64,000 nucleotides of DNA from Tetradesmus obliquus. Lineage: Eukaryota > Chlorophyta > Chlorophyceae > Sphaeropleales > Scenedesmaceae. Shown here piece by piece: positions 1 through 64,000 of this stretch. The notes beneath the pieces are model-generated. The model made no database searches. It was not told the DNA's origin and was given only the letters and a program-made list of their open reading frames with translations. Position 1 is the stretch's first letter. Each line of letters begins with the position of its first letter. The stretch is from NCBI GenBank assembly GCA_030272155.1, contig CP126202.1, positions 3,493,501 through 3,557,500 of the forward strand, given 5' to 3'. The translations under genes and the position numbers were made by a program.

Positions 1-141
1 TTTGACTTGGTCAAAGCCCTAGCCGGCGTGTTTGGCCACCCGCTGGAAGTCAAAATGCAGGGCAGCAGTGCAGTCAAAGGCAGCGCTGCAGCTGGCAGCA
101 GCAGCTTTGCAGGAACCAGCAGCAGCATGGGCAGAGCCAAA

Positions 142-174
<33 letters not shown>

Positions 175-808
175 GCGGTGTTTCAGCTGCAGTTTGACCA
201 GCAGCCACTGCTGCTGTTTGTGGAGATGCCGCCCAGCTTTCCTGCAGAGGCGCCGCTGCTGCTGCTGCAGAGCATGCGGCGCATGGGGCCTGACAGCTGT
301 GCTGCCCTCAGCAACATCCCTTGGAGCCCCAGGTGAGCTGCAGTCAGGCATACAGACTTGTTGTCATAGTTGAAAGTGTGCAATTGCCATTGGCAAAAGT
401 GGGTTTGAGGACGCAGAGGCAGTCTGCGAGCATCAAAGGTGCTGAAAGAGCCATGATAATGCAGCTGTGTATAAGTCATGTGGCGGCTGGGGCCTGACAG
501 CTGTGCTGCCCTCAGCAACATCCAATGGAGCCCCAGGTGAGCTGCAGTCAGGCACACTGAATATCATTGCTTGTTGTTTATCATATCTCTAAGATGATGC
601 GACTCTATGGGTGATAAAGGCCTGTTGCCAGAGTTGAACGTGCTCCAAATGCCATTAGGATGCCGCTGTGTAGGGCTAATGCGTGCTGGGTGGGATTAAA
701 CCTGCAGCACTGCTCGCTCTTCTGGAGAGGCAAAGCCCGCGCTGCAACCAGCCCCTTCCAGCACTCCTGCAGCTTCAACTCTTGTTGACCTCTGCTGCTC
801 TGCTGCTG

Positions 809-848
<40 letters not shown>

Positions 849-958
849 GCAGGTGGGATGCAGCTGAGATGGCTGCGCGGCTCTTCAACTTTGTGAAGCA
901 GCAGGCGCCCGGCATCCTCAAGGACATGGAGGGCGGCAGCAGTGGGGCCGCGCTGTAA
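1..958 (+). CDS. BABAM2: BABAM2/BRCC45 (BRE) C-terminal part, partial gene
   Basis: C-terminal 145 residues of a BRISC/BRCA1-A complex core subunit, a scaffold with UEV-like folds that supports the K63-specific deubiquitinase BRCC36. Two exons are visible, 1-332 and 853-958, joined in phase 2 (AG|G) so that the end reads SPRWDAAEMAARLFNFV. The PYSPRWD-x-x-EMA signature is how BRE proteins end in animals and plants, and the stop lies about 25 residues after it, as in the family. The first exon is open to the left edge, so the rest of the gene lies outside the window. A Ser run (about residues 48-58) is encoded by AGC repeats. The intron holds a second copy of the exon end (489-550) and a CTG run before its acceptor. 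The assignment rests on the C-terminal signature only. Confidence 0.72.
286..550 (+). repeat. Exon-edge echo in the BABAM2 intron
   Basis: Bases 286-347 (last 47 exon bases plus the donor and first intron bases) recur at 489-550 with two or three substitutions. The following intron sequence is also recognisably duplicated but more diverged, giving a tandem unit of about 203 bp. Confidence 0.85.
797..849 (+). repeat. Intronic CTG run at the acceptor
   Basis: About 17 CTG-like triplets fill the place of a polypyrimidine tract and end at the CGCAG acceptor (848-852) of the last BABAM2 exon. Confidence 0.9.
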
Positions 959-1111
959 TGCTATGTGGAATTTCTATGTGACAAGCGGCAGTCGCTTGAC
1001 TCTGTACCTCGAGGACACCGCGGCACAAGACAGACTGAACCCTACTTGTTTAGATGGCACGGCTCCTGTTGCCGCTCCATGTTGTTTGATGTGATGCTCT
1101 TAGTCACAAAA

Positions 1112-1116
1112 TGTAA
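1112..1116 (+). terminator. Candidate TGTAA poly(A) signal of BABAM2
   Basis: TGTAA, the usual green-algal polyadenylation signal, lies 154 bp after the BABAM2 stop. The stretch 959-1464 otherwise shows no gene; it should hold the 3' UTR of BABAM2 and the promoter and 5' UTR of the next gene. Confidence 0.4.
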
Positions 1117-1464
1117 CCATTGGCTTGTTTTCACCTGCATACAGCCTGACCTCCCTGAGTAAGTGCACACAACCAAGGTGTTAGGTTGACTCACCCAGTG
1201 ATTCTGTGGGTTACTGGTGTGTTTGCCCATCTCAGTTTGGTAACCCTTACCAGCATGACAAAATGTTTGAATTTGCAGTTTGTTTCTTACAGAAGCTCAG
1301 ACAGCTCATTGTCCTTGCAGCGCAGAGAAGCCGAATCCGTGCCACGGATCTGATCGCATTGTGGTGTTGCGCGTGAATCCCAGACCTAAAACGCAATGTC
1401 AAAACCATGTGGCTCAATGTTTTCATGTAGTCGCAAAACGATCAGCGACCGACGAACGGCGGGG

Positions 1465-2208
1465 ATGATGCAATATCAATGGAGCAGCAGCACTGCCCTG
1501 AGGGCTCCCAAGCTGTCTTCTCGGCAGCACTGCCGGAGACTTCAAGTGACAGCTGCTGCAGCCAAACAAGATCTCCTAACATGGTGTGTGCGTTCGCGAA
1601 TGAGCCTGTTCCATGGCCTGTTCCTTACACCTGCATGTCATGTGATGTGATGCGTTACGCTGCATACTGCCTCTTTTCTGCTCTGCAGGGGTGCACTGCG
1701 CCCTGCCACAGTCACATGCACAGCAGTGATCTGCATAACCTCGCTCATCAGCACAGCAGCACCGCTTTCAGTCGAGGTGAGGGCCCCCTGCCTGCACTGT
1801 GAGCTCATCTGCGCCTGCCTGTTCATCTTCCGCCCTGCATCAGTTGCTGCGGACTGTTGCTGACCGTGACATTATCACACACATGGCCTGTTATGACAAC
1901 ACTTATTGTCCTGCTGTTCCTGCAGGTGGCCTGCACAGCAACTGCCATTGCCACAGCAGTGCTTGAACAATTGCTGAGGACCAGCAAACCCCACAGCCAA
2001 GACGACAGCAGCAGCAATGGCAGCAGCAGCAGCACAAGTGACACGTCATCACTACAGCCGACTCAGCAGCTGGCAGCACTGGCCATGAACAACCCCGGAG
2101 CTGCTGCAGGAGCAGCAGCAGCTGCTGTTGTGTCAGCAGTGGTACCACCTGAGGACCTGCCTGCCGCATCTAGCTTGTGCTTGCTGGCGTGTGTTTGTGC
2201 ACTCCTTC

Positions 2209-2254
<46 letters not shown>

Positions 2255-4092
2255 AACTCAGGAGTCTGCAGCTGCAGACAGCAAGCAGCAGCAGCAGCAG
2301 CCAGCTCAGGAGCCTGCTGCTGCTGACAATGAGCAGCAGGAGCTGCAGCTGCAGCTCAAGCGCCAGGCTGACAAGGTGTGAGACAGCAGTTGTCTCAGAC
2401 AGGAATTGGTTGTATCTGCTGGCATAGTGCTGCTGTGTGGCATATCTCACCGTCTTAGAGCCAGTACTGTCAGGCACACCCCCTCCTACTCCTTCATCCG
2501 CCTGCCTCTCTCCTTTGGATTCTGACTTCTCCGCCGCCTGTCCACCCTCCTCGCCCGCTTCAAGTTCATCTCACACGCCTCCCTTTTGTGTGTGTGTAGA
2601 TTCAAAGCCTGGCCACAAACAACCAGCGCCTGGAGCAGCAGCTAAGGCAGGAGCGCAAAGGCAGCCGCAAAGGGGACAGCCTCAAAGATCAGCTGGCAGC
2701 CAGCCAGGCAGAGGCACAGCAGCTTGCAGGACAGCTGCAGATTGCACAGTTCGAGCTGCTGCTGCTGCAGCAGCAGCAGGCAGCAGCACAGGACCAGGTG
2801 AGGGGGCCAAGGGGGCGTGTGGGAGACTACGGCAGAGGACACAGGGACGCTTGTGGCGCTGCGCTAATGACACGTCACTTTGCTCACCTCGTGGGCATGG
2901 GTAGGTTTGTGCGCATCCTACTTGCTATTTGTAGTATGCCGCTCACACCTGCACCACCCTGCTGTGCCTTGGTTCATACTCTGATGCAATGTAGGTTAGC
3001 ACCACCGGACAAAGCAGCCACAAGCAGCAGGGCGGCAGCCGGCCTGCTCCAGCTGCGGCAACCACAGCTGATGCACAGCAACCGCAGCAGCAGCAGCAGC
3101 AGGCATCAAATGAGGCGTCTAAGGCGCAGGATGCTGCCCCAAGGAAGGTTGTTGCATTTGTCGGGGGCCGCGCCTTGAAGCCGTCTGACAGGAAAACACT
3201 GCCGCCTGATGCTGAGGTGGGTGCGATGGTTGGATGATGGTTTGATAGTATAATTTTACATGTGATCAGAATTATAATGGTAATTTGATGATGATCATAA
3301 TTATAATGGTAATTTGATGATGATGATGCTGAGTTGGGTGCGGCATCAGCACACACACACACACATGCACGCATGTGACCACATACGACATGTCGCCTCA
3401 GCCATGTGTACATACATGCAGCCTTGCTGTCTGTTGCGCATGCAGCGCCACACTGTGTGGTGTGCTGGCACACATACCCGTATGCCTAGACGTGTGACTG
3501 AGCCTAATGTTGACGATTGTGCGTTCGTAAAGTGTGTATCCTGCAACTCTTTATACCCTTATGCCTCACCCGGGCGTGACTGACTGACATCCTCGCCCCG
3601 CAGGTGCGCTTCTTTGGCAGTCCGTGGGACAAAGGCAGGGAGAGCTGCAGCGCCTGGAAGCTGTAATCAAAGCGGGCACAATTGACGAGGTGCAACTGCC
3701 ACATCATTCAACTGCATACATCAACATGGCTGCTCTGCTCTGCTGCTGCTCAGGTCAAGTCATCCAGACACGCGAATGAGTATTATCTGGCATTGTGCTT
3801 CTCCAAAGTGTGTTTCCTGCAACTCATTGCCCTGCAGGTGCGCTTTTTTGGCAGTCCGCGGGACACAGGCAGGGGAGAGCTGCAGCGCCTAGAAGCCGCA
3901 ATTAAAGCGGGCACGATTGACGAGGTGTACATGCCCACGCGCTGGAACAGCCACACCACCACACAGCTTGTTACGAGGCTGTGCAAGGACAGGGGCATTC
4001 CTGTGCTCCTGCTGGATGCGGGGGAGAAGGCGCGGCGCAAGGCTGAGTGGCAGGACGCAAACAGCAGCAGCAGCGACATGGACACGGCGTAA
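1465..4092 (+). CDS. Plastid-targeted-looking coiled-coil protein with DUF2325-like C-terminal domain
   Basis: Six exons (1465-1583, 1689-1776, 1926-2375, 2600-2797, 2995-3216, 3838-4092) join in phase to 443 aa. The first 40 residues are rich in Ser, Arg and Ala with no acid until D37, like a plastid transit peptide. Hydrophobic stretches follow near residues 47-69 and 125-140, then a Gln run, a short coiled coil (about 220-285) and, from residue 333, a Rossmann-like segment starting KVVAFVGGRAL and continuing with IDEVYMPTRWNSH and GIPVLLL. The order GGR, then an acidic turn with a polar SH motif, then GIPV resembles bacterial DUF2325, whose function is unknown; this is a recognition by eye. 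The start codon is ATG 1465 (or 1468) and fits phase with exon 2. A decayed copy of the last exon sits upstream at 3602-3692. Confidence 0.6.
2213..2253 (+). repeat. Exonic CAG run (polyGln)
   Basis: About 13 CAG triplets in frame, encoding Gln in the third exon of the DUF2325-like gene. It is on the CAG strand in the gene's sense, unlike the intronic runs. Confidence 0.9.
3205..3345 (+). repeat. Echo of the fifth-exon donor, splice site lost
   Basis: The exon end GATGCTGAG|GTGGGTGCG (3208-3225) recurs near 3326-3342 with GT changed to TT. A 25-bp intronic segment (ATTATAATGGTAATTTGATG) is also present twice, near 3270 and 3300. Confidence 0.6.
3602..3692 (+). pseudogene. Frameshifted copy of the terminal exon of the DUF2325-like gene
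   Basis: Close copy of 3838-3928 including the CAG acceptor; one G is missing in GGCAGGG(G)AGAG, so the reading frame breaks to a stop. Part of the intron before it is copied as well (3532-3555 matches 3805-3830). The 3838 copy stays open to the stop, so it is the functional exon. Confidence 0.8.
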
Positions 4093-4343
4093 TGTGTGTC
4101 GTTTCAACAATTGAGTGGATCTGGCTGCTGAAGCAGCCTGTACGCCTGGCTGTGCCGCCTGCTGGGTTTTACAGTTGCAACTTGCTTATTGACGGACGAA
4201 AAAGAAAAATCAAAAAGTTGTTTGGACACAGTTCCCAGCATTTGTTGTGCAAACAGCTTGCGCCAATATTTTTTACGTAAAATGCTGGATGCAATGGAGC
4301 AAAGTTGTATGAGGGTACGCCGGGAGGGTCACCATCCCCACCC

Positions 4344-4382
<39 letters not shown>

Positions 4383-6359
4383 AGGCCCATTGGTGAATTC
4401 GACTGCCTCTGCATGCATATGCAATGCAAATAACGATTTGAGCTGCAAATGCTGCGCTTGTGCGTCAGCGAACGCAGTAAGGCGCGACCTGGCTGTGCTC
4501 ATCAAGTCCGACACGCGGCTTGCAATCCTCGCCGCGCTGGATGCTTTTGACACATCTCAAACATGACACACTACACAACTGTAGAGCAATCAACGTCTAG
4601 TCTTCTGGCAAACCTGGTGCCCGAGTTTGATGGCATCAAGCATCTGACAGGTATCGCGCACCTTCAAGCAACAGCAGTCAGCGACAGGCGTATAGACCAA
4701 GTTGTTGGATCGCGAAATCAGGTTGATTCCGCGAGCTGTGTGTGGTGTCTCTCAATCTGCGCCGGCCACCACATCTCACACTTTTTGCTGCAAGTTCGCA
4801 GGAAGAGCTGAGAGTAGCAGTGCACAAGTTCCTAGGAAGTTGCAGCTCTCACAAGTGTGAGACGTGAGAACTTGTGGCACTAAATTTCAACGCCATGTAC
4901 TCGCGATTGTCGGCATCCCATTATCCCGGCCGCCGTGACTTGCACCCGTGGCAGGCTGTGTTCGTGTACATGTGCATGGCAAACTGTTTCTGTAAGAACC
5001 ACTGTTGGTCAGAGTTTGTTGGAAGCCGTGTAACAGTCACATTTGCCATTACATACCAAGGTGTCACAGCACCGGTTGGTCATGCATAGGTTATATCTTG
5101 CGCTGAGCCACCCAACACAACGGTGGCAGCAAACCACCCAGCAGTTATGCTGCCGTGCCAGCTAGCAACGAGCCCTGCGCTGTAAGGGGCTCAGCCAACA
5201 AGATGACGAAACCTCGTGCCAGTGCCTTGTGGTGTACAGAGCTTGGAATAAGGCTGCTCCTGACGCTGCGTGAGGGCGATTGCTGCACAATGATTCCGTA
5301 ACAGGAATTTCATTTTTCGTCCTGACCTGCGTGCTTATTGCTAGCACTCGTGAAATTTGGCAGCGGTTGTGTGCACTGCTGCTGTCTGAGCGAGCCGTGT
5401 GCACACGTGGAGCCGTATGCAGACTGAACGAGCCGTGCATGGCGGCATGGCCTTGCGCGCTGGGTCTGTGAACATCGTCATGCAAGTTGCATTGTAAACG
5501 CTCTGCAGTGATCACGGCAACCTTGGACTAACAGAGTTGAGGGCCATGCCATGACATCCCTTGAATGAATGCAACAAAACAGCAATCACCTGGCTGCCGC
5601 GCCGTTGGCTCAGCCGCCTCTATACTTCCTTTTTGCTATACTTTACTGCAGCCTGCAGTGAGCGGCTCACAATTGCAGAAGGACTGCAGGCCTGGCCATG
5701 CAGCAGCTGCCAGTTGCCAGTGGCGGCCTAGGCCTGGCCTGGCCGCTGGCAGCCTGGCACGCTGCGCCACGGCAGTGGTAGTACGTACTAGGTATACCTT
5801 CAAAATCGTGTGCATGAACACGTTGGGTTACACTGAAGAAGCGCACAAGCACACACAACTGGAACCGCACACACTGGGAAGGCTGAAGATAGGGTGCAAG
5901 TCCCGTCGTGATATCCATGGTGATAAGCGCCCTGCTGCGTGGCTCATTGTATGATGTTGACGCATGATGCGAAGCTAGCACTGCTGTGCGACGCCAGGTG
6001 TATGCGGTATGCACACCGCACCTACTGTGCAGTATCCATCAAGATAACTTTCCAGGCAAGCTTGCGGGCCGACCCATTGAACCATGCAGCTGCTGAGTAC
6101 TGAACAGCAGCGCTTAGCCGCCAATTGCGGATTGCACCACCTTGCATGCCGCCATAAAAACTGAGCAGCGCCACAAGATCTTGCTTGCATCTCAGCTGAC
6201 GCCACACCATCAACCACAGCAACCTTGCCCTGAACCACACATCGCACTTGCACACATCATCATGAGAGCATGATCGACCCCCAGGCCCCGAAGTGCTGCT
6301 CACAAAAACAAGGCCTTACAGCGTGTTACAACTGGTGTTACATGCCAAAAGTAACGCTG
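4093..6359. other. Intergenic stretch between convergent genes
   Basis: No exon chain with coherent splice phases was found on either strand. Contents are a CTG run at 4347-4382, a short palindrome near 5778-5797 (GTAGTACGTACTAGGTATAC) and otherwise unremarkable sequence. It should contain the 3' UTRs of the DUF2325-like gene and RPT2. A short unrecognised gene cannot be excluded. Confidence 0.5.
6316..6342 (-). terminator. Candidate poly(A) signals of RPT2
   Basis: Three TGTAA motifs on the minus strand (read as TTACA on plus at 6316, 6326 and 6338) lie 18-44 bp past the RPT2 stop. They are close to the stop for a green-algal 3' UTR, so a more distal signal is possible. Confidence 0.35.
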
Positions 6360-9300
6360 TTACATGTAAAGGCCCTCAGGCACGCCCTCCTTCTTCTTGT
6401 ACAGCACCTTCTCCTTGGCCTTGCGGAAGTCAGCCTGGCAGCAGCAGCAGCAATAGGAGCAGCCAACAGCAGCAGGTAACCACACAGTTATTATTGCACC
6501 GCGGGAGTGGTGGGTAGAGGATTAACTGTCAGTGTGGAGGCGCCAGGGAGTGACAGGGTTGAAGTCAAGGCCCTGGTGGCATGCATTTCTGTTGCAGCGG
6601 CGCGCATTAAGCTAGAGTGCCGAGCTGCGGTGCTGTGGCAGCAACAGGCTGACAAGGAAATGCCTCACACGCCAGCACCCAGCAGCCGCCTCACTGTGCC
6701 AGCGACTCAGCCATTTGTACAGCAGGGGCGCATGCAGCAGCTCGTGACAACACATCATATGGCTGCGGCATACAACTGGACTCAGAAGCAATACGTTTTC
6801 ATTCAAGGGCGGCACACCTGCGTCACGCGCATGCGCCGCTCGCGCAGCGCCAGCAGCTATCAATAGCGCTAGCTGCCCAATCCATCACACGCCTGACCAG
6901 GACAGCTAACAATGCATTTTCCCAAGAAAAAAGCAGCGTACCTGTGTCACGCGCATGCGCCGCTCGCGCAGTGCCAGCAGCCCCGCCTCTGTGCACACCG
7001 CCTTGATGTCTGCGCCGCTCAGCTCGTCCTTGGCCATGACAAACTCCTCCAGGTTGACGTCCTCAGACAGCGTCATGCGGCCTGCAGGGCAGCGTGCAAT
7101 GCATGAAAGGGATGTTACACAAAATGACCGAGTGAAGCGCAAGGAAGCGTAGAAATGCCATGACAAACACCTCCAGGTTGACAATATTGACCAGCGTCAT
7201 GTGGCCTGCAGTTTGCGGCGAGCGGTGCATGAAAGAAGCACTGACAAATGGTGGCAATGTGTGGTGTGCAGCATTAAGAAAAGTGTGAGGAACGCCATCA
7301 CGTACTCCTCCAGGCTGCATCGCTATCTGCTTGCATGCATTTTTTAGTAAGCCCATTGAAACCATATAACAGGCTCCTCCCCCCCGCATCAACACGTGGC
7401 CGCACCTGTGTGGATGCCGAAGATGCGGCGCTTGGTCTTTGCATCTGGCAGCGGGAACTCGATCTTGCGGTCAATGCACATGCGCAACACGTACGCACAT
7501 TCAGGCACAGTATGCCCTCCTCCTTCTGCTCCAGTGGAGCTTGGCCCTATTGGCTTGAATTGTCACATAACAGACATAATATTGTTGGTCAAAACACAAG
7601 CACGCGTGGTCACCTGTGTGGATGCCAAAGATGCGGCGCTTGGTCTTTGCGTCTGGCAGCGGGAACTCGATCTTGCGGTCGATGCGGCCCGGCCTGATAA
7701 GAGCGGGGTCCAGCGTCTCGATGCGGTTGGTGGCCATGATCACCTGCAGAGCCGCGCAGACGATCATTTGAAATTGTGACAGATGTGACAGAGGTTTGAA
7801 TCAGCGCGGGTCCAGCGTCTCGATGCCGTTGGTGGCCATGATCACCTGCAGCCAGCAGTGCAAGAGGGTGGCTGGATGTGTTGGGTTTGATGACAGCATA
7901 TCAGCGTGATGCAGCAGGCGCAGTGTCGCACCCCCATGTGATACAAGCTCAAGCATGGTGCGCTGGATGCCACACCCACCACAGCAGCAGTCAAACAAGT
8001 CAAAGTAACAAGTAACAACGTTCAAACCGCCGCACCTTGACCTCGCTGAGTGCATCGAAGCCGTCCATCTGGTTGAGCAGCTCAAGCATAGTACGCTGGA
8101 TCTCGCGCTCGCCGCCGCTGTGGCTGTCGTAGCGCTTCGTGCCGATGGCGTCGATCTCGTCTGCAGCACAACAACAATGCAGCAGAACGACAGCAGTGAC
8201 AATGACGGTAGCGCAAGCTTTGAATGTACTATAGCACTGCAGCTGCAGCTTGGCAGAAACTGACAGCGGGCTTGACCAAAAAAGACGAGAGAGCGTGTGA
8301 TGCGGTGAAGTGCATCTATAAACTACTGCGCCTTCCTGCTACCGCTCACCTATGAACACGATGGCGGGGGACAGCTTGTCCGCCACCCTGAACAGCTCCC
8401 GCACCAGCTTGGGCCCATCACCCAGGTACTTCTGAATCGACTCGCTGCCCAACCAAAACACAAAACCACACACCTAAAACCCTGACAGTGACACGATACA
8501 AGCACACCATGCCGAGGCTGTGCTTGGATGCACATAACTACACAGCGCTGCGCTTTGCCTGTTAAAACAAACAAACACATACACCGGCCTCACCTATGAA
8601 CACGATGGCGGGGCTGAGTTCATCCGCCACCCTGAACAGCTCCCGCACCAGCTTGGGCCCATCACCCAGGTACTTCTGAATGAGCTCGCTGCCCACCACG
8701 CGCAGGAACGTGGCGGATGTGGAGTTGGCCACAGCCTTAGCAAGCAGCGTCTTGCCTGTACCTGGCTCGCCATACAGAATGACACCCTGCAGGGATACGT
8801 GCATTGGGCAGCAAGCAGGCAGGTTCAGGCAGTGCATGAACTCAGTGCAGCAAGCAGGCAGGATCACGCCTGGCGGCAGCAGCAGCTCAACAGCGGCGGC
8901 TGGGTTACGTGGGGCAGCAGGAACAACCGTACCCCCAGGCCCCTAAACCCTTACCTTTGGTGGCTTGATGCCGATGTCCTCATACAGCTCTGGGTTGGTC
9001 AGCGGCAGCTCAACGGCCTCCTTAATTTCCTGCACCTGCTGCTCCAGCCCGCCCACGTCAGCGTAGCTCTCCAGCGGCGCCTTCTCCACCTGCATGGGTT
9101 GTCAGAAGTACATCAATACTGCTCAAGGAAGGATATCGCTGGTGCTAATGCAAATGACAATTGGTGTAGCTCTCCAGCGGCACCTTCTCCACCTGCATGG
9201 GGTTGTTAGCAACACACAGTGCACAGTGTTCAATGCAGTAATATGATGCTTTAAGCTTATCCTTATGATGATGATGACGGTGATGATCACCACAACATGT

Positions 9301-10021
9301 CAGCGGCGCGCTTTCCACCTGGTGAAATTACCAGCAGAGCATGCAGAATGGTGACGGTGCAACCGCACGCGCAGGCGTTATCTGTGTGTCACGCACAGCC
9401 TCAAGGGTTGGAGGCCGGGCATGATGCCAACCATGCAGAGACTACGAGGGGCAGCGGCAGAGAGGCCTGGCCACACAAACAGTCATGAATGTGGATAACT
9501 TTCATGGCCTACACAATGTCCGTCGAGCGCGCATATGTAGCACGACACACAGGCTATTCCAGCGCAGTGGAGTACAAATGTGCTTTGACTGTCCAGTTGC
9601 AGCGACTGCAAATGGGCGATCAGAGAACATTTGTACTCCACAAAACGGTAGATGCATAAGACCATGCTAGCCGGCCTCTTGTAGCAGCCACCTGTTGCTT
9701 GCAGTCGTCAAAGGAACATGCGCTGCGCATCAGCCCAGTGTCCAATGTTGACTTCCAGCAACAGGCAGGATACAGCTGACGCTACTAAACGCGTTACAAT
9801 AAGATAACATAACGTGCTGAAGGCCCAGCAGCACAGCCCAGGCTTCGTCGCCTCACCTTCATGACTGACACCATGCAGGACACAGCTATTGCAGTAGTGT
9901 ATGCCCTTTAATCAAACTGCATAACTTGCTGTGATGAAAGCGTGGCTGCCCTGCCTCACCTTCATGACTGACACCATGGGGTCTGTCTCGTCCTGCAGGA
10001 TGCCTACCACTGACATGACCT

Positions 10022-10057
<36 letters not shown>

Positions 10058-12012
10058 GCGTCGATGAGGCCATTGCAGGTGCAAGCGCCGCAATGTCACG
10101 GCAGTGCCCTTGCTGCTGGTGCACCATACAAAACCGGCGGCTGCTCGCCCAACCTAAACAGGTCTGCCATGCTGCTGCACAACGCAGCAGCACCAGTGCT
10201 GGCAGCAACGTCATTGCAGCAACACCATTGCAGTTGCAGCAGCAGCAGCAGCAGCAGCTTTTATCTGGCTCACCTTGTTGTGCAGCAGCACGCTGCAGCC
10301 CGGCTCCAGCTGCGTCTTGTCCACAAAGGAGAGGATGCCCACGTAGTACTCGGGGCCCACCGTGCTGCTCACGATGGCGTGGCTGCACGCCGCAGTAATG
10401 ATGGCGCGATGCAGCAGCAGCAGTGCAGACAGTTGACGTTAAAATGCTAGCACAGCCATCACCAGCTGGCTGTTCAAAACCGCAACAGGTGTAGGCATGC
10501 TGCACACAAGCATGAGCGTAAGGGACTGGCATGCCACAGCTGCAAACAACCTTTTAAGTTCAGAGCTGCAGGCATACAGCATCTGCTGCAAGATACTAAG
10601 CCACGATTGCCCCAGTTTGACCGCTTTCATAAAGCATGTGCACACAGCTGCAACTACAACCTTGATCCTGGTGGAACCACAAACTCAAGCTGCAGCCTGC
10701 TGACTTCTGCGGCAATCACCATGCTGCTGCTGCTGCTGCCACCACCACTAGACACTCCTTTGCTGCTCCTGCACGTGCCGCGCTGCTACTGCTCCGCCGC
10801 TGCCCTGCGCTGCCGCTGCCTCTGTTGCTGCGCTGCTGCTGCTGCCGCTGCTCACTTTTCATCAATGATCTCCTCCAGGCTGCCTACACTGAGCGGAGAC
10901 CCGCGAAGGTCATCCACCTGCAAAGAAAGAAACCGCGGACACAAAGCAGCAAAGTCAGAGCAAAGCATGTCACTTCACTGTGCTCCGCAGGTGCAGACAC
11001 GCTCATAGCCCAGCAGCTGATGGCAGGCGTAGGAAGCACAGCAGCCACTTCCACTTGCCAGGACCAGCTCGCAGTTGCCACTGCGGTGATTGTGCATCAC
11101 CTGCAGAGACAGGGAGCCCAGTGCAGTATCTACATCTCCCTGCATGCCTGCTGTTGTTTTTGCACACAATGGCTGCTGCTTTCTTTTGCAGCATAACATC
11201 AGCAGCACATCCCCACCTTTGACCTGTCCTCTTCATTGCGCTCGTCCTGCGGCCGCAGCTGCTCCTGGTTCTGCACAAACTCATGCTCCATCAGCAGGTA
11301 GTCCTTGATGCGCTCCAGCTTGAGCAGCCGCAGCTTGCACTTGGTTGCTGGAGTGACTGCAGGAAGCTTGCTGCCCAGGCCGCTGGCTGCATCGCGCTTG
11401 CGCTGCTTCTTGCCCACGCGGGGAGGGGGGGCTGGGGGCTCCCACTTCTTCTTCTTCTCCTGCAAGTGTGGGGTTTGTAAAAAAATATGTGTGATGTGTA
11501 TGTATGGATATGTATCAAGTGGAGGTGGTGTGGGGGGTGAAGGCATGGGTGAAATGGCACAGGGGTGGGGAACTGCCACGGGCGATGGGTGCCAGCAAGT
11601 GCAGGGCGTGGCTGCAACTGTTGTTGGTGCGCTGCTTTGGGTCTGATTGAGGATAGTGGCTGGGATGCACTGCTGTGGTTAGACGTGTAGAGAGGAACTG
11701 CATAAACCAAAGAGAAGAAGACGTGCTGGCTCTGGTGCATGTGGCATGCACAACAACTCTGCAACTGACACTGCTGCTGCAATGGTGAGCAGTTGCTGCC
11801 ATGCATGCAGATGCTAATGGCCCAGCATCCAAAAACGTGCTAAAAGAACCATGCTTTTACTAGAAGTCCACGGACGGCGATCTGATGCAGACAAACGACC
11901 CAGGCCAATCAACCTGTGGGTGGCATCACAGTGCTGTACCCACCTGATCTTTCTTTTTCTGCTCCCCAGCTCCCGGGGGCCCACCCCCAGGAGCACTCTG
12001 GTTTTGCCCCAT
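6360..12012 (-). CDS. RPT2: 26S proteasome regulatory ATPase RPT2 (PSMC1)
   Basis: AAA+ subunit of the 19S regulatory particle base ring, which unfolds ubiquitinated substrates and opens the 20S gate. Eleven exons (12012-11944, 11459-11217, 10917-10856, 10382-10274, 10019-9960, 9089-8955, 8786-8594, 8160-8036, 7743-7614, 7081-6942, 6434-6360) join in phase to 446 aa, close to the family's roughly 440. It begins MGQ, the N-myristoylation context typical of RPT2. A Lys-rich stretch and [16 protein letters not shown] (about 75-95) start the N-terminal coiled coil. Walker A is GEPGTGKT (232-239; the Glu is the plant form), Walker B IVFIDEID (286-293), then the SRH/arginine region [17 protein letters not shown]. 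The C-terminus GLYM is the gate-opening HbYX-type tail. Introns carry echoes of six of the exons. Very secure. Confidence 0.97.
6812..7207 (-). repeat. Echoes flanking RPT2 exon 10 on both sides
   Basis: The 3' edge of exon 10 with its donor (6936-6980) recurs at 6812-6857 in the downstream intron; the 5' edge with its acceptor (7033-7087) recurs at 7160-7207 in the upstream intron. Neither copy contains a whole exon. Confidence 0.85.
7394..7851 (-). repeat. Echoes flanking RPT2 exon 9 on both sides
   Basis: Bases 7394-7480 copy the 3' half of exon 9 plus donor (7605-7687). Bases 7803-7851 copy its 5' edge plus acceptor (near 7701-7750), with one Arg-to-Gly-type change in the copied [11 protein letters not shown] segment. 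Confidence 0.88.
8344..8451 (-). repeat. Echo of the 3' half of RPT2 exon 7
   Basis: About 105 bp copying 8588-8695 with the donor site and an open frame. A few substitutions cluster at the codons for the segment between [15 protein letters not shown] and IVFI. Confidence 0.88.
9163..9321 (-). repeat. Two echoes of the 5' edge of RPT2 exon 6
   Basis: The segment encoding VEKAPLESY with its acceptor (9064-9095) recurs at 9168-9200 and, more decayed, at 9299-9321. Confidence 0.75.
9567..9641. repeat. Nested inverted repeat in an RPT2 intron
   Basis: A perfect 15-bp inverted repeat (GTGGAGTACAAATGT at 9567-9581 and its complement at 9627-9641) encloses 45 bp that itself contains TTGCAG-CGA-CTGCAA. 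It could be a small hairpin element. No target-site duplication is evident. Confidence 0.7.
9850..9876 (-). repeat. Echo of the 3' edge of RPT2 exon 5
   Basis: CCTCACCTTCATGACTGACA and five further bases at 9850-9876 copy the donor end of exon 5 at 9954-9979. Confidence 0.7.
10022..10057 (-). repeat. Intronic CTG run (sense) before RPT2 exon 5
   Basis: About 12 triplets reading CTG in the gene's sense, directly upstream of the CAG acceptor at 10020-10022. Confidence 0.85.
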
Positions 12013-13538
12013 GCCCCTGGTGTGGAACCCGCTGTCCTAGCTTAGCGTATGCTGCAAGAACTGTCTAATGAACTGAGCGGCAAATAACCACCTGCCGGGC
12101 GAGGCCTTTGCGTACAGATATGATCACGTCACGAAAACGCTTAATGTATAAGTCAACGTGTAGAGCTGAGGCCTTACCGTGTCCTTCAAAAGCCCTCATG
12201 TCATGTCACCTGCGTGGTTCATTTGGCATGTTTCCGCTAACCTCCTGCGATGAAAAGCGCGATAGAGCCCTTACCCAGATGACCAATTCTATCTTAAATG
12301 CTACTTTGCTGCTGCGGAACGACTTTTGCAAATCAGCCAGTTGTACTGCTGTGCACAGTGCCAGTACCAAGCAAGCCAGTGGTTGGACGCATTCGTAATG
12401 CAATTCTCATGTTACGGGAGACAGCAGCCCTCTGTCAACTCAAAGCAACGTGGTCACACCGACGAGTGATGCCAGCAGACATCCACGCATTAACAAAGAC
12501 TAGCACAAACCCGTGGCATGATGCCACGGCCCCAAGCCTTGAAGGGCATACTCCTGTGCGTGACATATTCGAAAGCAGCAACAGATGGTGACCGTCTCTG
12601 GCAGACAGACCGGCATCAGGCTCGTAAACCAATTTTATCATTGCTTTATCACATCAATAACTTCAGGAAACCCCGTTCGTCCTTTGCTCGCCCTCACACT
12701 TGCACGTTCTCACTTTTGTCCACATCCTGAAGCGCCCTCTGATGCAGCCGAAGATCGCTGGAAAATTACATTACTGCAAAACACCGTTTAAGCTGTGAGG
12801 CACTATGCTTTCATCACGCAGTTTGCGGAAAAAGCCCCTGAAAGGGTCTTGTGCTGCCTGTTCTCCCTACACGGGCAACCTTTTGCCCTGAAACTTCTGC
12901 AACCACCTGTCCTAATTTACCTCTTTACATTAATAGTGTGCCTGCGGCCTGCAGCTGCATGGTACGTCCTCACCAGGGGGCCACCTTATTCTTTTGATAT
13001 ATAGGATCCTGGCGATCTTCCACTTGGTCCAACCGGCAGTGGGCCGTCAACCATTTGCTACTCAACATGACCTAGGTCAGCTTGACATCCTGACCTACCC
13101 CTTTCCTGCAAAGAGAACGTCTGCAAAGGACCAATGACTGGACATACAGGACGATGTTAGCACAACGCACTGTGCAGCCTTGACTGCAAGTGCTGTAGTG
13201 TACAAACTGCCAGAGCAGCACAACTGCACAACTGAACATCCTATCTATGTGTATCTACAACCAGCCAACCCACAACCCCGCCTGCCACCATGCACAAGCA
13301 CCAACAAGCAATTGCAACCTTCAACGGACCCATGGCACACCAACATGCTACACCTGTCACAGGCGGATGCTCTTTGCCAGGCGCAGGGCAACTGCAGCTG
13401 CATCTGGTCAGTCAGCTGCCGAACCAGACAGTTGCGCTCTACACAAACGCACCAACAGCAGAGCTCTGCTTTGGCTGCACACCTATCCTTCCTGATTTTT
13501 GCTCAGAATGCCAGCTGCCTGCAATCGCAACTGACCAT
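12013..13538. other. Intergenic region upstream of RPT2
   Basis: Lies between the RPT2 start and the stop of the RING gene, both on minus. It must contain the RPT2 promoter and 5' UTR plus the RING-gene 3' UTR. No TATA element or further gene could be supported. Confidence 0.5.
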
Positions 13539-14556
13539 CTAGGTGCTGCGCAGCGCGTTCCTCTGAGGGCTCTTTGCAGCAGAGTGCACGCTGCCCTTCT
13601 TCTTGCTGCCGCTGCTGGGCTTGCTGCTGCCAGCAGCGGCAGCCTGCTGCTTGTGCCCTGCCGGCTTCTTGCGTGGCGACGCCGACCGCACCGGCGCTGC
13701 TGCTGCTGCTGCTGCAGATGCGGCGCGCTTGCGCTTGGCTGCATGTGCCTCTTCCTTCATCCTGCTGCTGCTGCTGCTGTTGCCGCCAGAGCCGCTCCTC
13801 TCGCCGTGCTTGCGCTTCTTCTTCTTGCTGCTGTGCTGAGAGCTGTCGGCCTCAACCGCCGCTGCTGCTGCTGCAGCTGAAGCCTGCATGCTGCGCCGCA
13901 GAGCTGCCCTCGGGCTGCTGCCCCTGCCAGCACCAGCTGCTGCTGCTGCAGGTTCAGCCGCAGCAGTTGGAGCTGCAGCAGCTGCTGCCAGATCACTGCC
14001 GCCAGCTGCTGCTGCTGCTGCGCCACTGCGGCCACTGCCAGGCACAGCCACCTGCACCCTGTGCCCGCTGCCTGCGCCTGCAGGAAACGGCGTTCCTGCA
14101 AGGTCGGGAATGTTGCGCCAGCAGCCGCGGCACAGCAGCATGTCTGGCAGCTGCTCTGCTGCTGCCAGCGCAGATGCAAGGTACCTGCCGCTGCACAGCC
14201 CACAGCTGCCAGAGGGACCCCGGGATGCATACAGCGCCTCTGCTGCTGCCGCCATCAGCAGTGTGGTGTCTGGCGCTGCGTGGTCCCCGGCTGCTGCTGC
14301 GTCTTCGTAGCCGTCTTCGCAGTCATCTTCGTACTCGTTTTCGCTGCTATCATCGTCATCGAAGCTGCCAGGATCTTCGCTGTCATCTTCGTTGTCATCC
14401 TCGCCAGCTGCTGCTGCTGCTGCAGCCCCTGGCGCGTGCTGCGTCAGCATGCTCAGCAGGCCGCGCATGAGCGAGTGCGGGTCACCGTCATCGAAATCTG
14501 CTCTGCTCAGACTCATCAGCTCCCGCATAGCGCCCCGCATGGAATGCCGTGGACTG

Positions 14557-14589
<33 letters not shown>

Positions 14590-15476
14590 TGCTCGGGCTG
14601 CTGCGGAGGCGTCATGGGTGCCCTGCAGAAGGGGCACTGCCTGTGGCGCAGCGCCACCTGCTGCTCGCACTGCTCGCACAGCTTGTTGGTGCAGCAGGAC
14701 AGCGACTCCGCCTGGACTACACCTGCAGGAACACAACCAGGGCACAGCCAAGTTCAGATGCATGAACAAGCAACAAATACATTGCAAGCGCATCCTAGTG
14801 GAGTGTTGCTAGCGAACAGAGGACTTGTGGGGAGACTGCTGCTGTACCAGCACTGCCTCTGGACACTAGCCTGCCACTATGAGCAAAACAAAAAGGTTAC
14901 GTACATATGTAGGCTGCCCAGAAAACTGCATAGCAGATGCTGCTTGAGGACGGCATCACTGCAGTGGATCAGCTGCTACTCACTCTCAAAGCAGACGCCG
15001 CAGATCAGCCCCTGCGCATCAAGCGCCTCATAGTAGCTGTTGTGCAGCGCCTCATCCTTCTTCATCCGCTCGCTCTGCTGCTCTAACGTGGACTTGTCTG
15101 CCTTGATCTGCTGTTTCAGCTGCTCAATCTCCTGCTGCGCTGCTGCATGCAGGCCGACAGCAGCAGCCTGCTCCTGCTTCAGCACAGCAAGCTCGGCCTT
15201 CGCCTTCTGAAGCCTGACAAGCTCTTCCTGCACACACGAGACACCGTCGATTCAGCATCGCTGGCCAATGCAGCTTGCATGGGCAGAACGTGGTCCAGTC
15301 AGTTGGCCTGGCAAAGCAGTGGGTTCCCAGCGCAGGCGGACCTGAGCAGCCTTCAGCTTGAGCTTGTACTTGTTAGCCCTTGCTTTATACTTGTGGTTCT
15401 GCTTGTGAGCCTGCTCGTCCTGCCCCATCGCAGCTGCTTTGCTCGACATGCTGGACTTCGGGCTCATTGCGAGCAA
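13539..15476 (-). CDS. Coiled-coil RING-type protein, probable E3 ubiquitin ligase
   Basis: Three exons (15476-15342, 15227-14984, 14722-13539) join in phase to 520 aa. Residues 20-115 are Lys/Gln/Glu-rich coiled coil. The RING finger is split by the second intron (A|GT): ICGVCFES, then SCCTNKLCEQC, then RQCPFCRAP, giving C-x2-C, C-C, C-x2-C and C-x2-C zinc pairs. The usual central His is absent, so the zinc ligation is atypical. After the RING come Gln runs, an acidic block (EDDNEDDSED), then Lys/Arg/Ser/Ala-rich sequence, possibly with nuclear signals. I do not recognise a named family; E3 activity is inferred from the RING. Starts at 15476 or 15467 are equally possible. The gene is divergent from the HDAC gene. 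Confidence 0.75.
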
Positions 15477-15769
15477 AGCCTAATGTGATACACACAGATC
15501 TCACCCTAGGCTTGAACATGGATTGCAGCATTGGAGCCCAGCAGTCGCTGAAGTAGTTCGTGCTGTGCAGTGTCATGCTGTGCTGTTATGCATGTGGTTT
15601 GAATGTCAAAATACCCGCCAGGCGTGACACATCTCGCCATCCGGCTACCAACTCGTGTTCCAAGTCAAATTGAAAGAGTTGCTCGCAAAAGGGTGAAGCA
15701 CCTCAGCTGCAGCAGACAGGCAGCAGCAGCAACAACCAACAGCGTACACTGTGCCAGCACTACATCAAA
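15477..15769. promoter_or_regulatory. Bidirectional promoter region, RING gene / HDAC gene
   Basis: The 293 bp between two divergent start codons must hold both promoters and 5' UTRs. No specific element is recognised. Confidence 0.5.
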
Positions 15770-17718
15770 ATGGCCACCGGTTACTTGTTCTCAGAACTAA
15801 TGATGTGGTGGACTCCTGGGGAGATGACAAACGTCCGGAAGGGGCTGGAGCCCACCCAGCACTTTGAGTGAGCAGGCCAGCATCAGCAGCAGCACCACTA
15901 GGGTTTCACTGCACTTCACCAGAATGGCCATCCATGTGCTGGATGCTTGCAGGAACGTGGAGACCAAGCGCCGCTTCAACAACCTGATACACGCCTCGGG
16001 CCTCATTGACAAGCTGCAGCAAGTCGAAGCGCGGACAGCAACAGTGCAAGAGCTTTGCAGGTGCAAGTGCCTGCAGCCTCTGCCTAGTTGAACAAGCTGT
16101 GCAGCATGCCTGATGAACCCTGCCAAACCCCACATTGCAGGCTGCAATTCAGAATCACCGCAGCAAAAGCGATTTTGGCGTACATAGAACATCAGTGCCT
16201 GTTGCCGTACACGACTTTCCCCTACATCTGGAACCCATGGTATCCTTGCACAGCGGCACTATGGTACTGCCATGGCTGGCATGGAATCTACGGCTTGCTT
16301 GTATGCAAATAGAAGAGTCACGGGCTGCCTTTCACCGTCATGTGCACCTGCAAATGCAATATGTGACATTGCAGGGTGCACACGCAGCGCTATGTGGAGT
16401 ATGTGCAGGAGCTCAGCAAAGACAGCAGCAAGGGCATCCACAAGGCAGGCCCCGACGTGGCTTTTGGGCCAGGTGCGCTGCAAACCAACAGCCACACGGC
16501 CTTTTGCCGAGCACGTTACAGCGGTCGCCAGCAATGCACATTTTACCAGTCACCGGCCCCAGCAGCCGCACAGCAGCACCACCAGATGATGATGCATGTT
16601 TCGGCACAGGTGGGGATGTGAAGTTTCGCTTGAGGGGCCGCCTCTGTAGTAGCTGCTGCTACAGCGACACTGCCTGCAGGACAGCCATATCCTAGCAAGC
16701 GTGCTGCACGTGTTGGATTTCATATTTGAGCAGTGCAACTGATGACCGGCAGCAGTACTGTGCCTCTGCCCTCTGCATGTGCAGGCGGTTATGAGATAGC
16801 AGCGCTGGCAGCTGGCGGCTCCATTGCCATTGTGGATGCAGCGCTAGATGGCAGCATCAGGAATGGCTACGCGTTGGTGCGGCCGCCAGGGCATCACGCC
16901 TGTGCAGACCAAGGTGGGTAGTAGTGTGGTCCAGCTGCTGTAACACACATGCTGATTTTCATGCATGGACATGGACTTGATTGGGTGCCCTGCAGCCAGT
17001 CTGCTGCATGTTGTGGGCTGTCTGTGCACATCAAGGTGGATAGTGGCGCAGACTTACTGCTGGCGATATGGTGTCAGCGTACTGTATGGCTGCAGCAGGT
17101 CAGTGGCCGTGCTCATCTTGCCTTCCTAGCCTTCCTTGTGCTGACTGGACTTTCGCACTGCTGTCAGCTTGCCCGTTTCATCTACACGGTCGAAAAACAG
17201 TATTGCTGTGTCTGCTGCTGCTGCTGCCGCAGGCATGGGCTTCTGCGTGTTCAACAACATTGCGGTGGCGGCAGCGCATGCACTGGAGGCGCGCGGGCTG
17301 AGCCGCATTGCCATTGTGGACTATGATGTGCACCATGGCAACGGCACGCAGGTGCTGCAGCGCAACAGATCATAACAGACATGTCATGTCAATGTGAAAC
17401 TTCCTGCTGTTTGTGACATCCAGCATGCACCACAGAGCCGCGCGCTGGATCATGTGTCCAGATGCAAGCATGTGTGAGCATTGGCTGGCGATGCTACTCA
17501 TGACTTGCAGCAGCGGCAGCAGCAGCAACTAGTTTAACTGCCTTTACTGCGTTTGCTGATCTGGAATTGCGGTAGTCCATGTACATAGGACGCTGCTGCA
17601 GCGTATTTATAAATCTCGCAACTGCTTGGGCTGCAGCAGCCGATTCTGGTGTGGTTCTGCCGATTCTGGTGTGGTCCTAGCATTCCACGCACATGCATTC
17701 ACGTGCCAAATTGTGCTC

Positions 17719-17810
<92 letters not shown>

Positions 17811-18941
17811 GCAGGAGATGTTCTGGGAGGATGATCGCGTGCTGTTCATCAGCATCCACCAGGACAGCAACTACCCGCTGAACTCAGGTGCGACGCCTGG
17901 CTGGCACACAGCTCTGTCGAGCCATGCATGCTTGCCTGCACACAAACAACAAGCAGCATGACAGACAAGTCTCAAATAACAAGCAGCATGACAGACAAGC
18001 AAAGCATTCTTCAACCATCTGCAAGGTGCTGTGCTAGGCATGTTGCCACAAGCGTTTAGCCTGCAATCCCTGCCTGTGGCCTGTTCCTCAGCGCTGCCTT
18101 CTAACCTTTTGAGGTGTCACAGGTGCAACTGCTACACAGCCGTGATGCTAGCGCTGCACACTGATGTAGCACGCTATGCCAAATGTTTGTTGCTGCAGGG
18201 CCACTCACAGACACAGGCAGCGGCAAAGGCAGCGGCACCACAATCAACGTGCCGCTGCCGCCTGGGAGCGGCTCTGGCGCCTACAGGGCCGTGTTTGACA
18301 GGGTGGTGGTGCCTGCTCTGGATGCCTTTGAGCCTCAGCTGGTGCTGGTGTCCAGCGGGTTTGATGCGAGCTTCTTTGACCCGCTTGCGCAGCAGATGTG
18401 CACAAGCGAGGATTACAGGTGTGTGTCTGGCATAAGGGCGTTGAGGCTGGGGCGTGTTGAGGCTCTTGGGTGCCAGCTGGGTCAACAGCTGCGGCTGATG
18501 TTCAACTGCCAGCTGCATTCTGCACAACAAATGGATGTGTCGGCCAGCAGCTGCAGCTACGCACTGTCGGCAGAGGCTGCTGCCCTACGCCTCAAGCCAT
18601 GTGGTTGCCATCTCGCAAATGCATGAAGAGTGCCATACACCGTTTCACACTGCTGCAGGTACTTTACACAGGTCATGTCAGCAGCTGCAGACAGGCACTG
18701 CAGCGGGCGGCTGCTGTACTTCCACGAGGGCGGCTACAGTGCAGCCTATGTGCCCTTCTGCGGTCTAGCAGTGATGGAGCAGCTGTCAGGGCACAAGACG
18801 CAGATGCAGGATGTTTTTCTAGGTGATACTGCTGTAGGGGGCCAGGCGCTGCAGCCGTGGCAGGATGCAGTGATTGGGCAAGTGGGGGCAGGGCCGCTGA
18901 CGCTGCTGCGGCAGAAGGTGGCAGAGCAACGCCAGCAGTAG
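15770..18941 (+). CDS. Histone deacetylase, class II / acetylpolyamine-amidohydrolase type
   Basis: Zinc-dependent deacetylase. Eight exons (15770-15867, 15953-16060, 16375-16472, 16785-16913, 17233-17351, 17815-17887, 18199-18418, 18659-18941) join in phase to 375 aa, the size of a bare catalytic domain. Catalytic features: RPPGHHA with the His pair at 138-139, [10 protein letters not shown] giving zinc ligands D176 and H178, third ligand D264 in SSGFDAS, and transition-state Tyr308 in EGGY. All key residues are present, so it should be active. The N-terminus [13 protein letters not shown] resembles the start of class II HDACs, and the start is supported by phase through exon 2. There is no obvious targeting signal. 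The gene is divergent from the RING gene. Its last exon is tandemly echoed in the 3' UTR, and intron 5 carries the longest CTG run in the window. Confidence 0.95.
17720..17810 (+). repeat. Longest CTG run, HDAC intron
   Basis: About 30 uninterrupted CTG triplets ending at the acceptor GCAG (17811-17814) of HDAC exon 6. Likely length-polymorphic. Confidence 0.95.
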
Positions 18942-19285
18942 CATCAGCAACTTGGTGCAGCCGTGGTTGAGGCAGTGGCCCATGGTGCAGCAGCATGTGG
19001 AGGCAGGGCCGCTGGCTCTACTGCGGCAGAACATGGCAGGGTGATGCCAGCAGTAGCATAAGCCCTTGGGTGCAGCCGTGGCAGGAGGCTGTGGTGCAGC
19101 AGGTGGAGGCAGGGCCACTGGCACTGCTGCAGCAGAAAATTGCGGGGTGATGCCAGCAGTGGCATACGCCCTTAGGTGCAGCCGTGGCAGTGGCCCATGG
19201 TGCAGCAGGTGGAGGCAGGGCCGCTGGCACTGCTGCGGCAGAAAAATGGCAGGGTGATGCCAGCAGTAGCAACGTGCTGGCACAT
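18851..19285 (+). repeat. Tandem echoes of the HDAC last exon running into the 3' UTR
   Basis: Units starting GCAGCCGTGG at 18851 (coding), 18957, 19072 and 19178, spaced 106, 115 and 106 bp. Each repeats the last ~90 coding bases, including the segment for GPLTLLRQK and the sequence around the stop. The copies lie beyond the stop. Confidence 0.9.
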
Positions 19286-19465
19286 GAGTGTGCCAGCTGC
19301 AGCACAAGCGCTGCGCTGCATGTGGGTTACGCTATCCTCCTTCCAACATTACTACTAAATTGTCTGTGGAAACAAGACGTTATTGATATGTGTGTGTGGG
19401 TGCTGCGATGCACATGCCATGTCACAGTGTGACAGGAGCAACCGTTGTCATCTGCTCAGGTTGTA

Positions 19466-19470
19466 TGTAA
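19466..19470 (+). terminator. Candidate TGTAA poly(A) signal of HDAC
   Basis: TGTAA about 525 bp after the HDAC stop and beyond the echo array. The rest of 19286-19980 shows no gene; the region lies between convergent genes. Confidence 0.4.
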
Positions 19471-19980
19471 TGCAGTTGAAGCAACACAGCAATGGTTGTT
19501 AACACTGGTATCAAACAAAGCCTAGCAGTTGCAGGAGGGCATGTTCGCAGAATCCTTATGTTACCATCCAAGGCACAGCAGCCATGCGATCAAGAATGTT
19601 GCTATTGCTGCAACCTGCAGCAACACTTCAACCTACTACGCCCCTGCAGCAGCTATATCAACCACCTTTGAATTTCGATTCTATGCTGTATGATGAAACG
19701 TGCACGTGGGCTGCCAGCAGCGTATGCACCCAAATGACAAATAACCAGAAGGCCAATGTGTTGGCGGCACCACCAACCACTAATTGTAGTACAATGTAAT
19801 GGCACACCTTACTTGGTACTGTCAAGCGTCGTGGACGGGGCAAATCAACACATGCCTGGGCCCAAAAGCCATTACCCTTAGTCATTGTATCAACCTCCAC
19901 CACGCACTAGCTGACTGCACCAACCCTGTAATCTGGCACGTATGCCGCACGGCTGCAGCCAAGCACGGCTGGCAGCGCTC

Positions 19981-22168
19981 TCATAGCAGCTGCTTCACCT
20001 CAACCTTGATGTGCAGGTGTGAGCTATGCTCCTGGTCTGGCACAGCAGCAGCCGAAGCGCCGCCATGCACGAGCTCCATCCTGTACAGCTCTGCTTTCAC
20101 AGCCTGCCAGCTTCGCTGTGTGCCTAGAGGCACCAGCTGTGGGAAACCCCAAATTCGCTCTGGTGACATGAGGCGCTCTGTCAGCTCGCCGGTTGTCTTG
20201 CTGGGTGGTGCTGCCGCTTTCAGTGGCAGCACGCTGATGGTTGCCGCCACTAGGCGCATCGAGCCCGCTGGAAGATCTCGCAGGCCCAGGAACGCGCTTA
20301 TGTGCAGGACTGGAGCGCGATCAGTGTCCGCAGCTTTGTCATCGGTGTCCACAGCTTTTATCTCTACTTTGATACGCATCGGCTGCCCCTGCACAACGCA
20401 TGTGTCGCTGAAGCGAACAGTTGCAATTCCACCGCTGCTTAGCAGCTGCTCCACTGGTGCCTGCAAGCTGGCCAATGGCAGGCGCCACTCTACCACTGGC
20501 TGCCGTGCTGATGCTGGCCGCTGCTCTGCAACCCATGCTGGATACCAGTGCAGCACCAAGCACTGCGCTTCCTGCAAGCGTGCATAACCGCCTGCCGTGC
20601 AGCACTCGCGCATCAGCGGCAGCGCTGCATGCTCAAAGCTCTGCTGCACCGGGCTGCTCTGATGCATGACTGTGCCAGAGTAGTAAGGCGTGCAGTAGCG
20701 CATGCGCACAAGGTGCATCAGCGCCCGCAGGTGCTCAGCGTGCTGCAGTGCAGCATCTTGTGCACTCCACCAGCGCTCAATGGTGTACACCACTGTATTC
20801 TCGGTGGCGACGCACGTGGTGTCATCCTGCAGCAGCTGCATAAGCGCTTCACATGGCAGCGCCAGCAGCAGCTGCTGCCGTGCAGGGTCTGCCCACACTT
20901 CCTCCAGATCTCCTAGCTGCTGCTGCACCTGCTGCACTGCCACCTGTCGCACAGCTTCAATCTCTGGCTGCTGCGCGCAGCTGGGCGGCAGCTGTAGCAG
21001 CTCCACAGCAGCGTCCCAATCTATATGCTGAACATCAACAGTGCTGAGAGCAGCAGCAACTGCTGCCTGCACCTTGGGCACGCCAAAGCGGTCTGCCAGC
21101 AGCATCAGCTGCAGCAGCTGCAGCTGGCTGAGCCCGTCTGTGATGGTGGGCTGGGCCTGGTACATGCCTGCAGGAACAGGGGCAGAGCAATGGCGCGGCC
21201 TGATTCAGCAGCCATGGGAAGCCAAAGCACCTGCCTGCTGCCAAAAGAAGGCCAATGAGCGTCAAGCAGCATCACCAACTGTGGCACTTGGTGTGCTGAG
21301 GGCATGCCATGGGCGTAATCGCCACCTTGTTCACGCTTCCTGCAAGCAACGCCTGCTCACCTTTGACCAGCAGCTCTGCCAGCTCCTGCTGCCCTGCAGG
21401 CACCGGCAAGCACCTCCAGCTTGCCTTCGGTGCTGCTGCTGTTGTACGCACCAGCATAGCTCATGGGGCCAGCTGCGAGCACATGCAAGTTGATGTTGTT
21501 GTGGGACAGCACAAGGCACAGCAGTAACTGCATTTGGTAAACAGACCAGGGTCGTGTGTACGTATGATGGAGCATATGACCACGCTCTTCAAGGAGCACC
21601 AGCTATGCTGTTGCTGTTGCCAGGACTAGATAGCGGATGCTGGCACTGGTGATGCATCCTCTGTACAGAACGCAGAGCAACTGGTCTTGCCTTGGCCTTG
21701 CAGTAGTTGAACAAGGCTACCAGCGGCCCCAGCGGCCATGCCAGACTTGCATCCTGTACCCTGCTGCTTTGGAAGCTGCCAGTGTGGCTCCATGTTTTCA
21801 GCTGAGAGCACATGCATAGCGTCAGATATAGCGCAGCAACACAGCCGCGACAGCAGCATCATCAGCAGCAGTAGGCGAAACACAACCAGGATGCTGTGCA
21901 CCAGTCATGTTTGTCCATACATTTGAAGCATATGTGAACATCAATGAAATAACTAAATCGTCATTCCCTAAATTAGGTGGCAGCACCTGGTTTACCTTGG
22001 CTTTGCAGTAGTGAGAAAAAGCTGCCAGCACCTGTGCCCCGGCAGCTTGCGGGCCACAGAAGCATCTCCAGGAGCTCCTGCTTCCTCTACGATAAGTATG
22101 GAAACATTTGAGTGCCGTTCCTGCAGGAAGAAGTCGCCGTAATCAGGCACGAACGGCGTTGGAGTCAT
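19981..22168 (-). CDS. BTB/POZ-BACK domain protein, 5' part disrupted
   Basis: The secure part is the exon 21167-19981 (about 394 aa): the end of a BTB fold (LQLLQLMLLADRFGVPKV), then a BACK-like helical region (EAVRQVAVQQVQQQLGDLEE; NTVVYTIERWWSAQD) and a C-terminal beta-rich part (residues 230-390). Such proteins are usually Cullin-3 adaptors. Upstream, 21393-21361 supplies QQELAELLVKG in phase, and 22168 to about 22040 supplies a BTB beginning (MTPTPFVPDYGDFF, then RHSNVSILIVEE and LPGH). Between them no continuous frame exists: the segment AAFSHYCKAKV after LPGH lies one base out of frame and a related copy (ALFNYCKAKA) sits near 21700-21735. Either the N-terminal exons are decayed, the assembly has indels, or an unrecognised splice pattern is used. 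Confidence 0.65.
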
Positions 22169-22780
22169 GCCGGGCAAATGTAGCTGCTTTTGCCTAAACT
22201 CTGACTTGAATGTGTTGACAGATAAAAAGATGCAGGAAATCTTCGCATGTAACCGCGCGCTGTTTATTTCGTGACACAAGGATCGTGGCTGTTGTCTTAT
22301 TTCAAAAGTCACGGTTAGGGTTTGAGGCGCTTAGCGTGCATGGGCAGCTCTCAAACTCCGTTCTTATCAGATGGCTGCGGTGCTTTTAGTAAAGAAAGTG
22401 TCATGAAGTTGGCGGGCCAGCTGAGCTTGCCACAGCATAGGCACCAGCCTTGCTTCATGACATATACACTCAGTGTGCCCAGTGACAGGTCATGTAGCTG
22501 CTGCGCACAGATGCCACCCGCTACTCCACAACTGGGATGCTTACAATGCTCCAGCCCTACACCGTCAAGATGCATCAGTACTGAGCTGGGTCTTACATCG
22601 TCAACAAGGTGCCACATGCTACTGGGCTGCACACATGGATGCTGGTACTGCAGACTAAGCTGCATGCTGGCGGCATAGCACTTCACTTCACTGCAGCAGC
22701 TGCTGCTGCTACTGCTGCTGCTTGTTAGCTGCCTGCAGCCAGCTGCGTTCGCATATGGCGACCGCTGGCGCAACTGCTGC

Positions 22781-22975
22781 TCAGACCTGCGCTGCTGCTG
22801 CTGATGGTACTAATGCCGCCGGCGCAACCACAGCAAAAGCGGCTGCGTCTGCATTGATGCTGCTGCAGCCAGGAGACGTGCTGCCTGCAGCTGCATGCCG
22901 CGCAGCTGTATCTGCAACTCTGCCACTGCCCACAATAGGACTGCTGGGCGGCTTCCCCACACAGCTGCCACACAC

Positions 22976-23010
<35 letters not shown>

Positions 23011-24672
23011 TCTTGACAGCCTGTCCAGCAGCAGCAGCGGTTACCTCCGCCTGCTCGGCATTGCAAGGTGCACCAGCACACTGCTCTGCTGACTCAACGG
23101 CAGCCTGATGCTGCAGAAGCTGCCCCTGCTGGTGCAGCTGCCGCTGCGCTCCTGCTGCTTGCTGCAGAACCACCGTACGCCCTGGCTGTGCTTCCTGCGA
23201 GCCAGCAGCCTGCTGCTGCTGTCCCATGTGCTGCGGAAGTGCTGCTTCATAAGGTCCCTGCAGGCCTTGTGGCTGCTGCTGCTGCTGCTGCTGGCTGCTG
23301 TTGCTCTGCCCCAGCCAGTGGTCTAGTGCCCCACTAGCCAGCAGCTCATCAAGCTCACACTCGTCATCATCAGCTTGCAGAACAGCTTGCACGACAGGCG
23401 CCTGGCCAGCTTGCAGGACAGATGCAGGACCCTGCTGCGGCTGCTGCCAAGGCTGCTGGCCAGGCTGCCGCCCTGCGGACTGTATGCTACCTCCAAAACT
23501 GGCCATGCATGCCTGCTGCTGCTGTTGCTGCGGTGCTAGAGCAGCATCACCGCCACCACTAACTGTTGCTGCTGCGGCTGCATGATGCCTGCGGGCCATG
23601 GCTGCCCTGCTCCGTGACCGCAGCAGGGCCTGGAAGGCTCTGCTGCTGGCAGCAACGCTGCTGTGCCAGGCGCTGGCATCACCTGCAGCAGTAGACACAC
23701 CAGCAGCTGCAGCGGCTGCAGCAGCTGCGGCAGTGCCAAGGTTGCACCAGCCTAGCGCTGGCGGCCGGGCTGCTGCAGGCTTCGCCGCCGCCGTTGCTGC
23801 TGCTGCTTGTGCGGGACGCCCACATACAGGTGCAGCACCTCCTGCTGCTGCTGCAGCAGCTGCCGTGCCTGCTGCACCTTGTGCTGCTGCGCCTTCTGCT
23901 GCTGCTGCTGCTGCTGCATGGGGCGGCTTGCTCGCAGGACCAGCTGTTGATAGCTTGTTGGCTGACCCGTCTGCTGCTGCTGCTGCTGCTGCTTGTGTTC
24001 TTGACTCTAGCACAGCTGCCTCCGCCGCGTCTGGCTGGCTGCTGTCTGTGCCTTTTTTGCATGCCTGCTGCTCACCCTTGTAAAGCTCACCCTGTTGCTG
24101 CTCTGAGATCTGTGTTGGCGGCCGAACTGCTGCCGGCCTGCGCCGCTTGCCCAACATCAGCGGCAACGACCTGCTTCTGCCAACCTGTACAGCAGATGAT
24201 AGCGATGCTGTTCCTGCTGCTGCTGCTGCTGGTGCTGAAGCCTGCCTGATTGGACTGCTGAGAGCTGGCACGCGCCCTGCTGCTGCTGCTGCTGCCACTG
24301 CTGCTGGTAGTGGTGCTGCCAGGCTTGCTGCTGCCACCACAGCACCAGTGACGGCAGACGCACCCCCATGCACTGCAACAGGCTGCTTGTTCTGTGCTGC
24401 AAGCTCGGCCCTGCGGTTCAGGATGGCCTCTGCAGCTGCCGCCACTGCCCTCCATACGGCTGCACTGCTGCTGCTGCTGCTGCTGCCGCCTGGCTTTAGG
24501 AGCTTGCTGGGTTGCGCCTCCTGCAAGTGGCTATCCCCGGCCTTTACGGCTGGTGCTGCTGCAGTTGGGGATGCAACAGGCGGCTGTTGCTCCTGCGCCG
24601 GCTGCTGCTGCTTGTTCGGCATCAGCTGCGGCGATTGCTGCTGCTGTGCAGGACCCAGAGGCTTGCTGACAC

Positions 24673-24703
<31 letters not shown>

Positions 24704-27700
24704 GGCTGCTGCTGCGGTGCATGCTGGCTCACCTTCAGTACTGTCAGCTGATGCAGCTGTGCTGGATTTCACAGCCACTGATGCCGCTGCTGCCGCTGCT
24801 GCCTTAGTCTCTGCCACCGCCTTGTCGCCTGCTGCAGCTGGGACTGCTACTGCTCCTCTTGACTCAGCAACCATGCCTGCTGCTGCTGCTGCTGCTGCTG
24901 CTGTGCTAGCATGTCCTGGCGCATCCAGTGCTGCTGCTGCTGCTGCTGCACCGCCTGCTGGCAGGAACTTCCGCCTAAATATCTTCTTGCCTGTCTTGCT
25001 GACAACCACGCCTGCATTGACATAGCTGCCTGTCTGTAGCACAGCAGCAGCTGCTGCAACAACACCACTCCCACTGCCTGCTCCCACACCAGCTGCTGCT
25101 GCTGCTGCTGCCTCTGCAGGACTGCCTTGCTGCGACCCCCATACCTGCTGCTGCTGCTGCTGCTGCCGTGCCTGCTGCTGTTGCAGCCGCCGCCGCCGCT
25201 GCTGCTGCTGCTGCTGCTGCTGGAAGCCCACCAGCAGGCCCTCTCTATCTGCAGTGTCAGCTGCCAGCTGCTGCACCTGCTGCACCTCAAGCAGCAGCTG
25301 CTGCAGCAGCACATGCAGCGGCTGCTGTAGCGCCACTCGCTGCACAACAGCAGCCTCATTCTCACCACCTTGCTGCTGCTGCACCTGCTGTAAAAGATCC
25401 GCCACCGGCCAGTCCCGTACGATCTGCTGGTGTCTAGCTGCTGCCGCTGCCTGCTGCCGCTGCTGCGCTGCTGCTAGCAGCCGCCGGGCAGCAGCACGCT
25501 TGCTCCTACTGGCTGCACAACCCACTGGAGGCTCATACAGCTGGCGCCGGCCTTGCTGCTGCTGGCCTTTCCTTTTGGTTTTGGCCACAGCAGATTGCGG
25601 CCCTGCTGCTACTGCTGCTGCTCGAGTGTTGAGCCGGCTGTAGTGACGCGCCTGCTGCCACAAGCTGCTGCTGCTGCTGGGTGCTAAGCAGCCGCCACTG
25701 CTCATCAGGGTATAGCTGCAGCTGCTGAACCCTGCCTGATGCCGTCGCAAGCCCCACAACGCCCCAAGAGTGCTGCCTAGCTGCCGCTGCTGCTGCTGCT
25801 GCTGCTGCTGGGTGCCAGCTGCTGCAGGCAACACACTGTCTAGTAGGCTTGTTGGCAATGCAGTGCTTCTGCCAATTGTGAAGATGCCTGCTTCATGAAC
25901 ACCAGCAGGTTCTGCAACTGTGTTCAAGATGGATGAGGCAGCAGCAGCAGCAGTCCCTCCAGCAGCTGCCAGCAGTGCCTGCTTCATTGCCAGCAGCAGG
26001 CGGCGTGCACATGGCGGCAGCTGCTGCCACAGCACATCCAGCCGAAGGCCATTGACTTGCTCTGCAGAGAGAAGCAGAGCATCAATTTACACACGCGGCA
26101 GTGACGTGTTTTTTGGTGTTGCAGTGTGTGACACGCTGGTGTTGTAGCACGAGTTGTGCATGCAATGGATGCACTTCACAGCACACTGTGCAGCAGGCTG
26201 CTAGCACTCAGACTAAGCAGCCAGCCACGGTTACCAAGTATGCCGCTGCTGATGCAGATGGCGGTTGCACAGTGCAGCAGAGCGGATTGAACACATGCAC
26301 CTACATGCTGCTAGCTGCAGCAGCGCCCAGCGACTGAGCCACCCACCCATCTTCAGCAGCAGTGCCAGCAGCAACGCCCCCGGCGACATGCCACCTGCAG
26401 CCACAGCAGCAGCAGTGCCAAGGCTTCCACCATCTCCTAGACTTGCTGCTGCAAGGCTTCCTGCTGCCCCTGCTGCTGCTGCAGGTGCTGCTGCCGGTGC
26501 AGCTTGGTGCAGCCTGTGCAGCAGTGTCAGCATTGCCTGGGGCTGTGCTGCCAGGTCGTCCAGCAGCGGGTGCTGCAGCCAGGCCTGCAGCAGCTCCTGC
26601 TGCTGCTGGCAGCAGTCTGCAGCAGTGGCAGGCTCTGGGTCGCAGCGGTCAAGAAACCTGGCCGCAGCAGCAGGCAGAGAGAAGCACACAGTGTGCACTC
26701 ATCCCAGGGGTTCACAATTGGCTTGCGACTACCCTCTCAAATGGTGATCACGAGCATAACAAGGGACAAGTAGATCAAGGTATGAGACAAGTTCACACGG
26801 ACGCTACTTGAATGCTTGGCAGTGATCATCAGCACTCGACCAGGTTGGACAAATCGGCAGGCAGCACAGATAATTTGAGATATGACAGCTTAAAACTCAA
26901 ACTCAGGCTCACCAGCGGTCCTTCTGCAGCGGCTGCTGCCTGTGCCATGGCAGGTGCACGCTGCGCACCATGGCATGGTACACACCTAGCCTGCTGTCAT
27001 GCACCCAGAAGGGGCCAGCAGCAGCAGCAGCAGCAGCAGGCTCGCTGGAGGTGGGTGCTGTTCGATCCCAGCCGGGTGGTGGTGATGAGGCCAGCATGGC
27101 ACGCTGCTGGGCAGTGCTGGCACGCTGAGGATCTGCTGCACTGGGAGCGGCAGCAGGCTGCTGCTGATTTTGCTTTGACTGCTGCTGCTGCTGCTGTTGC
27201 TGTGCTTGACCCAGTTGCTGCTGCTGCTGCTGCTCCTGCAGGTGCTGCTGTGCTAGACCCAGCCGCTGCTGCTGCTGTTGCTGTGCTTGACCCAGCTGCT
27301 GCTGCTGCTGCTGTTGCTGTGCTTGACCCAGCCCCTGTTGCCGCCGCTGCTGTTGCTGTGCTTGACCCAGCCGCTGCTGCTGCTGTTGCTGTGTTTGACC
27401 CGTCCGCCGCTGCTGCTGCTGCTGGCCGGCCCATGATTGGAAGAGTGGGTCAGGCAGCACTTCGCTGCTCATGGCTGCTGACAGCTGTGCAGTGTGGCTG
27501 ATGAAGCGCCTGAACAGGCCCCGCAGTGCCAAGTCTGCATCACACCAGAACAGGTTGTCAGCAGGCTGCTGCTGCTGCTGCTGCTCAACACCACCAGAAG
27601 TCCCCCTACTTGCTGCTGCTGCCGCTGCTTGTTTTACGGATGCGTTGCCTGCAATAGCTGCTGCATCTGCATCTGCATCTGCATCTGCTGCTGGTGGTGG

Positions 27701-30239
27701 TGGTGGCGGTGGTGGTGATGCTGCTGCAGCTTCTACGGGTGATTTGGCTGCATCTGCTGCTGCATCTGCTGCTGCTGGTGAAGGTGCTGCTGCTGCTGGT
27801 GCCACGTATCTGTTGTGCACTGCCTTCAGCAGGTGCAGCAGTGCATGCAGCCAGGGCTTGTTCACAGGGATGTGCAGCAGCCACGTGCGGGTGCGCGTCC
27901 ACACCACAAACACACACAGCTCAGTGCCTGCGCAGCAGCACAGCAGCAGCACAGCAGCAGCACAGCAGCAGCACAGCACAAAACAGCAGCAGCTCATGCC
28001 GTAAGCAAACAGCTAAAGCGAGTTGAGCTGGAATGACAGCAGGCAGTGAGATACAGCGCGTTGTGTAAATACATGTCCACACTCATGGCACTGCCACCAT
28101 TGCACTGACACGCACTGAGTTCAGCCCTGCTCAGCGGACACCATCAAGCCAGACACGCCACACCTCTTTCACCTCCCTGGCGGTCGACAGTCGTCAAATG
28201 CAACCGCACCCCGCACCCCTCCCACCTGTGACCAGCATGTTGAGCTGTGCCTTGCACGACCCCGCATCTCACTGCACCTCACACACCCACGCCACATGAC
28301 ACCTTGCCTGTCAAGACAGCAACATCCCGCAACACACCTGTGACCAGCATGATGAGCTGCGCCTGGCAATAGTAGTGCGCCTTCATGCATTAGTAAGGCC
28401 CCCCCACAAACCACATACTACGTTCTTCATAACAAACAGCACACTGCCATCCAGTCGTACCTGTGACCAGCATGTTGAGCTGTGCCTGGCAGTAGTAGTG
28501 CGCCTTCATAAATTTATAAGGCCGGTAGCCGCTCGCCCCGCGCACACCGAATGCCCAGGGCTTGCCTCCCACCGGGTAGTAAGGCGTGGGGCACTTGACC
28601 TCCACCACCGCAGCCTGCAGCACAAGACACAACATAGCATGAGATGACGATTGCTGTTCAACAAGGCATGCCCAATTCGAGGCATATGACCCGCAGGGCT
28701 GCCCGCACCCCAAAGGCCCAGGGCTTGCCACCCACTGGGTAGTACGGTGTGGGGCACTTGGTCTCCACCACCGCAGCCTGCAACACAAGACACACAACAT
28801 AGCTTGATCACACATACATTTGTTTGTCAACATAGGATCCCAAGCTTGGCAGGAATGATTGGTAGGGCTGGCTAGCCAAAGGCCCAGGGCTTGCTACCCA
28901 CTGGGTGGTAAGGGGTGGGGCACTTGACCTCCACCACCGCAGCCTGCAGCACAAGACACACAACATAGCTTGATCACACATGCATTTGTTGATTAAAGTA
29001 GGATCCCACTTTTGGGCTAAATGATTGGTAGGGCTGGCTAGCACCCCAAATGCCCGACGCTTGCCGCGCACCACAGCCTGCACCACAGCACAGCCCACAG
29101 TCAATCAAGAGCTGACCCTGAACCCTACACTCCGCACCCTAAAGGCCCAGGGCTTGCCACCCACTAGGTGCACGGCTAATTCAGTAGCACTTGACCTCCA
29201 CCATTGCAGCCTGCAGGGCAGGGGTTGCTGGACAACTCACAAAAAGGCCCACAAAACATACGAGCAGGAGCGGACGAATATGTGATTAGAATGGTTGAAG
29301 GGTGGAAACGTACTGTGACGTGGAATGCCGCAGGGCAGTTGAGTCAAAGCCCTGCCTTGTGGCCTGCATCAGAAATCCACGTGAAGGGAGGCGCTCGCCT
29401 GATGCTGCCGCCTTCGCACACCAGCGGCTGCTGCTGCCCCGCTGGCTGCTGAGCTGCAGCAGTCCCAGCAGGCACCGCCAGCAGCCCATCCACTAAGCAA
29501 ACCCCAGTCCCAAACAAATAGAACTCGCAACCGTCTTTTCAAACCTTACAGCTGGTGACAGCTCCCCCTGGTTATGGACATTTCGAATACATGTGTGCTT
29601 CTCACCTTGTAGCCCGCGTCAGCGATCCATGTGAAGGGGGGCGCCCGCCTGATGCTGCCGCCTTCGCGCACCAGCGGCTGCTGCGCTGCAGTCCCATCAG
29701 GCACTGCCAACAGGCCATCCACTGAGCAGCCAACGCGCAGCTCACTGAACAAGCTGGCATCTAAAGGGCCCAAACTGCCTAAGCACTTGCTGCTGCTGCT
29801 GCTGTTGCTGGGGTTGAGGATGCTGCCGTAAAAGGCCGGGTTAGCTGCCACCAGCTGCGGGTTGAGGCTGACAAAGCCGGAATCGATGAGCGCAGCACCA
29901 GGTGGTGCATAGCTCATGAGGGTGTGCAGCCCTGCAGCCTCGTGCCTGCAAGTAGCATGTGCAGCAGAACAGCAGGGATACATCAGCCACTCGAGAATAT
30001 CTCCGGCATGCTCGTGAGGGTCTGCAGCCCTGCAGCCTCATGTCTGCAGGCATGATGAATGGTACAGCAGGTGAGCAAGCGCGCGGCTGCAGCCAGGCAT
30101 GACTACGGCATGCTCAGGAGCTGGGTGTCCGGGTGCGTGATGGCTGGCCGATGCATAGCGGGCGGCAGCATGAACAGGGGCAACGTGCTCACAGCAGCTG
30201 CTGCAGCAGGGTGCTTCTGCATCGACACATGCCTGGCAA

Positions 30240-30273
<34 letters not shown>

Positions 30274-30728
30274 TTACAACTGCACTGACAGATAACCAAG
30301 CCATTGTGCCTGCATGAAGCCAAGGTTTCACTGGACAGCCCTGCGGTGTTCCTGCTGCTGCGCAACACATGGTGGGTGGGCTACTGCTGCCACACCTGTT
30401 GCCAAACTCGCAGGACAGCATCCCAAACGGCCCCATGCGGCCTGCTGCTGCAGCTGCCTCTCCCCGCAGCTTTGCTGTTGCTGCTGCCAGCTTGGCATCC
30501 CCTTGCCTGCTGTCTTTGACTGCATGGTACACGCCGTGTGCTGCCAGCAGGCGGTTGATTGCAGGACAGTCAAACCCTAGCAGGTCTGTTACAGTTGACC
30601 CTGTGATGTGCCGGCTGCGCCCGAGGTGCCATGCTGTGCTGCCTTGTTGCAGTGCGGCAATCTGTTCTGCGGTGAGTTCCCGATGCAGCTGGCTGGCTGT
30701 TTCGATGCTGCTGTGGCTGTCGCTGTGA
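22781..30728 (-). CDS. YqaJ-type PD-(D/E)XK nuclease/recombinase with giant Ala/Gln-rich tail
   Basis: Six exons (30728-30396, 29945-29606, 28614-28461, 27927-26913, 26657-26347, 26061-22781) join without phase conflict to at least 1,810 aa. The first three exons and the start of the fourth are a YqaJ-like exonuclease fold: GSTAWHLGRSRHITGSTVTD, GNRHEAAGLHTL with SGFVSLNPQL, catalytic GCSVDGLL, catalytic VVEVKCPTPYYP, then KAHYYCQAQLNMLVTG and CVFVVWTRT. D and E-x-K residues are present, so nuclease activity is plausible; the family degrades or resects DNA ends in phage and bacterial recombination. The remaining ~1,500 residues are Ala/Gln/Ser low complexity with ordered islands (LFWCDADLALRGLFRRFISH; RFLDRCDPEP; LRLDVLWQQLPPCARRLLL). 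The 5' end is uncertain; the first visible exon begins in mid-codon. Confidence 0.75.
28224..29221 (-). repeat. Six echoes around the YqaJ catalytic exon
   Basis: Around exon 28461-28614. The 3' edge (donor plus the TNMLVTG-like coding) is copied at 28224-28258 and 28336-28395. The 5' edge (acceptor plus the coding for VVEVKCPTPYYPVGGKPW) is copied at 28703-28797, 28870-28966, a partial at 29040-29095, and 29136-29221. Copies include the intronic CACAAGACACAACATAGC-type flank and are diverged to different degrees. Confidence 0.9.
29354..30058 (-). repeat. Echoes flanking the second YqaJ exon
   Basis: The 3' half of exon 29606-29945 with its donor is copied at 29354-29500, and its 5' edge with acceptor at 30003-30056. 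The real exon lies between its own two partial copies. Confidence 0.88.
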
Positions 30729-31695
30729 CTGCAGGGGAAGAATCTGCGTTGGAGGCCAGCAGCAGCGGGCTATGTCAGGCAACAGAAGCACAAGCAGTTG
30801 ACTATAAACCATGTAATGATCTTGTGTTGCTTGCAGGAAGCTTGACGCATGTCAACTGCTGCATGCCTCGAGCTTGCTGCCTTGCACTGTTCACACAGGA
30901 TGCCCTCACACAGGATGCCCTCATAACGACACAATTTCCCACCTGCCCGGGAATGCTGCCTGCAGCTGCTCTCTCGTGCAAGAGGCAAGGTCAAGGTTTG
31001 GTAGAAGGCCCTCGTGAGGCTGCAAGCCATCCAGCTCAGGCGGGTTTGCCATTGCTTACTGAGCAGCAGCAGCAGAGCACGAGCAGAGCCCAGGCTGCGC
31101 CCTCATCGCACGCATGCATGAACACAGCATACAGTACAACTCAAACATCAGTAATCGAGCAGCATGTCACGGAACGAGGTGCACTGTTCGTGGAAAAGGC
31201 TAGCTGTGTTGTTGAGCTGTCGTGGTTTGCTTTGAATAGCTTGTGCTACGTCGTGATGGCAAAGCAGTTAGTGTGTTCTCCGATAAACAATGGAAGTCAA
31301 GCATCCCACTGGATGGCTGTTGCCTCGGAACCTGTCACAACCTGGGCTGTGCTATGTGCTGTGTGCTGCCAAGCCCAACCCTGCTGACCAGTGGCACCGG
31401 CGCTGATGAGGATTTCACTGCAGCTGCAGTATATAGGTTTGCAATACAACCTGACACAACCATTTGCAAACAGGGCATTTGAGAGGTTACAAAGCACCCA
31501 AGCACTCAGACAAACCTGTTCCTTGCCAGCACTTGGAACAGCCCAACTTGCACACTGGGCCAAGAGCTGCCACTCATGCCTGCCACATTAGCAGCGGCTG
31601 CTGTAGCATGGTGCTGCAGCAACCTCCCAGCCAGCAACTCTGTATAGTGACAGTTCTTGCACACTTTGCAGCGGCAGCACGCAGCTCTCGCTCAC

Positions 31696-31739
31696 TTGCA
31701 CTGAGCCGCAGCGACGGCAAGTATCACAGGAGCAGACAT
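31696..31739 (-). CDS. Candidate first exon of the YqaJ-type gene
   Basis: ATG at 31739 opens 14 codons (MSAPVILAVAAAQC) and ends in phase 2 at a GTGAGC donor, exactly the phase the exon at 30728 requires (AA|T). There is an upstream in-frame stop. Weak: short, no homology, and it leaves a 967-bp intron. Confidence 0.3.
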
Positions 31740-34700
31740 CTTGCAGCATGCTCAACAACGTTGCGTGGCTTGCAGGGCCAAGCACAACCCGCTGATGTAG
31801 GTGTCGCCATGCACCTTGCAGCAGCAGCAGCAGCACCAGCAAGGACGCCAACCTTACGCCAAAATTGAGCGCCGCATTGAATCGCACAGTGCACAGCTGT
31901 CAGCTACACTACCTACACAAGTTGCAATCAATTGGCGCCATCTGCGGACAGATCACCTTCTGATCCACTCTGACAGGCATCAAGGCAACAGTTGACGATT
32001 ATTGCCACGATGCATCCACACAAATGCTGACAGGCAAAGCCCTGCTGTAGCACAAATCGCACTGCCATCTGCTTTCTCACTAGGGTAGTACCCCTTGCAC
32101 AGGCAGCTGCTCAGCAGCAGCAGACCTGCAATTGGCAACGTCTCGCCTGCCAGCGACGTGCAAGCACGCCGGGCAACACAAGAACAAGTAGAGCTGCGTT
32201 GCTGCTACTGAACTGAACAACAGCTAGTTCCACATGAGATCACATGTAACCACCAATGGCACCTGGCTGGTCCAATACCTTGACAAGACGGCAGCCTCCA
32301 ATCCATCCCCCAACCTGTCACTTCTCACTCTCCCTCAGTGAGGGAAGTGTTTGGCAAACAGCACGCTGCAGCATACACGCCACAGTGCGTTGGAGTTGGA
32401 GGGCCTCTGTGCTTGCAGTGCAGGTGGGTCTGCGCTGCAGTGTTCTTATTGGCGCGTGGTTAGCACCATGCAGCAAGCGTTGTGAGAGTAGCTCGATGCG
32501 ACAAGACGCAACAGGTCACAACAGTAGAAGGTCAAGGCAACATTGACATGCCCCGCATCCTGTGTAAGGAGCCTTCTCTGTGTGTGCAAGCACACCAGGC
32601 CAAAGCACGCCAAAGCAGCATGCAACAATCGTTACGCAAAGTTAGCGCAACTGCAAACCGCGCCGTGTGCATACACAGCACACATCACAAAGATATGAGC
32701 AGATGCAGCAATCGTACGCATGCCACATGCGGTACTCACTACCCCACACACAGCAGAGCGTCACGTAGCAAGACAACCAGCTTGCCCAACAACACACAAT
32801 AAGTCAATGAAGGCCAGTGTATGGACGCGAGCGACATGCACACTGCCATGTAGTGAGATCGCAAACAGCAGGCATGACCACATGCAGTTGCACTGTGCCC
32901 TATTCACTTGTGCGGCACCCGCGTTGGCAGCAGCAGGCTCAACCCGACTTGCAGGTCGCCACATACAAAGCTGTCCTGTCCACGCACAACTTTCTGCTAG
33001 AGCAATAGGCGGCAAACCCCGGGCACACGTGCACACCATTGCTTGTCCCTTCGCCCAACTAAAGAAAGGTTGCAAACCCTGGCAAAGAGACACACCAATC
33101 GCCCACAGCAACTGCAAGCAATGCCATCCCACAACAGCAATTGTGGCGGCTGCGGTGCCCTCGCTGGAAAGAATGCCCTCTGTTGTACAACCCGGCAGCC
33201 ATTGCCTTTCCTGGTCAGACAGACACCTTCCTGAATACCCTGGCACTGTGGAAACACGCCACTGTGTGTTTGCCACCCGCTGACCCAACTCAGGCTGGCG
33301 TTTTGATCAGCATGCCCACTGCGCAGCAGCTTGCACTGCTTGCTTGTAGGCAGGAAGCTGCACGCCTGGGCAGCGCAATCAGCCATACAACATGCACCTG
33401 ACACACTTCAGGTGCTGGAATTCATATAGCCATATGCCAGGTTGCAAAGGAAAATGAAGAAGAAAAGGGCGCAGCATACCCATGCAAGACACATGCATCA
33501 GGTATGCATGCCTGGCTGCAGAGATACCACAGGGGGGCAGCGGAGCACTGCGGGATGTGCATAAGATGGCAGCTGAGTTGCCATGTGCCTAACGATTGGC
33601 TCTGCAGTCCCCTTGTGGTCCCTGCAGCTGCAGGAGTAGGTAAAAGTACAGGTGCGCATGCGTGGTATGGTACAAACAAGCGGGGCAGTACACAAGAGCT
33701 GCATAAGAGCAGCCAATGACGAAGCCACATCTAGACATACAAAGTCCCTAGCCCAACACAAACTTCAATCTTCACCTGGTGTTTGTGCTGGACTTGCCAT
33801 GGGTGCTGCTGCTGCCTGCTGCTGCTGCTGCGTTGGGGATCCCATGTTGCAGGTGGGCTGCGCTGAGCCGGGCATGCCGCCTGCTGCACCGGCCTGCGCA
33901 GCTGTGCGTTGCAGATACTCCCTGACGGCTTTGCCATGCCGACAGCAGCAGCTGCAGCAGCCAGACCTTTAAGCATACAATAGCGCTGCGCCGCCTGCAG
34001 CAAGTAGTATACAACGTTGCACAGCAGCTGCGCCAATGCAGCACAATACAATACAAGTACTGGCTAGTCAAGAATGAGTCAAACAAGGCTGCCGCGGGCA
34101 ATGCAAGGCTGTCCTTCCACACTGCTCACCAGCCCCAGCCCAATCCCAGGCCCGCTCCCTCTAAGACATGTGTAAACCCACATAAGACCACGTAAACAGC
34201 CCAAACAGCCAGCACCATGTGCCCAGCAGCAGCAGCAGCAGCAGCAGGTGTTCTGGCGGCTGCAGTATGGCCGCTTGTTTGGCTGCGTATGTCCCCAACA
34301 CACCAGCACAGCCAATCAATCGGGGCCTTGCTTCTCCCACGTGCCGTGCTGTTGAAGCAGCAGCAGCGTTTGCGCATCTTTCATGCTCCAAACGCGCACA
34401 CAAGCTAGAGTGTACAAGTTGTCACACACTGGCAACCGCTGCACACGGCACAAAGCATCACACGCAGCTGCACTACCGCCATGATAGGAGCCACCAACAA
34501 TGCAGCTGCATGTATGCAGCATGCTTGCTGCTTGAATTCTACTCTCAGCTAATGCGCGAACATGGCAGAACCAAATCACCCATAAGGAAGGCACTCCCCA
34601 TTGACATACCCTTGGCAGCTGCACACTCATGCGCATCTTACCGTCGCAATGGTGATTATCGTACACGCTGCGTTGCCTGCAGCGACCCAATCCCAAAGTC

Positions 34701-35065
34701 ATCAGCAATCATAGGTCCATGGCATAGCCAAGAGCCGTTAGCAACCCCTTGACATGATGTACCTGCACACGTGCACCTTCTTAGCATTGCAGCAGCACCA
34801 GAATCAACAGCAGCAGGCGGAGGCACGCCACCACAACAGACATGCAGTCGTGGCCTGGGCTAAGTTGCAAGCCATTGTCCGGCTTGTGATATGACCGTTC
34901 CACAGTTCCAGCCACTCTGCCTGATCAGAAAAGCAGCGCTGCTGCTGCTGCTGCTGCTGCTGCCTCCAGTGCTGCAGCCTGCCCGCCTCACTGCGCCAAA
35001 TGCTGCTGCCGGTGCTGCTGCGGCCGCTGCTGCTGCTGCCGGTGCTGTGCTGCAGGCTGCTCCCC
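31740..35065. other. Large gap without a supportable gene
   Basis: About 3.3 kb. No exon chain with consistent phases or recognisable protein segments was found on either strand. Near the right end (34987-35065) a short echo of the RbcX terminal exon occurs (CCTCACTGCGCC twice, about 78 bp apart). The rest may be promoter, UTR or non-coding DNA. Confidence 0.5.
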
Positions 35066-35158
35066 TCACTGCGCCAGGCGCTGCTGCTGGTGCTGGGGGC
35101 GCTTGCGGTACTGCCTGAAGCTGGGCTTGACGTCATCATTGCTGCCAGACACATACCT

Positions 35159-35196
<38 letters not shown>

Positions 35197-35541
35197 GGTG
35201 ACAGCAGTGAGATCTGCTTGGGTTGACGAAGCACAAGCCGGACATGCTTTGAGATGAACCGGCTGCTGTAATTGCCTGCATTGCAACAGTGACACACCAG
35301 CACCGCATTTCCAGGACAGCAGTCACAGTGGTCATACTCTGGCACAAAGTATATATTGTTGTAGCAGCTGCAACCCCGGTGCTGCCCTGCAACTCCAATG
35401 CCTGGGCTGCAGCTGGGCTGCTGCTGGGCTCACGTGTGTCGCTCCAAGTGTGAGCGCATGATGGCAATGTTGGCGTCCGCCACCTTTGGCGTGATGCTGC
35501 GGCTCAGCTTGGCGGCTAGCGCCTCACGCGTCACCAGCACT

Positions 35542-35582
<41 letters not shown>

Positions 35583-37034
35583 CGCGGTCAATAGATCAGG
35601 GCTGTACAATCTGTCGACCATGGTCTGGAGTGGAGAGAGCAGGATCAGGCTATGGTGCTAGTTGTGGGGTTTGCAAAAAAAAAAACACGACATGCAGCCA
35701 TGGCTGCATCAGCCACATCAGGATCCAAGCGTCCTATGTCTTTACCAACAATCTTGGTTAAGCAATGACCTGACGGCAACTTCACAAAATGCGGAAGTGC
35801 CACCACAGCAGACGCCAGTGCATCTCTCCACCAGCATAACATCAAGCTAGAGGTGCTGCTGTACCAAATGCACACCTGCGTTTGCGATCGCTGCTGGGTT
35901 GATGTGGTACGTTGCACCGGTGTATGGGTCTGTGGCATACACGGGCTTGGCCTCAAGCAGGTTAGCCAGGAACTCGTTGCCCTCAATAGGAGGGTTCTGC
36001 AGCAGATGAAGCCAACAGCCACACACAGAAGGAAACCATTAGTTGAAGGTTTGCTGATCTGACAACAGCTCATGGTTGTTCTTCAGACGGAACCCTCATA
36101 GAAGCAGCAGCAGCGGCAGCGGAGCCTACTATGGACCGATGCAGGTTGGAGCGCTTGCAATCAGCTGATCTGCAGGGTCTGCGGCAGGCTGTGTGCGATC
36201 CTGAGGCTGCTCTTGTGCTTGCTGTGATGGATCTGATCTGAATCACACCAGGCAGCGCAGACGTCAGAGCGTGCACCCCAAGGGTAGCGCCACCTCTGTA
36301 TGTTGTTGAGCAGCTGCTGCGCACGCACACTGTGATCTGCCCTGGACTGCCCTGATCAGCAACTGCACATCAACCTTGTTGCGCTGCCCCACCTGCTTGA
36401 AGTGTTCCTGCAGCCAGGCAGCCTTGAAGTCATCCACCTCGGCAACGTTTTGCAGCACCATGCCAGCTGCGCGCGCAGTCAGCATGCGCACTGCCAGCCG
36501 GGCAGTCTCCCTGTCAAAGTCGCTTTCCTCAAGCGCAGGGTCCTTACCTTGCTTGTTTGAGCTGCAGGAAAGCAAGCAAATGTGATTATCAGATGGATTC
36601 GAGCAAAAGCTGATGTTGGGATCACGGTTGGCGGGTACTGTAAGCAGGCAGGCAGTAATGCACAGAGGACGGCGATGCCACACATGCAGGGTTGTTAACA
36701 ACGCACCAGGCAGGCAGCACAGCAAAGCTAACCTGGCTGCTGCAGCCAACTAGGGGGACCATAAATTGATTCAGTTTCCTGCCCCCAGCAGCGAGCAGGC
36801 AGTAATACTAAAAAAACAGAAACAGCAGCGAGGTCAACCCAACAAGGTTGGTCATTCCAGCAGCCCACCAGTAGGCTGCTGGCATACGCACCCGGCTCGC
36901 ATCAGCACCGAACGCAGCGTAAAACGCCTATTGATAAGAAATCGAGACCCTGCAGGCCGTATGCTGCTATAGCTGCGTTCCCGGCATGCTGCTGCTACGC
37001 TTCGGCAGCGTGATTGTGCGGCCAGGCTCTGCAT
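35066..37034 (-). CDS. RBCX: RbcX-like Rubisco assembly chaperone, plastid targeted
   Basis: Five exons (37034-36892, 36561-36393, 35996-35876, 35539-35434, 35156-35066) join in phase to 209 aa. RbcX is a homodimeric helical chaperone that holds the C-terminal tail of the Rubisco large subunit during L8 core assembly in the chloroplast. Residues 1-47 (MQSLAAQSRC, Arg/Ser-rich, no acidic residue until E24) look like a transit peptide. Family landmarks: RMLTARAAGMVLQ helix, AAWLQEHFKQNPPIEGNEFL, LVTREALAAKL (VRE motif region), and ANIAIMRSHLERHTYVSG, matching the conserved RRxHLE end. There is an apparent insertion of about 20 residues (ATDPYTGATYHINPAAI) in the loop before the VRE helix. The choice of the GTGGGG donor at 36392 instead of a later one restores phase. 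Assigned by eye, fairly confident. Confidence 0.75.
35160..35195 (-). repeat. Intronic CTG run (sense) before the RbcX last exon
   Basis: About 12 triplets reading CTG in sense, ending at the CTGCAG acceptor. Confidence 0.9.
35542..35580 (-). repeat. Intronic CTG run (sense) before the RbcX fourth exon
   Basis: About 13 triplets reading CTG in sense, ending directly at the CAG acceptor. Confidence 0.9.
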
Positions 37035-38233
37035 CTTGCAGTCCAAAAGCAATATATTACAGCCTTATAGTTTGTTTGATGGTGGTATGATGCTGCGTTC
37101 AGCTCAAACAGTCACAACAGAGCCTGCTGGCGTTTTGAAAGCTGTGTTACTCAGCTATTGTTTACGTCAAACGATCCAGAACAGCAACATGAAGACTTGA
37201 AGTGTGCCGCAGCTGATCTGTTGCCTTACACTCATGCTGACTACTGCTGACAACCTCGTCACCAGGGTTTTTGTTGTTGTGTAGCGTGCAGGTACTAATG
37301 CGTGTTGTGCATGCGACATGTTGTTGAACTACAAAAACGTCCCAAAAACTCTCAGAGCTACGAAGCCACGACGCTTGCCGCACGAGAGCTGCTGACCTGG
37401 CACCTTAGATCCCTTAGCCAGCCGCTGGTGCGGCACCTGATCATCATCATGTTACCCATCAAGCCATCACCTGATGAACGTAGATGTTCCACCCGTGAGC
37501 AGCAGCAACAGCATCCTGCATTTTGAGGTCACCAGAACGACAGGCTTTTCAACAACATGCTGCATCACAGCAGTGCTCAGCAGGCTGCAGGCTGCTGGAA
37601 AGCAAGGTGGGACACATCATGGGAAGGGAGGTGGGACTTCAACCACTAACAGCAAGGATAGCTGCAGTCACACAGGTTTGAAGAGTTGCAAGGTAACACT
37701 CTCTGCTAAAGCACAATAACGGCATATGTATGCCAGTTCTACAGCTTAGCAGCCTACAGTATCAAGTCACAGACCTGGAGCAGTGACAAGACCACCTTGT
37801 TGCACAATTTGCTCAAGGTCATTGCATCATGCAATGTAAGTAGCAATGTATGTAATGCAAGTGGCATGATGCCACTGCACGACGACAGTGCAGCCGCCGC
37901 ACAGTGCAGCCGCTGCAGCAGTTGCGCTTTCTGGCCACAAAGCACCACAACCTTTGCAAAGTCGAGCCACTTTAAACCGCAGTTTACGCACTTGCCGTGA
38001 TATGACAGCTTACAACACAATGCATTCCACCTGTCAACCTGGGTTCAACTGTGCATGAAGACAAAGACGATGCTGTGCGATGGCTGTATGTGGAACAAAA
38101 CCGTGTTGGCAGCCGCGCAGTGTTGAGACGACGCCCACATAAACACACGCCCACACACAACTGCAGTCAGTGTCAGCATCTGTGCAGCTCAACTCGCAGC
38201 TCAACCAACTACTACTGGTACGTTGCCAATCCA
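37035..38233. other. Intergenic: RbcX promoter side and PQQ-protein 3' side
   Basis: No gene recognised. TTACA at 38007-38011 is a possible TGTAA poly(A) signal for the minus-strand gene that ends at 38234. Confidence 0.45.
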
Positions 38234-41200
38234 TCATCCACTGTCTGGCTGGTTAGGTTCATCGTCAGCAGGCACACGCGCCCGCGCCATGCCACTGATT
38301 GCCCCCCGCTCCTGCACCCACACAGCTTCCTGGTGCTGCCCAATCGCCTGCACATCTGCTGCTGCTGTTGCTGCAACCTCCCCAATCCCCCGCTGCCCCA
38401 CAAACCGCCCAGACTGCCCACCTGCAGCCGGACCCCCTACCCTCCCCAACCCCGGATACAGCTGCTGCTGCTGCTGCTGCTGATCCTGCTGCAAGCCAGC
38501 TGCTGCCAAAGGCTGCGCAAAAGGCGTCACAGCAAACCCACTGCCACTCCTGCCAGCTGCTGCTGCCGCAGCAACACCACCACTATTCCTCGCCCTGAAC
38601 CGCTCCGCTGTGCCTTCTCCTTCACTGTCAGAGCCGTCACCCCTGTCAGGCAGGGGCCTGTAGGTGTGGCGGGGGCTGCTGCCGTCATCATCTCCCTCTA
38701 AGATCTTTCTTTCCTCGCTCCAGCGGTGCACGTACAGCAGCGCTGCTCCCACAATCAGCAGGGCGATGGAGGCCACAGTCACCAGCGTGATGACCCAGAT
38801 CTGCACAAAACACGGTGAGCGGGAGCAACAGCAGGCACGTGTAGTTAGCAGATAGTTTAGAAGCGACTGTCACCAGCGTGATGACCCAGATCTGTAGAGG
38901 TTCAGAGGGCAGGAAGTGGCGTGGAGGGCAGTAAGTGGCGAGGCAGTGCGAGAACAGTAGTCAGGTTCAGGAGCTGCATTGAAAACGAGGTGAGAGGAGG
39001 TCCCACATGATGTTGCAGCTGAGTTGGCTACACACCCAACGCATTGATATTTTGGCAGCACAGCCTGACTGCAAGTGCCAGCGCACTGTGAGGCAATTGC
39101 AAGCCACGCATGCCTGCTGTCTAGCGTATGCAGTTGCACAGGCAGGCAGACAGGCAGGCCAGGCAGTAACTAGGCAGACATCCCATCCTGCTCTCTCTTT
39201 CTCTCTCTCACCGCAAACTGCGCGTGTGGGTGTGTCGCGTCCTGTCCGCGCTGCGCATCCAGGCACACGCCCCAGCGCCGCTTGCCGCTGCTCACATTGA
39301 AAGCGCGCAAGCAGCACGTGGTGCCCTTACATGCCTCCACATACACATGCCCGCCATACAGCCACAGCTGCTGAGGCCCCTCTGAGGGCCCAGCCGGCTG
39401 CTGTGCACTGCCATTGACTGTCCGCCGCCAGATCAGCTTCCCCTGAGTCAGCGAGATCGCAGCAACTGCCGTCTTGTTGCTGCTCGGCCGAAGCGCAGTC
39501 AGCAGCAGCGTCCCGCTCAACACCTCAAGCGCCGGCTGCTGCCACGGCTGTATCGTATCGCCTATCTCCAGCTTTAGAGACCAGCTGAGGTTGCCCCAGT
39601 AGGCATCTACTGCATACACTCGGTCTTCTGCTAGGAAAATTGCCAGCCCCTCATGCTGCAGTGCGCGCATGCCCCACTGCTGCGAGCTTGCAGGAAAACG
39701 GGCTTCACCCGGAACCGGCAACACCCAGTGCAGCTTGCCGCTACGCATGCTGACGGAGTACATGCAGATGCCAGGGACTGCCGCTGCATAATGATCGCTG
39801 CTGGGATGCTTCTGCTCGTGCTGCTTAGGTCCTCTGCTGCTGCTGCTGCTGTGCTTGCCCTTGCCATGGATGCTGCAGCTGCAGCCAAACACAATGTTGT
39901 TGTCTTTCACCGACACATACGTGCAGTTGCCAGTCGGCACTGCATCACTCGGCACCTGCCACCCATCCCAATACAACGTACCAGTTTCTGCACCCATCAC
40001 AGCCAGGTCAAAAGGCCCGCTGCAACTGCTTGCTAGCACAAGCTGCCCTCCATATGACTCAGCAATAGGGCTCGGTGTGCTGCAAAACTGCCGCTGCCTG
40101 CTCCACATCAGCTCCCCATCACTGTAGTTGAACCCATACAGCGCATCTGCTGCTGCAGGCATCGCCACAAGCGTCTCGCGGTGCAGATCCAGCTGCTGCA
40201 ACTGCATCTGCTGCAGCGGCTCGGAGCGCCACAGCGCAGCACCGCGGTCAATGTCAAGCGCCTGCAGCCAGCTGCTGCTGTTGCTGGCCCCTCCAGGCCC
40301 GGTTGCTGGCCCTGGTGCGTTATATGCAAGGAACAGCGTGCGCGTGCGGGCTCTGCTGCTGCTGTAGGCTGGTCCTGCAAGGTCTGCTAATGCTGCAGAG
40401 GCCACTGGGCTTTTGAATTCCCATCGGCGGGAGCCTGACTTGGCTTTGAGGCCGTACATACGGCTGGGAGGGCCGGGTGCGGTGACATACACCAGGTCTT
40501 TGACCTGCAGGAAGCAACAGCGCAGAGAGCGTGGCAGTAGTGTGTGAGCAGGTGGGTTTGGGTGGCATGGTTAAAGGAAATACACACGGCTAGAGAGGCC
40601 TGGTGCAGTCACATACACCAGATCTTTGACCTGCAGGAGGCAACAGCGCAGAGAGCACGGCTGAATCGCGTTAGCTGGTGCGTTTGAGTTGCAGTTGCAC
40701 AGGTTAAACACACGGCTGGGTGGGCCTGGTGCGGTCACATACACCAGATCTTTGACCTAAATGAAGAGCAGCGCAGAGAGCTCGAGTGTATTGTGTGAGC
40801 CGGTGAGTATGAAGTTGCATTTTCACATGTTACACACACGTAGATTGGGCCTAGGGCAGTCACATACACCAGGTCTTTGACCTGCAGGAGAGAGCAAGGG
40901 TACAGCGCAGGGAGGTAAAGGCAGCGCTGCATGCGCTCTAGTGAGTGTGCTGTGTGCTGTGAGTGTGCTGTGTGCTGTGTGTGTGCTGTGTGGTCAAATT
41001 GACTTGGGTGGCCTGCGTTTCTTGATTGGATGCCGCACAGGGTACGCTTCACATGTGTGTTATGGGCCATAACTTGTGGCATCCCTACAACTGTCATTAC
41101 AGCAGGCCTCCCACCCCGTCAATGCTACAGACCAACCTCCATTACAGCTATGCAGCTGACAGTCCTGCAACAAACTGTGATCCTTTTAGAATCATTCCTG

Positions 41201-42085
41201 TACGCACCTCTTCTGCGTATGAAAAGCTTGCGGAGGCCGGCAGGTCGATGTCCTTCACCCAGTACCTGCAGGAGAAAATATTTGAGAAAAGGGGTTACAT
41301 CGGCGTGTTAGCGCAGCCACACCGCAACAGTTTCCTGGAGCAATACGCAGCTGCAATGGAGCTCAGCTTCCTCAGACAGCCTCTGTTTGTGAGGTCTTCC
41401 CAGTACCTGAACCAGTTGTCCAGGGGGAACTGCCAGCGCACATGGCCTGTGCCTGCGTTAACTGTGTAGAGGCCAGGGCCTGACCAGGTGGTGTAGTACA
41501 CATCACGCCGGCCCTGCACAAGATATCACAATGTCAGATACAGAAGATTTGCAGAAGCAGCAGCAGCAGAGGCAGCATGGAAGCCGCAGCAGCGAAGGAA
41601 GCACTGCGTAACGCAGCTGGTGTCGCTGCCGATGCTTGCCGGCCTTATGGGCGTGTCCAAGCGGCACAGCTGCTCTCAAAGGCAGCCCAGATGAAAGGAG
41701 CGAAGCAACACCAAGATACAGCTGTTTCTGTGGTGGCAGATGATTTACACATGCTGCTGCTGCCACTGCTGCTGCTGCTGCTGCTGTGTTGTGCATGCTG
41801 TCCCTTGCCGCTAGTCGCTGCTGATGGCCACACCGCCGTGCTGCTGCTCACCACTGACATGCCCTTGATACCACTGGAGCTGGTGGTGTAAGCATACCAG
41901 TTCAACTGGCCATTGCTCTGGTTGAGTGCGTATATGTTGTAGCAGGGGTGAGCAGCAGGGCTAGAGCACTGATCGTCCGGCAGCTGCAACTGCCAGCACA
42001 GCGTATCTCGCTTTCCGCATGGCTGAGGTAACGCAACACTGCCCACTACCAGAGCTGCCAGAAGAAAGCAGAGCCGAATCAGCAT
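38234..42085 (-). CDS. Type I membrane protein with PQQ-type beta-propeller ectodomain
   Basis: Five exons (42085-41852, 41513-41407, 41265-41208, 40504-39212, 38800-38234) join in phase to 752 aa. It starts with a signal peptide (MLIRLCFLLAALVVGSVALP). The ectodomain (about 40-560) repeats the propeller blade signature of a Tyr/Leu-Ala-Leu/Val segment, then G then W: IYALNQSNGQLNWYA, LYTVNAGTGHVRW, MYGLKAKSGSRRWEF, LYGFNYSDGELMWSR, VYAVDAYWGNLSWSL, ISLTQGKLIWRR, LRAFNVSSGKRRW. Cys and N-glycosylation sequons are frequent, as in a lumenal or extracellular domain. One transmembrane helix (565-591, WVITLVTVASIALLIVGAALL) is followed by a Gly/Gln/Ala-rich cytoplasmic tail of about 160 residues with an acidic start. 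Ligand and function are unknown; a surface or ER-lumen sensor/adhesion role is only inference. Confidence 0.8.
38868..38895 (-). repeat. Echo of the acceptor edge of the transmembrane exon
   Basis: GTCACCAGCGTGATGACCCA and the following GATCTG at about 38872-38895 repeat 38778-38803. Confidence 0.75.
40584..40905 (-). repeat. Three echoes of the 5' edge of the long propeller exon
   Basis: The acceptor and first ~45 coding bases (40458-40510) recur at about 40584-40658, 40708-40770 and 40836-40890, roughly 127 bp apart. A flank containing CAACAGCGCAGAGAG is shared. The third copy has lost the CTGCAG acceptor (CCTAAATG). Confidence 0.9.
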
Positions 42086-42867
42086 GCTGCCACTACATGT
42101 GCGACACGTCAGTGCGCGACCTCAGACAGAAGTTGATGCTGTGCACTCCAGATCGATCGTGTTACGTCAGTCGGGCTTTGCTTGCAGCGCAGCTGGCAGG
42201 TGGTCGTGTGGCAGGGTTTGAACTCTGCAGTGACAGAATCTCTCGATGCAAGCCAGGAGCCTGCTTCAAGCACAGATGTGAAGAACATGAGTAGCTTTAC
42301 AGATGACCGTGGATCAACTCCCACATGCCAGCCAGCGACAGCAACGCACAGATGTCACCAGAGGCACCAGGTAGGGTGCTTCTCATTGGGTGTCACTCAA
42401 GCCCTAGCCATGCAAACAACCAGAGCGTACAATTGCAGCCCAGACAATGCTGCTTGAAGCCGATACATGCGTAGAGAAATCACAGTTTTTTGCAAGAGAA
42501 GGATCACGGCCCGACCCAGCAGGTTGAGCACATCTACAGCTGAACAACCAAAGCACGCATTGCACCCAACAGTGTGGCTGTCACACAACATTTGAGGGGC
42601 CAGACCCTGCATGCGAATCAGCGCGCAAGCCAGACACGTAATTTTGTACTGCTGGCGGCCCACTCCATTTGCACACGATGCGGGTGACCACAAAGGGTTG
42701 ACCAACGTCTCCAGCTGCCTCAACTTCAGGTTCTTGTTCTGTAGTAGCAGTACAATAGCAGCAACCCACGATCACATGTACCATCAATGCTATGCTACCA
42801 AACTTCCAGGCACGAGCGTGAATGGCTTTATGCTGTGTAAGAACATGGTCATGTATGTGTGCACAGC
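42086..42867. other. Intergenic: PQQ-protein promoter side and HMMR-like 3' side
   Basis: No supportable gene, RNA or repeat in these 780 bp. Confidence 0.45.
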
Positions 42868-44972
42868 TCACTCTTTCCACGCAGGCTTGCCGCCATGCGG
42901 CACATCCTCAGTTGCACCGCCAGCACTGCTGACTGCCACTGAGCGGCGCCCGACCGCAGGCGAGCACACCGCAGCAATCTTCGCCAGGATACGCGCCTCG
43001 ATGCCAGCGACAGCATTGCGGGCAGGCGTGGGAGTCTTCTCAAACAGCGGCTGCTGCTGCTGCTTGTCCTGCCAGCGCTGCACTGAGGCGCTTAGTGAGC
43101 CAGCACGGCCCTTACTGGCACTGCTGCAGGCGTCACCAGGCACAGCCACATCAGCAATGCTGTCACTCACACGCCTGCCACCACCTGCGCTGCTTGGCAG
43201 CGGCGTGGCAATAGCAGCAGCAGCAGCAGCGGGGCTGATGCCAGCGGTCAAAGCAGGAGACCCTGCTGCTGCTGCTGCTGCAGCAGCAGCACCGCCAAGG
43301 CCAGTGGCGCTGTCCCTAGCCCACCTGGCAACCCTCCTGCGCTGACCGGGCCCCTGGTCCCCGCCGCTGAATGAGCTACGAGGCGTCACAAATGTGACGT
43401 CCCTGATGGCAGCAGCAGGCGTCATCGGCACTGGATCCTCCTCTGCCACTGCTGCATCATCATCAGCATCGTCTCCTGCTGCATTCTCGCTGATGGGTGC
43501 GGCGTCTGCTGCTGTTGCAGCAGCGGCCGTGTCACTCTCAGCGTCAGCAGCAGACACACGGCGCCAGCCGCCGCCAGAGCTAGCGCGCGCAGCAGCCACG
43601 ATGCCTGCAGCGCTGAAAGCAGCATCCGCATCCTCATCTGCAGCAGCAGTGCGGTAGCCGCCGCCGGAGCTGCTGGCGCGTGCTGCAGCCACAATGCCCA
43701 CTGCGCTGCTGCGCAGCTCCTGCACTGCCTCTGTCACTGCCTCTGCTGCCTCCACTGGCTCCCGCCAGGAGGCCATCTCGTCCACGGTGCTGCGCTGCAC
43801 GCTGCTGATGGCCTCCTCAAAGCCCTCCTGCAAGCAGCAGCAGCAGCAGCAGGAGCTAAAACATGCCTTTACGCGACACTGCTCATGTGAGCACTGCTGA
43901 TGGCCTCCACAAAGCCGTCCTGCAAGCAGCAGCAGCAGCAGCAGCGGCAGCAACAGATGAGATAAGGCCCACACAGGACCCTTGAAGGTGTTGTGTGTCC
44001 TCAGGGGAAGGCACACAGCCTCGCAGCTCCTGTGTATGAGGCGCAGCAGCAGCAGGTCAGAAACGCCAGCAAAGGAGGCCTCACAGCGATGTGTGGTTGT
44101 TATGCCAGGCACGCAGCCTCACAGCTTCTCCTTGTGCAGCGCTGCAGGGCTACTCAGTGCCCTCCAGCAAACCCTGATGCAAACTGCAAAACCATACAGA
44201 CACTCGCAACTACATCAACATCACAGTTGCATCGCCAAACACCTGACACGCTGCCAGCAGGACAAGCGCTCACCCTCGTGGTGTACACAGTGCCTTTGTC
44301 AGCCAGCTTGCCGCGCCCACTCAGCGACATGCTGCGCGCACTCAGCGGCGAGGTGTACAGCACGCTGCCTGCCAGGCTGGCAGCCTCGGTACACATTGCT
44401 ATGAGGCAAAGCAGCGCTGCTTGGTGCAGTTCAAACCCATATCCAGTCACTGCAGAAGCAACCACTTCTGCTGAACCTTACATAAACCAGCAACCAAAGA
44501 AGGTGCCCACCCTGGTAGTGTACACAGTGCCCTTGTCAGCCAGCTTGCCGCGTTCACTCAGCGGCAGGCTGCGCGCACTGAGGCGAAGCGTACAGCACGT
44601 TGCCTGCCAGGCTGGCAGCCTCACACATACTGCTGTGAGGCATAGCAGGGCTGCTTGCCGCATGCAGAGCAGCCCTGTCGCGTCACCGCACCATCTACTG
44701 ACACTCACACTTACATCGACGTCACGCAACAACACCAATTGTACCCAGCAGGACAACCCCTTACCCTGGTAGTGTACACAGTGCCCTTGTCAGCCAGCTT
44801 GCCGCGCCCACTCAGCGACATGCTGCGCGCACTTAGCGGAGAAGTGTACAGCACGTTGCCTGCCAGGCTGGCCGGCTGCAGCTTGGCTGCCAAGGCCTTG
44901 CTGCCGCCCATGCTGCCCTTGTCAGCAGCCAGGGGGTCGTTGCTGCGGGCAGCGAGGTACCTGTAGGGATAG

Positions 44973-45005
<33 letters not shown>

Positions 45006-48000
45006 GAAAGGTTGAGCTGTGTGCTGCAGAAGCAGCAGGTGAGCACTGCGCTGCCGTCCATGCTGCCCTTGTCAGCAGCCAGGGGGTCGTTGCTGCGGGC
45101 AGCCAGGTACCTGCTGGGGCAGGGCAGCAGCAGCAGCAGCAGTGGGGCACAAACACCAACGCCAGCACACTTGCTGCAAAACAGGCGTACAGCCCGGGCA
45201 CGCCGACACGCTTACCACCTACCACACGCTGCTAAGATGTACGCAACTTAGCACAGCCCTTGCCATGTGCTGCGCAACCTGGCGCGTGATGCCAGTATCC
45301 TGACACGGTCCTGAAACTGTGCAAGCACACACAGCTGCTAGGCAAAGCATTTCTCAGCCCTCACGCCGCACCTAATGCACTGCTGCAGGTGGAAGCGCTC
45401 GCACAGCAGCACAGCGGCCTCGTGGCACACACCCCACAGTGTCATACACTAGACGCATGCACGCACAGCTGTCAGGCAACGCTTCTCAGCAGCAGCAGCA
45501 GCAGCCGTCGCACCTGATGCACTGCTGCAGGTGGAAGCGCTCGCGCAGCAGCACAGTGGCCTCGTGGCGCAGCTCCTCCAGCTCCTGCTTCAGCTTGAGG
45601 TGGTACTGGATCTTCTGGCGCGGGTTGCTGTGGCCCAGGCCATTGGTGCCGGTGCCCAACATCTCCCTGGTTTGTGACAGTACAACAGAGACAGGCGGAA
45701 GCTGGGTTTCAGTGTGTGTGGCCCAGGCCGTTTGGTACCGGTGCCCAGCATCTCCCCAGGGAGCACGAAGACAGGCACAGCAGCAGTGTCAGCACAAAAA
45801 GCACTCACAGCATGGCGATAGCTCACTTGCGGTGGTGCCATTGGGTACCAGCGCAGGCAGCACAGAAGATACGCAGCCTCGAACTTCGTTACCGTCAACA
45901 CATGCACAATCATCAGAAAGCCGCAAGGCATGCGGCAGCCAAGCCACCAGACACAGCCAATACTATGTGACCAGGCACCCACTTCAGGTCGTTTGCAATC
46001 TGCTCCAGCCGCTCAGCCAACACCGCGTTGTCCTCCTGCAGCCGCCCCATCTCCAGCGCAAGCGTGGCGCTGCGCCCCACATCACCAGCAGCTGACCATC
46101 GCTTGCAGCATGGAACGGACACAACCTGCAGCTGCGCCGCCTCCAGCACACGCATCCCCGCACAGCCACAAAAAATACTAACAGATAGGCACCATCCCAA
46201 CCTATCCAAGGTCAACAGCACCTACTTGAAATCCGCTGGCCGTCTGCTCCAGCACAGCCACAGAACATGCTGACACTAAGCCACCAAACCCATCCCAACC
46301 TATTCAAGCTCAGGGGCGCTCACTTCAGGTCATCCGCCATCTGCTCCAGCCGCTCAGCCAGCACCGCATTGTCCTCCTGCAGCCGCCCCATCTCCAGCGC
46401 CAGCGTGGCGCTGCGCCCCGCACTTGCACGGGCCTCACCGGCCTCCGCCTCTGCTGTTGACAGGCGAGAGTATGCGGCCTCAAGCTCCCTGCGCAGGCTA
46501 CTCACAGCCTGCAAGGCGCCAGCCAACACGATGCAACACAGCAGTTACAGTGGATTGAGCACTACAGAGGGGCAGAGCAGCACGCGCGAGTATGCGGCCT
46601 CAAGCTCCCTGCGCAGGCTGCTCACAGCCTGCAAGGTGCCAGCCAACACGATGCAACACAGCAGTTACAGTGGATTGACCAAAACAGAGGGACAGAGCAG
46701 CAGACAAGATGAGCAGCCTCCAGCTCCCTGCCCAGGCTGCTCACAGCCTGCACGGCAGAGATCGATCGGTAGCAGGTGCAGAACAGCGGCCGAGTTTGAG
46801 TGGCCGGACCTTCCCTACTGGAGCTGAAATGAAACAAGGCCAGCAGGGAGACAGTGTGCGCACCTGCCCGAATCATGTGTGTGCAAGATCACAGAGTGCT
46901 GTGCTGTGCCAGGCACATGTGCAGGCTGAATGACGAGCCTACAGAACCTGCCTGCTGCAATCAACAATTTGCCACACAGCCACCCTATCTGCACACACCC
47001 AGCCATCCAGCACACCTGCTCCACTGACACCCCAACAGGCGTGCGAGAGGCAGCCTCTGCCCGCAGCTCCGCCACCTGCTGCTGCAGCTGCTGCAGCCGG
47101 TCCTGCATGTCTCCCGCTGCCTCCTGCGCCTCTGCATACTGCTCACGCACGCCCCGCAGCTCTGCCAGCTCCTGTGCCTGCTGCTGCAGCTGCGCCTGTG
47201 CCTCCTGCAGTTGCTGTGACAGCTGCTGGCCCTCAATGGTGAGGCTGGAGAGCTCGTGCTCGCTTGCTGCTGCCTGCGTTGCAGAAAGTGTGCATAGGTA
47301 TGCAGACAGCAGAAGCACGGTGAGGGCAGCAACAACGGTGGTTCGAGCAACAGGGCACAGCAACAGCGGCGGTCGAGACCCGTGCACGCCCTGTGATTTG
47401 TTGGATAAATAGGCGCGTAGACAGCCTGCAACAACAGGCAAGCATTAGCAAATTCACCTGTGTGCGCAGCTCTTCCAGGTCCTGCTGTGCCTCATTCAGT
47501 GCTGCGCCCTGCTGCTGCAGCTGCTGCTGTGCCTGCTGCGCCAGCTCACTCTGCTGTGCCAGCTGTTGCGTCAGTGAGGCCACCTCGTCAAGCAGCTCAG
47601 TCTCACGGCTGCTCCAGGCCTCCTGCATACACACATGCAGCAGTGCAAAGACGGACTGCAGCAGTTATAACAGATTGCTGCTGCTATCACAGATTCAGTC
47701 TCCTGCACAAATGCCGGTCTGACAGCAAGCATGCGGATACAAGGATGCTGTGTGAGCCAACACAAGCATGCCTGCCAGAGGTGTGTTGCCTGCGCCGCGG
47801 TACAGCATACATGCACCAGCCCACCACCCCAGCCCACCGTGCACTCCTCCAGCTCAGCCGTCTGCGCCTCCACAGCATCCTCAGCACGCCTCAGTGCCAC
47901 CTCCAGCGATGCAGCCCTGTCAGCATAACGCTGCAGCTGGCTCTGCAGCTGCAGCGCGCCCGAGGTGACTGCTGCTGCCAGCTGCGAGCTGTGGGTGATG

Positions 48001-51000
48001 GAGGCCTCCAGGGATGACTTCGCTGCTGTCATGTTGGCGACCTGGCGACGCAGGCGAGCCTAAGCAGCAGCGGCAAGGTAACACACAAAAGAGGAGGGGA
48101 GGCGGTTCAGCACGTGACTCGCTCGGCTGTGCAGCGGCGCTGGAGCCCACCAACCAACAAGCGGGGCAGTACATACACACAGCAACTGCACAAGAGTGAC
48201 AAATTGAAGCCACCAGGTCCCCTGTCTCATGTAAACCCACTCGCTTGAACCATACGGCTTGTATTGTGCTGCTAGCCCCTGCCAGCAGTGCGGTTCACCT
48301 GCACCTCCTGGTTTGCCGCCTCCACCCGCGCCTGCGCAGCAACCTTGGCAGTGAGCTCCTCCACCTGCAGCGGCACGTGCAGCACCAATGCACATCCGGG
48401 TGAACAGAAGCAGAACAAAGGTCACAGAGACACAGCTAAGCAGCTGGTGTCATGCGATGAGAAGTGTGCCAGCAGTGCACAGCGTCCTGCATATTCACTT
48501 ATGCTGCATAGAATGTTGCAAGACTGCTTACAGCCGTGCGCGCTGCCACTGCCTGCTGCTGGCAAGCAGGACCACAGCTTCAACTGCCATCCACCGTGCA
48601 CTTCTCCATTTTCTTACATGCAGTTTGGCAAGTTGGCTAGGACGCAAACAGCAACATGACAAACCAACCACCTGCCACTGTAATGCATTCAGTGTGGCAG
48701 CCCTGCTCACCTCTACATCTAGCCGTGCTGACTCCTGCTGCTCCTCAGCAAGACGAGCCCTCAGCTCACTCTTCTCACTGTTGAGTTTCTCAATACTTGC
48801 CTCAGCCCCTGCCAGCTGCTCCTGCAGTGCAGCAACTGCATCGCTCTGCTGCTGCAGCTCTGCCTGGGCATCCGTCAGCTGCTGCTGCACTGCTTGCAGC
48901 TGTCCAGCAGCTGCCTCACCAGCAGCTGCTGCTGCCTCACTCTGCTGCTGCAGCTCAGCCTGGGCGTCCTTCAACTGCTGCTGCACTGCCGCAAGCTCCG
49001 CAGCTGCTGTCTCAGCAGCAGCTGCTGCACCATTGCAATGCTGCTGCAGCTGTGCCTGCACATCTGCCAGCTGCTGCTGCACGTCTTCAAGCTCACCGGC
49101 CGCTGCATCAGCAGCAGCTGCCGCCTCCTCACGCTGCTGCTGCAGCTCAGCCTGTGCATCAGCCAGTTGCTGCTGCACCGCAGCAAGCTTCTCTGCAGCT
49201 GCATCTGCAGCAGCTGCTGCCTCGTCACGCGCCAGCTGCAGCTCCTGCCCACGCGCCGCATGATCAGCTGTCAGCGCCTCATGCTTCTGCTGCAGCTCTG
49301 CAAGCGCCGCCTGCGCATGCACCAAGCTGCGCTGCGCCTCTGCAAGCCTTGCTGTTGTGTCATCCAGTGCTGTCTGCAGCTGGCTCCTATCTGCAACTGC
49401 ATCAGCCAGCCGTGCATCCACCAGCTCCAGCTGCTGCCGCACTTCAGCCATGGCAGCAGTTGCAGCAGCAATGCTCTCCCTCAGCGCTGCTGCCTCATCC
49501 TGCAGCTGCTGCAGCTCTCCCTCCAAGCGCTGGCGCTCCGCAGTCTGCGCTGCCAGCTGCTGCTGCACCTCCTGCAGCTGCTGCTGCGTGTCAGCCAACT
49601 GGCCCCTCGCATCATCACCGGCTGCCAGCAGATTCGCGCCATGCTGCTGCAACTCACCAATCTCTGCACGTGCTGCAGCAAGCGCATTGCTAGTGCCGGC
49701 GTGCCGCTGCTCCTCATCTGCAAGCTGGGCTGCCCTTTCGCGCAGCTGATCAGCTGTGGCAGCCAGACGCACCTTGGTCTCCTGGTGCGCATCAACCTCT
49801 GCATGCAGCAGCTGCTGTGTTTCTGACAGGCGGCTAGCTGTGGCTGCTGCCGCGGCTGTCTCCTGTGACAGCTGCTGCTCGAGCGTGGCTTTCTCGCCCT
49901 GCAGCTGCTCAATAGCAGCCTGCAGCTCAGCTGCTGAAGCGTCTGTAGCTGCTCGCAGCTCTGAGAGCTGCTGCTGCAGCTCTGCCTTGGATGCGTCTGC
50001 TGCATCCCTGGCAGCAGCCTCATCGCTGTGTGCAGCCTGCTCCTGCTCAAGCTGCCCCTCCAGCTCCTGCAGCAGATCCTGCAGCTGCTGCAGCTGCGCT
50101 GCTGCTGTGCTGGCTGCAGCGGCCGCTGCTGCCTTCTCCTGCTGCAACTGCTCTGCAGTCTCTGTGTGTGCCTGCTGCTCCTGCTCCAGCTTTTCAAGCA
50201 GCTCAGAGATGCGCGTGGACAGCAGCTCAATCTGCTCGCAGGCATCTGCCAGCTCCTGGCCTGTTGAGGTGTGGTGCTGCTGCTCCATCGCCAGCTGTGT
50301 TTGCACACCAGCCAGCGCTGCAGCCACCTCTGCTGACCGCGCCTGCTGCTCTGCCAGCTGCTTCTCCGTGCTTGAGAGCTGCTCTGTGGTGGAGGACAGG
50401 TGTGCCTTGGTGTTTGCATGGCTCTCCTGCTCTGCTGCCAGCCACTGCTGCTCTTGCTGCAGCATGGCCTTGGTTTCTGCATGGGCTGCCTCCTCAGCAG
50501 CAAGCTGCTGCTGGCACTCTGCCAAGCTGGCAGCAGAGGCCTCCAGCTTGACTGTTGTCTCCGCCAGCTGCTCCTGCTCCTCCTGCAGGCGCCCCTTTGT
50601 CTCTGCATGGCTGCGCTGCTCGGCTGCCAGCCACTCTTGCTCCTGCTTGAGCATTGCACGCGTTGCCGCATGCTCTGCCAGCTCTGATGCCAGCTGCTGC
50701 TCAGATGTCTGCAGCTTCTCAGTGACCTCTGCCAGCTGCTGCTGTGCCGCCTGCAGCTGCGACTGCGTATCTGCATGCCCCTTCTGCTCAGCAGCAAGCC
50801 AGCTCTGCTCCTGCGCAAGCATCGCCTTGGTCTCTGCGTGCGCCGCTTCCTCACTGCCAATCTGCTGCTGCAGCGCTGCCAAGCTGGCAGCAGCTGCGGC
50901 TGATGCCTGCTGCTCCTGTGCCAGGCTGTTAGCTGTGGCTGACAGATCCTCCTGCAGCTGCTGCAGCTGCAGCTGGCTGTCCTCAAGTGTGGCCTCCAGT

Positions 51001-53097
51001 GCCAGCTTGGCAGCTGATGTGCCGCTGTGTGCCTGCTGCTCCTGCTGCAGCTCCTGCTGAGCTGCGTAAAGCGCAGCAGCTGCGTCTGCGAGCTGCGCTG
51101 CCGTTGATTTGTGTGCCTGCTGCTCTGCCTGTAGCGCTGCATGCGCCTCCTTCAATTCCTGCAGGCACAGCGGCAAAAAGGCAGGCGCCCGTTCATGCAG
51201 AAAACAGCAGCACCATGAATTGGTCAGAGGCTGGTGATTCATCAGGCTGAATGCACAGGTGGCTGTTTACGCACCAAGAACATTTCCCGCGCCACAACAA
51301 CACACGTCATGCCATGACAGCACAGCACACACTGCATTGAGTCAGGTGCCGTAGCACCAACAACAACACAGGGCTGTGTTGCTAGTTCAGGCAGTCAGCA
51401 CACCTGCTGCGCAGCCTGCAGGGCTCCAGCCAGGGAGTCTAGCTCCTGCTGCTTCTGCTCAGCAGTGCCCTTGTGCTGCGCTGCGACTGCAGCTGTATCT
51501 TGCAGCTGCTGCTGCATCTCGCCGAGCTGCTGCTCCTGGTCCTGCAGCGTGGAGGTCATCTGCTGCAGCTGCTCTTGCAGCTGAGCCCTCTGCAAAGGGC
51601 AGCAAAGCGCGGCAGCAGTAATGGCGCTCAGCATTTGTGTAGCAGTGCACTGCCCTGCACTGGTTGCTCTTGATGCAGATGATGCAACACGAGGAAAAGG
51701 CGTAAGGTAGTGATTGCGGTGCTGCGAACGGTCCCACATATGCATGCGGCAACTTTATTGATCTGTGATTGCTACTGCTACATAAAGCCCATGCACGCGC
51801 ACCTGCTGCTGTGCAGCATCCCTCTCCTCCTCCGCCTCCAGCATGCGCGCCTCAGCAGCAGCACTGGCAGCCTGCAGCAGGACAAGGCGGTAAAATGAAG
51901 CCACATCAGCATGTTCATGCGATGCGTCACTGCTGGCGGGCAGCTGCAAGATGTCAGGTCGAAGCTGTTCTTGAGCTACCTCAGCGCTGGTGTGTTGTGC
52001 TGCTGAGCTGCCGCCGTCATGCAGATCTGCATGCTGCTGCCCGCCCACCTGGTGCAGCTGGCTGCTGTGCTCCAGCTTGCTGAGCATGTCCTGCAGCCGC
52101 TGCAGCTCCGCCTCGTGTGCCTGCTGCTGGCCCTTGAGCTGCTTCTCAAGCTCCTGGAGCAGCAGGTGCAGCAGCAGCAGCAAAAGTGATGCAAGACATG
52201 CTTTCGGTAGTTGGGTGCGCCAATTGTTGCACACGGCTGGGATACGACTGATGTGAAGGTTCCATCCATGTATCACTGTTGGCACACCGTAGGCAAGATG
52301 CACTCTCACTGCAGAGCTAGAGCATGATTGTGTGGGCTGTCCCGTGCAGTTCCACCAGCCAAGAACCACAAATACAACTGTCGCACCTTGGCGCGTTTTG
52401 TGGCCTTGTCCAAATCATGTGTCAGCTCAGTGATGCGTTGGGTGGCCCACGAGAACTTGCGCTCTGTGCCGGCAACAGCAGCAGCAGCCGGAGGCTTGCG
52501 CTGTCGGGGTGGCGAGATCTCACGCGAGCTGGTGAGGTCATCTGCAGCAAGCAAAGCAAGGCACTTGTGCACACGGTGATGCAAGAACATGCGCACAGGC
52601 ATGGTAGCAGCTGCACGCGGAAGCGCCAACAGTGCACTCAAAGCGTGAGGAGCAGGCACATGACAGCAAGCAGTTCATACCATGCAAGTGGCTGTCAAGG
52701 ACGGGTACAGCTGCTTTTGTACTTCTGGTGCTGTATGGAGACACGGCAACCTGCTGCTGCAGCATGTGCTCAGTCTGCACGGGAGCATGTTGTGCTGTAG
52801 GTGCACTGCAAAAGCGCACCTTCAGAGATTTCCTGTGAGCGGAACCGCTGGTCGCCCAAGAACCCTGACTTGGGGTCAGCCTTCCAGCCCTCAACAAGCT
52901 TAGGGTCATATTCACCTGGAAGCACGTACCAAGCAATTGGACGTTCTATGAATCACCAACACAAGTGAAAGGTAGTTGCGCTGCTGCTGCAGTGTACAGC
53001 GTGCTGATGGCTGCCTGTCCACAGCTGATTGCTTACCCGGCCCCGGCAGCACCTCCTTCTGCGGCCTGAAGCGAGGTGCCGCTTTGTCCCACTGCAT
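42868..53097 (-). CDS. HMMR-like: HMMR/RHAMM-like giant coiled-coil microtubule-associated protein
   Basis: Fourteen exons (53097-53037, 52915-52820, 52541-52387, 52153-51803, 51589-51404, 51158-48711, 48364-48299, 48059-47838, 47622-47458, 47273-47016, 46508-46324, 45666-45514, 44960-44765, 43827-42868) join in phase to 1,833 aa. Both ends match the hyaluronan-mediated motility receptor family: the N-terminal AAPRFRPQKEVLPGPGEYDP with SGFLGDQRFRSQE corresponds to the PSPGxYD / SFQKSQRF start, and residues ~1403-1440 GLGHSNPRQKIQYHLKLKQE to the GHQNxKQKIxxxxxLKxEN box. Between them residues ~80-1400 are near-continuous Gln/Glu/Ala/Leu coiled coil with internal repeats. In animals HMMR binds microtubules and centrosomes; a role at basal bodies or the spindle is inference. 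The C-terminus (1515-1833) is Ala/Ser/Asp-rich and unlike HMMR, with two copies of IVAAARASS. No kinesin motor is present. Confidence 0.78.
43886..43925 (-). repeat. Echo of the 5' edge of the last HMMR-like exon
   Basis: The segment for EGFEEAISS plus acceptor and CAGCAG flank (43800-43845) recurs at 43886-43940. Confidence 0.75.
44272..45125 (-). repeat. Echoes on both sides of HMMR-like exon 13
   Basis: The real exon is 44765-44960. Its 3' two-thirds with donor (coding VLYTSPLSARSMSLSGRGKL) are copied at 44511-44625 and 44272-44392. Its 5' half with acceptor and CTG run is copied at 45048-45140. The 44272 copy is nearly identical and keeps an open frame and a GGTGAGC donor; the 44511 copy has an indel. 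Confidence 0.92.
45368..45765 (-). repeat. Echoes on both sides of HMMR-like exon 12
   Basis: The 3' half of exon 45514-45666 is copied at 45368-45430, and the 5' edge with acceptor at 45716-45765. Confidence 0.88.
45977..46760 (-). repeat. Echoes on both sides of HMMR-like exon 11
   Basis: Around exon 46324-46508. The 3' half is copied at 45977-46086 (with a partial at 46224-46262). The 5' edge is copied at 46583-46700 and 46708-46760, spaced about 118 bp with shared intron sequence (AACACGATGCAACACAGCAG). Confidence 0.9.
48848..49225 (-). repeat. 96-bp coding tandem repeat in the HMMR-like coil
   Basis: Four in-frame copies of a 32-residue unit of the pattern L-x-x-VQQQL-x-DAQAELQQQ followed by an Ala-rich helix. 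Further upstream in the same exon, units beginning HAETKAML recur at 56 and 63 residues, both multiples of seven. Confidence 0.85.
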
Positions 53098-54208
53098 GGC
53101 TCTGTGTCAGCTGCTGCTGTTCATGCCTGCACAGCTGAATGGAGGTTGAAGGTCACTCGCACGCTTGCCGAAGCAGTAGTTCCTAGAGTACGATGATTCT
53201 TCAATACAAATGTTCAACGTGCTTCGATTCCGAGAAGGCGTCAGGATAGTTGATACTCAGCAAGGCCCCGTCACTTCAAGTGCAGCAAGCTCTGCTTGCA
53301 CTTGCAGTAATGTGATAGCTACTCGTCGAAATTGGATTTGCTTACTACTCAACCATGTGAGAGGCAACTGCTGTTGTGAAGCCACAATTTGAAAACTAAC
53401 GCCTCAAGCAATAACAACCCTTCGCTTTGCACGGTTGATCTTCCATCATTGCTGGCGAAAAAAACACGTAGTTGAAAGCCACAACCCATGGTACTCGCTG
53501 GTGCAACGCTGCGGTTACAAACAGTGAGTTGCACAGTTGCAGAAATGCTACCAGGCCACACTCTTGCAGCCGTTCATTTGCTGGCTGATACTATGTTGGA
53601 AGCTCTTAAAGCTTTTCTAGATGCTGGGATGCGCGTCTTGAGTAAAAGTGCTCGGGCAACAGGATCGAACTTGAGCGGTTACAGGCCAGCTGGCCCTGCG
53701 CAGGGCAACCCTGCTAATGAACACCTGCTGAGGACTTGTGATGTTTACTTGACACGTGAGTGCATGGGCGCAAGAAACCACTGGACAGCTTGTGAAATAT
53801 GGCAACACTGTCTAATTAACCATGCGATGCATGCACCAGAAGACCCAAGGATCATGCATGCGATTTCCAACCTGAGGTACCACCAGCATGCAGTACACAC
53901 GGTAGCACATTGAACTGACAATCAAATTCCCAAACTTCACGTGACACAATCACCATGTCTACATACTGGCTGAGCAGCTCTGCATGTATGGTACACAGAT
54001 GCCGCAGTCCAGGCATGCGCTGTCAGCATGGGAGGCCATCCAAACAGAATGCAGCCATGACACCGCGGTTCATGTAGTTTCAAACAGGCTTTGTAACAAA
54101 CATGAACAGGCTTCGTCCTCTGCTGCAGCCATGGCCCCCGCAGCACCCGCATCCTGCCGCCAAACATATGCACGCGCCAGAACCCTGGACAGCAGCGACA
54201 GCACCAGC
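53098..54208. other. Intergenic: HMMR-like promoter side
   Basis: No supportable gene. It should hold the HMMR-like promoter and 5' UTR and the 3' UTR of RRP36. Confidence 0.45.
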
Positions 54209-54366
54209 CTACTCCATGCGGGGGCCGCCGGGGCGCCGCCCGCTGGGCAGGTAGCGGGGGTCCTTCGCTGCGTTCTTCTTGCGCCGCTTCTCCATGAACT
54301 TGTCCAGCCGCCCGCCCGCCTTGAGCTCGTCGTACTTGGCCAGCAGCTCACGCTTCGCTTTAGGTG
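54209..54366 (-). repeat. Echo of the RRP36 terminal coding exon, stop included
   Basis: About 155 bp copying 54630-54775 at roughly 85-90% identity. It keeps an open frame (KRELLAKYDELKAGGRLDKF) through to its own ME-stop. It lies downstream of the real stop and could be an alternative terminal exon or a 3' UTR fossil. Confidence 0.85.
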
Positions 54367-54629
54367 CTTTTCCTTGGCTGCCGTGCTGACGCCACAGCCC
54401 TGACATGCACTGCCAACATACGTATGTTCACACAGCAGCTGGTAGCTTTGCAAGCGCCCAACCCAGTCAGCTTTGATGAGTCTGTAGCACGTAGCTGCAA
54501 TGCGCTTGATCCACTGCAGCTGCAGCAGCACCAGCAACACCACACCCTGTCGCCAACCACACACCTTCTGGCAAACCAATCACGCCAGACTCGACCAGCA
54601 GTACCAAACAGCGCAACCCCAGGGGTGAC

Positions 54630-57271
54630 CTACTCCATGCCGCCGGCGCGCCGCCCGCTGGGCAGGTAGCGGTGGTCCTTTGCCGCATTCTTCTTGCGCC
54701 GCTTCTCCATGAACTTGTCCAGCCTGCCGCCCGCCTTGAGCTCCTCGTACTTGGCCAGCAGCTCCCGCTTCTTCTTGGCAGCCTTGCTGAGGAAGAAGGG
54801 AGACTTGCCGGCAGCCACAGCAGCCTTCTCCGTGGACTGCAGAGGGCACAGGCAATGAAAGAGTTTGGTGTGAGATGAGGTATGGCATGACAGCAACAGC
54901 GGTATGTTGGAAGCAAGGAGACTTGCCGGCAGCCACGGCAGCCTTCTCCTTGGACTGCAGGGCAGATAAGGCGATGATTTGTGTCAGGGTTGAACAGTTT
55001 GGGGTGTGGCTTGAGGCCAAGAGAATGCTGAGGAAGAAGGGAGACTTGCCGGCAGCCACAGCTGCCTTCTCCTTGGACTGCAGGGCAGAAACATGTGAAG
55101 GTCGCACAGTGCAGATTGTAAGATGAGACGAGGCTTTGAAGCAACAGCTTGCTGATGTAGAAGGGCAACGTGCCGACAGCTACAGCTGCCTTCTCCTTGG
55201 ACTGCAGGATGTGCACAACAGTGATACAGTGTCAGATGAGACGTGCGGCACCATTGCAGGCAACACTATGAGCTGCAGTGTGCACCGGGGCACAGTCCCT
55301 CCACTGACAATCACAGGCTGCGCTTAGGCATGCGTAACTGCTGTTCCAGTGTGTATGCGGCCTCAAGGTGCTGTTGTTCTCATCAGCAGGAAGGGCATGG
55401 ATCCACGACAGACACGCCCACAAAGCAGCAGCTGCCTGTGGTGCAGGGAGAGCGACGTGCCGACAACCTGAAAAACTTCAGGCAGCAACAGGCATGCAGC
55501 ACCCAGCACACAGTACAGTATCTTGCATCATACAGCGCCAGGCTGCAAGACCCTGACCAACACACCCCACGTTCCACTCCTGCTCCAGCTGCCGGCCTCA
55601 AGGTGCTGTTTACATCACCAGCGGGAAGGGCCTCACATCACAACAGAAACACCACCACAGCAGCAGCTGCGCTGGGTTGAGCGAGACAAGCCAAACACGG
55701 GATCAACTCAACTACAGACAGCAACAGGCGCCCAGAAACCAGGCAGCATACAGACCGAGCTTGTTAAGAAAGCTGCAGGGCCCCAACCAACACGCCCCAC
55801 CTTCCACTCCTGCTCCAGCTGCTTCGACTTGCGCCGCACACTCTCGTCGTTCAGCTGCTGCTGCAGCCGCGTCATCTGCGCCTGCAGCTCCCGCCGCTTG
55901 CCCTCCGACTTCTCCTTCTGTGGGAGGAAAAGCAAGGAACAGGCATGACAAGAAGCAGATTTACATGGGGAACTGTTGCAACTGCAGGCAGCATCCCTCC
56001 ACCTGCAAGCGTGCTTTCAGCCGGCCTGACCTCCACGGCAGGATGCAGGTGCAACAGCGCATGCCCATCAGCAAAAGTAGCTGCCACTGCCAGCGATTAT
56101 CAAGCCAGCTCTGACGCCAGCAGCTATCACGCCAGCTTTCACGTGACGCCGCACCTTGAGCTGCTGCTTCAGCGCTGCGCGCTCCTGCGGTAGCACCTCA
56201 TCGTACAGGAATGCGTAGCGGCGCGAGTAGGCCTCATTGCTGAAGGACTTGCCGCCTATGGTCTGGTCAAAGCGCGGGTCCTTTGACGGCCTGCAGGACA
56301 GCAACAGCACGGCACCGCGATCATCATGTTCAGTATAGGAGCTTGGTTATAGATATAAACTAAAGTTGCTGAACGATTTGCCGCCTATGGTCTGGTCAAA
56401 GCAGGGGTCCTTTGACAGCCTACAGGACATCAACAGCAACATACAACGCAAGGATGTTTGTGCAGCGAGACAGCCTGCATGTGCTCACTGGGAAGACGAA
56501 AATGCAACACAAAAGCATGGACTGGCATTCTGCTTGGGACAGCACAGCAGCTGCATCGCCACTTCCCCATGCCTGCTGCTGACAGCCGTGCAAAGAGACT
56601 GCACCTGTTCGTTGCATAGTGTATGTAAGTTATGAGTACGCCACAGCAGGAGTAACAAGCCAACCGCTGCTGCTCTGTTGTACCATGCCAGTGCCATTAC
56701 TGGCTGCATCAGAGCCGAACTGAGGCTGAAGCTGCAACTGCAGTGCAAGGCAACGCTGGCGGCAGGCCTAGACCTGCACTCGGCTGCACTTTATGTGATG
56801 CAACAGGGCTCTTGGCACACAGCTGGCATGACACACACTTCAGCATGCCACTCACTGCTTTGGCACTTGAATGACCTCCCTGAACCGCGACACAGGCCGT
56901 TTCGATGACACCTCCTGCGGCCGGTTCTTGGTTTCTCTGTGGAACACCTTGTGCTTGGCTTCTAGTGCTGCTGCGCGTGCTGCTGCTGGGGTCGGCCCCT
57001 TGCCATCTCTACTGAGCTTCTCTAGCACCTCGAAAGGAATGTCTGCTAGCTGTTGCTCTATGGCCTGCTCCTGCTGTTCTAGGTCCTCACTGGACTCTCC
57101 TTCGTCCTCTTCTTCAGAGCCTGATGCTTCGTCGCTGTCGCCATGCTCTTGGCTGCTGCTGGGTTGCTGCTGCTGCTGCCGCTGCCACTTTGACCCATGC
57201 TGCCTGCCTACTTCCTCGGGAGCGTCACTGTCACCATCTTCACTGTCAGAGTGGTCAAACTTGCGCTTCAT
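54630..57271 (-). CDS. RRP36: RRP36, rRNA-processing / ribosome biogenesis factor
   Basis: Nucleolar component of 90S pre-ribosomes needed for early cleavages to 18S rRNA. Four exons (57271-56856, 56290-56155, 55917-55801, 54836-54630) join in phase to 291 aa. The acidic N-terminus (DSDEASGSEEEDEGESSED) is followed by PFEVLEKLSRDGKG, the family signature SSKRPVSRFREVIQVPKQ (about 120-139), DPRFDQTIGGKSF with YAFLYDEVLPQE, a helical stretch, and the basic C-terminus KRELLAKYEELKAGGRLDKF with RRKKNAAKD. The first donor GTGAGT (56855) gives CA|G and fits the next exon. An upstream in-frame ATG at 57334 would add 21 residues. It is divergent from the COQ7-like gene. Exons 2, 3 and 4 are echoed in the introns, and exon 4 also downstream. 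Confidence 0.92.
54910..55210 (-). repeat. Three echoes of the 5' edge of RRP36 exon 4
   Basis: The segment for EKAAVAAGKSP plus acceptor (54800-54845) recurs ending near 54957, 55081 and 55205, spaced about 121-124 bp. All three read TCCAAGG where the used exon has TCCACGG. Confidence 0.9.
56238..56430 (-). repeat. Echo of the 5' edge of RRP36 exon 2; related echo of exon 3
   Basis: Bases 56238-56300 recur at 56366-56430 (coding DPRFDQTIGGKSF plus acceptor). Separately the donor edge of exon 3 (55801-55822) recurs at 55565-55590. Confidence 0.85.
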
Positions 57272-57574
57272 GTTGGTGTGGAACGGCGTTGAAGCAAGTG
57301 AACACCGACGAGGCAGAAGAAAGGCTGCTGTCACCGGCCTGGAGTGTCAGCGAGTAATCTTTGTCACGTAAGTTGCTGAATCACGTAGACATAAACAGTT
57401 TAAAGCAGCTGTCGTCACGGATTGTGCCTTCTTTGAACGGTAGTTGAGAATGACAAGCCCTTGTGACACCGCAACGCAGCAACGAGCTTTCAACAGCAAC
57501 CGATGCGAATGAGCGATTGTTGACTTTGTGATCGTTTCTCTTGCTTGTTCTGCACGACCATATCAGCGTTGCCA
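57272..57574. promoter_or_regulatory. Bidirectional promoter region, RRP36 / COQ7-like
   Basis: About 303 bp between divergent start codons. It must carry both promoters; no specific element is recognised. Confidence 0.5.
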
Positions 57575-58478
57575 ATGCTTCCGTCCGCTGGTGTCACTGC
57601 CAGCATGCAGCTCTGCTCCCGATTGGCGTGTACAGCCCTGCTGCAGCACTCAGTGGCTCCAGCAGCACCATGGGCGTCACAATCGTCACACATCAACTCC
57701 TTGTTGGGGGCAGCAGCTGGAGCAACAGCAGGCAGCAGCTGGCGGTACTGCAGCAGTAGCAGCAGCTCCACACACCACCAACACCATGATCTCCAGCAGC
57801 ACCAACAGCAGCAGCACTACCAGCACGACGAATTCTACTACGAAGGTGAACCAGAGCAGCCTATGGACAAGCAGCAAGTGCTGCGGGAGCTGCTGCGCAA
57901 AGCACATGTTGCAGAGGTGTGTGGTGCGGAGTGCACTAGCTAGCTAGCCCAACATGTTGAGCTTGTGGCAGTTCTGGAACCAACCAGCTATCACTGCCAA
58001 CAGTAATGGATGCAAAGTCCCTATTTAATGATGAAGAATGCACGCGCTGGCAGTAGCTCAAACGTCAGACGTGTGCGGACCACCAGCTGTTGCCATCATT
58101 AGCGGACAGTGCAATGTCTGTGGCCAATGATGTGACAACGCGCACGTGCCGGCAGCAGCACACCAGCCAGCCATTGATAACTCTTGGTAGTGTTAGTGTG
58201 GGTCCAGCACTAGCATAGCAGAGCTTGCGCTGCACAGCACAGCCGATTCTTGCGCTCCACATGCCTGATGTGTTGCTGCCGGCGCTGCTGCAGGCTGCCA
58301 TGGCCAAGGTGCTGGTGGGGCAGCAGCTGGTGCTGCGCAACAGGCCTGATGCTGCTTTCTTTGCGGAGCAGGAGCAGGACGCACTGCATACAGTGCAGCA
58401 GCTGATGCCGAGGTGCGAGTGCGCAACTGAGCTTGCGCATGATGGTGTTTCCTGGTTATGGTGGCAGGGAAAGCAGCC

Positions 58479-58512
<34 letters not shown>

Positions 58513-60611
58513 GAGAAGCATGGTGCGGAGGTGGCCGTGCAGCTGGTGGTGCTGCTGCAGTGCGAAAAGCTCTGCCAGCAGATCTGCGTCCTCGCAGGCA
58601 GCAGATGCACTCAGGCAACACGCATGCACCTGCAGTGGGCCAGTAATCAGCAGCGTAAGCAGCAAGTAGCCTAGCGTAGATCAGCAGCGTTGGCAGCAAG
58701 CAGTCCGGCGCAGGTCAGCAGCGTTGGCAGCAAGCAGCCTAGCGCAGATCCGCAGCGTTAACAGCAAGCTGCCTGGCGCATGAGGATGCCCAGGCAACGG
58801 GAAGCACTCTGTAAGCCCTCACCTGCACAGCTGCTGCGTTGCTGCAGTCCAGTCCGCCAACATCGCATTCGCTGTGGCCGCTGCATCTCTGCTGCTGGTG
58901 CTTGCAGGTACCGGGTGCGTCCCTCAGCGCTGCTGTCGCTGCTGCAAGGGGCTGGCATGGCAGCAGGCGCTGCTGCAGCGCTGGCGCCGCCAGCAGCGCG
59001 CAACGCAGTGCTGGGAGCGTTGCAGGAAAGCCTCACTGGGCTGTACAATGACCAGCTGAGAGCTATGCGGGAGGCAGGGCTGAGCGATGAGGTGAGAGCA
59101 GCAGCAGTATACGGACGGCAGAAACCATTGCGATGCTAGCTGGGCCTGGTGAAGTGTGCTGCCTGATGCATCAGTTACCTGAGCCATGAGGGAGGCAGGG
59201 GCATGAGGGAGGCAGGGGTTAGCGATGAGGTGAGAGCAGCAGTTGACAGCAGTGCGATGCTAGCTGTGTAATGCAGTGCTGGGAGTCTTGCAGGAATGTC
59301 TGACAGGGCTGTACAATGACCAGCTGAGAGCTATGCGGGAGGCAGGGCTGAGCGATGAGGTGAGAGCAGCAGCAGTATACGGACGGCAGACAGCATTGTG
59401 ATGCTACCTGTGCCTGGTGAAGTGTGCTGCCTGATGCATCAGTTACCTGAGCCGTGAGGGAGGCAGGGGTTAGCGATGAGGTGAGAGCAGCAGTTGACAG
59501 CAGTGCGATGCTAGCTGTGTAATGCAGTGCTGGGAGTCTTTGCAGGAGAGCCTCACTGGGCTGTACAATGACCAGCTGCGGACCATGCGGGAGGCAGGAC
59601 TGAGCGATGAGGTGGGAGCAGCAGCAGTATACGGACGGCAGACAGCATTGTGATGCTAGCTGTGCCTGGTGAAGTGTGCTGCCTGATGCATCAGTTACCT
59701 GAGCCGTGAGGGAGGCAGGGGTTAGCGATGAGGTGAGAGCAGCAGTTGACAGCAGTGCGATGCTAGCTGTGTAATGCAGTGCTGGGAGTCTTTGCAGGAG
59801 AGCCTCACTGGGCTGTACAATGACCAGCTGCGGGCCATGCGGGAGGCAGGACTGAGCGATGAGGTGGGAGCAGCAGCATAAGACAGACGGCCTACAGCAG
59901 TGTGATGCTAGCTGCGCCTGGTAAGTGTGCTGCCTGATGCATCAGTTGTTTGAGTCGTGAGGGAGGCAGGGGTTAGCGATGAGGTGAGAGCAGCAGTTGA
60001 CAGCAGTGCGATGCTAGCTGTGTTATGCCGTGCTGGGAGCCTTGCAGGAGAGCCCGACTGGGCTGTACAATGATTAGCTGAGAGCTATGAGGGAGGCAGG
60101 GCTCAGTGATGAGGTGAGAGCAGCAGTGACATCACTGCGGTGCTGGCTGCGCACTGGTATCGTATGGTACCTGAACAGGCGCTTTTGCCGAGGGAGGACA
60201 TTAGGTCTGATTAAACAGGTGGGCTTTTTGCGCAGTTCAGCACTGCCAGCTGGTCTGCACTGGCCCTTGGTCCCAGTAAGTCACTGCTGGGCCATGCACG
60301 AGTCGGCAATAGCATGCATCAATGTTTCACAGCTTTTGTGTGTTGTTGCAGTCGCACTGGTGAAACTGAGCTGAGTCTTGCTGCTGCTGCTGCTGCTGCT
60401 GCTGTTGCTCCTGCTGCAGGCGGCTGATGTGCGTGCTGTCATGATCAAGCTGCGCAACATGGAGCGAGCAGACGAGGGGTGCCCGGCCCCACCCGACATC
60501 GTGTCACTAACACAGGCGCAGTCGCTGGCTGATGTAGGGCTGGGAGGGGTGCTGGGCGCAGTGGTGAAGGCAGTGGCAGATGCAGCAGTGGCAGCATCTG
60601 GCAGAGTGTAG
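57575..60611 (+). CDS. COQ7-like ferritin-fold protein with degenerate di-iron site
   Basis: Four exons (57575-57916, 58294-58412, 58908-59091, 60420-60611) join in phase to 278 aa. COQ7 is the mitochondrial di-iron hydroxylase of ubiquinone synthesis. Residues 1-60 (ATG at 57575 or 57605; Ser/Ala/Arg-rich, no acid) look like a mitochondrial presequence. Family alignment by eye: KAHVAE with GQQLVL eight residues on matches HAGE...GQ; EQEQDALHTVQQLM matches the EKDH helix; YRVRPSALLSLL matches F/YRVRP; LQESLTGLYNDQLR matches VEES-x5-YNNQIR. The ExxH His of the second helix is Ala and the final ExxH is not conserved, so two or more iron ligands appear lost. It may be a non-catalytic relative. 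Intron 3 is a tandem echo array and ends with a CTG run. Confidence 0.62.
58646..58781 (+). repeat. 34-bp tandem repeat, four copies
   Basis: Units beginning at 58646, 58680, 58714 and 58748 with the core CAGCAGCGTTGGCAGCAAGC, in intron 2 of the COQ7-like gene. Confidence 0.85.
59005..60118 (+). repeat. Higher-order array of exon-3 echoes, COQ7-like gene
   Basis: The 3' part of exon 3 with its donor (from 59005) recurs from 59273, 59524, 59775 and 60027, spaced 268, 251, 251 and 252 bp. Each unit also contains a shorter echo of the last ~25 exon bases (GGGAGGCAGGGGTTAGCGAT). The coding in the copies stays open (ESLTGLYNDQLR-like) up to the GTGAGAG donor in the first copies and decays in the last. 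Confidence 0.93.
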
Positions 60612-60613
60612 CC

Positions 60614-60884
60614 GCATGGTTGTTGACAGAGGGCTTGCAATTGGAGCCATGCAGTTTTTGCACGGTTGTTGACAGAGGGCTTGCAATTGGAGCCATGCAG
60701 TTTTTGCATGGCTGTTGACAGAGGGCTTGCAATTGGAGCCATGCAGTTTTTGCATGGTTGTTGACAGAGGGCTTGCAATTGGAGCCATGCAGTTTTTGCA
60801 TGGTTGTTGACAGAGGGCTTGCAATTGGAGCCATGCAGTTTTTGCATGGTTGTTGATAGAGGGCTTGCAATTGGAGCCATGCAA
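60614..60884 (+). repeat. 46-bp tandem repeat, about six copies, after the COQ7-like stop
   Basis: Unit core GTTGACAGAGGGCTTGCAAT; period 46 bp. Copies are almost identical, so recently expanded. TGCATGG and CCATGCA within each unit can pair as a 7-bp stem. It begins right after the stop codon (60609-60611), so it is probably transcribed 3' UTR. Confidence 0.92.
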
Positions 60885-60908
60885 GCAGGCTAGCGACGTA
60901 TTAGATTG

Positions 60909-60913
60909 TGTAA
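60909..60913 (+). terminator. Candidate TGTAA poly(A) signal of the COQ7-like gene
   Basis: TGTAA 25 bp after the 46-bp array and about 300 bp after the stop, a typical green-algal placement. The stretch 60914-61603 between convergent genes shows no further feature. Confidence 0.55.
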
Positions 60914-61603
60914 CACACGGGTTGTGAGGGGATGTCTGTCAAGCAAGCCTTGTGTCAACCCGTAGAAGGATAGGAATGAGTTGTTACAATACAACTCGCA
61001 GGTCCATACCAGGCCTGTCTTTTTTCTGCATTGCACAGAAGAGTATGGGCTCTAGCAGGCAATTATACACCATACAGCAACCATCACTGCTGACCTGTCC
61101 ATGTCTTTGGAAATGGGGATCTTGGCCGCACCAATCAACCCTGGTGTTCTTTGTGCAACGATGCCAAACTTTGTTCACCAGCCTTGTTTGGGCACAACAA
61201 CGCAAACCACACCTCCCGTGCCAGTCAAGGCCAGTGAAATGTTTACATATAAGACTGGCCAACCACCTAGAAACTGGACCACCGCCTCAGGTTGCCCAAC
61301 ATACGCCGGCAGTAGTACATATAGTTTTTTCTCAACGAATATTCAAAGATATCAGGCCTGCAGGCAGGCTCTGCAACAGATTCGCCCGTGCACCACCAGT
61401 AATAACACACGTTTGAAACACCAAAGATATATACAGATATCTACAAAAAGCTCATTGCAATCAGTATTCCCATACTCTGGGATTTTATGAGAGAACTGAT
61501 GTTCAACATCCCATCATTGCCACACCAACCACCAAATTGTTGGTCAGCAGCGAGATGCAGCACAAGGTTCTTGCTAGCAGATGGTTGAGAGGTAGGACAA
61601 GCA

Positions 61604-63293
61604 TTAATCGTCAAAGTTGATGTACTCGGGGTACTGCGCACCATCCGTCACAGGGAACAGGCCCAGCCCCGCGGCACAGTATGTGCCCGCGCCGCCAACA
61701 ACGCCCTGGCCGTATGGAGTGTTCTTGTCCCATAGCAGGCAGCTGTTGTTCAAATCGCCGGCAAACTGAGACAAGAAGCAGCTGTAGCTGCAGCTGTGTG
61801 TGGCGGCCACAAAGCGCACCGCCTGGCACGGGGTGATTGCCACCAAGAAATTCCACTGCGTCGGCTGCTGAGGCATCATCTGTGGGCCCATCGTGATCAG
61901 GCCACCAACGCTGGCGTACTCCCAGAAGCCTGTGGGGCTGGGGGGCGTGGGCACCAGCATGTTGGGGCAGGCGGCCATGCGGGGGGTGCAGGGCAGCTGG
62001 GGGATCAAGTCAAACGCAAAGGAGTACCTGCAGGCAGCAGCAGCAGCAGCAGCAGCAGCAGCGCAACGCGGCAGAAGGTGAGTTGACAGGACACGGGCTG
62101 ACAGGGTTGACATGATGTGGAGCATCAGCTGCTGAACATCAAGGCTGTAGCGGTGCAGGCACAAGCAGACATGTGTTGCTGATCAACAAGGCTGTAGCGG
62201 TGCAAACACAAGCAGACATGGGCTGGAAGACTGTTGCTGCCAGCGCTCGCCCTCACCTCCTTGCATTGACCAGGTGGTTGAAATCCTCCACAAAATCAGC
62301 ATTGCCCACGTTGGCAGCTGCAGAAAGGTACGCATCCACCTTGACATTCTTAAAGGTCTTTGTTTTGGGCTGGCTGAGCAGGTAGCCCTGCAAGCAACAG
62401 CAACGGCAGCAGCAGCGCAGTGTCACAACACTGTGCAGGGCGCAAGCTTCCAGAGCCCAAACCACGTCAAACCAGAGGAGTACAGCTGGGTAGCAATAGC
62501 ACTGTAAGAAAGCTTCCGGAGGCTGAAACACAGGCAGGCAGGCAGCCAAACACTGCATGGCACAGGCAGCATCATCATCCACATGCATCAGCATGCAGGT
62601 ATGCAGGCAGTCCCGGCTCAGCGCCCCACCTGAGCAGCATATGCCAGCAGGGTGGCCACGCTGCCCCCCATGCTGTGGCCTGCAATGGACACGCTGGTGA
62701 TGGAGCCCTTCACGCCTTGCTGTACAGCGCCTCACGCACGCCGTTGCGCCACAGCGCATTGGTCAGCTCAGTAAAGCCCTGGTGGGTCTTGCCGGGAAAC
62801 TTGAGGCTGCCCGTGCTGTTCAGGTTGTAGCGCAGGTCTGCAGGAAGGCAGCAGCAGCAGCAGGGCATACGCACACGGCGGCTGTCAGGGAGGATGCCTG
62901 GCTCAGCAGCAGCTGCATGCAGGCAACATGGTCGTGGCAGGAGGTCTATCCAAGCACAACAGCACAACAGCAGCATTGCACAGCTAGCCCAAATCATGCT
63001 GCGCTGTCAGCTGCCCAGCAATGCGGCCTCACCTGTGAGCAGGTCTGCCAGGGTCTGTGTGCCCCTGATGAGGATGGTCATCTGCTTGGTCTTGCTGTTT
63101 GTCAAGATGGTGGCGATGGGCGAGCTGGTGTTGGAGTACAGCGATGTGGGCACCCACAGCGTGGACAGCACCGTCCAGCCGGCTGGCCGCATTCACTCCA
63201 GGGCCTTGTTTTTATTCTTGACATAGCCCTTGGTGGAGGTGGTGCTGGCCTTTGAGGTGGCACAAGGGGCCCACAGCTGCAGGGACAGCAGAT

Positions 63294-63330
<37 letters not shown>

Positions 63331-63654
63331 TGGTCAGCCACCGCACTGGCAGCAATGAAAGCGCTGCAGCAGCAGACACTAGGAATGCCACGCAGGCTGT
63401 CTGAAGGTTGCCGTCTTACTGTGTCAGCCTGTGGATTAGTACATGTGTGTGGCATGTGTTTGCATGCATGCCAGTGCATCAGACATCATTGCCGGCTGAG
63501 GGAGATGTCGGCTCACCTGGAAGTTGTTCAGGTGCTTCCAGTGCCAGTACGCGCTGGGGCCCTCAGCGCCAATAAACTGCAGATCCACAAAGGTGCCCGG
63601 CAGGGGCGCGCATCGATCAGAGGCACAGGGGCGGCAGGGCCTGCACAGGAAGAC

Positions 63655-63689
<35 letters not shown>

Positions 63690-64000
63690 GGCAACACATG
63701 GATATGTCAGCAGTGATGACGGCGGTTTGCAGCACATTATCTATCGGGCAGCTGCAGGACAGGAAATAAAGAAAAGCTGAGCACGACTGCTGATGCATGC
63801 TACTTCTGCTGCCAGTTTCTTGATGCAATCTGTGTGCAACTTGCAGCAGCCGTGCTGTCAGCAGTGCAGGCTGGCCTGGCACACAGTTTGACATGCACCG
63901 TTGCAGTGGGATGGCTGAGCAGTTGCTTACCAACAACAGATGTCTGCAGCATCGCAGTGCATGCTGCAGGTCCTGTGGGGACCACGACAGATGCTGCCAG
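61604..64000 (-). pseudogene. Class 3 lipase, partial, with a frameshift and an in-frame stop
   Basis: Alpha/beta-hydrolase triacylglycerol lipase. Exons: 64000(edge)-63936, 63640-63517, 63276-63033, 62837-62630, 62387-62257, 62027-61604. Motifs: Cys-rich N-terminal part (CRPCASDRCAPLPG), TILIRGTQTLADLL (oxyanion-strand RGT), nucleophile elbow SIAGHSMGGSV, VDAYLSAAANVGNADFVEDF, RRYSFAFDLIPQLPC (acid Asp), and a C-terminus with possible His in ATHS. Two lesions: TGA at 63195-63193 between NKALE and MRPAGW, in one frame; and a one-base loss near 62718-62724 (after LYSK) that puts the GHSMGG part out of frame; exon 4 is 208 bp where 209 would restore phase. Splice sites are otherwise intact, so this is either a young pseudogene or base-call errors. 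The gene continues past the right edge. Confidence 0.72.
63295..63329 (-). repeat. Intronic CTG run (sense) in the lipase gene
   Basis: About 12 triplets reading CTG in sense, 18 bp upstream of the acceptor of exon 63276-63033. A similar run (62037-62062) precedes the last exon, and a CA repeat plus CAG run lies at 63654-63690. Confidence 0.9.

Follow-up and report, generated by a model that had tools for sequence, protein, structure and literature searches.

Exon-edge copies in the introns of Tetradesmus obliquus as probable mirage-type minisatellites

Introns of the alga Tetradesmus obliquus harbor copies of the edges of their adjoining exons. Such an "echo", i.e., a copy of an exon edge with its splice site inside the adjoining intron, is most probably a mirage-type minisatellite, in which short tandem duplications over splice junctions are filtered by purifying selection on exons. 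The survey covers a 64-kb stretch of T. obliquus DNA (the window) and 20 regions, and then 5 more, of the same genome. Among the well-scored exons of the window, 26 junctions bear a total of 44 copies, in agreement with the at least thirty counted in an earlier note on this DNA. The full table for the window holds 63 copies at 37 junctions, the 11 extra junctions belonging to doubtful predicted exons, some of which lie inside echoes.

Table 1. Echoes and the exons they copy, by gene, in positions of the window
Feature	Position	Strand	Remark
BABAM2-like gene: exon 3' edge 273-332 with donor, copy 477-536	273..560	+	spacing 204; no Pfam match for name
DUF2325-like gene: exon 5' edge from 3838, upstream copy 3604-3701	3595..3935	+	spacing 234; DUF2325 below cut-off
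RPT2 (26S proteasome ATPase) exons	6360..11459	-	collinear with solved RPT2 once echoes are left out
RPT2 echo, 3' edge of exon 6942-7081, with GT	6816..6857	-	spacing 124
RPT2 echo, 5' edge of exon 6942-7081, with AG	7157..7235	-	spacing 124
RPT2 echo, 3' edge of exon 7614-7743	7403..7477	-	spacing 208
RPT2 echo, 5' edge of exon 7614-7743	7803..7851	-	spacing 102
RPT2 echo, 3' edge of exon 8594-8786	8345..8451	-	spacing 244
RPT2 echo, 5' edge of exon 8955-9089	9166..9209	-	spacing 103
RPT2 echo, 3' edge of exon 9960-10019	9850..9875	-	spacing 103
HDAC gene, 3' end: exon 18659-18917, its 3' edge copied three times	18850..19271	+	steps 106-115 bp
YqaJ-type gene, exon 28461-28614: 3'-edge copies 28226-28256, 28338-28400; 5'-edge copies 28704-28777, 28876-28943, 29137-29210	28223..29216	-	
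Echo, 5' edge of exon 29606-29945	30005..30043	-	spacing 98
PQQ-domain gene echo, 5' edge of exon 38242-38800	38860..38891	-	spacing 91
Three copies, 5' edge of exon 40107-40504	40581..40881	-	step ~126
Echo, 5' edge of exon 43347-43827	43894..43944	-	spacing 92
Exon 44765-44942: 3'-edge copies 44274-44381, 44511-44618; 5'-edge copy 45050-45092	44254..45142	-	
Echo, 3' edge of exon 45514-45627	45372..45429	-	spacing 142
Exon 46324-46508: 3'-edge copies 45983-46081, 46226-46252; 5'-edge copies 46581-46628, 46713-46747	45974..46756	-	
RRP36 exon 54634-54836: 3'-edge copy 54213-54350; 5'-edge copies 54909-54954, 55026-55077	54208..55208	-	
RRP36 echo, 3' edge of exon 55801-55917	55571..55592	-	spacing 230
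RRP36 echo, 5' edge of exon 56155-56290	56366..56438	-	spacing 129
COQ7-like gene: eight-copy array, 3' edge of exon 58979-59091	59002..60149	+	~252-bp period, nested steps ~120-138 bp; no Pfam match for name

Of the gene names compared with Pfam, RPT2, HDAC, RRP36, PQQ_2, and YqaJ (the last barely over the cut-off) are supported, while DUF2325-like, BABAM2-like, and COQ7-like are not (Table 1). Of the 24 assessed 10-kb regions outside the window, 16 have echo junctions, and local direct repeats are found in 13 of the 20 regions of the first sample. The first six regions on the three largest contigs were without echoes; the idea that echoes are restricted to certain chromosomes was dropped because two of three new stretches there contained local direct repeats, contradicting the predicted absence. 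It is extremely improbable that haplotypes or reads were falsely joined in tandem during assembly, given 17 contigs of 3.1–11.1 Mb, no N within the 21 stretches checked, and copies that are diverged, number up to eight per junction, and are present in 16 of 24 regions.

Echoes accompany both types of junction (73 donor and 76 acceptor when doubtful exons are counted; 8 and 8 in protein-checked genes). At least two copies are present at 42 of 110 junctions, with a maximum of eight at junction 59091, and six exons of the window are flanked on both sides, as had been described. An echo is found in 44 of the 188 introns between well-scored exons; the median length is 567 bp for introns with an echo versus 234 bp for those without, in line with the proposal that echoes lengthen introns.

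The existence of echoes is established by controls for adjacency, orientation, and anchoring. Among 691 exon edges, 79 match their own adjacent intron in the same orientation and none in the inverted one, in line with the single orientation described in the earlier note. The signal also holds against non-matching exon–intron pairs, since the introns of other genes yield only 61 same-strand and 96 opposite-strand matches in ~313,000 pairs. Local self-matches, filtered to discard exact self-palindromes, are 223 direct versus 7 inverted in the window and 20 regions, and those under 2 kb in the 5 further regions are 69 direct and 0 inverted. The window contains one exact self-palindrome, at 9567-9641.

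The protein-checked set consists of four proteasome ATPase genes, three of which were chosen for visible echoes. In these genes, all 29 copies obey the rule that a copy of a 3' edge lies downstream and a copy of a 5' edge upstream. In our own gene models, the real copy among repeats had been picked by this very rule, and these models therefore provide no independent test of it. GT or AG is retained in 25 of the 29 copies. The echo at 8345..8451, searched against its own genome, matches only itself and exon 8594-8786. From the collinearity of RPT2 without its echoes, it is inferred that echoes leave splicing intact. Several echoes were mistaken for exons by the gene finder. The claim that a whole exon is never copied stands in the window (0 of 32 clusters) but not in the whole sample, where 10 of 122 clusters enclose a well-scored exon after removal of predicted exons judged to be echoes.

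The spacing of the nearest echo from the edge it copies (n = 94) is at most 180 bp in 66 cases (mean 124.7, sd 21.9), 181–203 bp in 3, 204–280 bp in 21, and larger in 4, in agreement with the reported spacing of about 105–250 bp. A helical or nucleosomal periodicity was rejected, its top signal near 12.1 bp being unconvincing once periods are scanned. Among 117 junction-matched blocks, 77 enter the intron by more than 12 bp, and 30 by 2–12 bp, while the other 10 end at the splice dinucleotide or shortly before it and weigh against the preferred explanation; more than 12 bp of intron is included in 15 of the 29 verified copies, as expected from the claim that intron flank is copied as well. Residual intron homology lies above all null draws in 34 of 38 pairs whose intron blocks are long, in 12 of 22 whose blocks are of medium length, and in 7 of 23 whose blocks are short. 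Both the intron flank and this residual homology support recurrent tandem duplication across splice junctions, the origin proposed in the earlier note. Filler DNA and dispersed copying were rejected because the copies keep the orientation of the exon and, with few exceptions, extend to the junction. Two matches looked exon-internal with an intronic copy (region L011 at 623 and L012 at 591).

On this basis, short tandem duplications would be born across exon–intron junctions with a unit of mostly 80–170 bp, centered near 125 bp, and a second unit class of approximately double size. The outer copy would remain exonic and retain the working splice site, while the inner copy and its splice site would become part of the intron, lengthening it. 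Exon-damaging duplications would be purged, the outer site would go on being spliced, and turnover of the arrays by slippage or gene conversion would multiply or refresh the copies. Exon-carrying duplications may, as a weaker step, be formed or retained above other tandem duplications. Across 51 arrays, distance from the exon shows no age gradient, the nearest copy being more exon-like in 17 and the second in 26, with 8 ties, which weighs against the preferred explanation; since likeness to the exon does not peak in the nearest copies, arrays appear also to turn over internally. One array of region L030 has 8, 7, 1, and 9 differences by rising distance, and this non-monotonic similarity suggests that homogenization may have occurred there.

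Exon anchoring bears on the weaker step. Exon-anchored clusters number 83 of 122, versus 33.3 ± 4.8 when clusters are placed at random (500 trials, none above 47). With the same gene map and detection, 83 of 105 (79%) are anchored, compared to 29–32% in neutral simulations that constrain only well-scored exons, form only two-copy units of at most 180 bp, and define "anchored" slightly differently from the observed data. Slower rates for exon-derived copies lift the simulated fraction only to 0.38–0.56. Intact units make up 3 of the 27 anchored copies at least 90% identical, as opposed to 41–93% in the neutral model, depending on the indel rate. Very high indel rates were rejected as the reason for the lost intron homology, as they would need a gap/mismatch ratio of 0.29–0.40, whereas 0.14 is observed. 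These figures weigh against a reading in which random tandem duplication occurs everywhere and junction copies merely stay visible through exon purging and slower decay. This reading is unlikely, although it shares its origin with the preferred explanation and disputes only the last, weaker step, so that the confidences in the two overlap. In its favor, 3 anchored and 4 unanchored intact clusters are at least 90% identical, compared to 36 and 7 below 90%, a pattern that fits persistence better than targeting, albeit in small numbers. Only four intact clusters are at least 95% identical, and the suggestion of an "active" duplication process was accordingly not upheld.

Both the preferred explanation and the random-duplication reading draw support from the symmetric set of 57 pairs, in which the exon side is 90.3% and the intron side 83.4% identical, as in the earlier claim that exon-derived parts are better preserved. 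The divergence ratio is 1.7, near the 1.5–2 expected when the exon copy alone is held fixed. However, when echoes are compared to each other (n = 38), exon-derived parts are 90.5% and intron-derived parts 84.9% identical, with 6 versus 48 gaps, and the exon-derived differences by codon position are 39/27/73. Plain decay after one event yields neither this preservation nor a third-position bias. Together with the anchoring excess, the preservation between echoes suggests biased formation or retention of junction duplications. It is possible, though doubtful, that junction-preferred duplication is tied to the exon, e.g., by exon-templated gene conversion that refreshes the exon-derived part while the intron parts drift, such that junction-anchored ~125-bp minisatellites would constitute a standing genome-wide engine of intron growth.

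Of 548 differences in 93 pairs, 306 fall at third positions (p = 0.0035 relative to one half, the loosest neutral bound), as do 76 of 137 in the protein-checked genes. Unequal exchange between strongly diverged haplotypes would account for this bias, as well as for the unalignable intron parts, because the copies would already be different alleles at birth, with synonymous differences in exons and heavy ones in introns; the third-position excess between echoes is also consistent with it. Nevertheless, such exchange is improbable: for the one echo searched, the assembly holds neither a second allele nor a close paralogue, the share becomes 155 of 288 (p = 0.11) when only echoes not called exons are kept, and the bias is also expected from sequential copying off an evolving exon.

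The early third-position bias had pointed to protein-level constraint on echoes, but changes private to echoes are nearly even by codon position (94/84/115). Echoes not called exons show 60/58/131 differences by codon position in 44 pairs. Gaps in the copies are not multiples of 3 in 37 of 40 cases, and echo spacing modulo 3 is distributed 24/38/32. Exon-internal repeat clusters, in contrast, have a spacing that is a multiple of 3 in 7 of 7, as predicted by purging. Judged from sequence, echoes look non-coding, and frameshifts appear to be tolerated. Coding alternative exons were rejected for most echoes on the basis of RPT2 collinearity, frame-breaking indels, and one copy in region L028 that reads through a stop. 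Genuine coding repeats may exist among the duplicated exons of other regions, and the fully coding-like array of region L018 was left out of echo counts.

CAG|GT exon ends resemble ratchet points, and echoes could be kept for a function such as decoy or stepwise (recursive) splice sites. The junction excess and the preserved exon-derived parts are compatible with such a role, yet it is very improbable, as 21 of 28 donor echoes retain GT and 27 of 29 acceptor echoes retain AG, approximately the expectation under neutral decay, and both the tolerated frameshifts and the near-even private changes argue against it.

If echoes are mirage-type minisatellites, their presence in about a quarter of the introns that separate well-scored exons would make mirages a measurable mutational process and would inform intron growth, the rise and tolerance of decoy splice sites, and the rate of conversion to new introns. 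Because an echo is a dated copy with the exon as its reference, decay, indel, and conversion rates inside introns become measurable. Automatic annotation pipelines may call echoes exons, as our gene finder did.

Several known systems share features with echoes. In the Rogers-type model of intron gain, tandem duplication likewise creates extra splice sites, but an exonic AGGT segment is doubled and a new intron arises between the copies. Echoes instead lengthen an intron that is already present; the splice dinucleotide of the parent junction is found in 25 of 29 copies, and more than 12 bp of its intron flank in 15 of 29. The potato RdRp gene gained an intron via tandem duplication over an intron–exon boundary, and there, too, the duplication spans one boundary (PMC4974935). 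In potato, the outcome is a new spliced intron and an inserted exon, whereas the inner copy of an echo is intronic, as judged by protein collinearity. Introners cause genome-scale intron change, chiefly in lineages that evolve fast, green algae among them, and form families common to many genes (PMC9860276). Echoes, in contrast, match their own gene (79 of 691 edges, versus the 61 and 96 other-gene matches in ~313,000 pairs). CST-guided fill-in by Pol alpha-primase at breaks with 3' overhangs generates small tandem duplications at induced breaks in human and mouse cells (PMC8355091) and is a candidate for the mutational step, although it is not known to be linked to splice junctions.

The closest likeness is to the amphioxus "mirages" of the globins BflGb6 and BflGb9, Adh3, TnC, and PGBD5, which are reported to have units of 150–160 bp in globins and 60 and 108 bp in PGBD5, many copies with splice signals, splicing reported as undisturbed, and, for BflGb6, concerted evolution (PMC3087553, PMC3902484). 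Shared features are junction-anchored copies (29/29 by the side rule, 83/122 clusters, and 79 versus 0 by own-intron strand), multiple copies per junction, and the involvement of both donors and acceptors. Mirages as described there come from lancelets, gene by gene, with RT-PCR and haplotype data; echoes come from an alga, occur in most sampled regions with a unit near 125 bp, and are known from sequence alone. Relative to the open-access literature searched, the genome-wide incidence, the preferred unit, and two anomalies, i.e., the anchoring excess and the preservation of exon-derived parts between echoes, are new.

Echoes, extra partial copies of an exon edge and its splice site inside the adjoining intron, are present in the window: 44 such copies were counted at 26 well-scored junctions, and six exons have both edges echoed, so that the flanking of exons on both sides noted earlier is also borne out. 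Self-comparison of the window and 20 further stretches gave 223 direct versus 7 inverted matches, with spacings below 80 bp almost absent. An exon-versus-intron control, as outlined in the earlier note, compared exon edges (at most 100 bp, without intron bases) with all introns of at least 50 bp, excluding stretch L018. Of 691 edges, 79 match their own adjacent intron on the expected side and on the same strand; none match it on the opposite strand. The intron on the exon's other side yields 24 matches because the edges of short exons overlap. Same- and opposite-strand matches number 21 and 9 in other introns of the same gene, 4 and 1 in other genes of the same region, and 61 and 96 among ~313,000 edge–intron pairs from other regions.

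The genome sampled comprises 104.66 Mb in 17 contigs of 3.1–11.1 Mb each, and the window occupies positions 3,493,501–3,557,500 of contig C12. The sample consisted of the window and another 25 stretches of 10 kb each, taken at fixed positions (L003–L027); four proteasome-ATPase loci (L028–L031) and three last stretches (L032–L034) were added. Genes were modeled with an in-house hidden Markov gene finder, for which the window and 20 of these stretches served as the training set; it was benchmarked on proteasome genes only and sometimes took echoes as exons. The acceptor end carries TGCAG in 217 of 363 introns in most stretches and in 54 of 91 on the three largest contigs (C1–C3), often preceded by CTG runs.

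Counting doubtful exons, the window and 25 stretches harbor 149 echo-bearing junctions (76 acceptor and 73 donor). The distribution is patchy: at least one is found in 16 of 24 assessed stretches and none in the other eight (L003–L005, L009, and L019–L022), which include all six early C1–C3 stretches. Local direct repeats occur in two of three later C1–C3 stretches (L033 and L034). Among 188 introns between well-scored exons, 44 contain an echo, with a median length of 567 bp versus 234 bp for those without.

The gene finder's RPT2 model included echoes as exons. When these are omitted, the protein is collinear with the solved RPT2 over residues 7–400, with one residue lost at a join, so the seven RPT2 echoes (Table) are additional edge copies within introns. 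A whole-genome protein search with RPT2 turned up further partial matches next to three other ATPase genes; these loci and one lacking such matches (L031) were added to the sample. Four ATPase genes, with exons fixed by protein similarity, were analyzed; echoes occur at 16 of their 42 junctions (29 copies in all), a proportion that does not estimate frequency because three genes were selected for showing echoes. L031 has no local repeats. All 29 copies obey the proposed side rule, with copies of a 3′ edge lying downstream and those of a 5′ edge upstream; GT or AG is retained in 25 of 29, and the matching intron exceeds 12 bp in 15 of 29. The same conserved exon end (RPT2 query residues 259–287) is echoed in L028, L029, and L030, each with its own sequence; because echoes are so common, this may be a coincidence.

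Table. Positions of RPT2 echoes and of other repeats
Feature	Stretch	Position	Description
RPT2 echo	window	6816	
RPT2 echo	window	7157	
RPT2 echo	window	7403	
RPT2 echo	window	7803	
RPT2 echo	window	8345	
RPT2 echo	window	9166	
RPT2 echo	window	9850	
Imperfect palindrome	window	9567-9641	75 bp, 80% self-complementary, RPT2 intron
Tandem repeat	window	60614-60883	92-bp unit, 98% identical, wholly intronic; among few young duplications without exon contact
Long array	L018	1-3959	~275-bp units with 95% identity, largely open reading frame; excluded from echo counts
Array	L006	1-1135	~191-bp units with 91% identity, not in predicted genes

Of 117 matching blocks, 107 cross the junction. Beyond the visible block, residual intron homology outscores all null draws in 34 of 38 pairs with long, 12 of 22 with medium, and 7 of 23 with short intron blocks. 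Up to eight copies accompany one junction, and at least two are present at 42 of 110. For 66 of 94 nearest echoes, the spacing is 124.7 ± 21.9 bp, and for 21 it is 204–280 bp. Together, the crossing blocks, residual homology, and multiple copies point to tandem duplication across the splice junction, as the earlier note had suggested.

Exon-derived parts are indeed better preserved, with 90.3% identity on the exon side versus 83.4% on the intron side (57 pairs, match required on both sides). Among the 44 pairs in which the gene finder had not taken the echo as an exon, differences at the three codon positions number 60/58/131 per 746/747/742 sites. Positions 1 and 2 thus show about one share of change each and position 3 about two, as on the intron side; this would be expected if the echo drifts and the exon undergoes silent changes only. 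Of 40 gaps within echoes, 37 shift the reading frame.

Of 122 clusters of local repeats, 83 are anchored in an exon ("anchored"), versus 33.3 ± 4.8 on random placement. The remainder are intron-only (17), intergenic or at gene ends (5), exon-internal (7), or exon-enclosing (10); the last class, absent among the 32 window clusters, shows that the rule that a whole exon is never copied does not extend beyond the window. A simulation of random duplication, exon purging, and drift, with detection as for the real data, anchored 29–32% versus 83 of 105 observed (exon-internal and exon-enclosing clusters dropped), a gap that is approximate because only well-scored exons were constrained, only two-copy units of at most 180 bp were simulated, and "anchored" was defined slightly differently. 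The intron part is kept in 3 of 27 anchored clusters at least 90% identical versus 41–93% simulated. When echoes are compared with each other (38 pairs, well-scored exons), identity is 90.5% in exon-derived parts, which contain 6 gaps, and 84.9% in intron-derived parts, which contain 48; differences at the three codon positions number 39/27/73. Copying at different times from a silently changing exon explains part of this pattern; an inherent instability of introns, conversion templated by the exon, or divergence between haplotypes may contribute further. Intact clusters at least 90% identical comprise 3 anchored and 4 not, versus 36 and 7 among older ones; these small numbers lean toward retention over targeted formation.

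Related structures include "mirages", amphioxus minisatellites spanning exon–intron junctions (PMC3087553, PMC3902484), and a potato gene that gained an intron through duplication across a boundary (PMC4974935). No genome-wide report of algal mirages was found in the open-access literature searched. The echoes therefore belong with structures already known, and it is their incidence here that is unusual.
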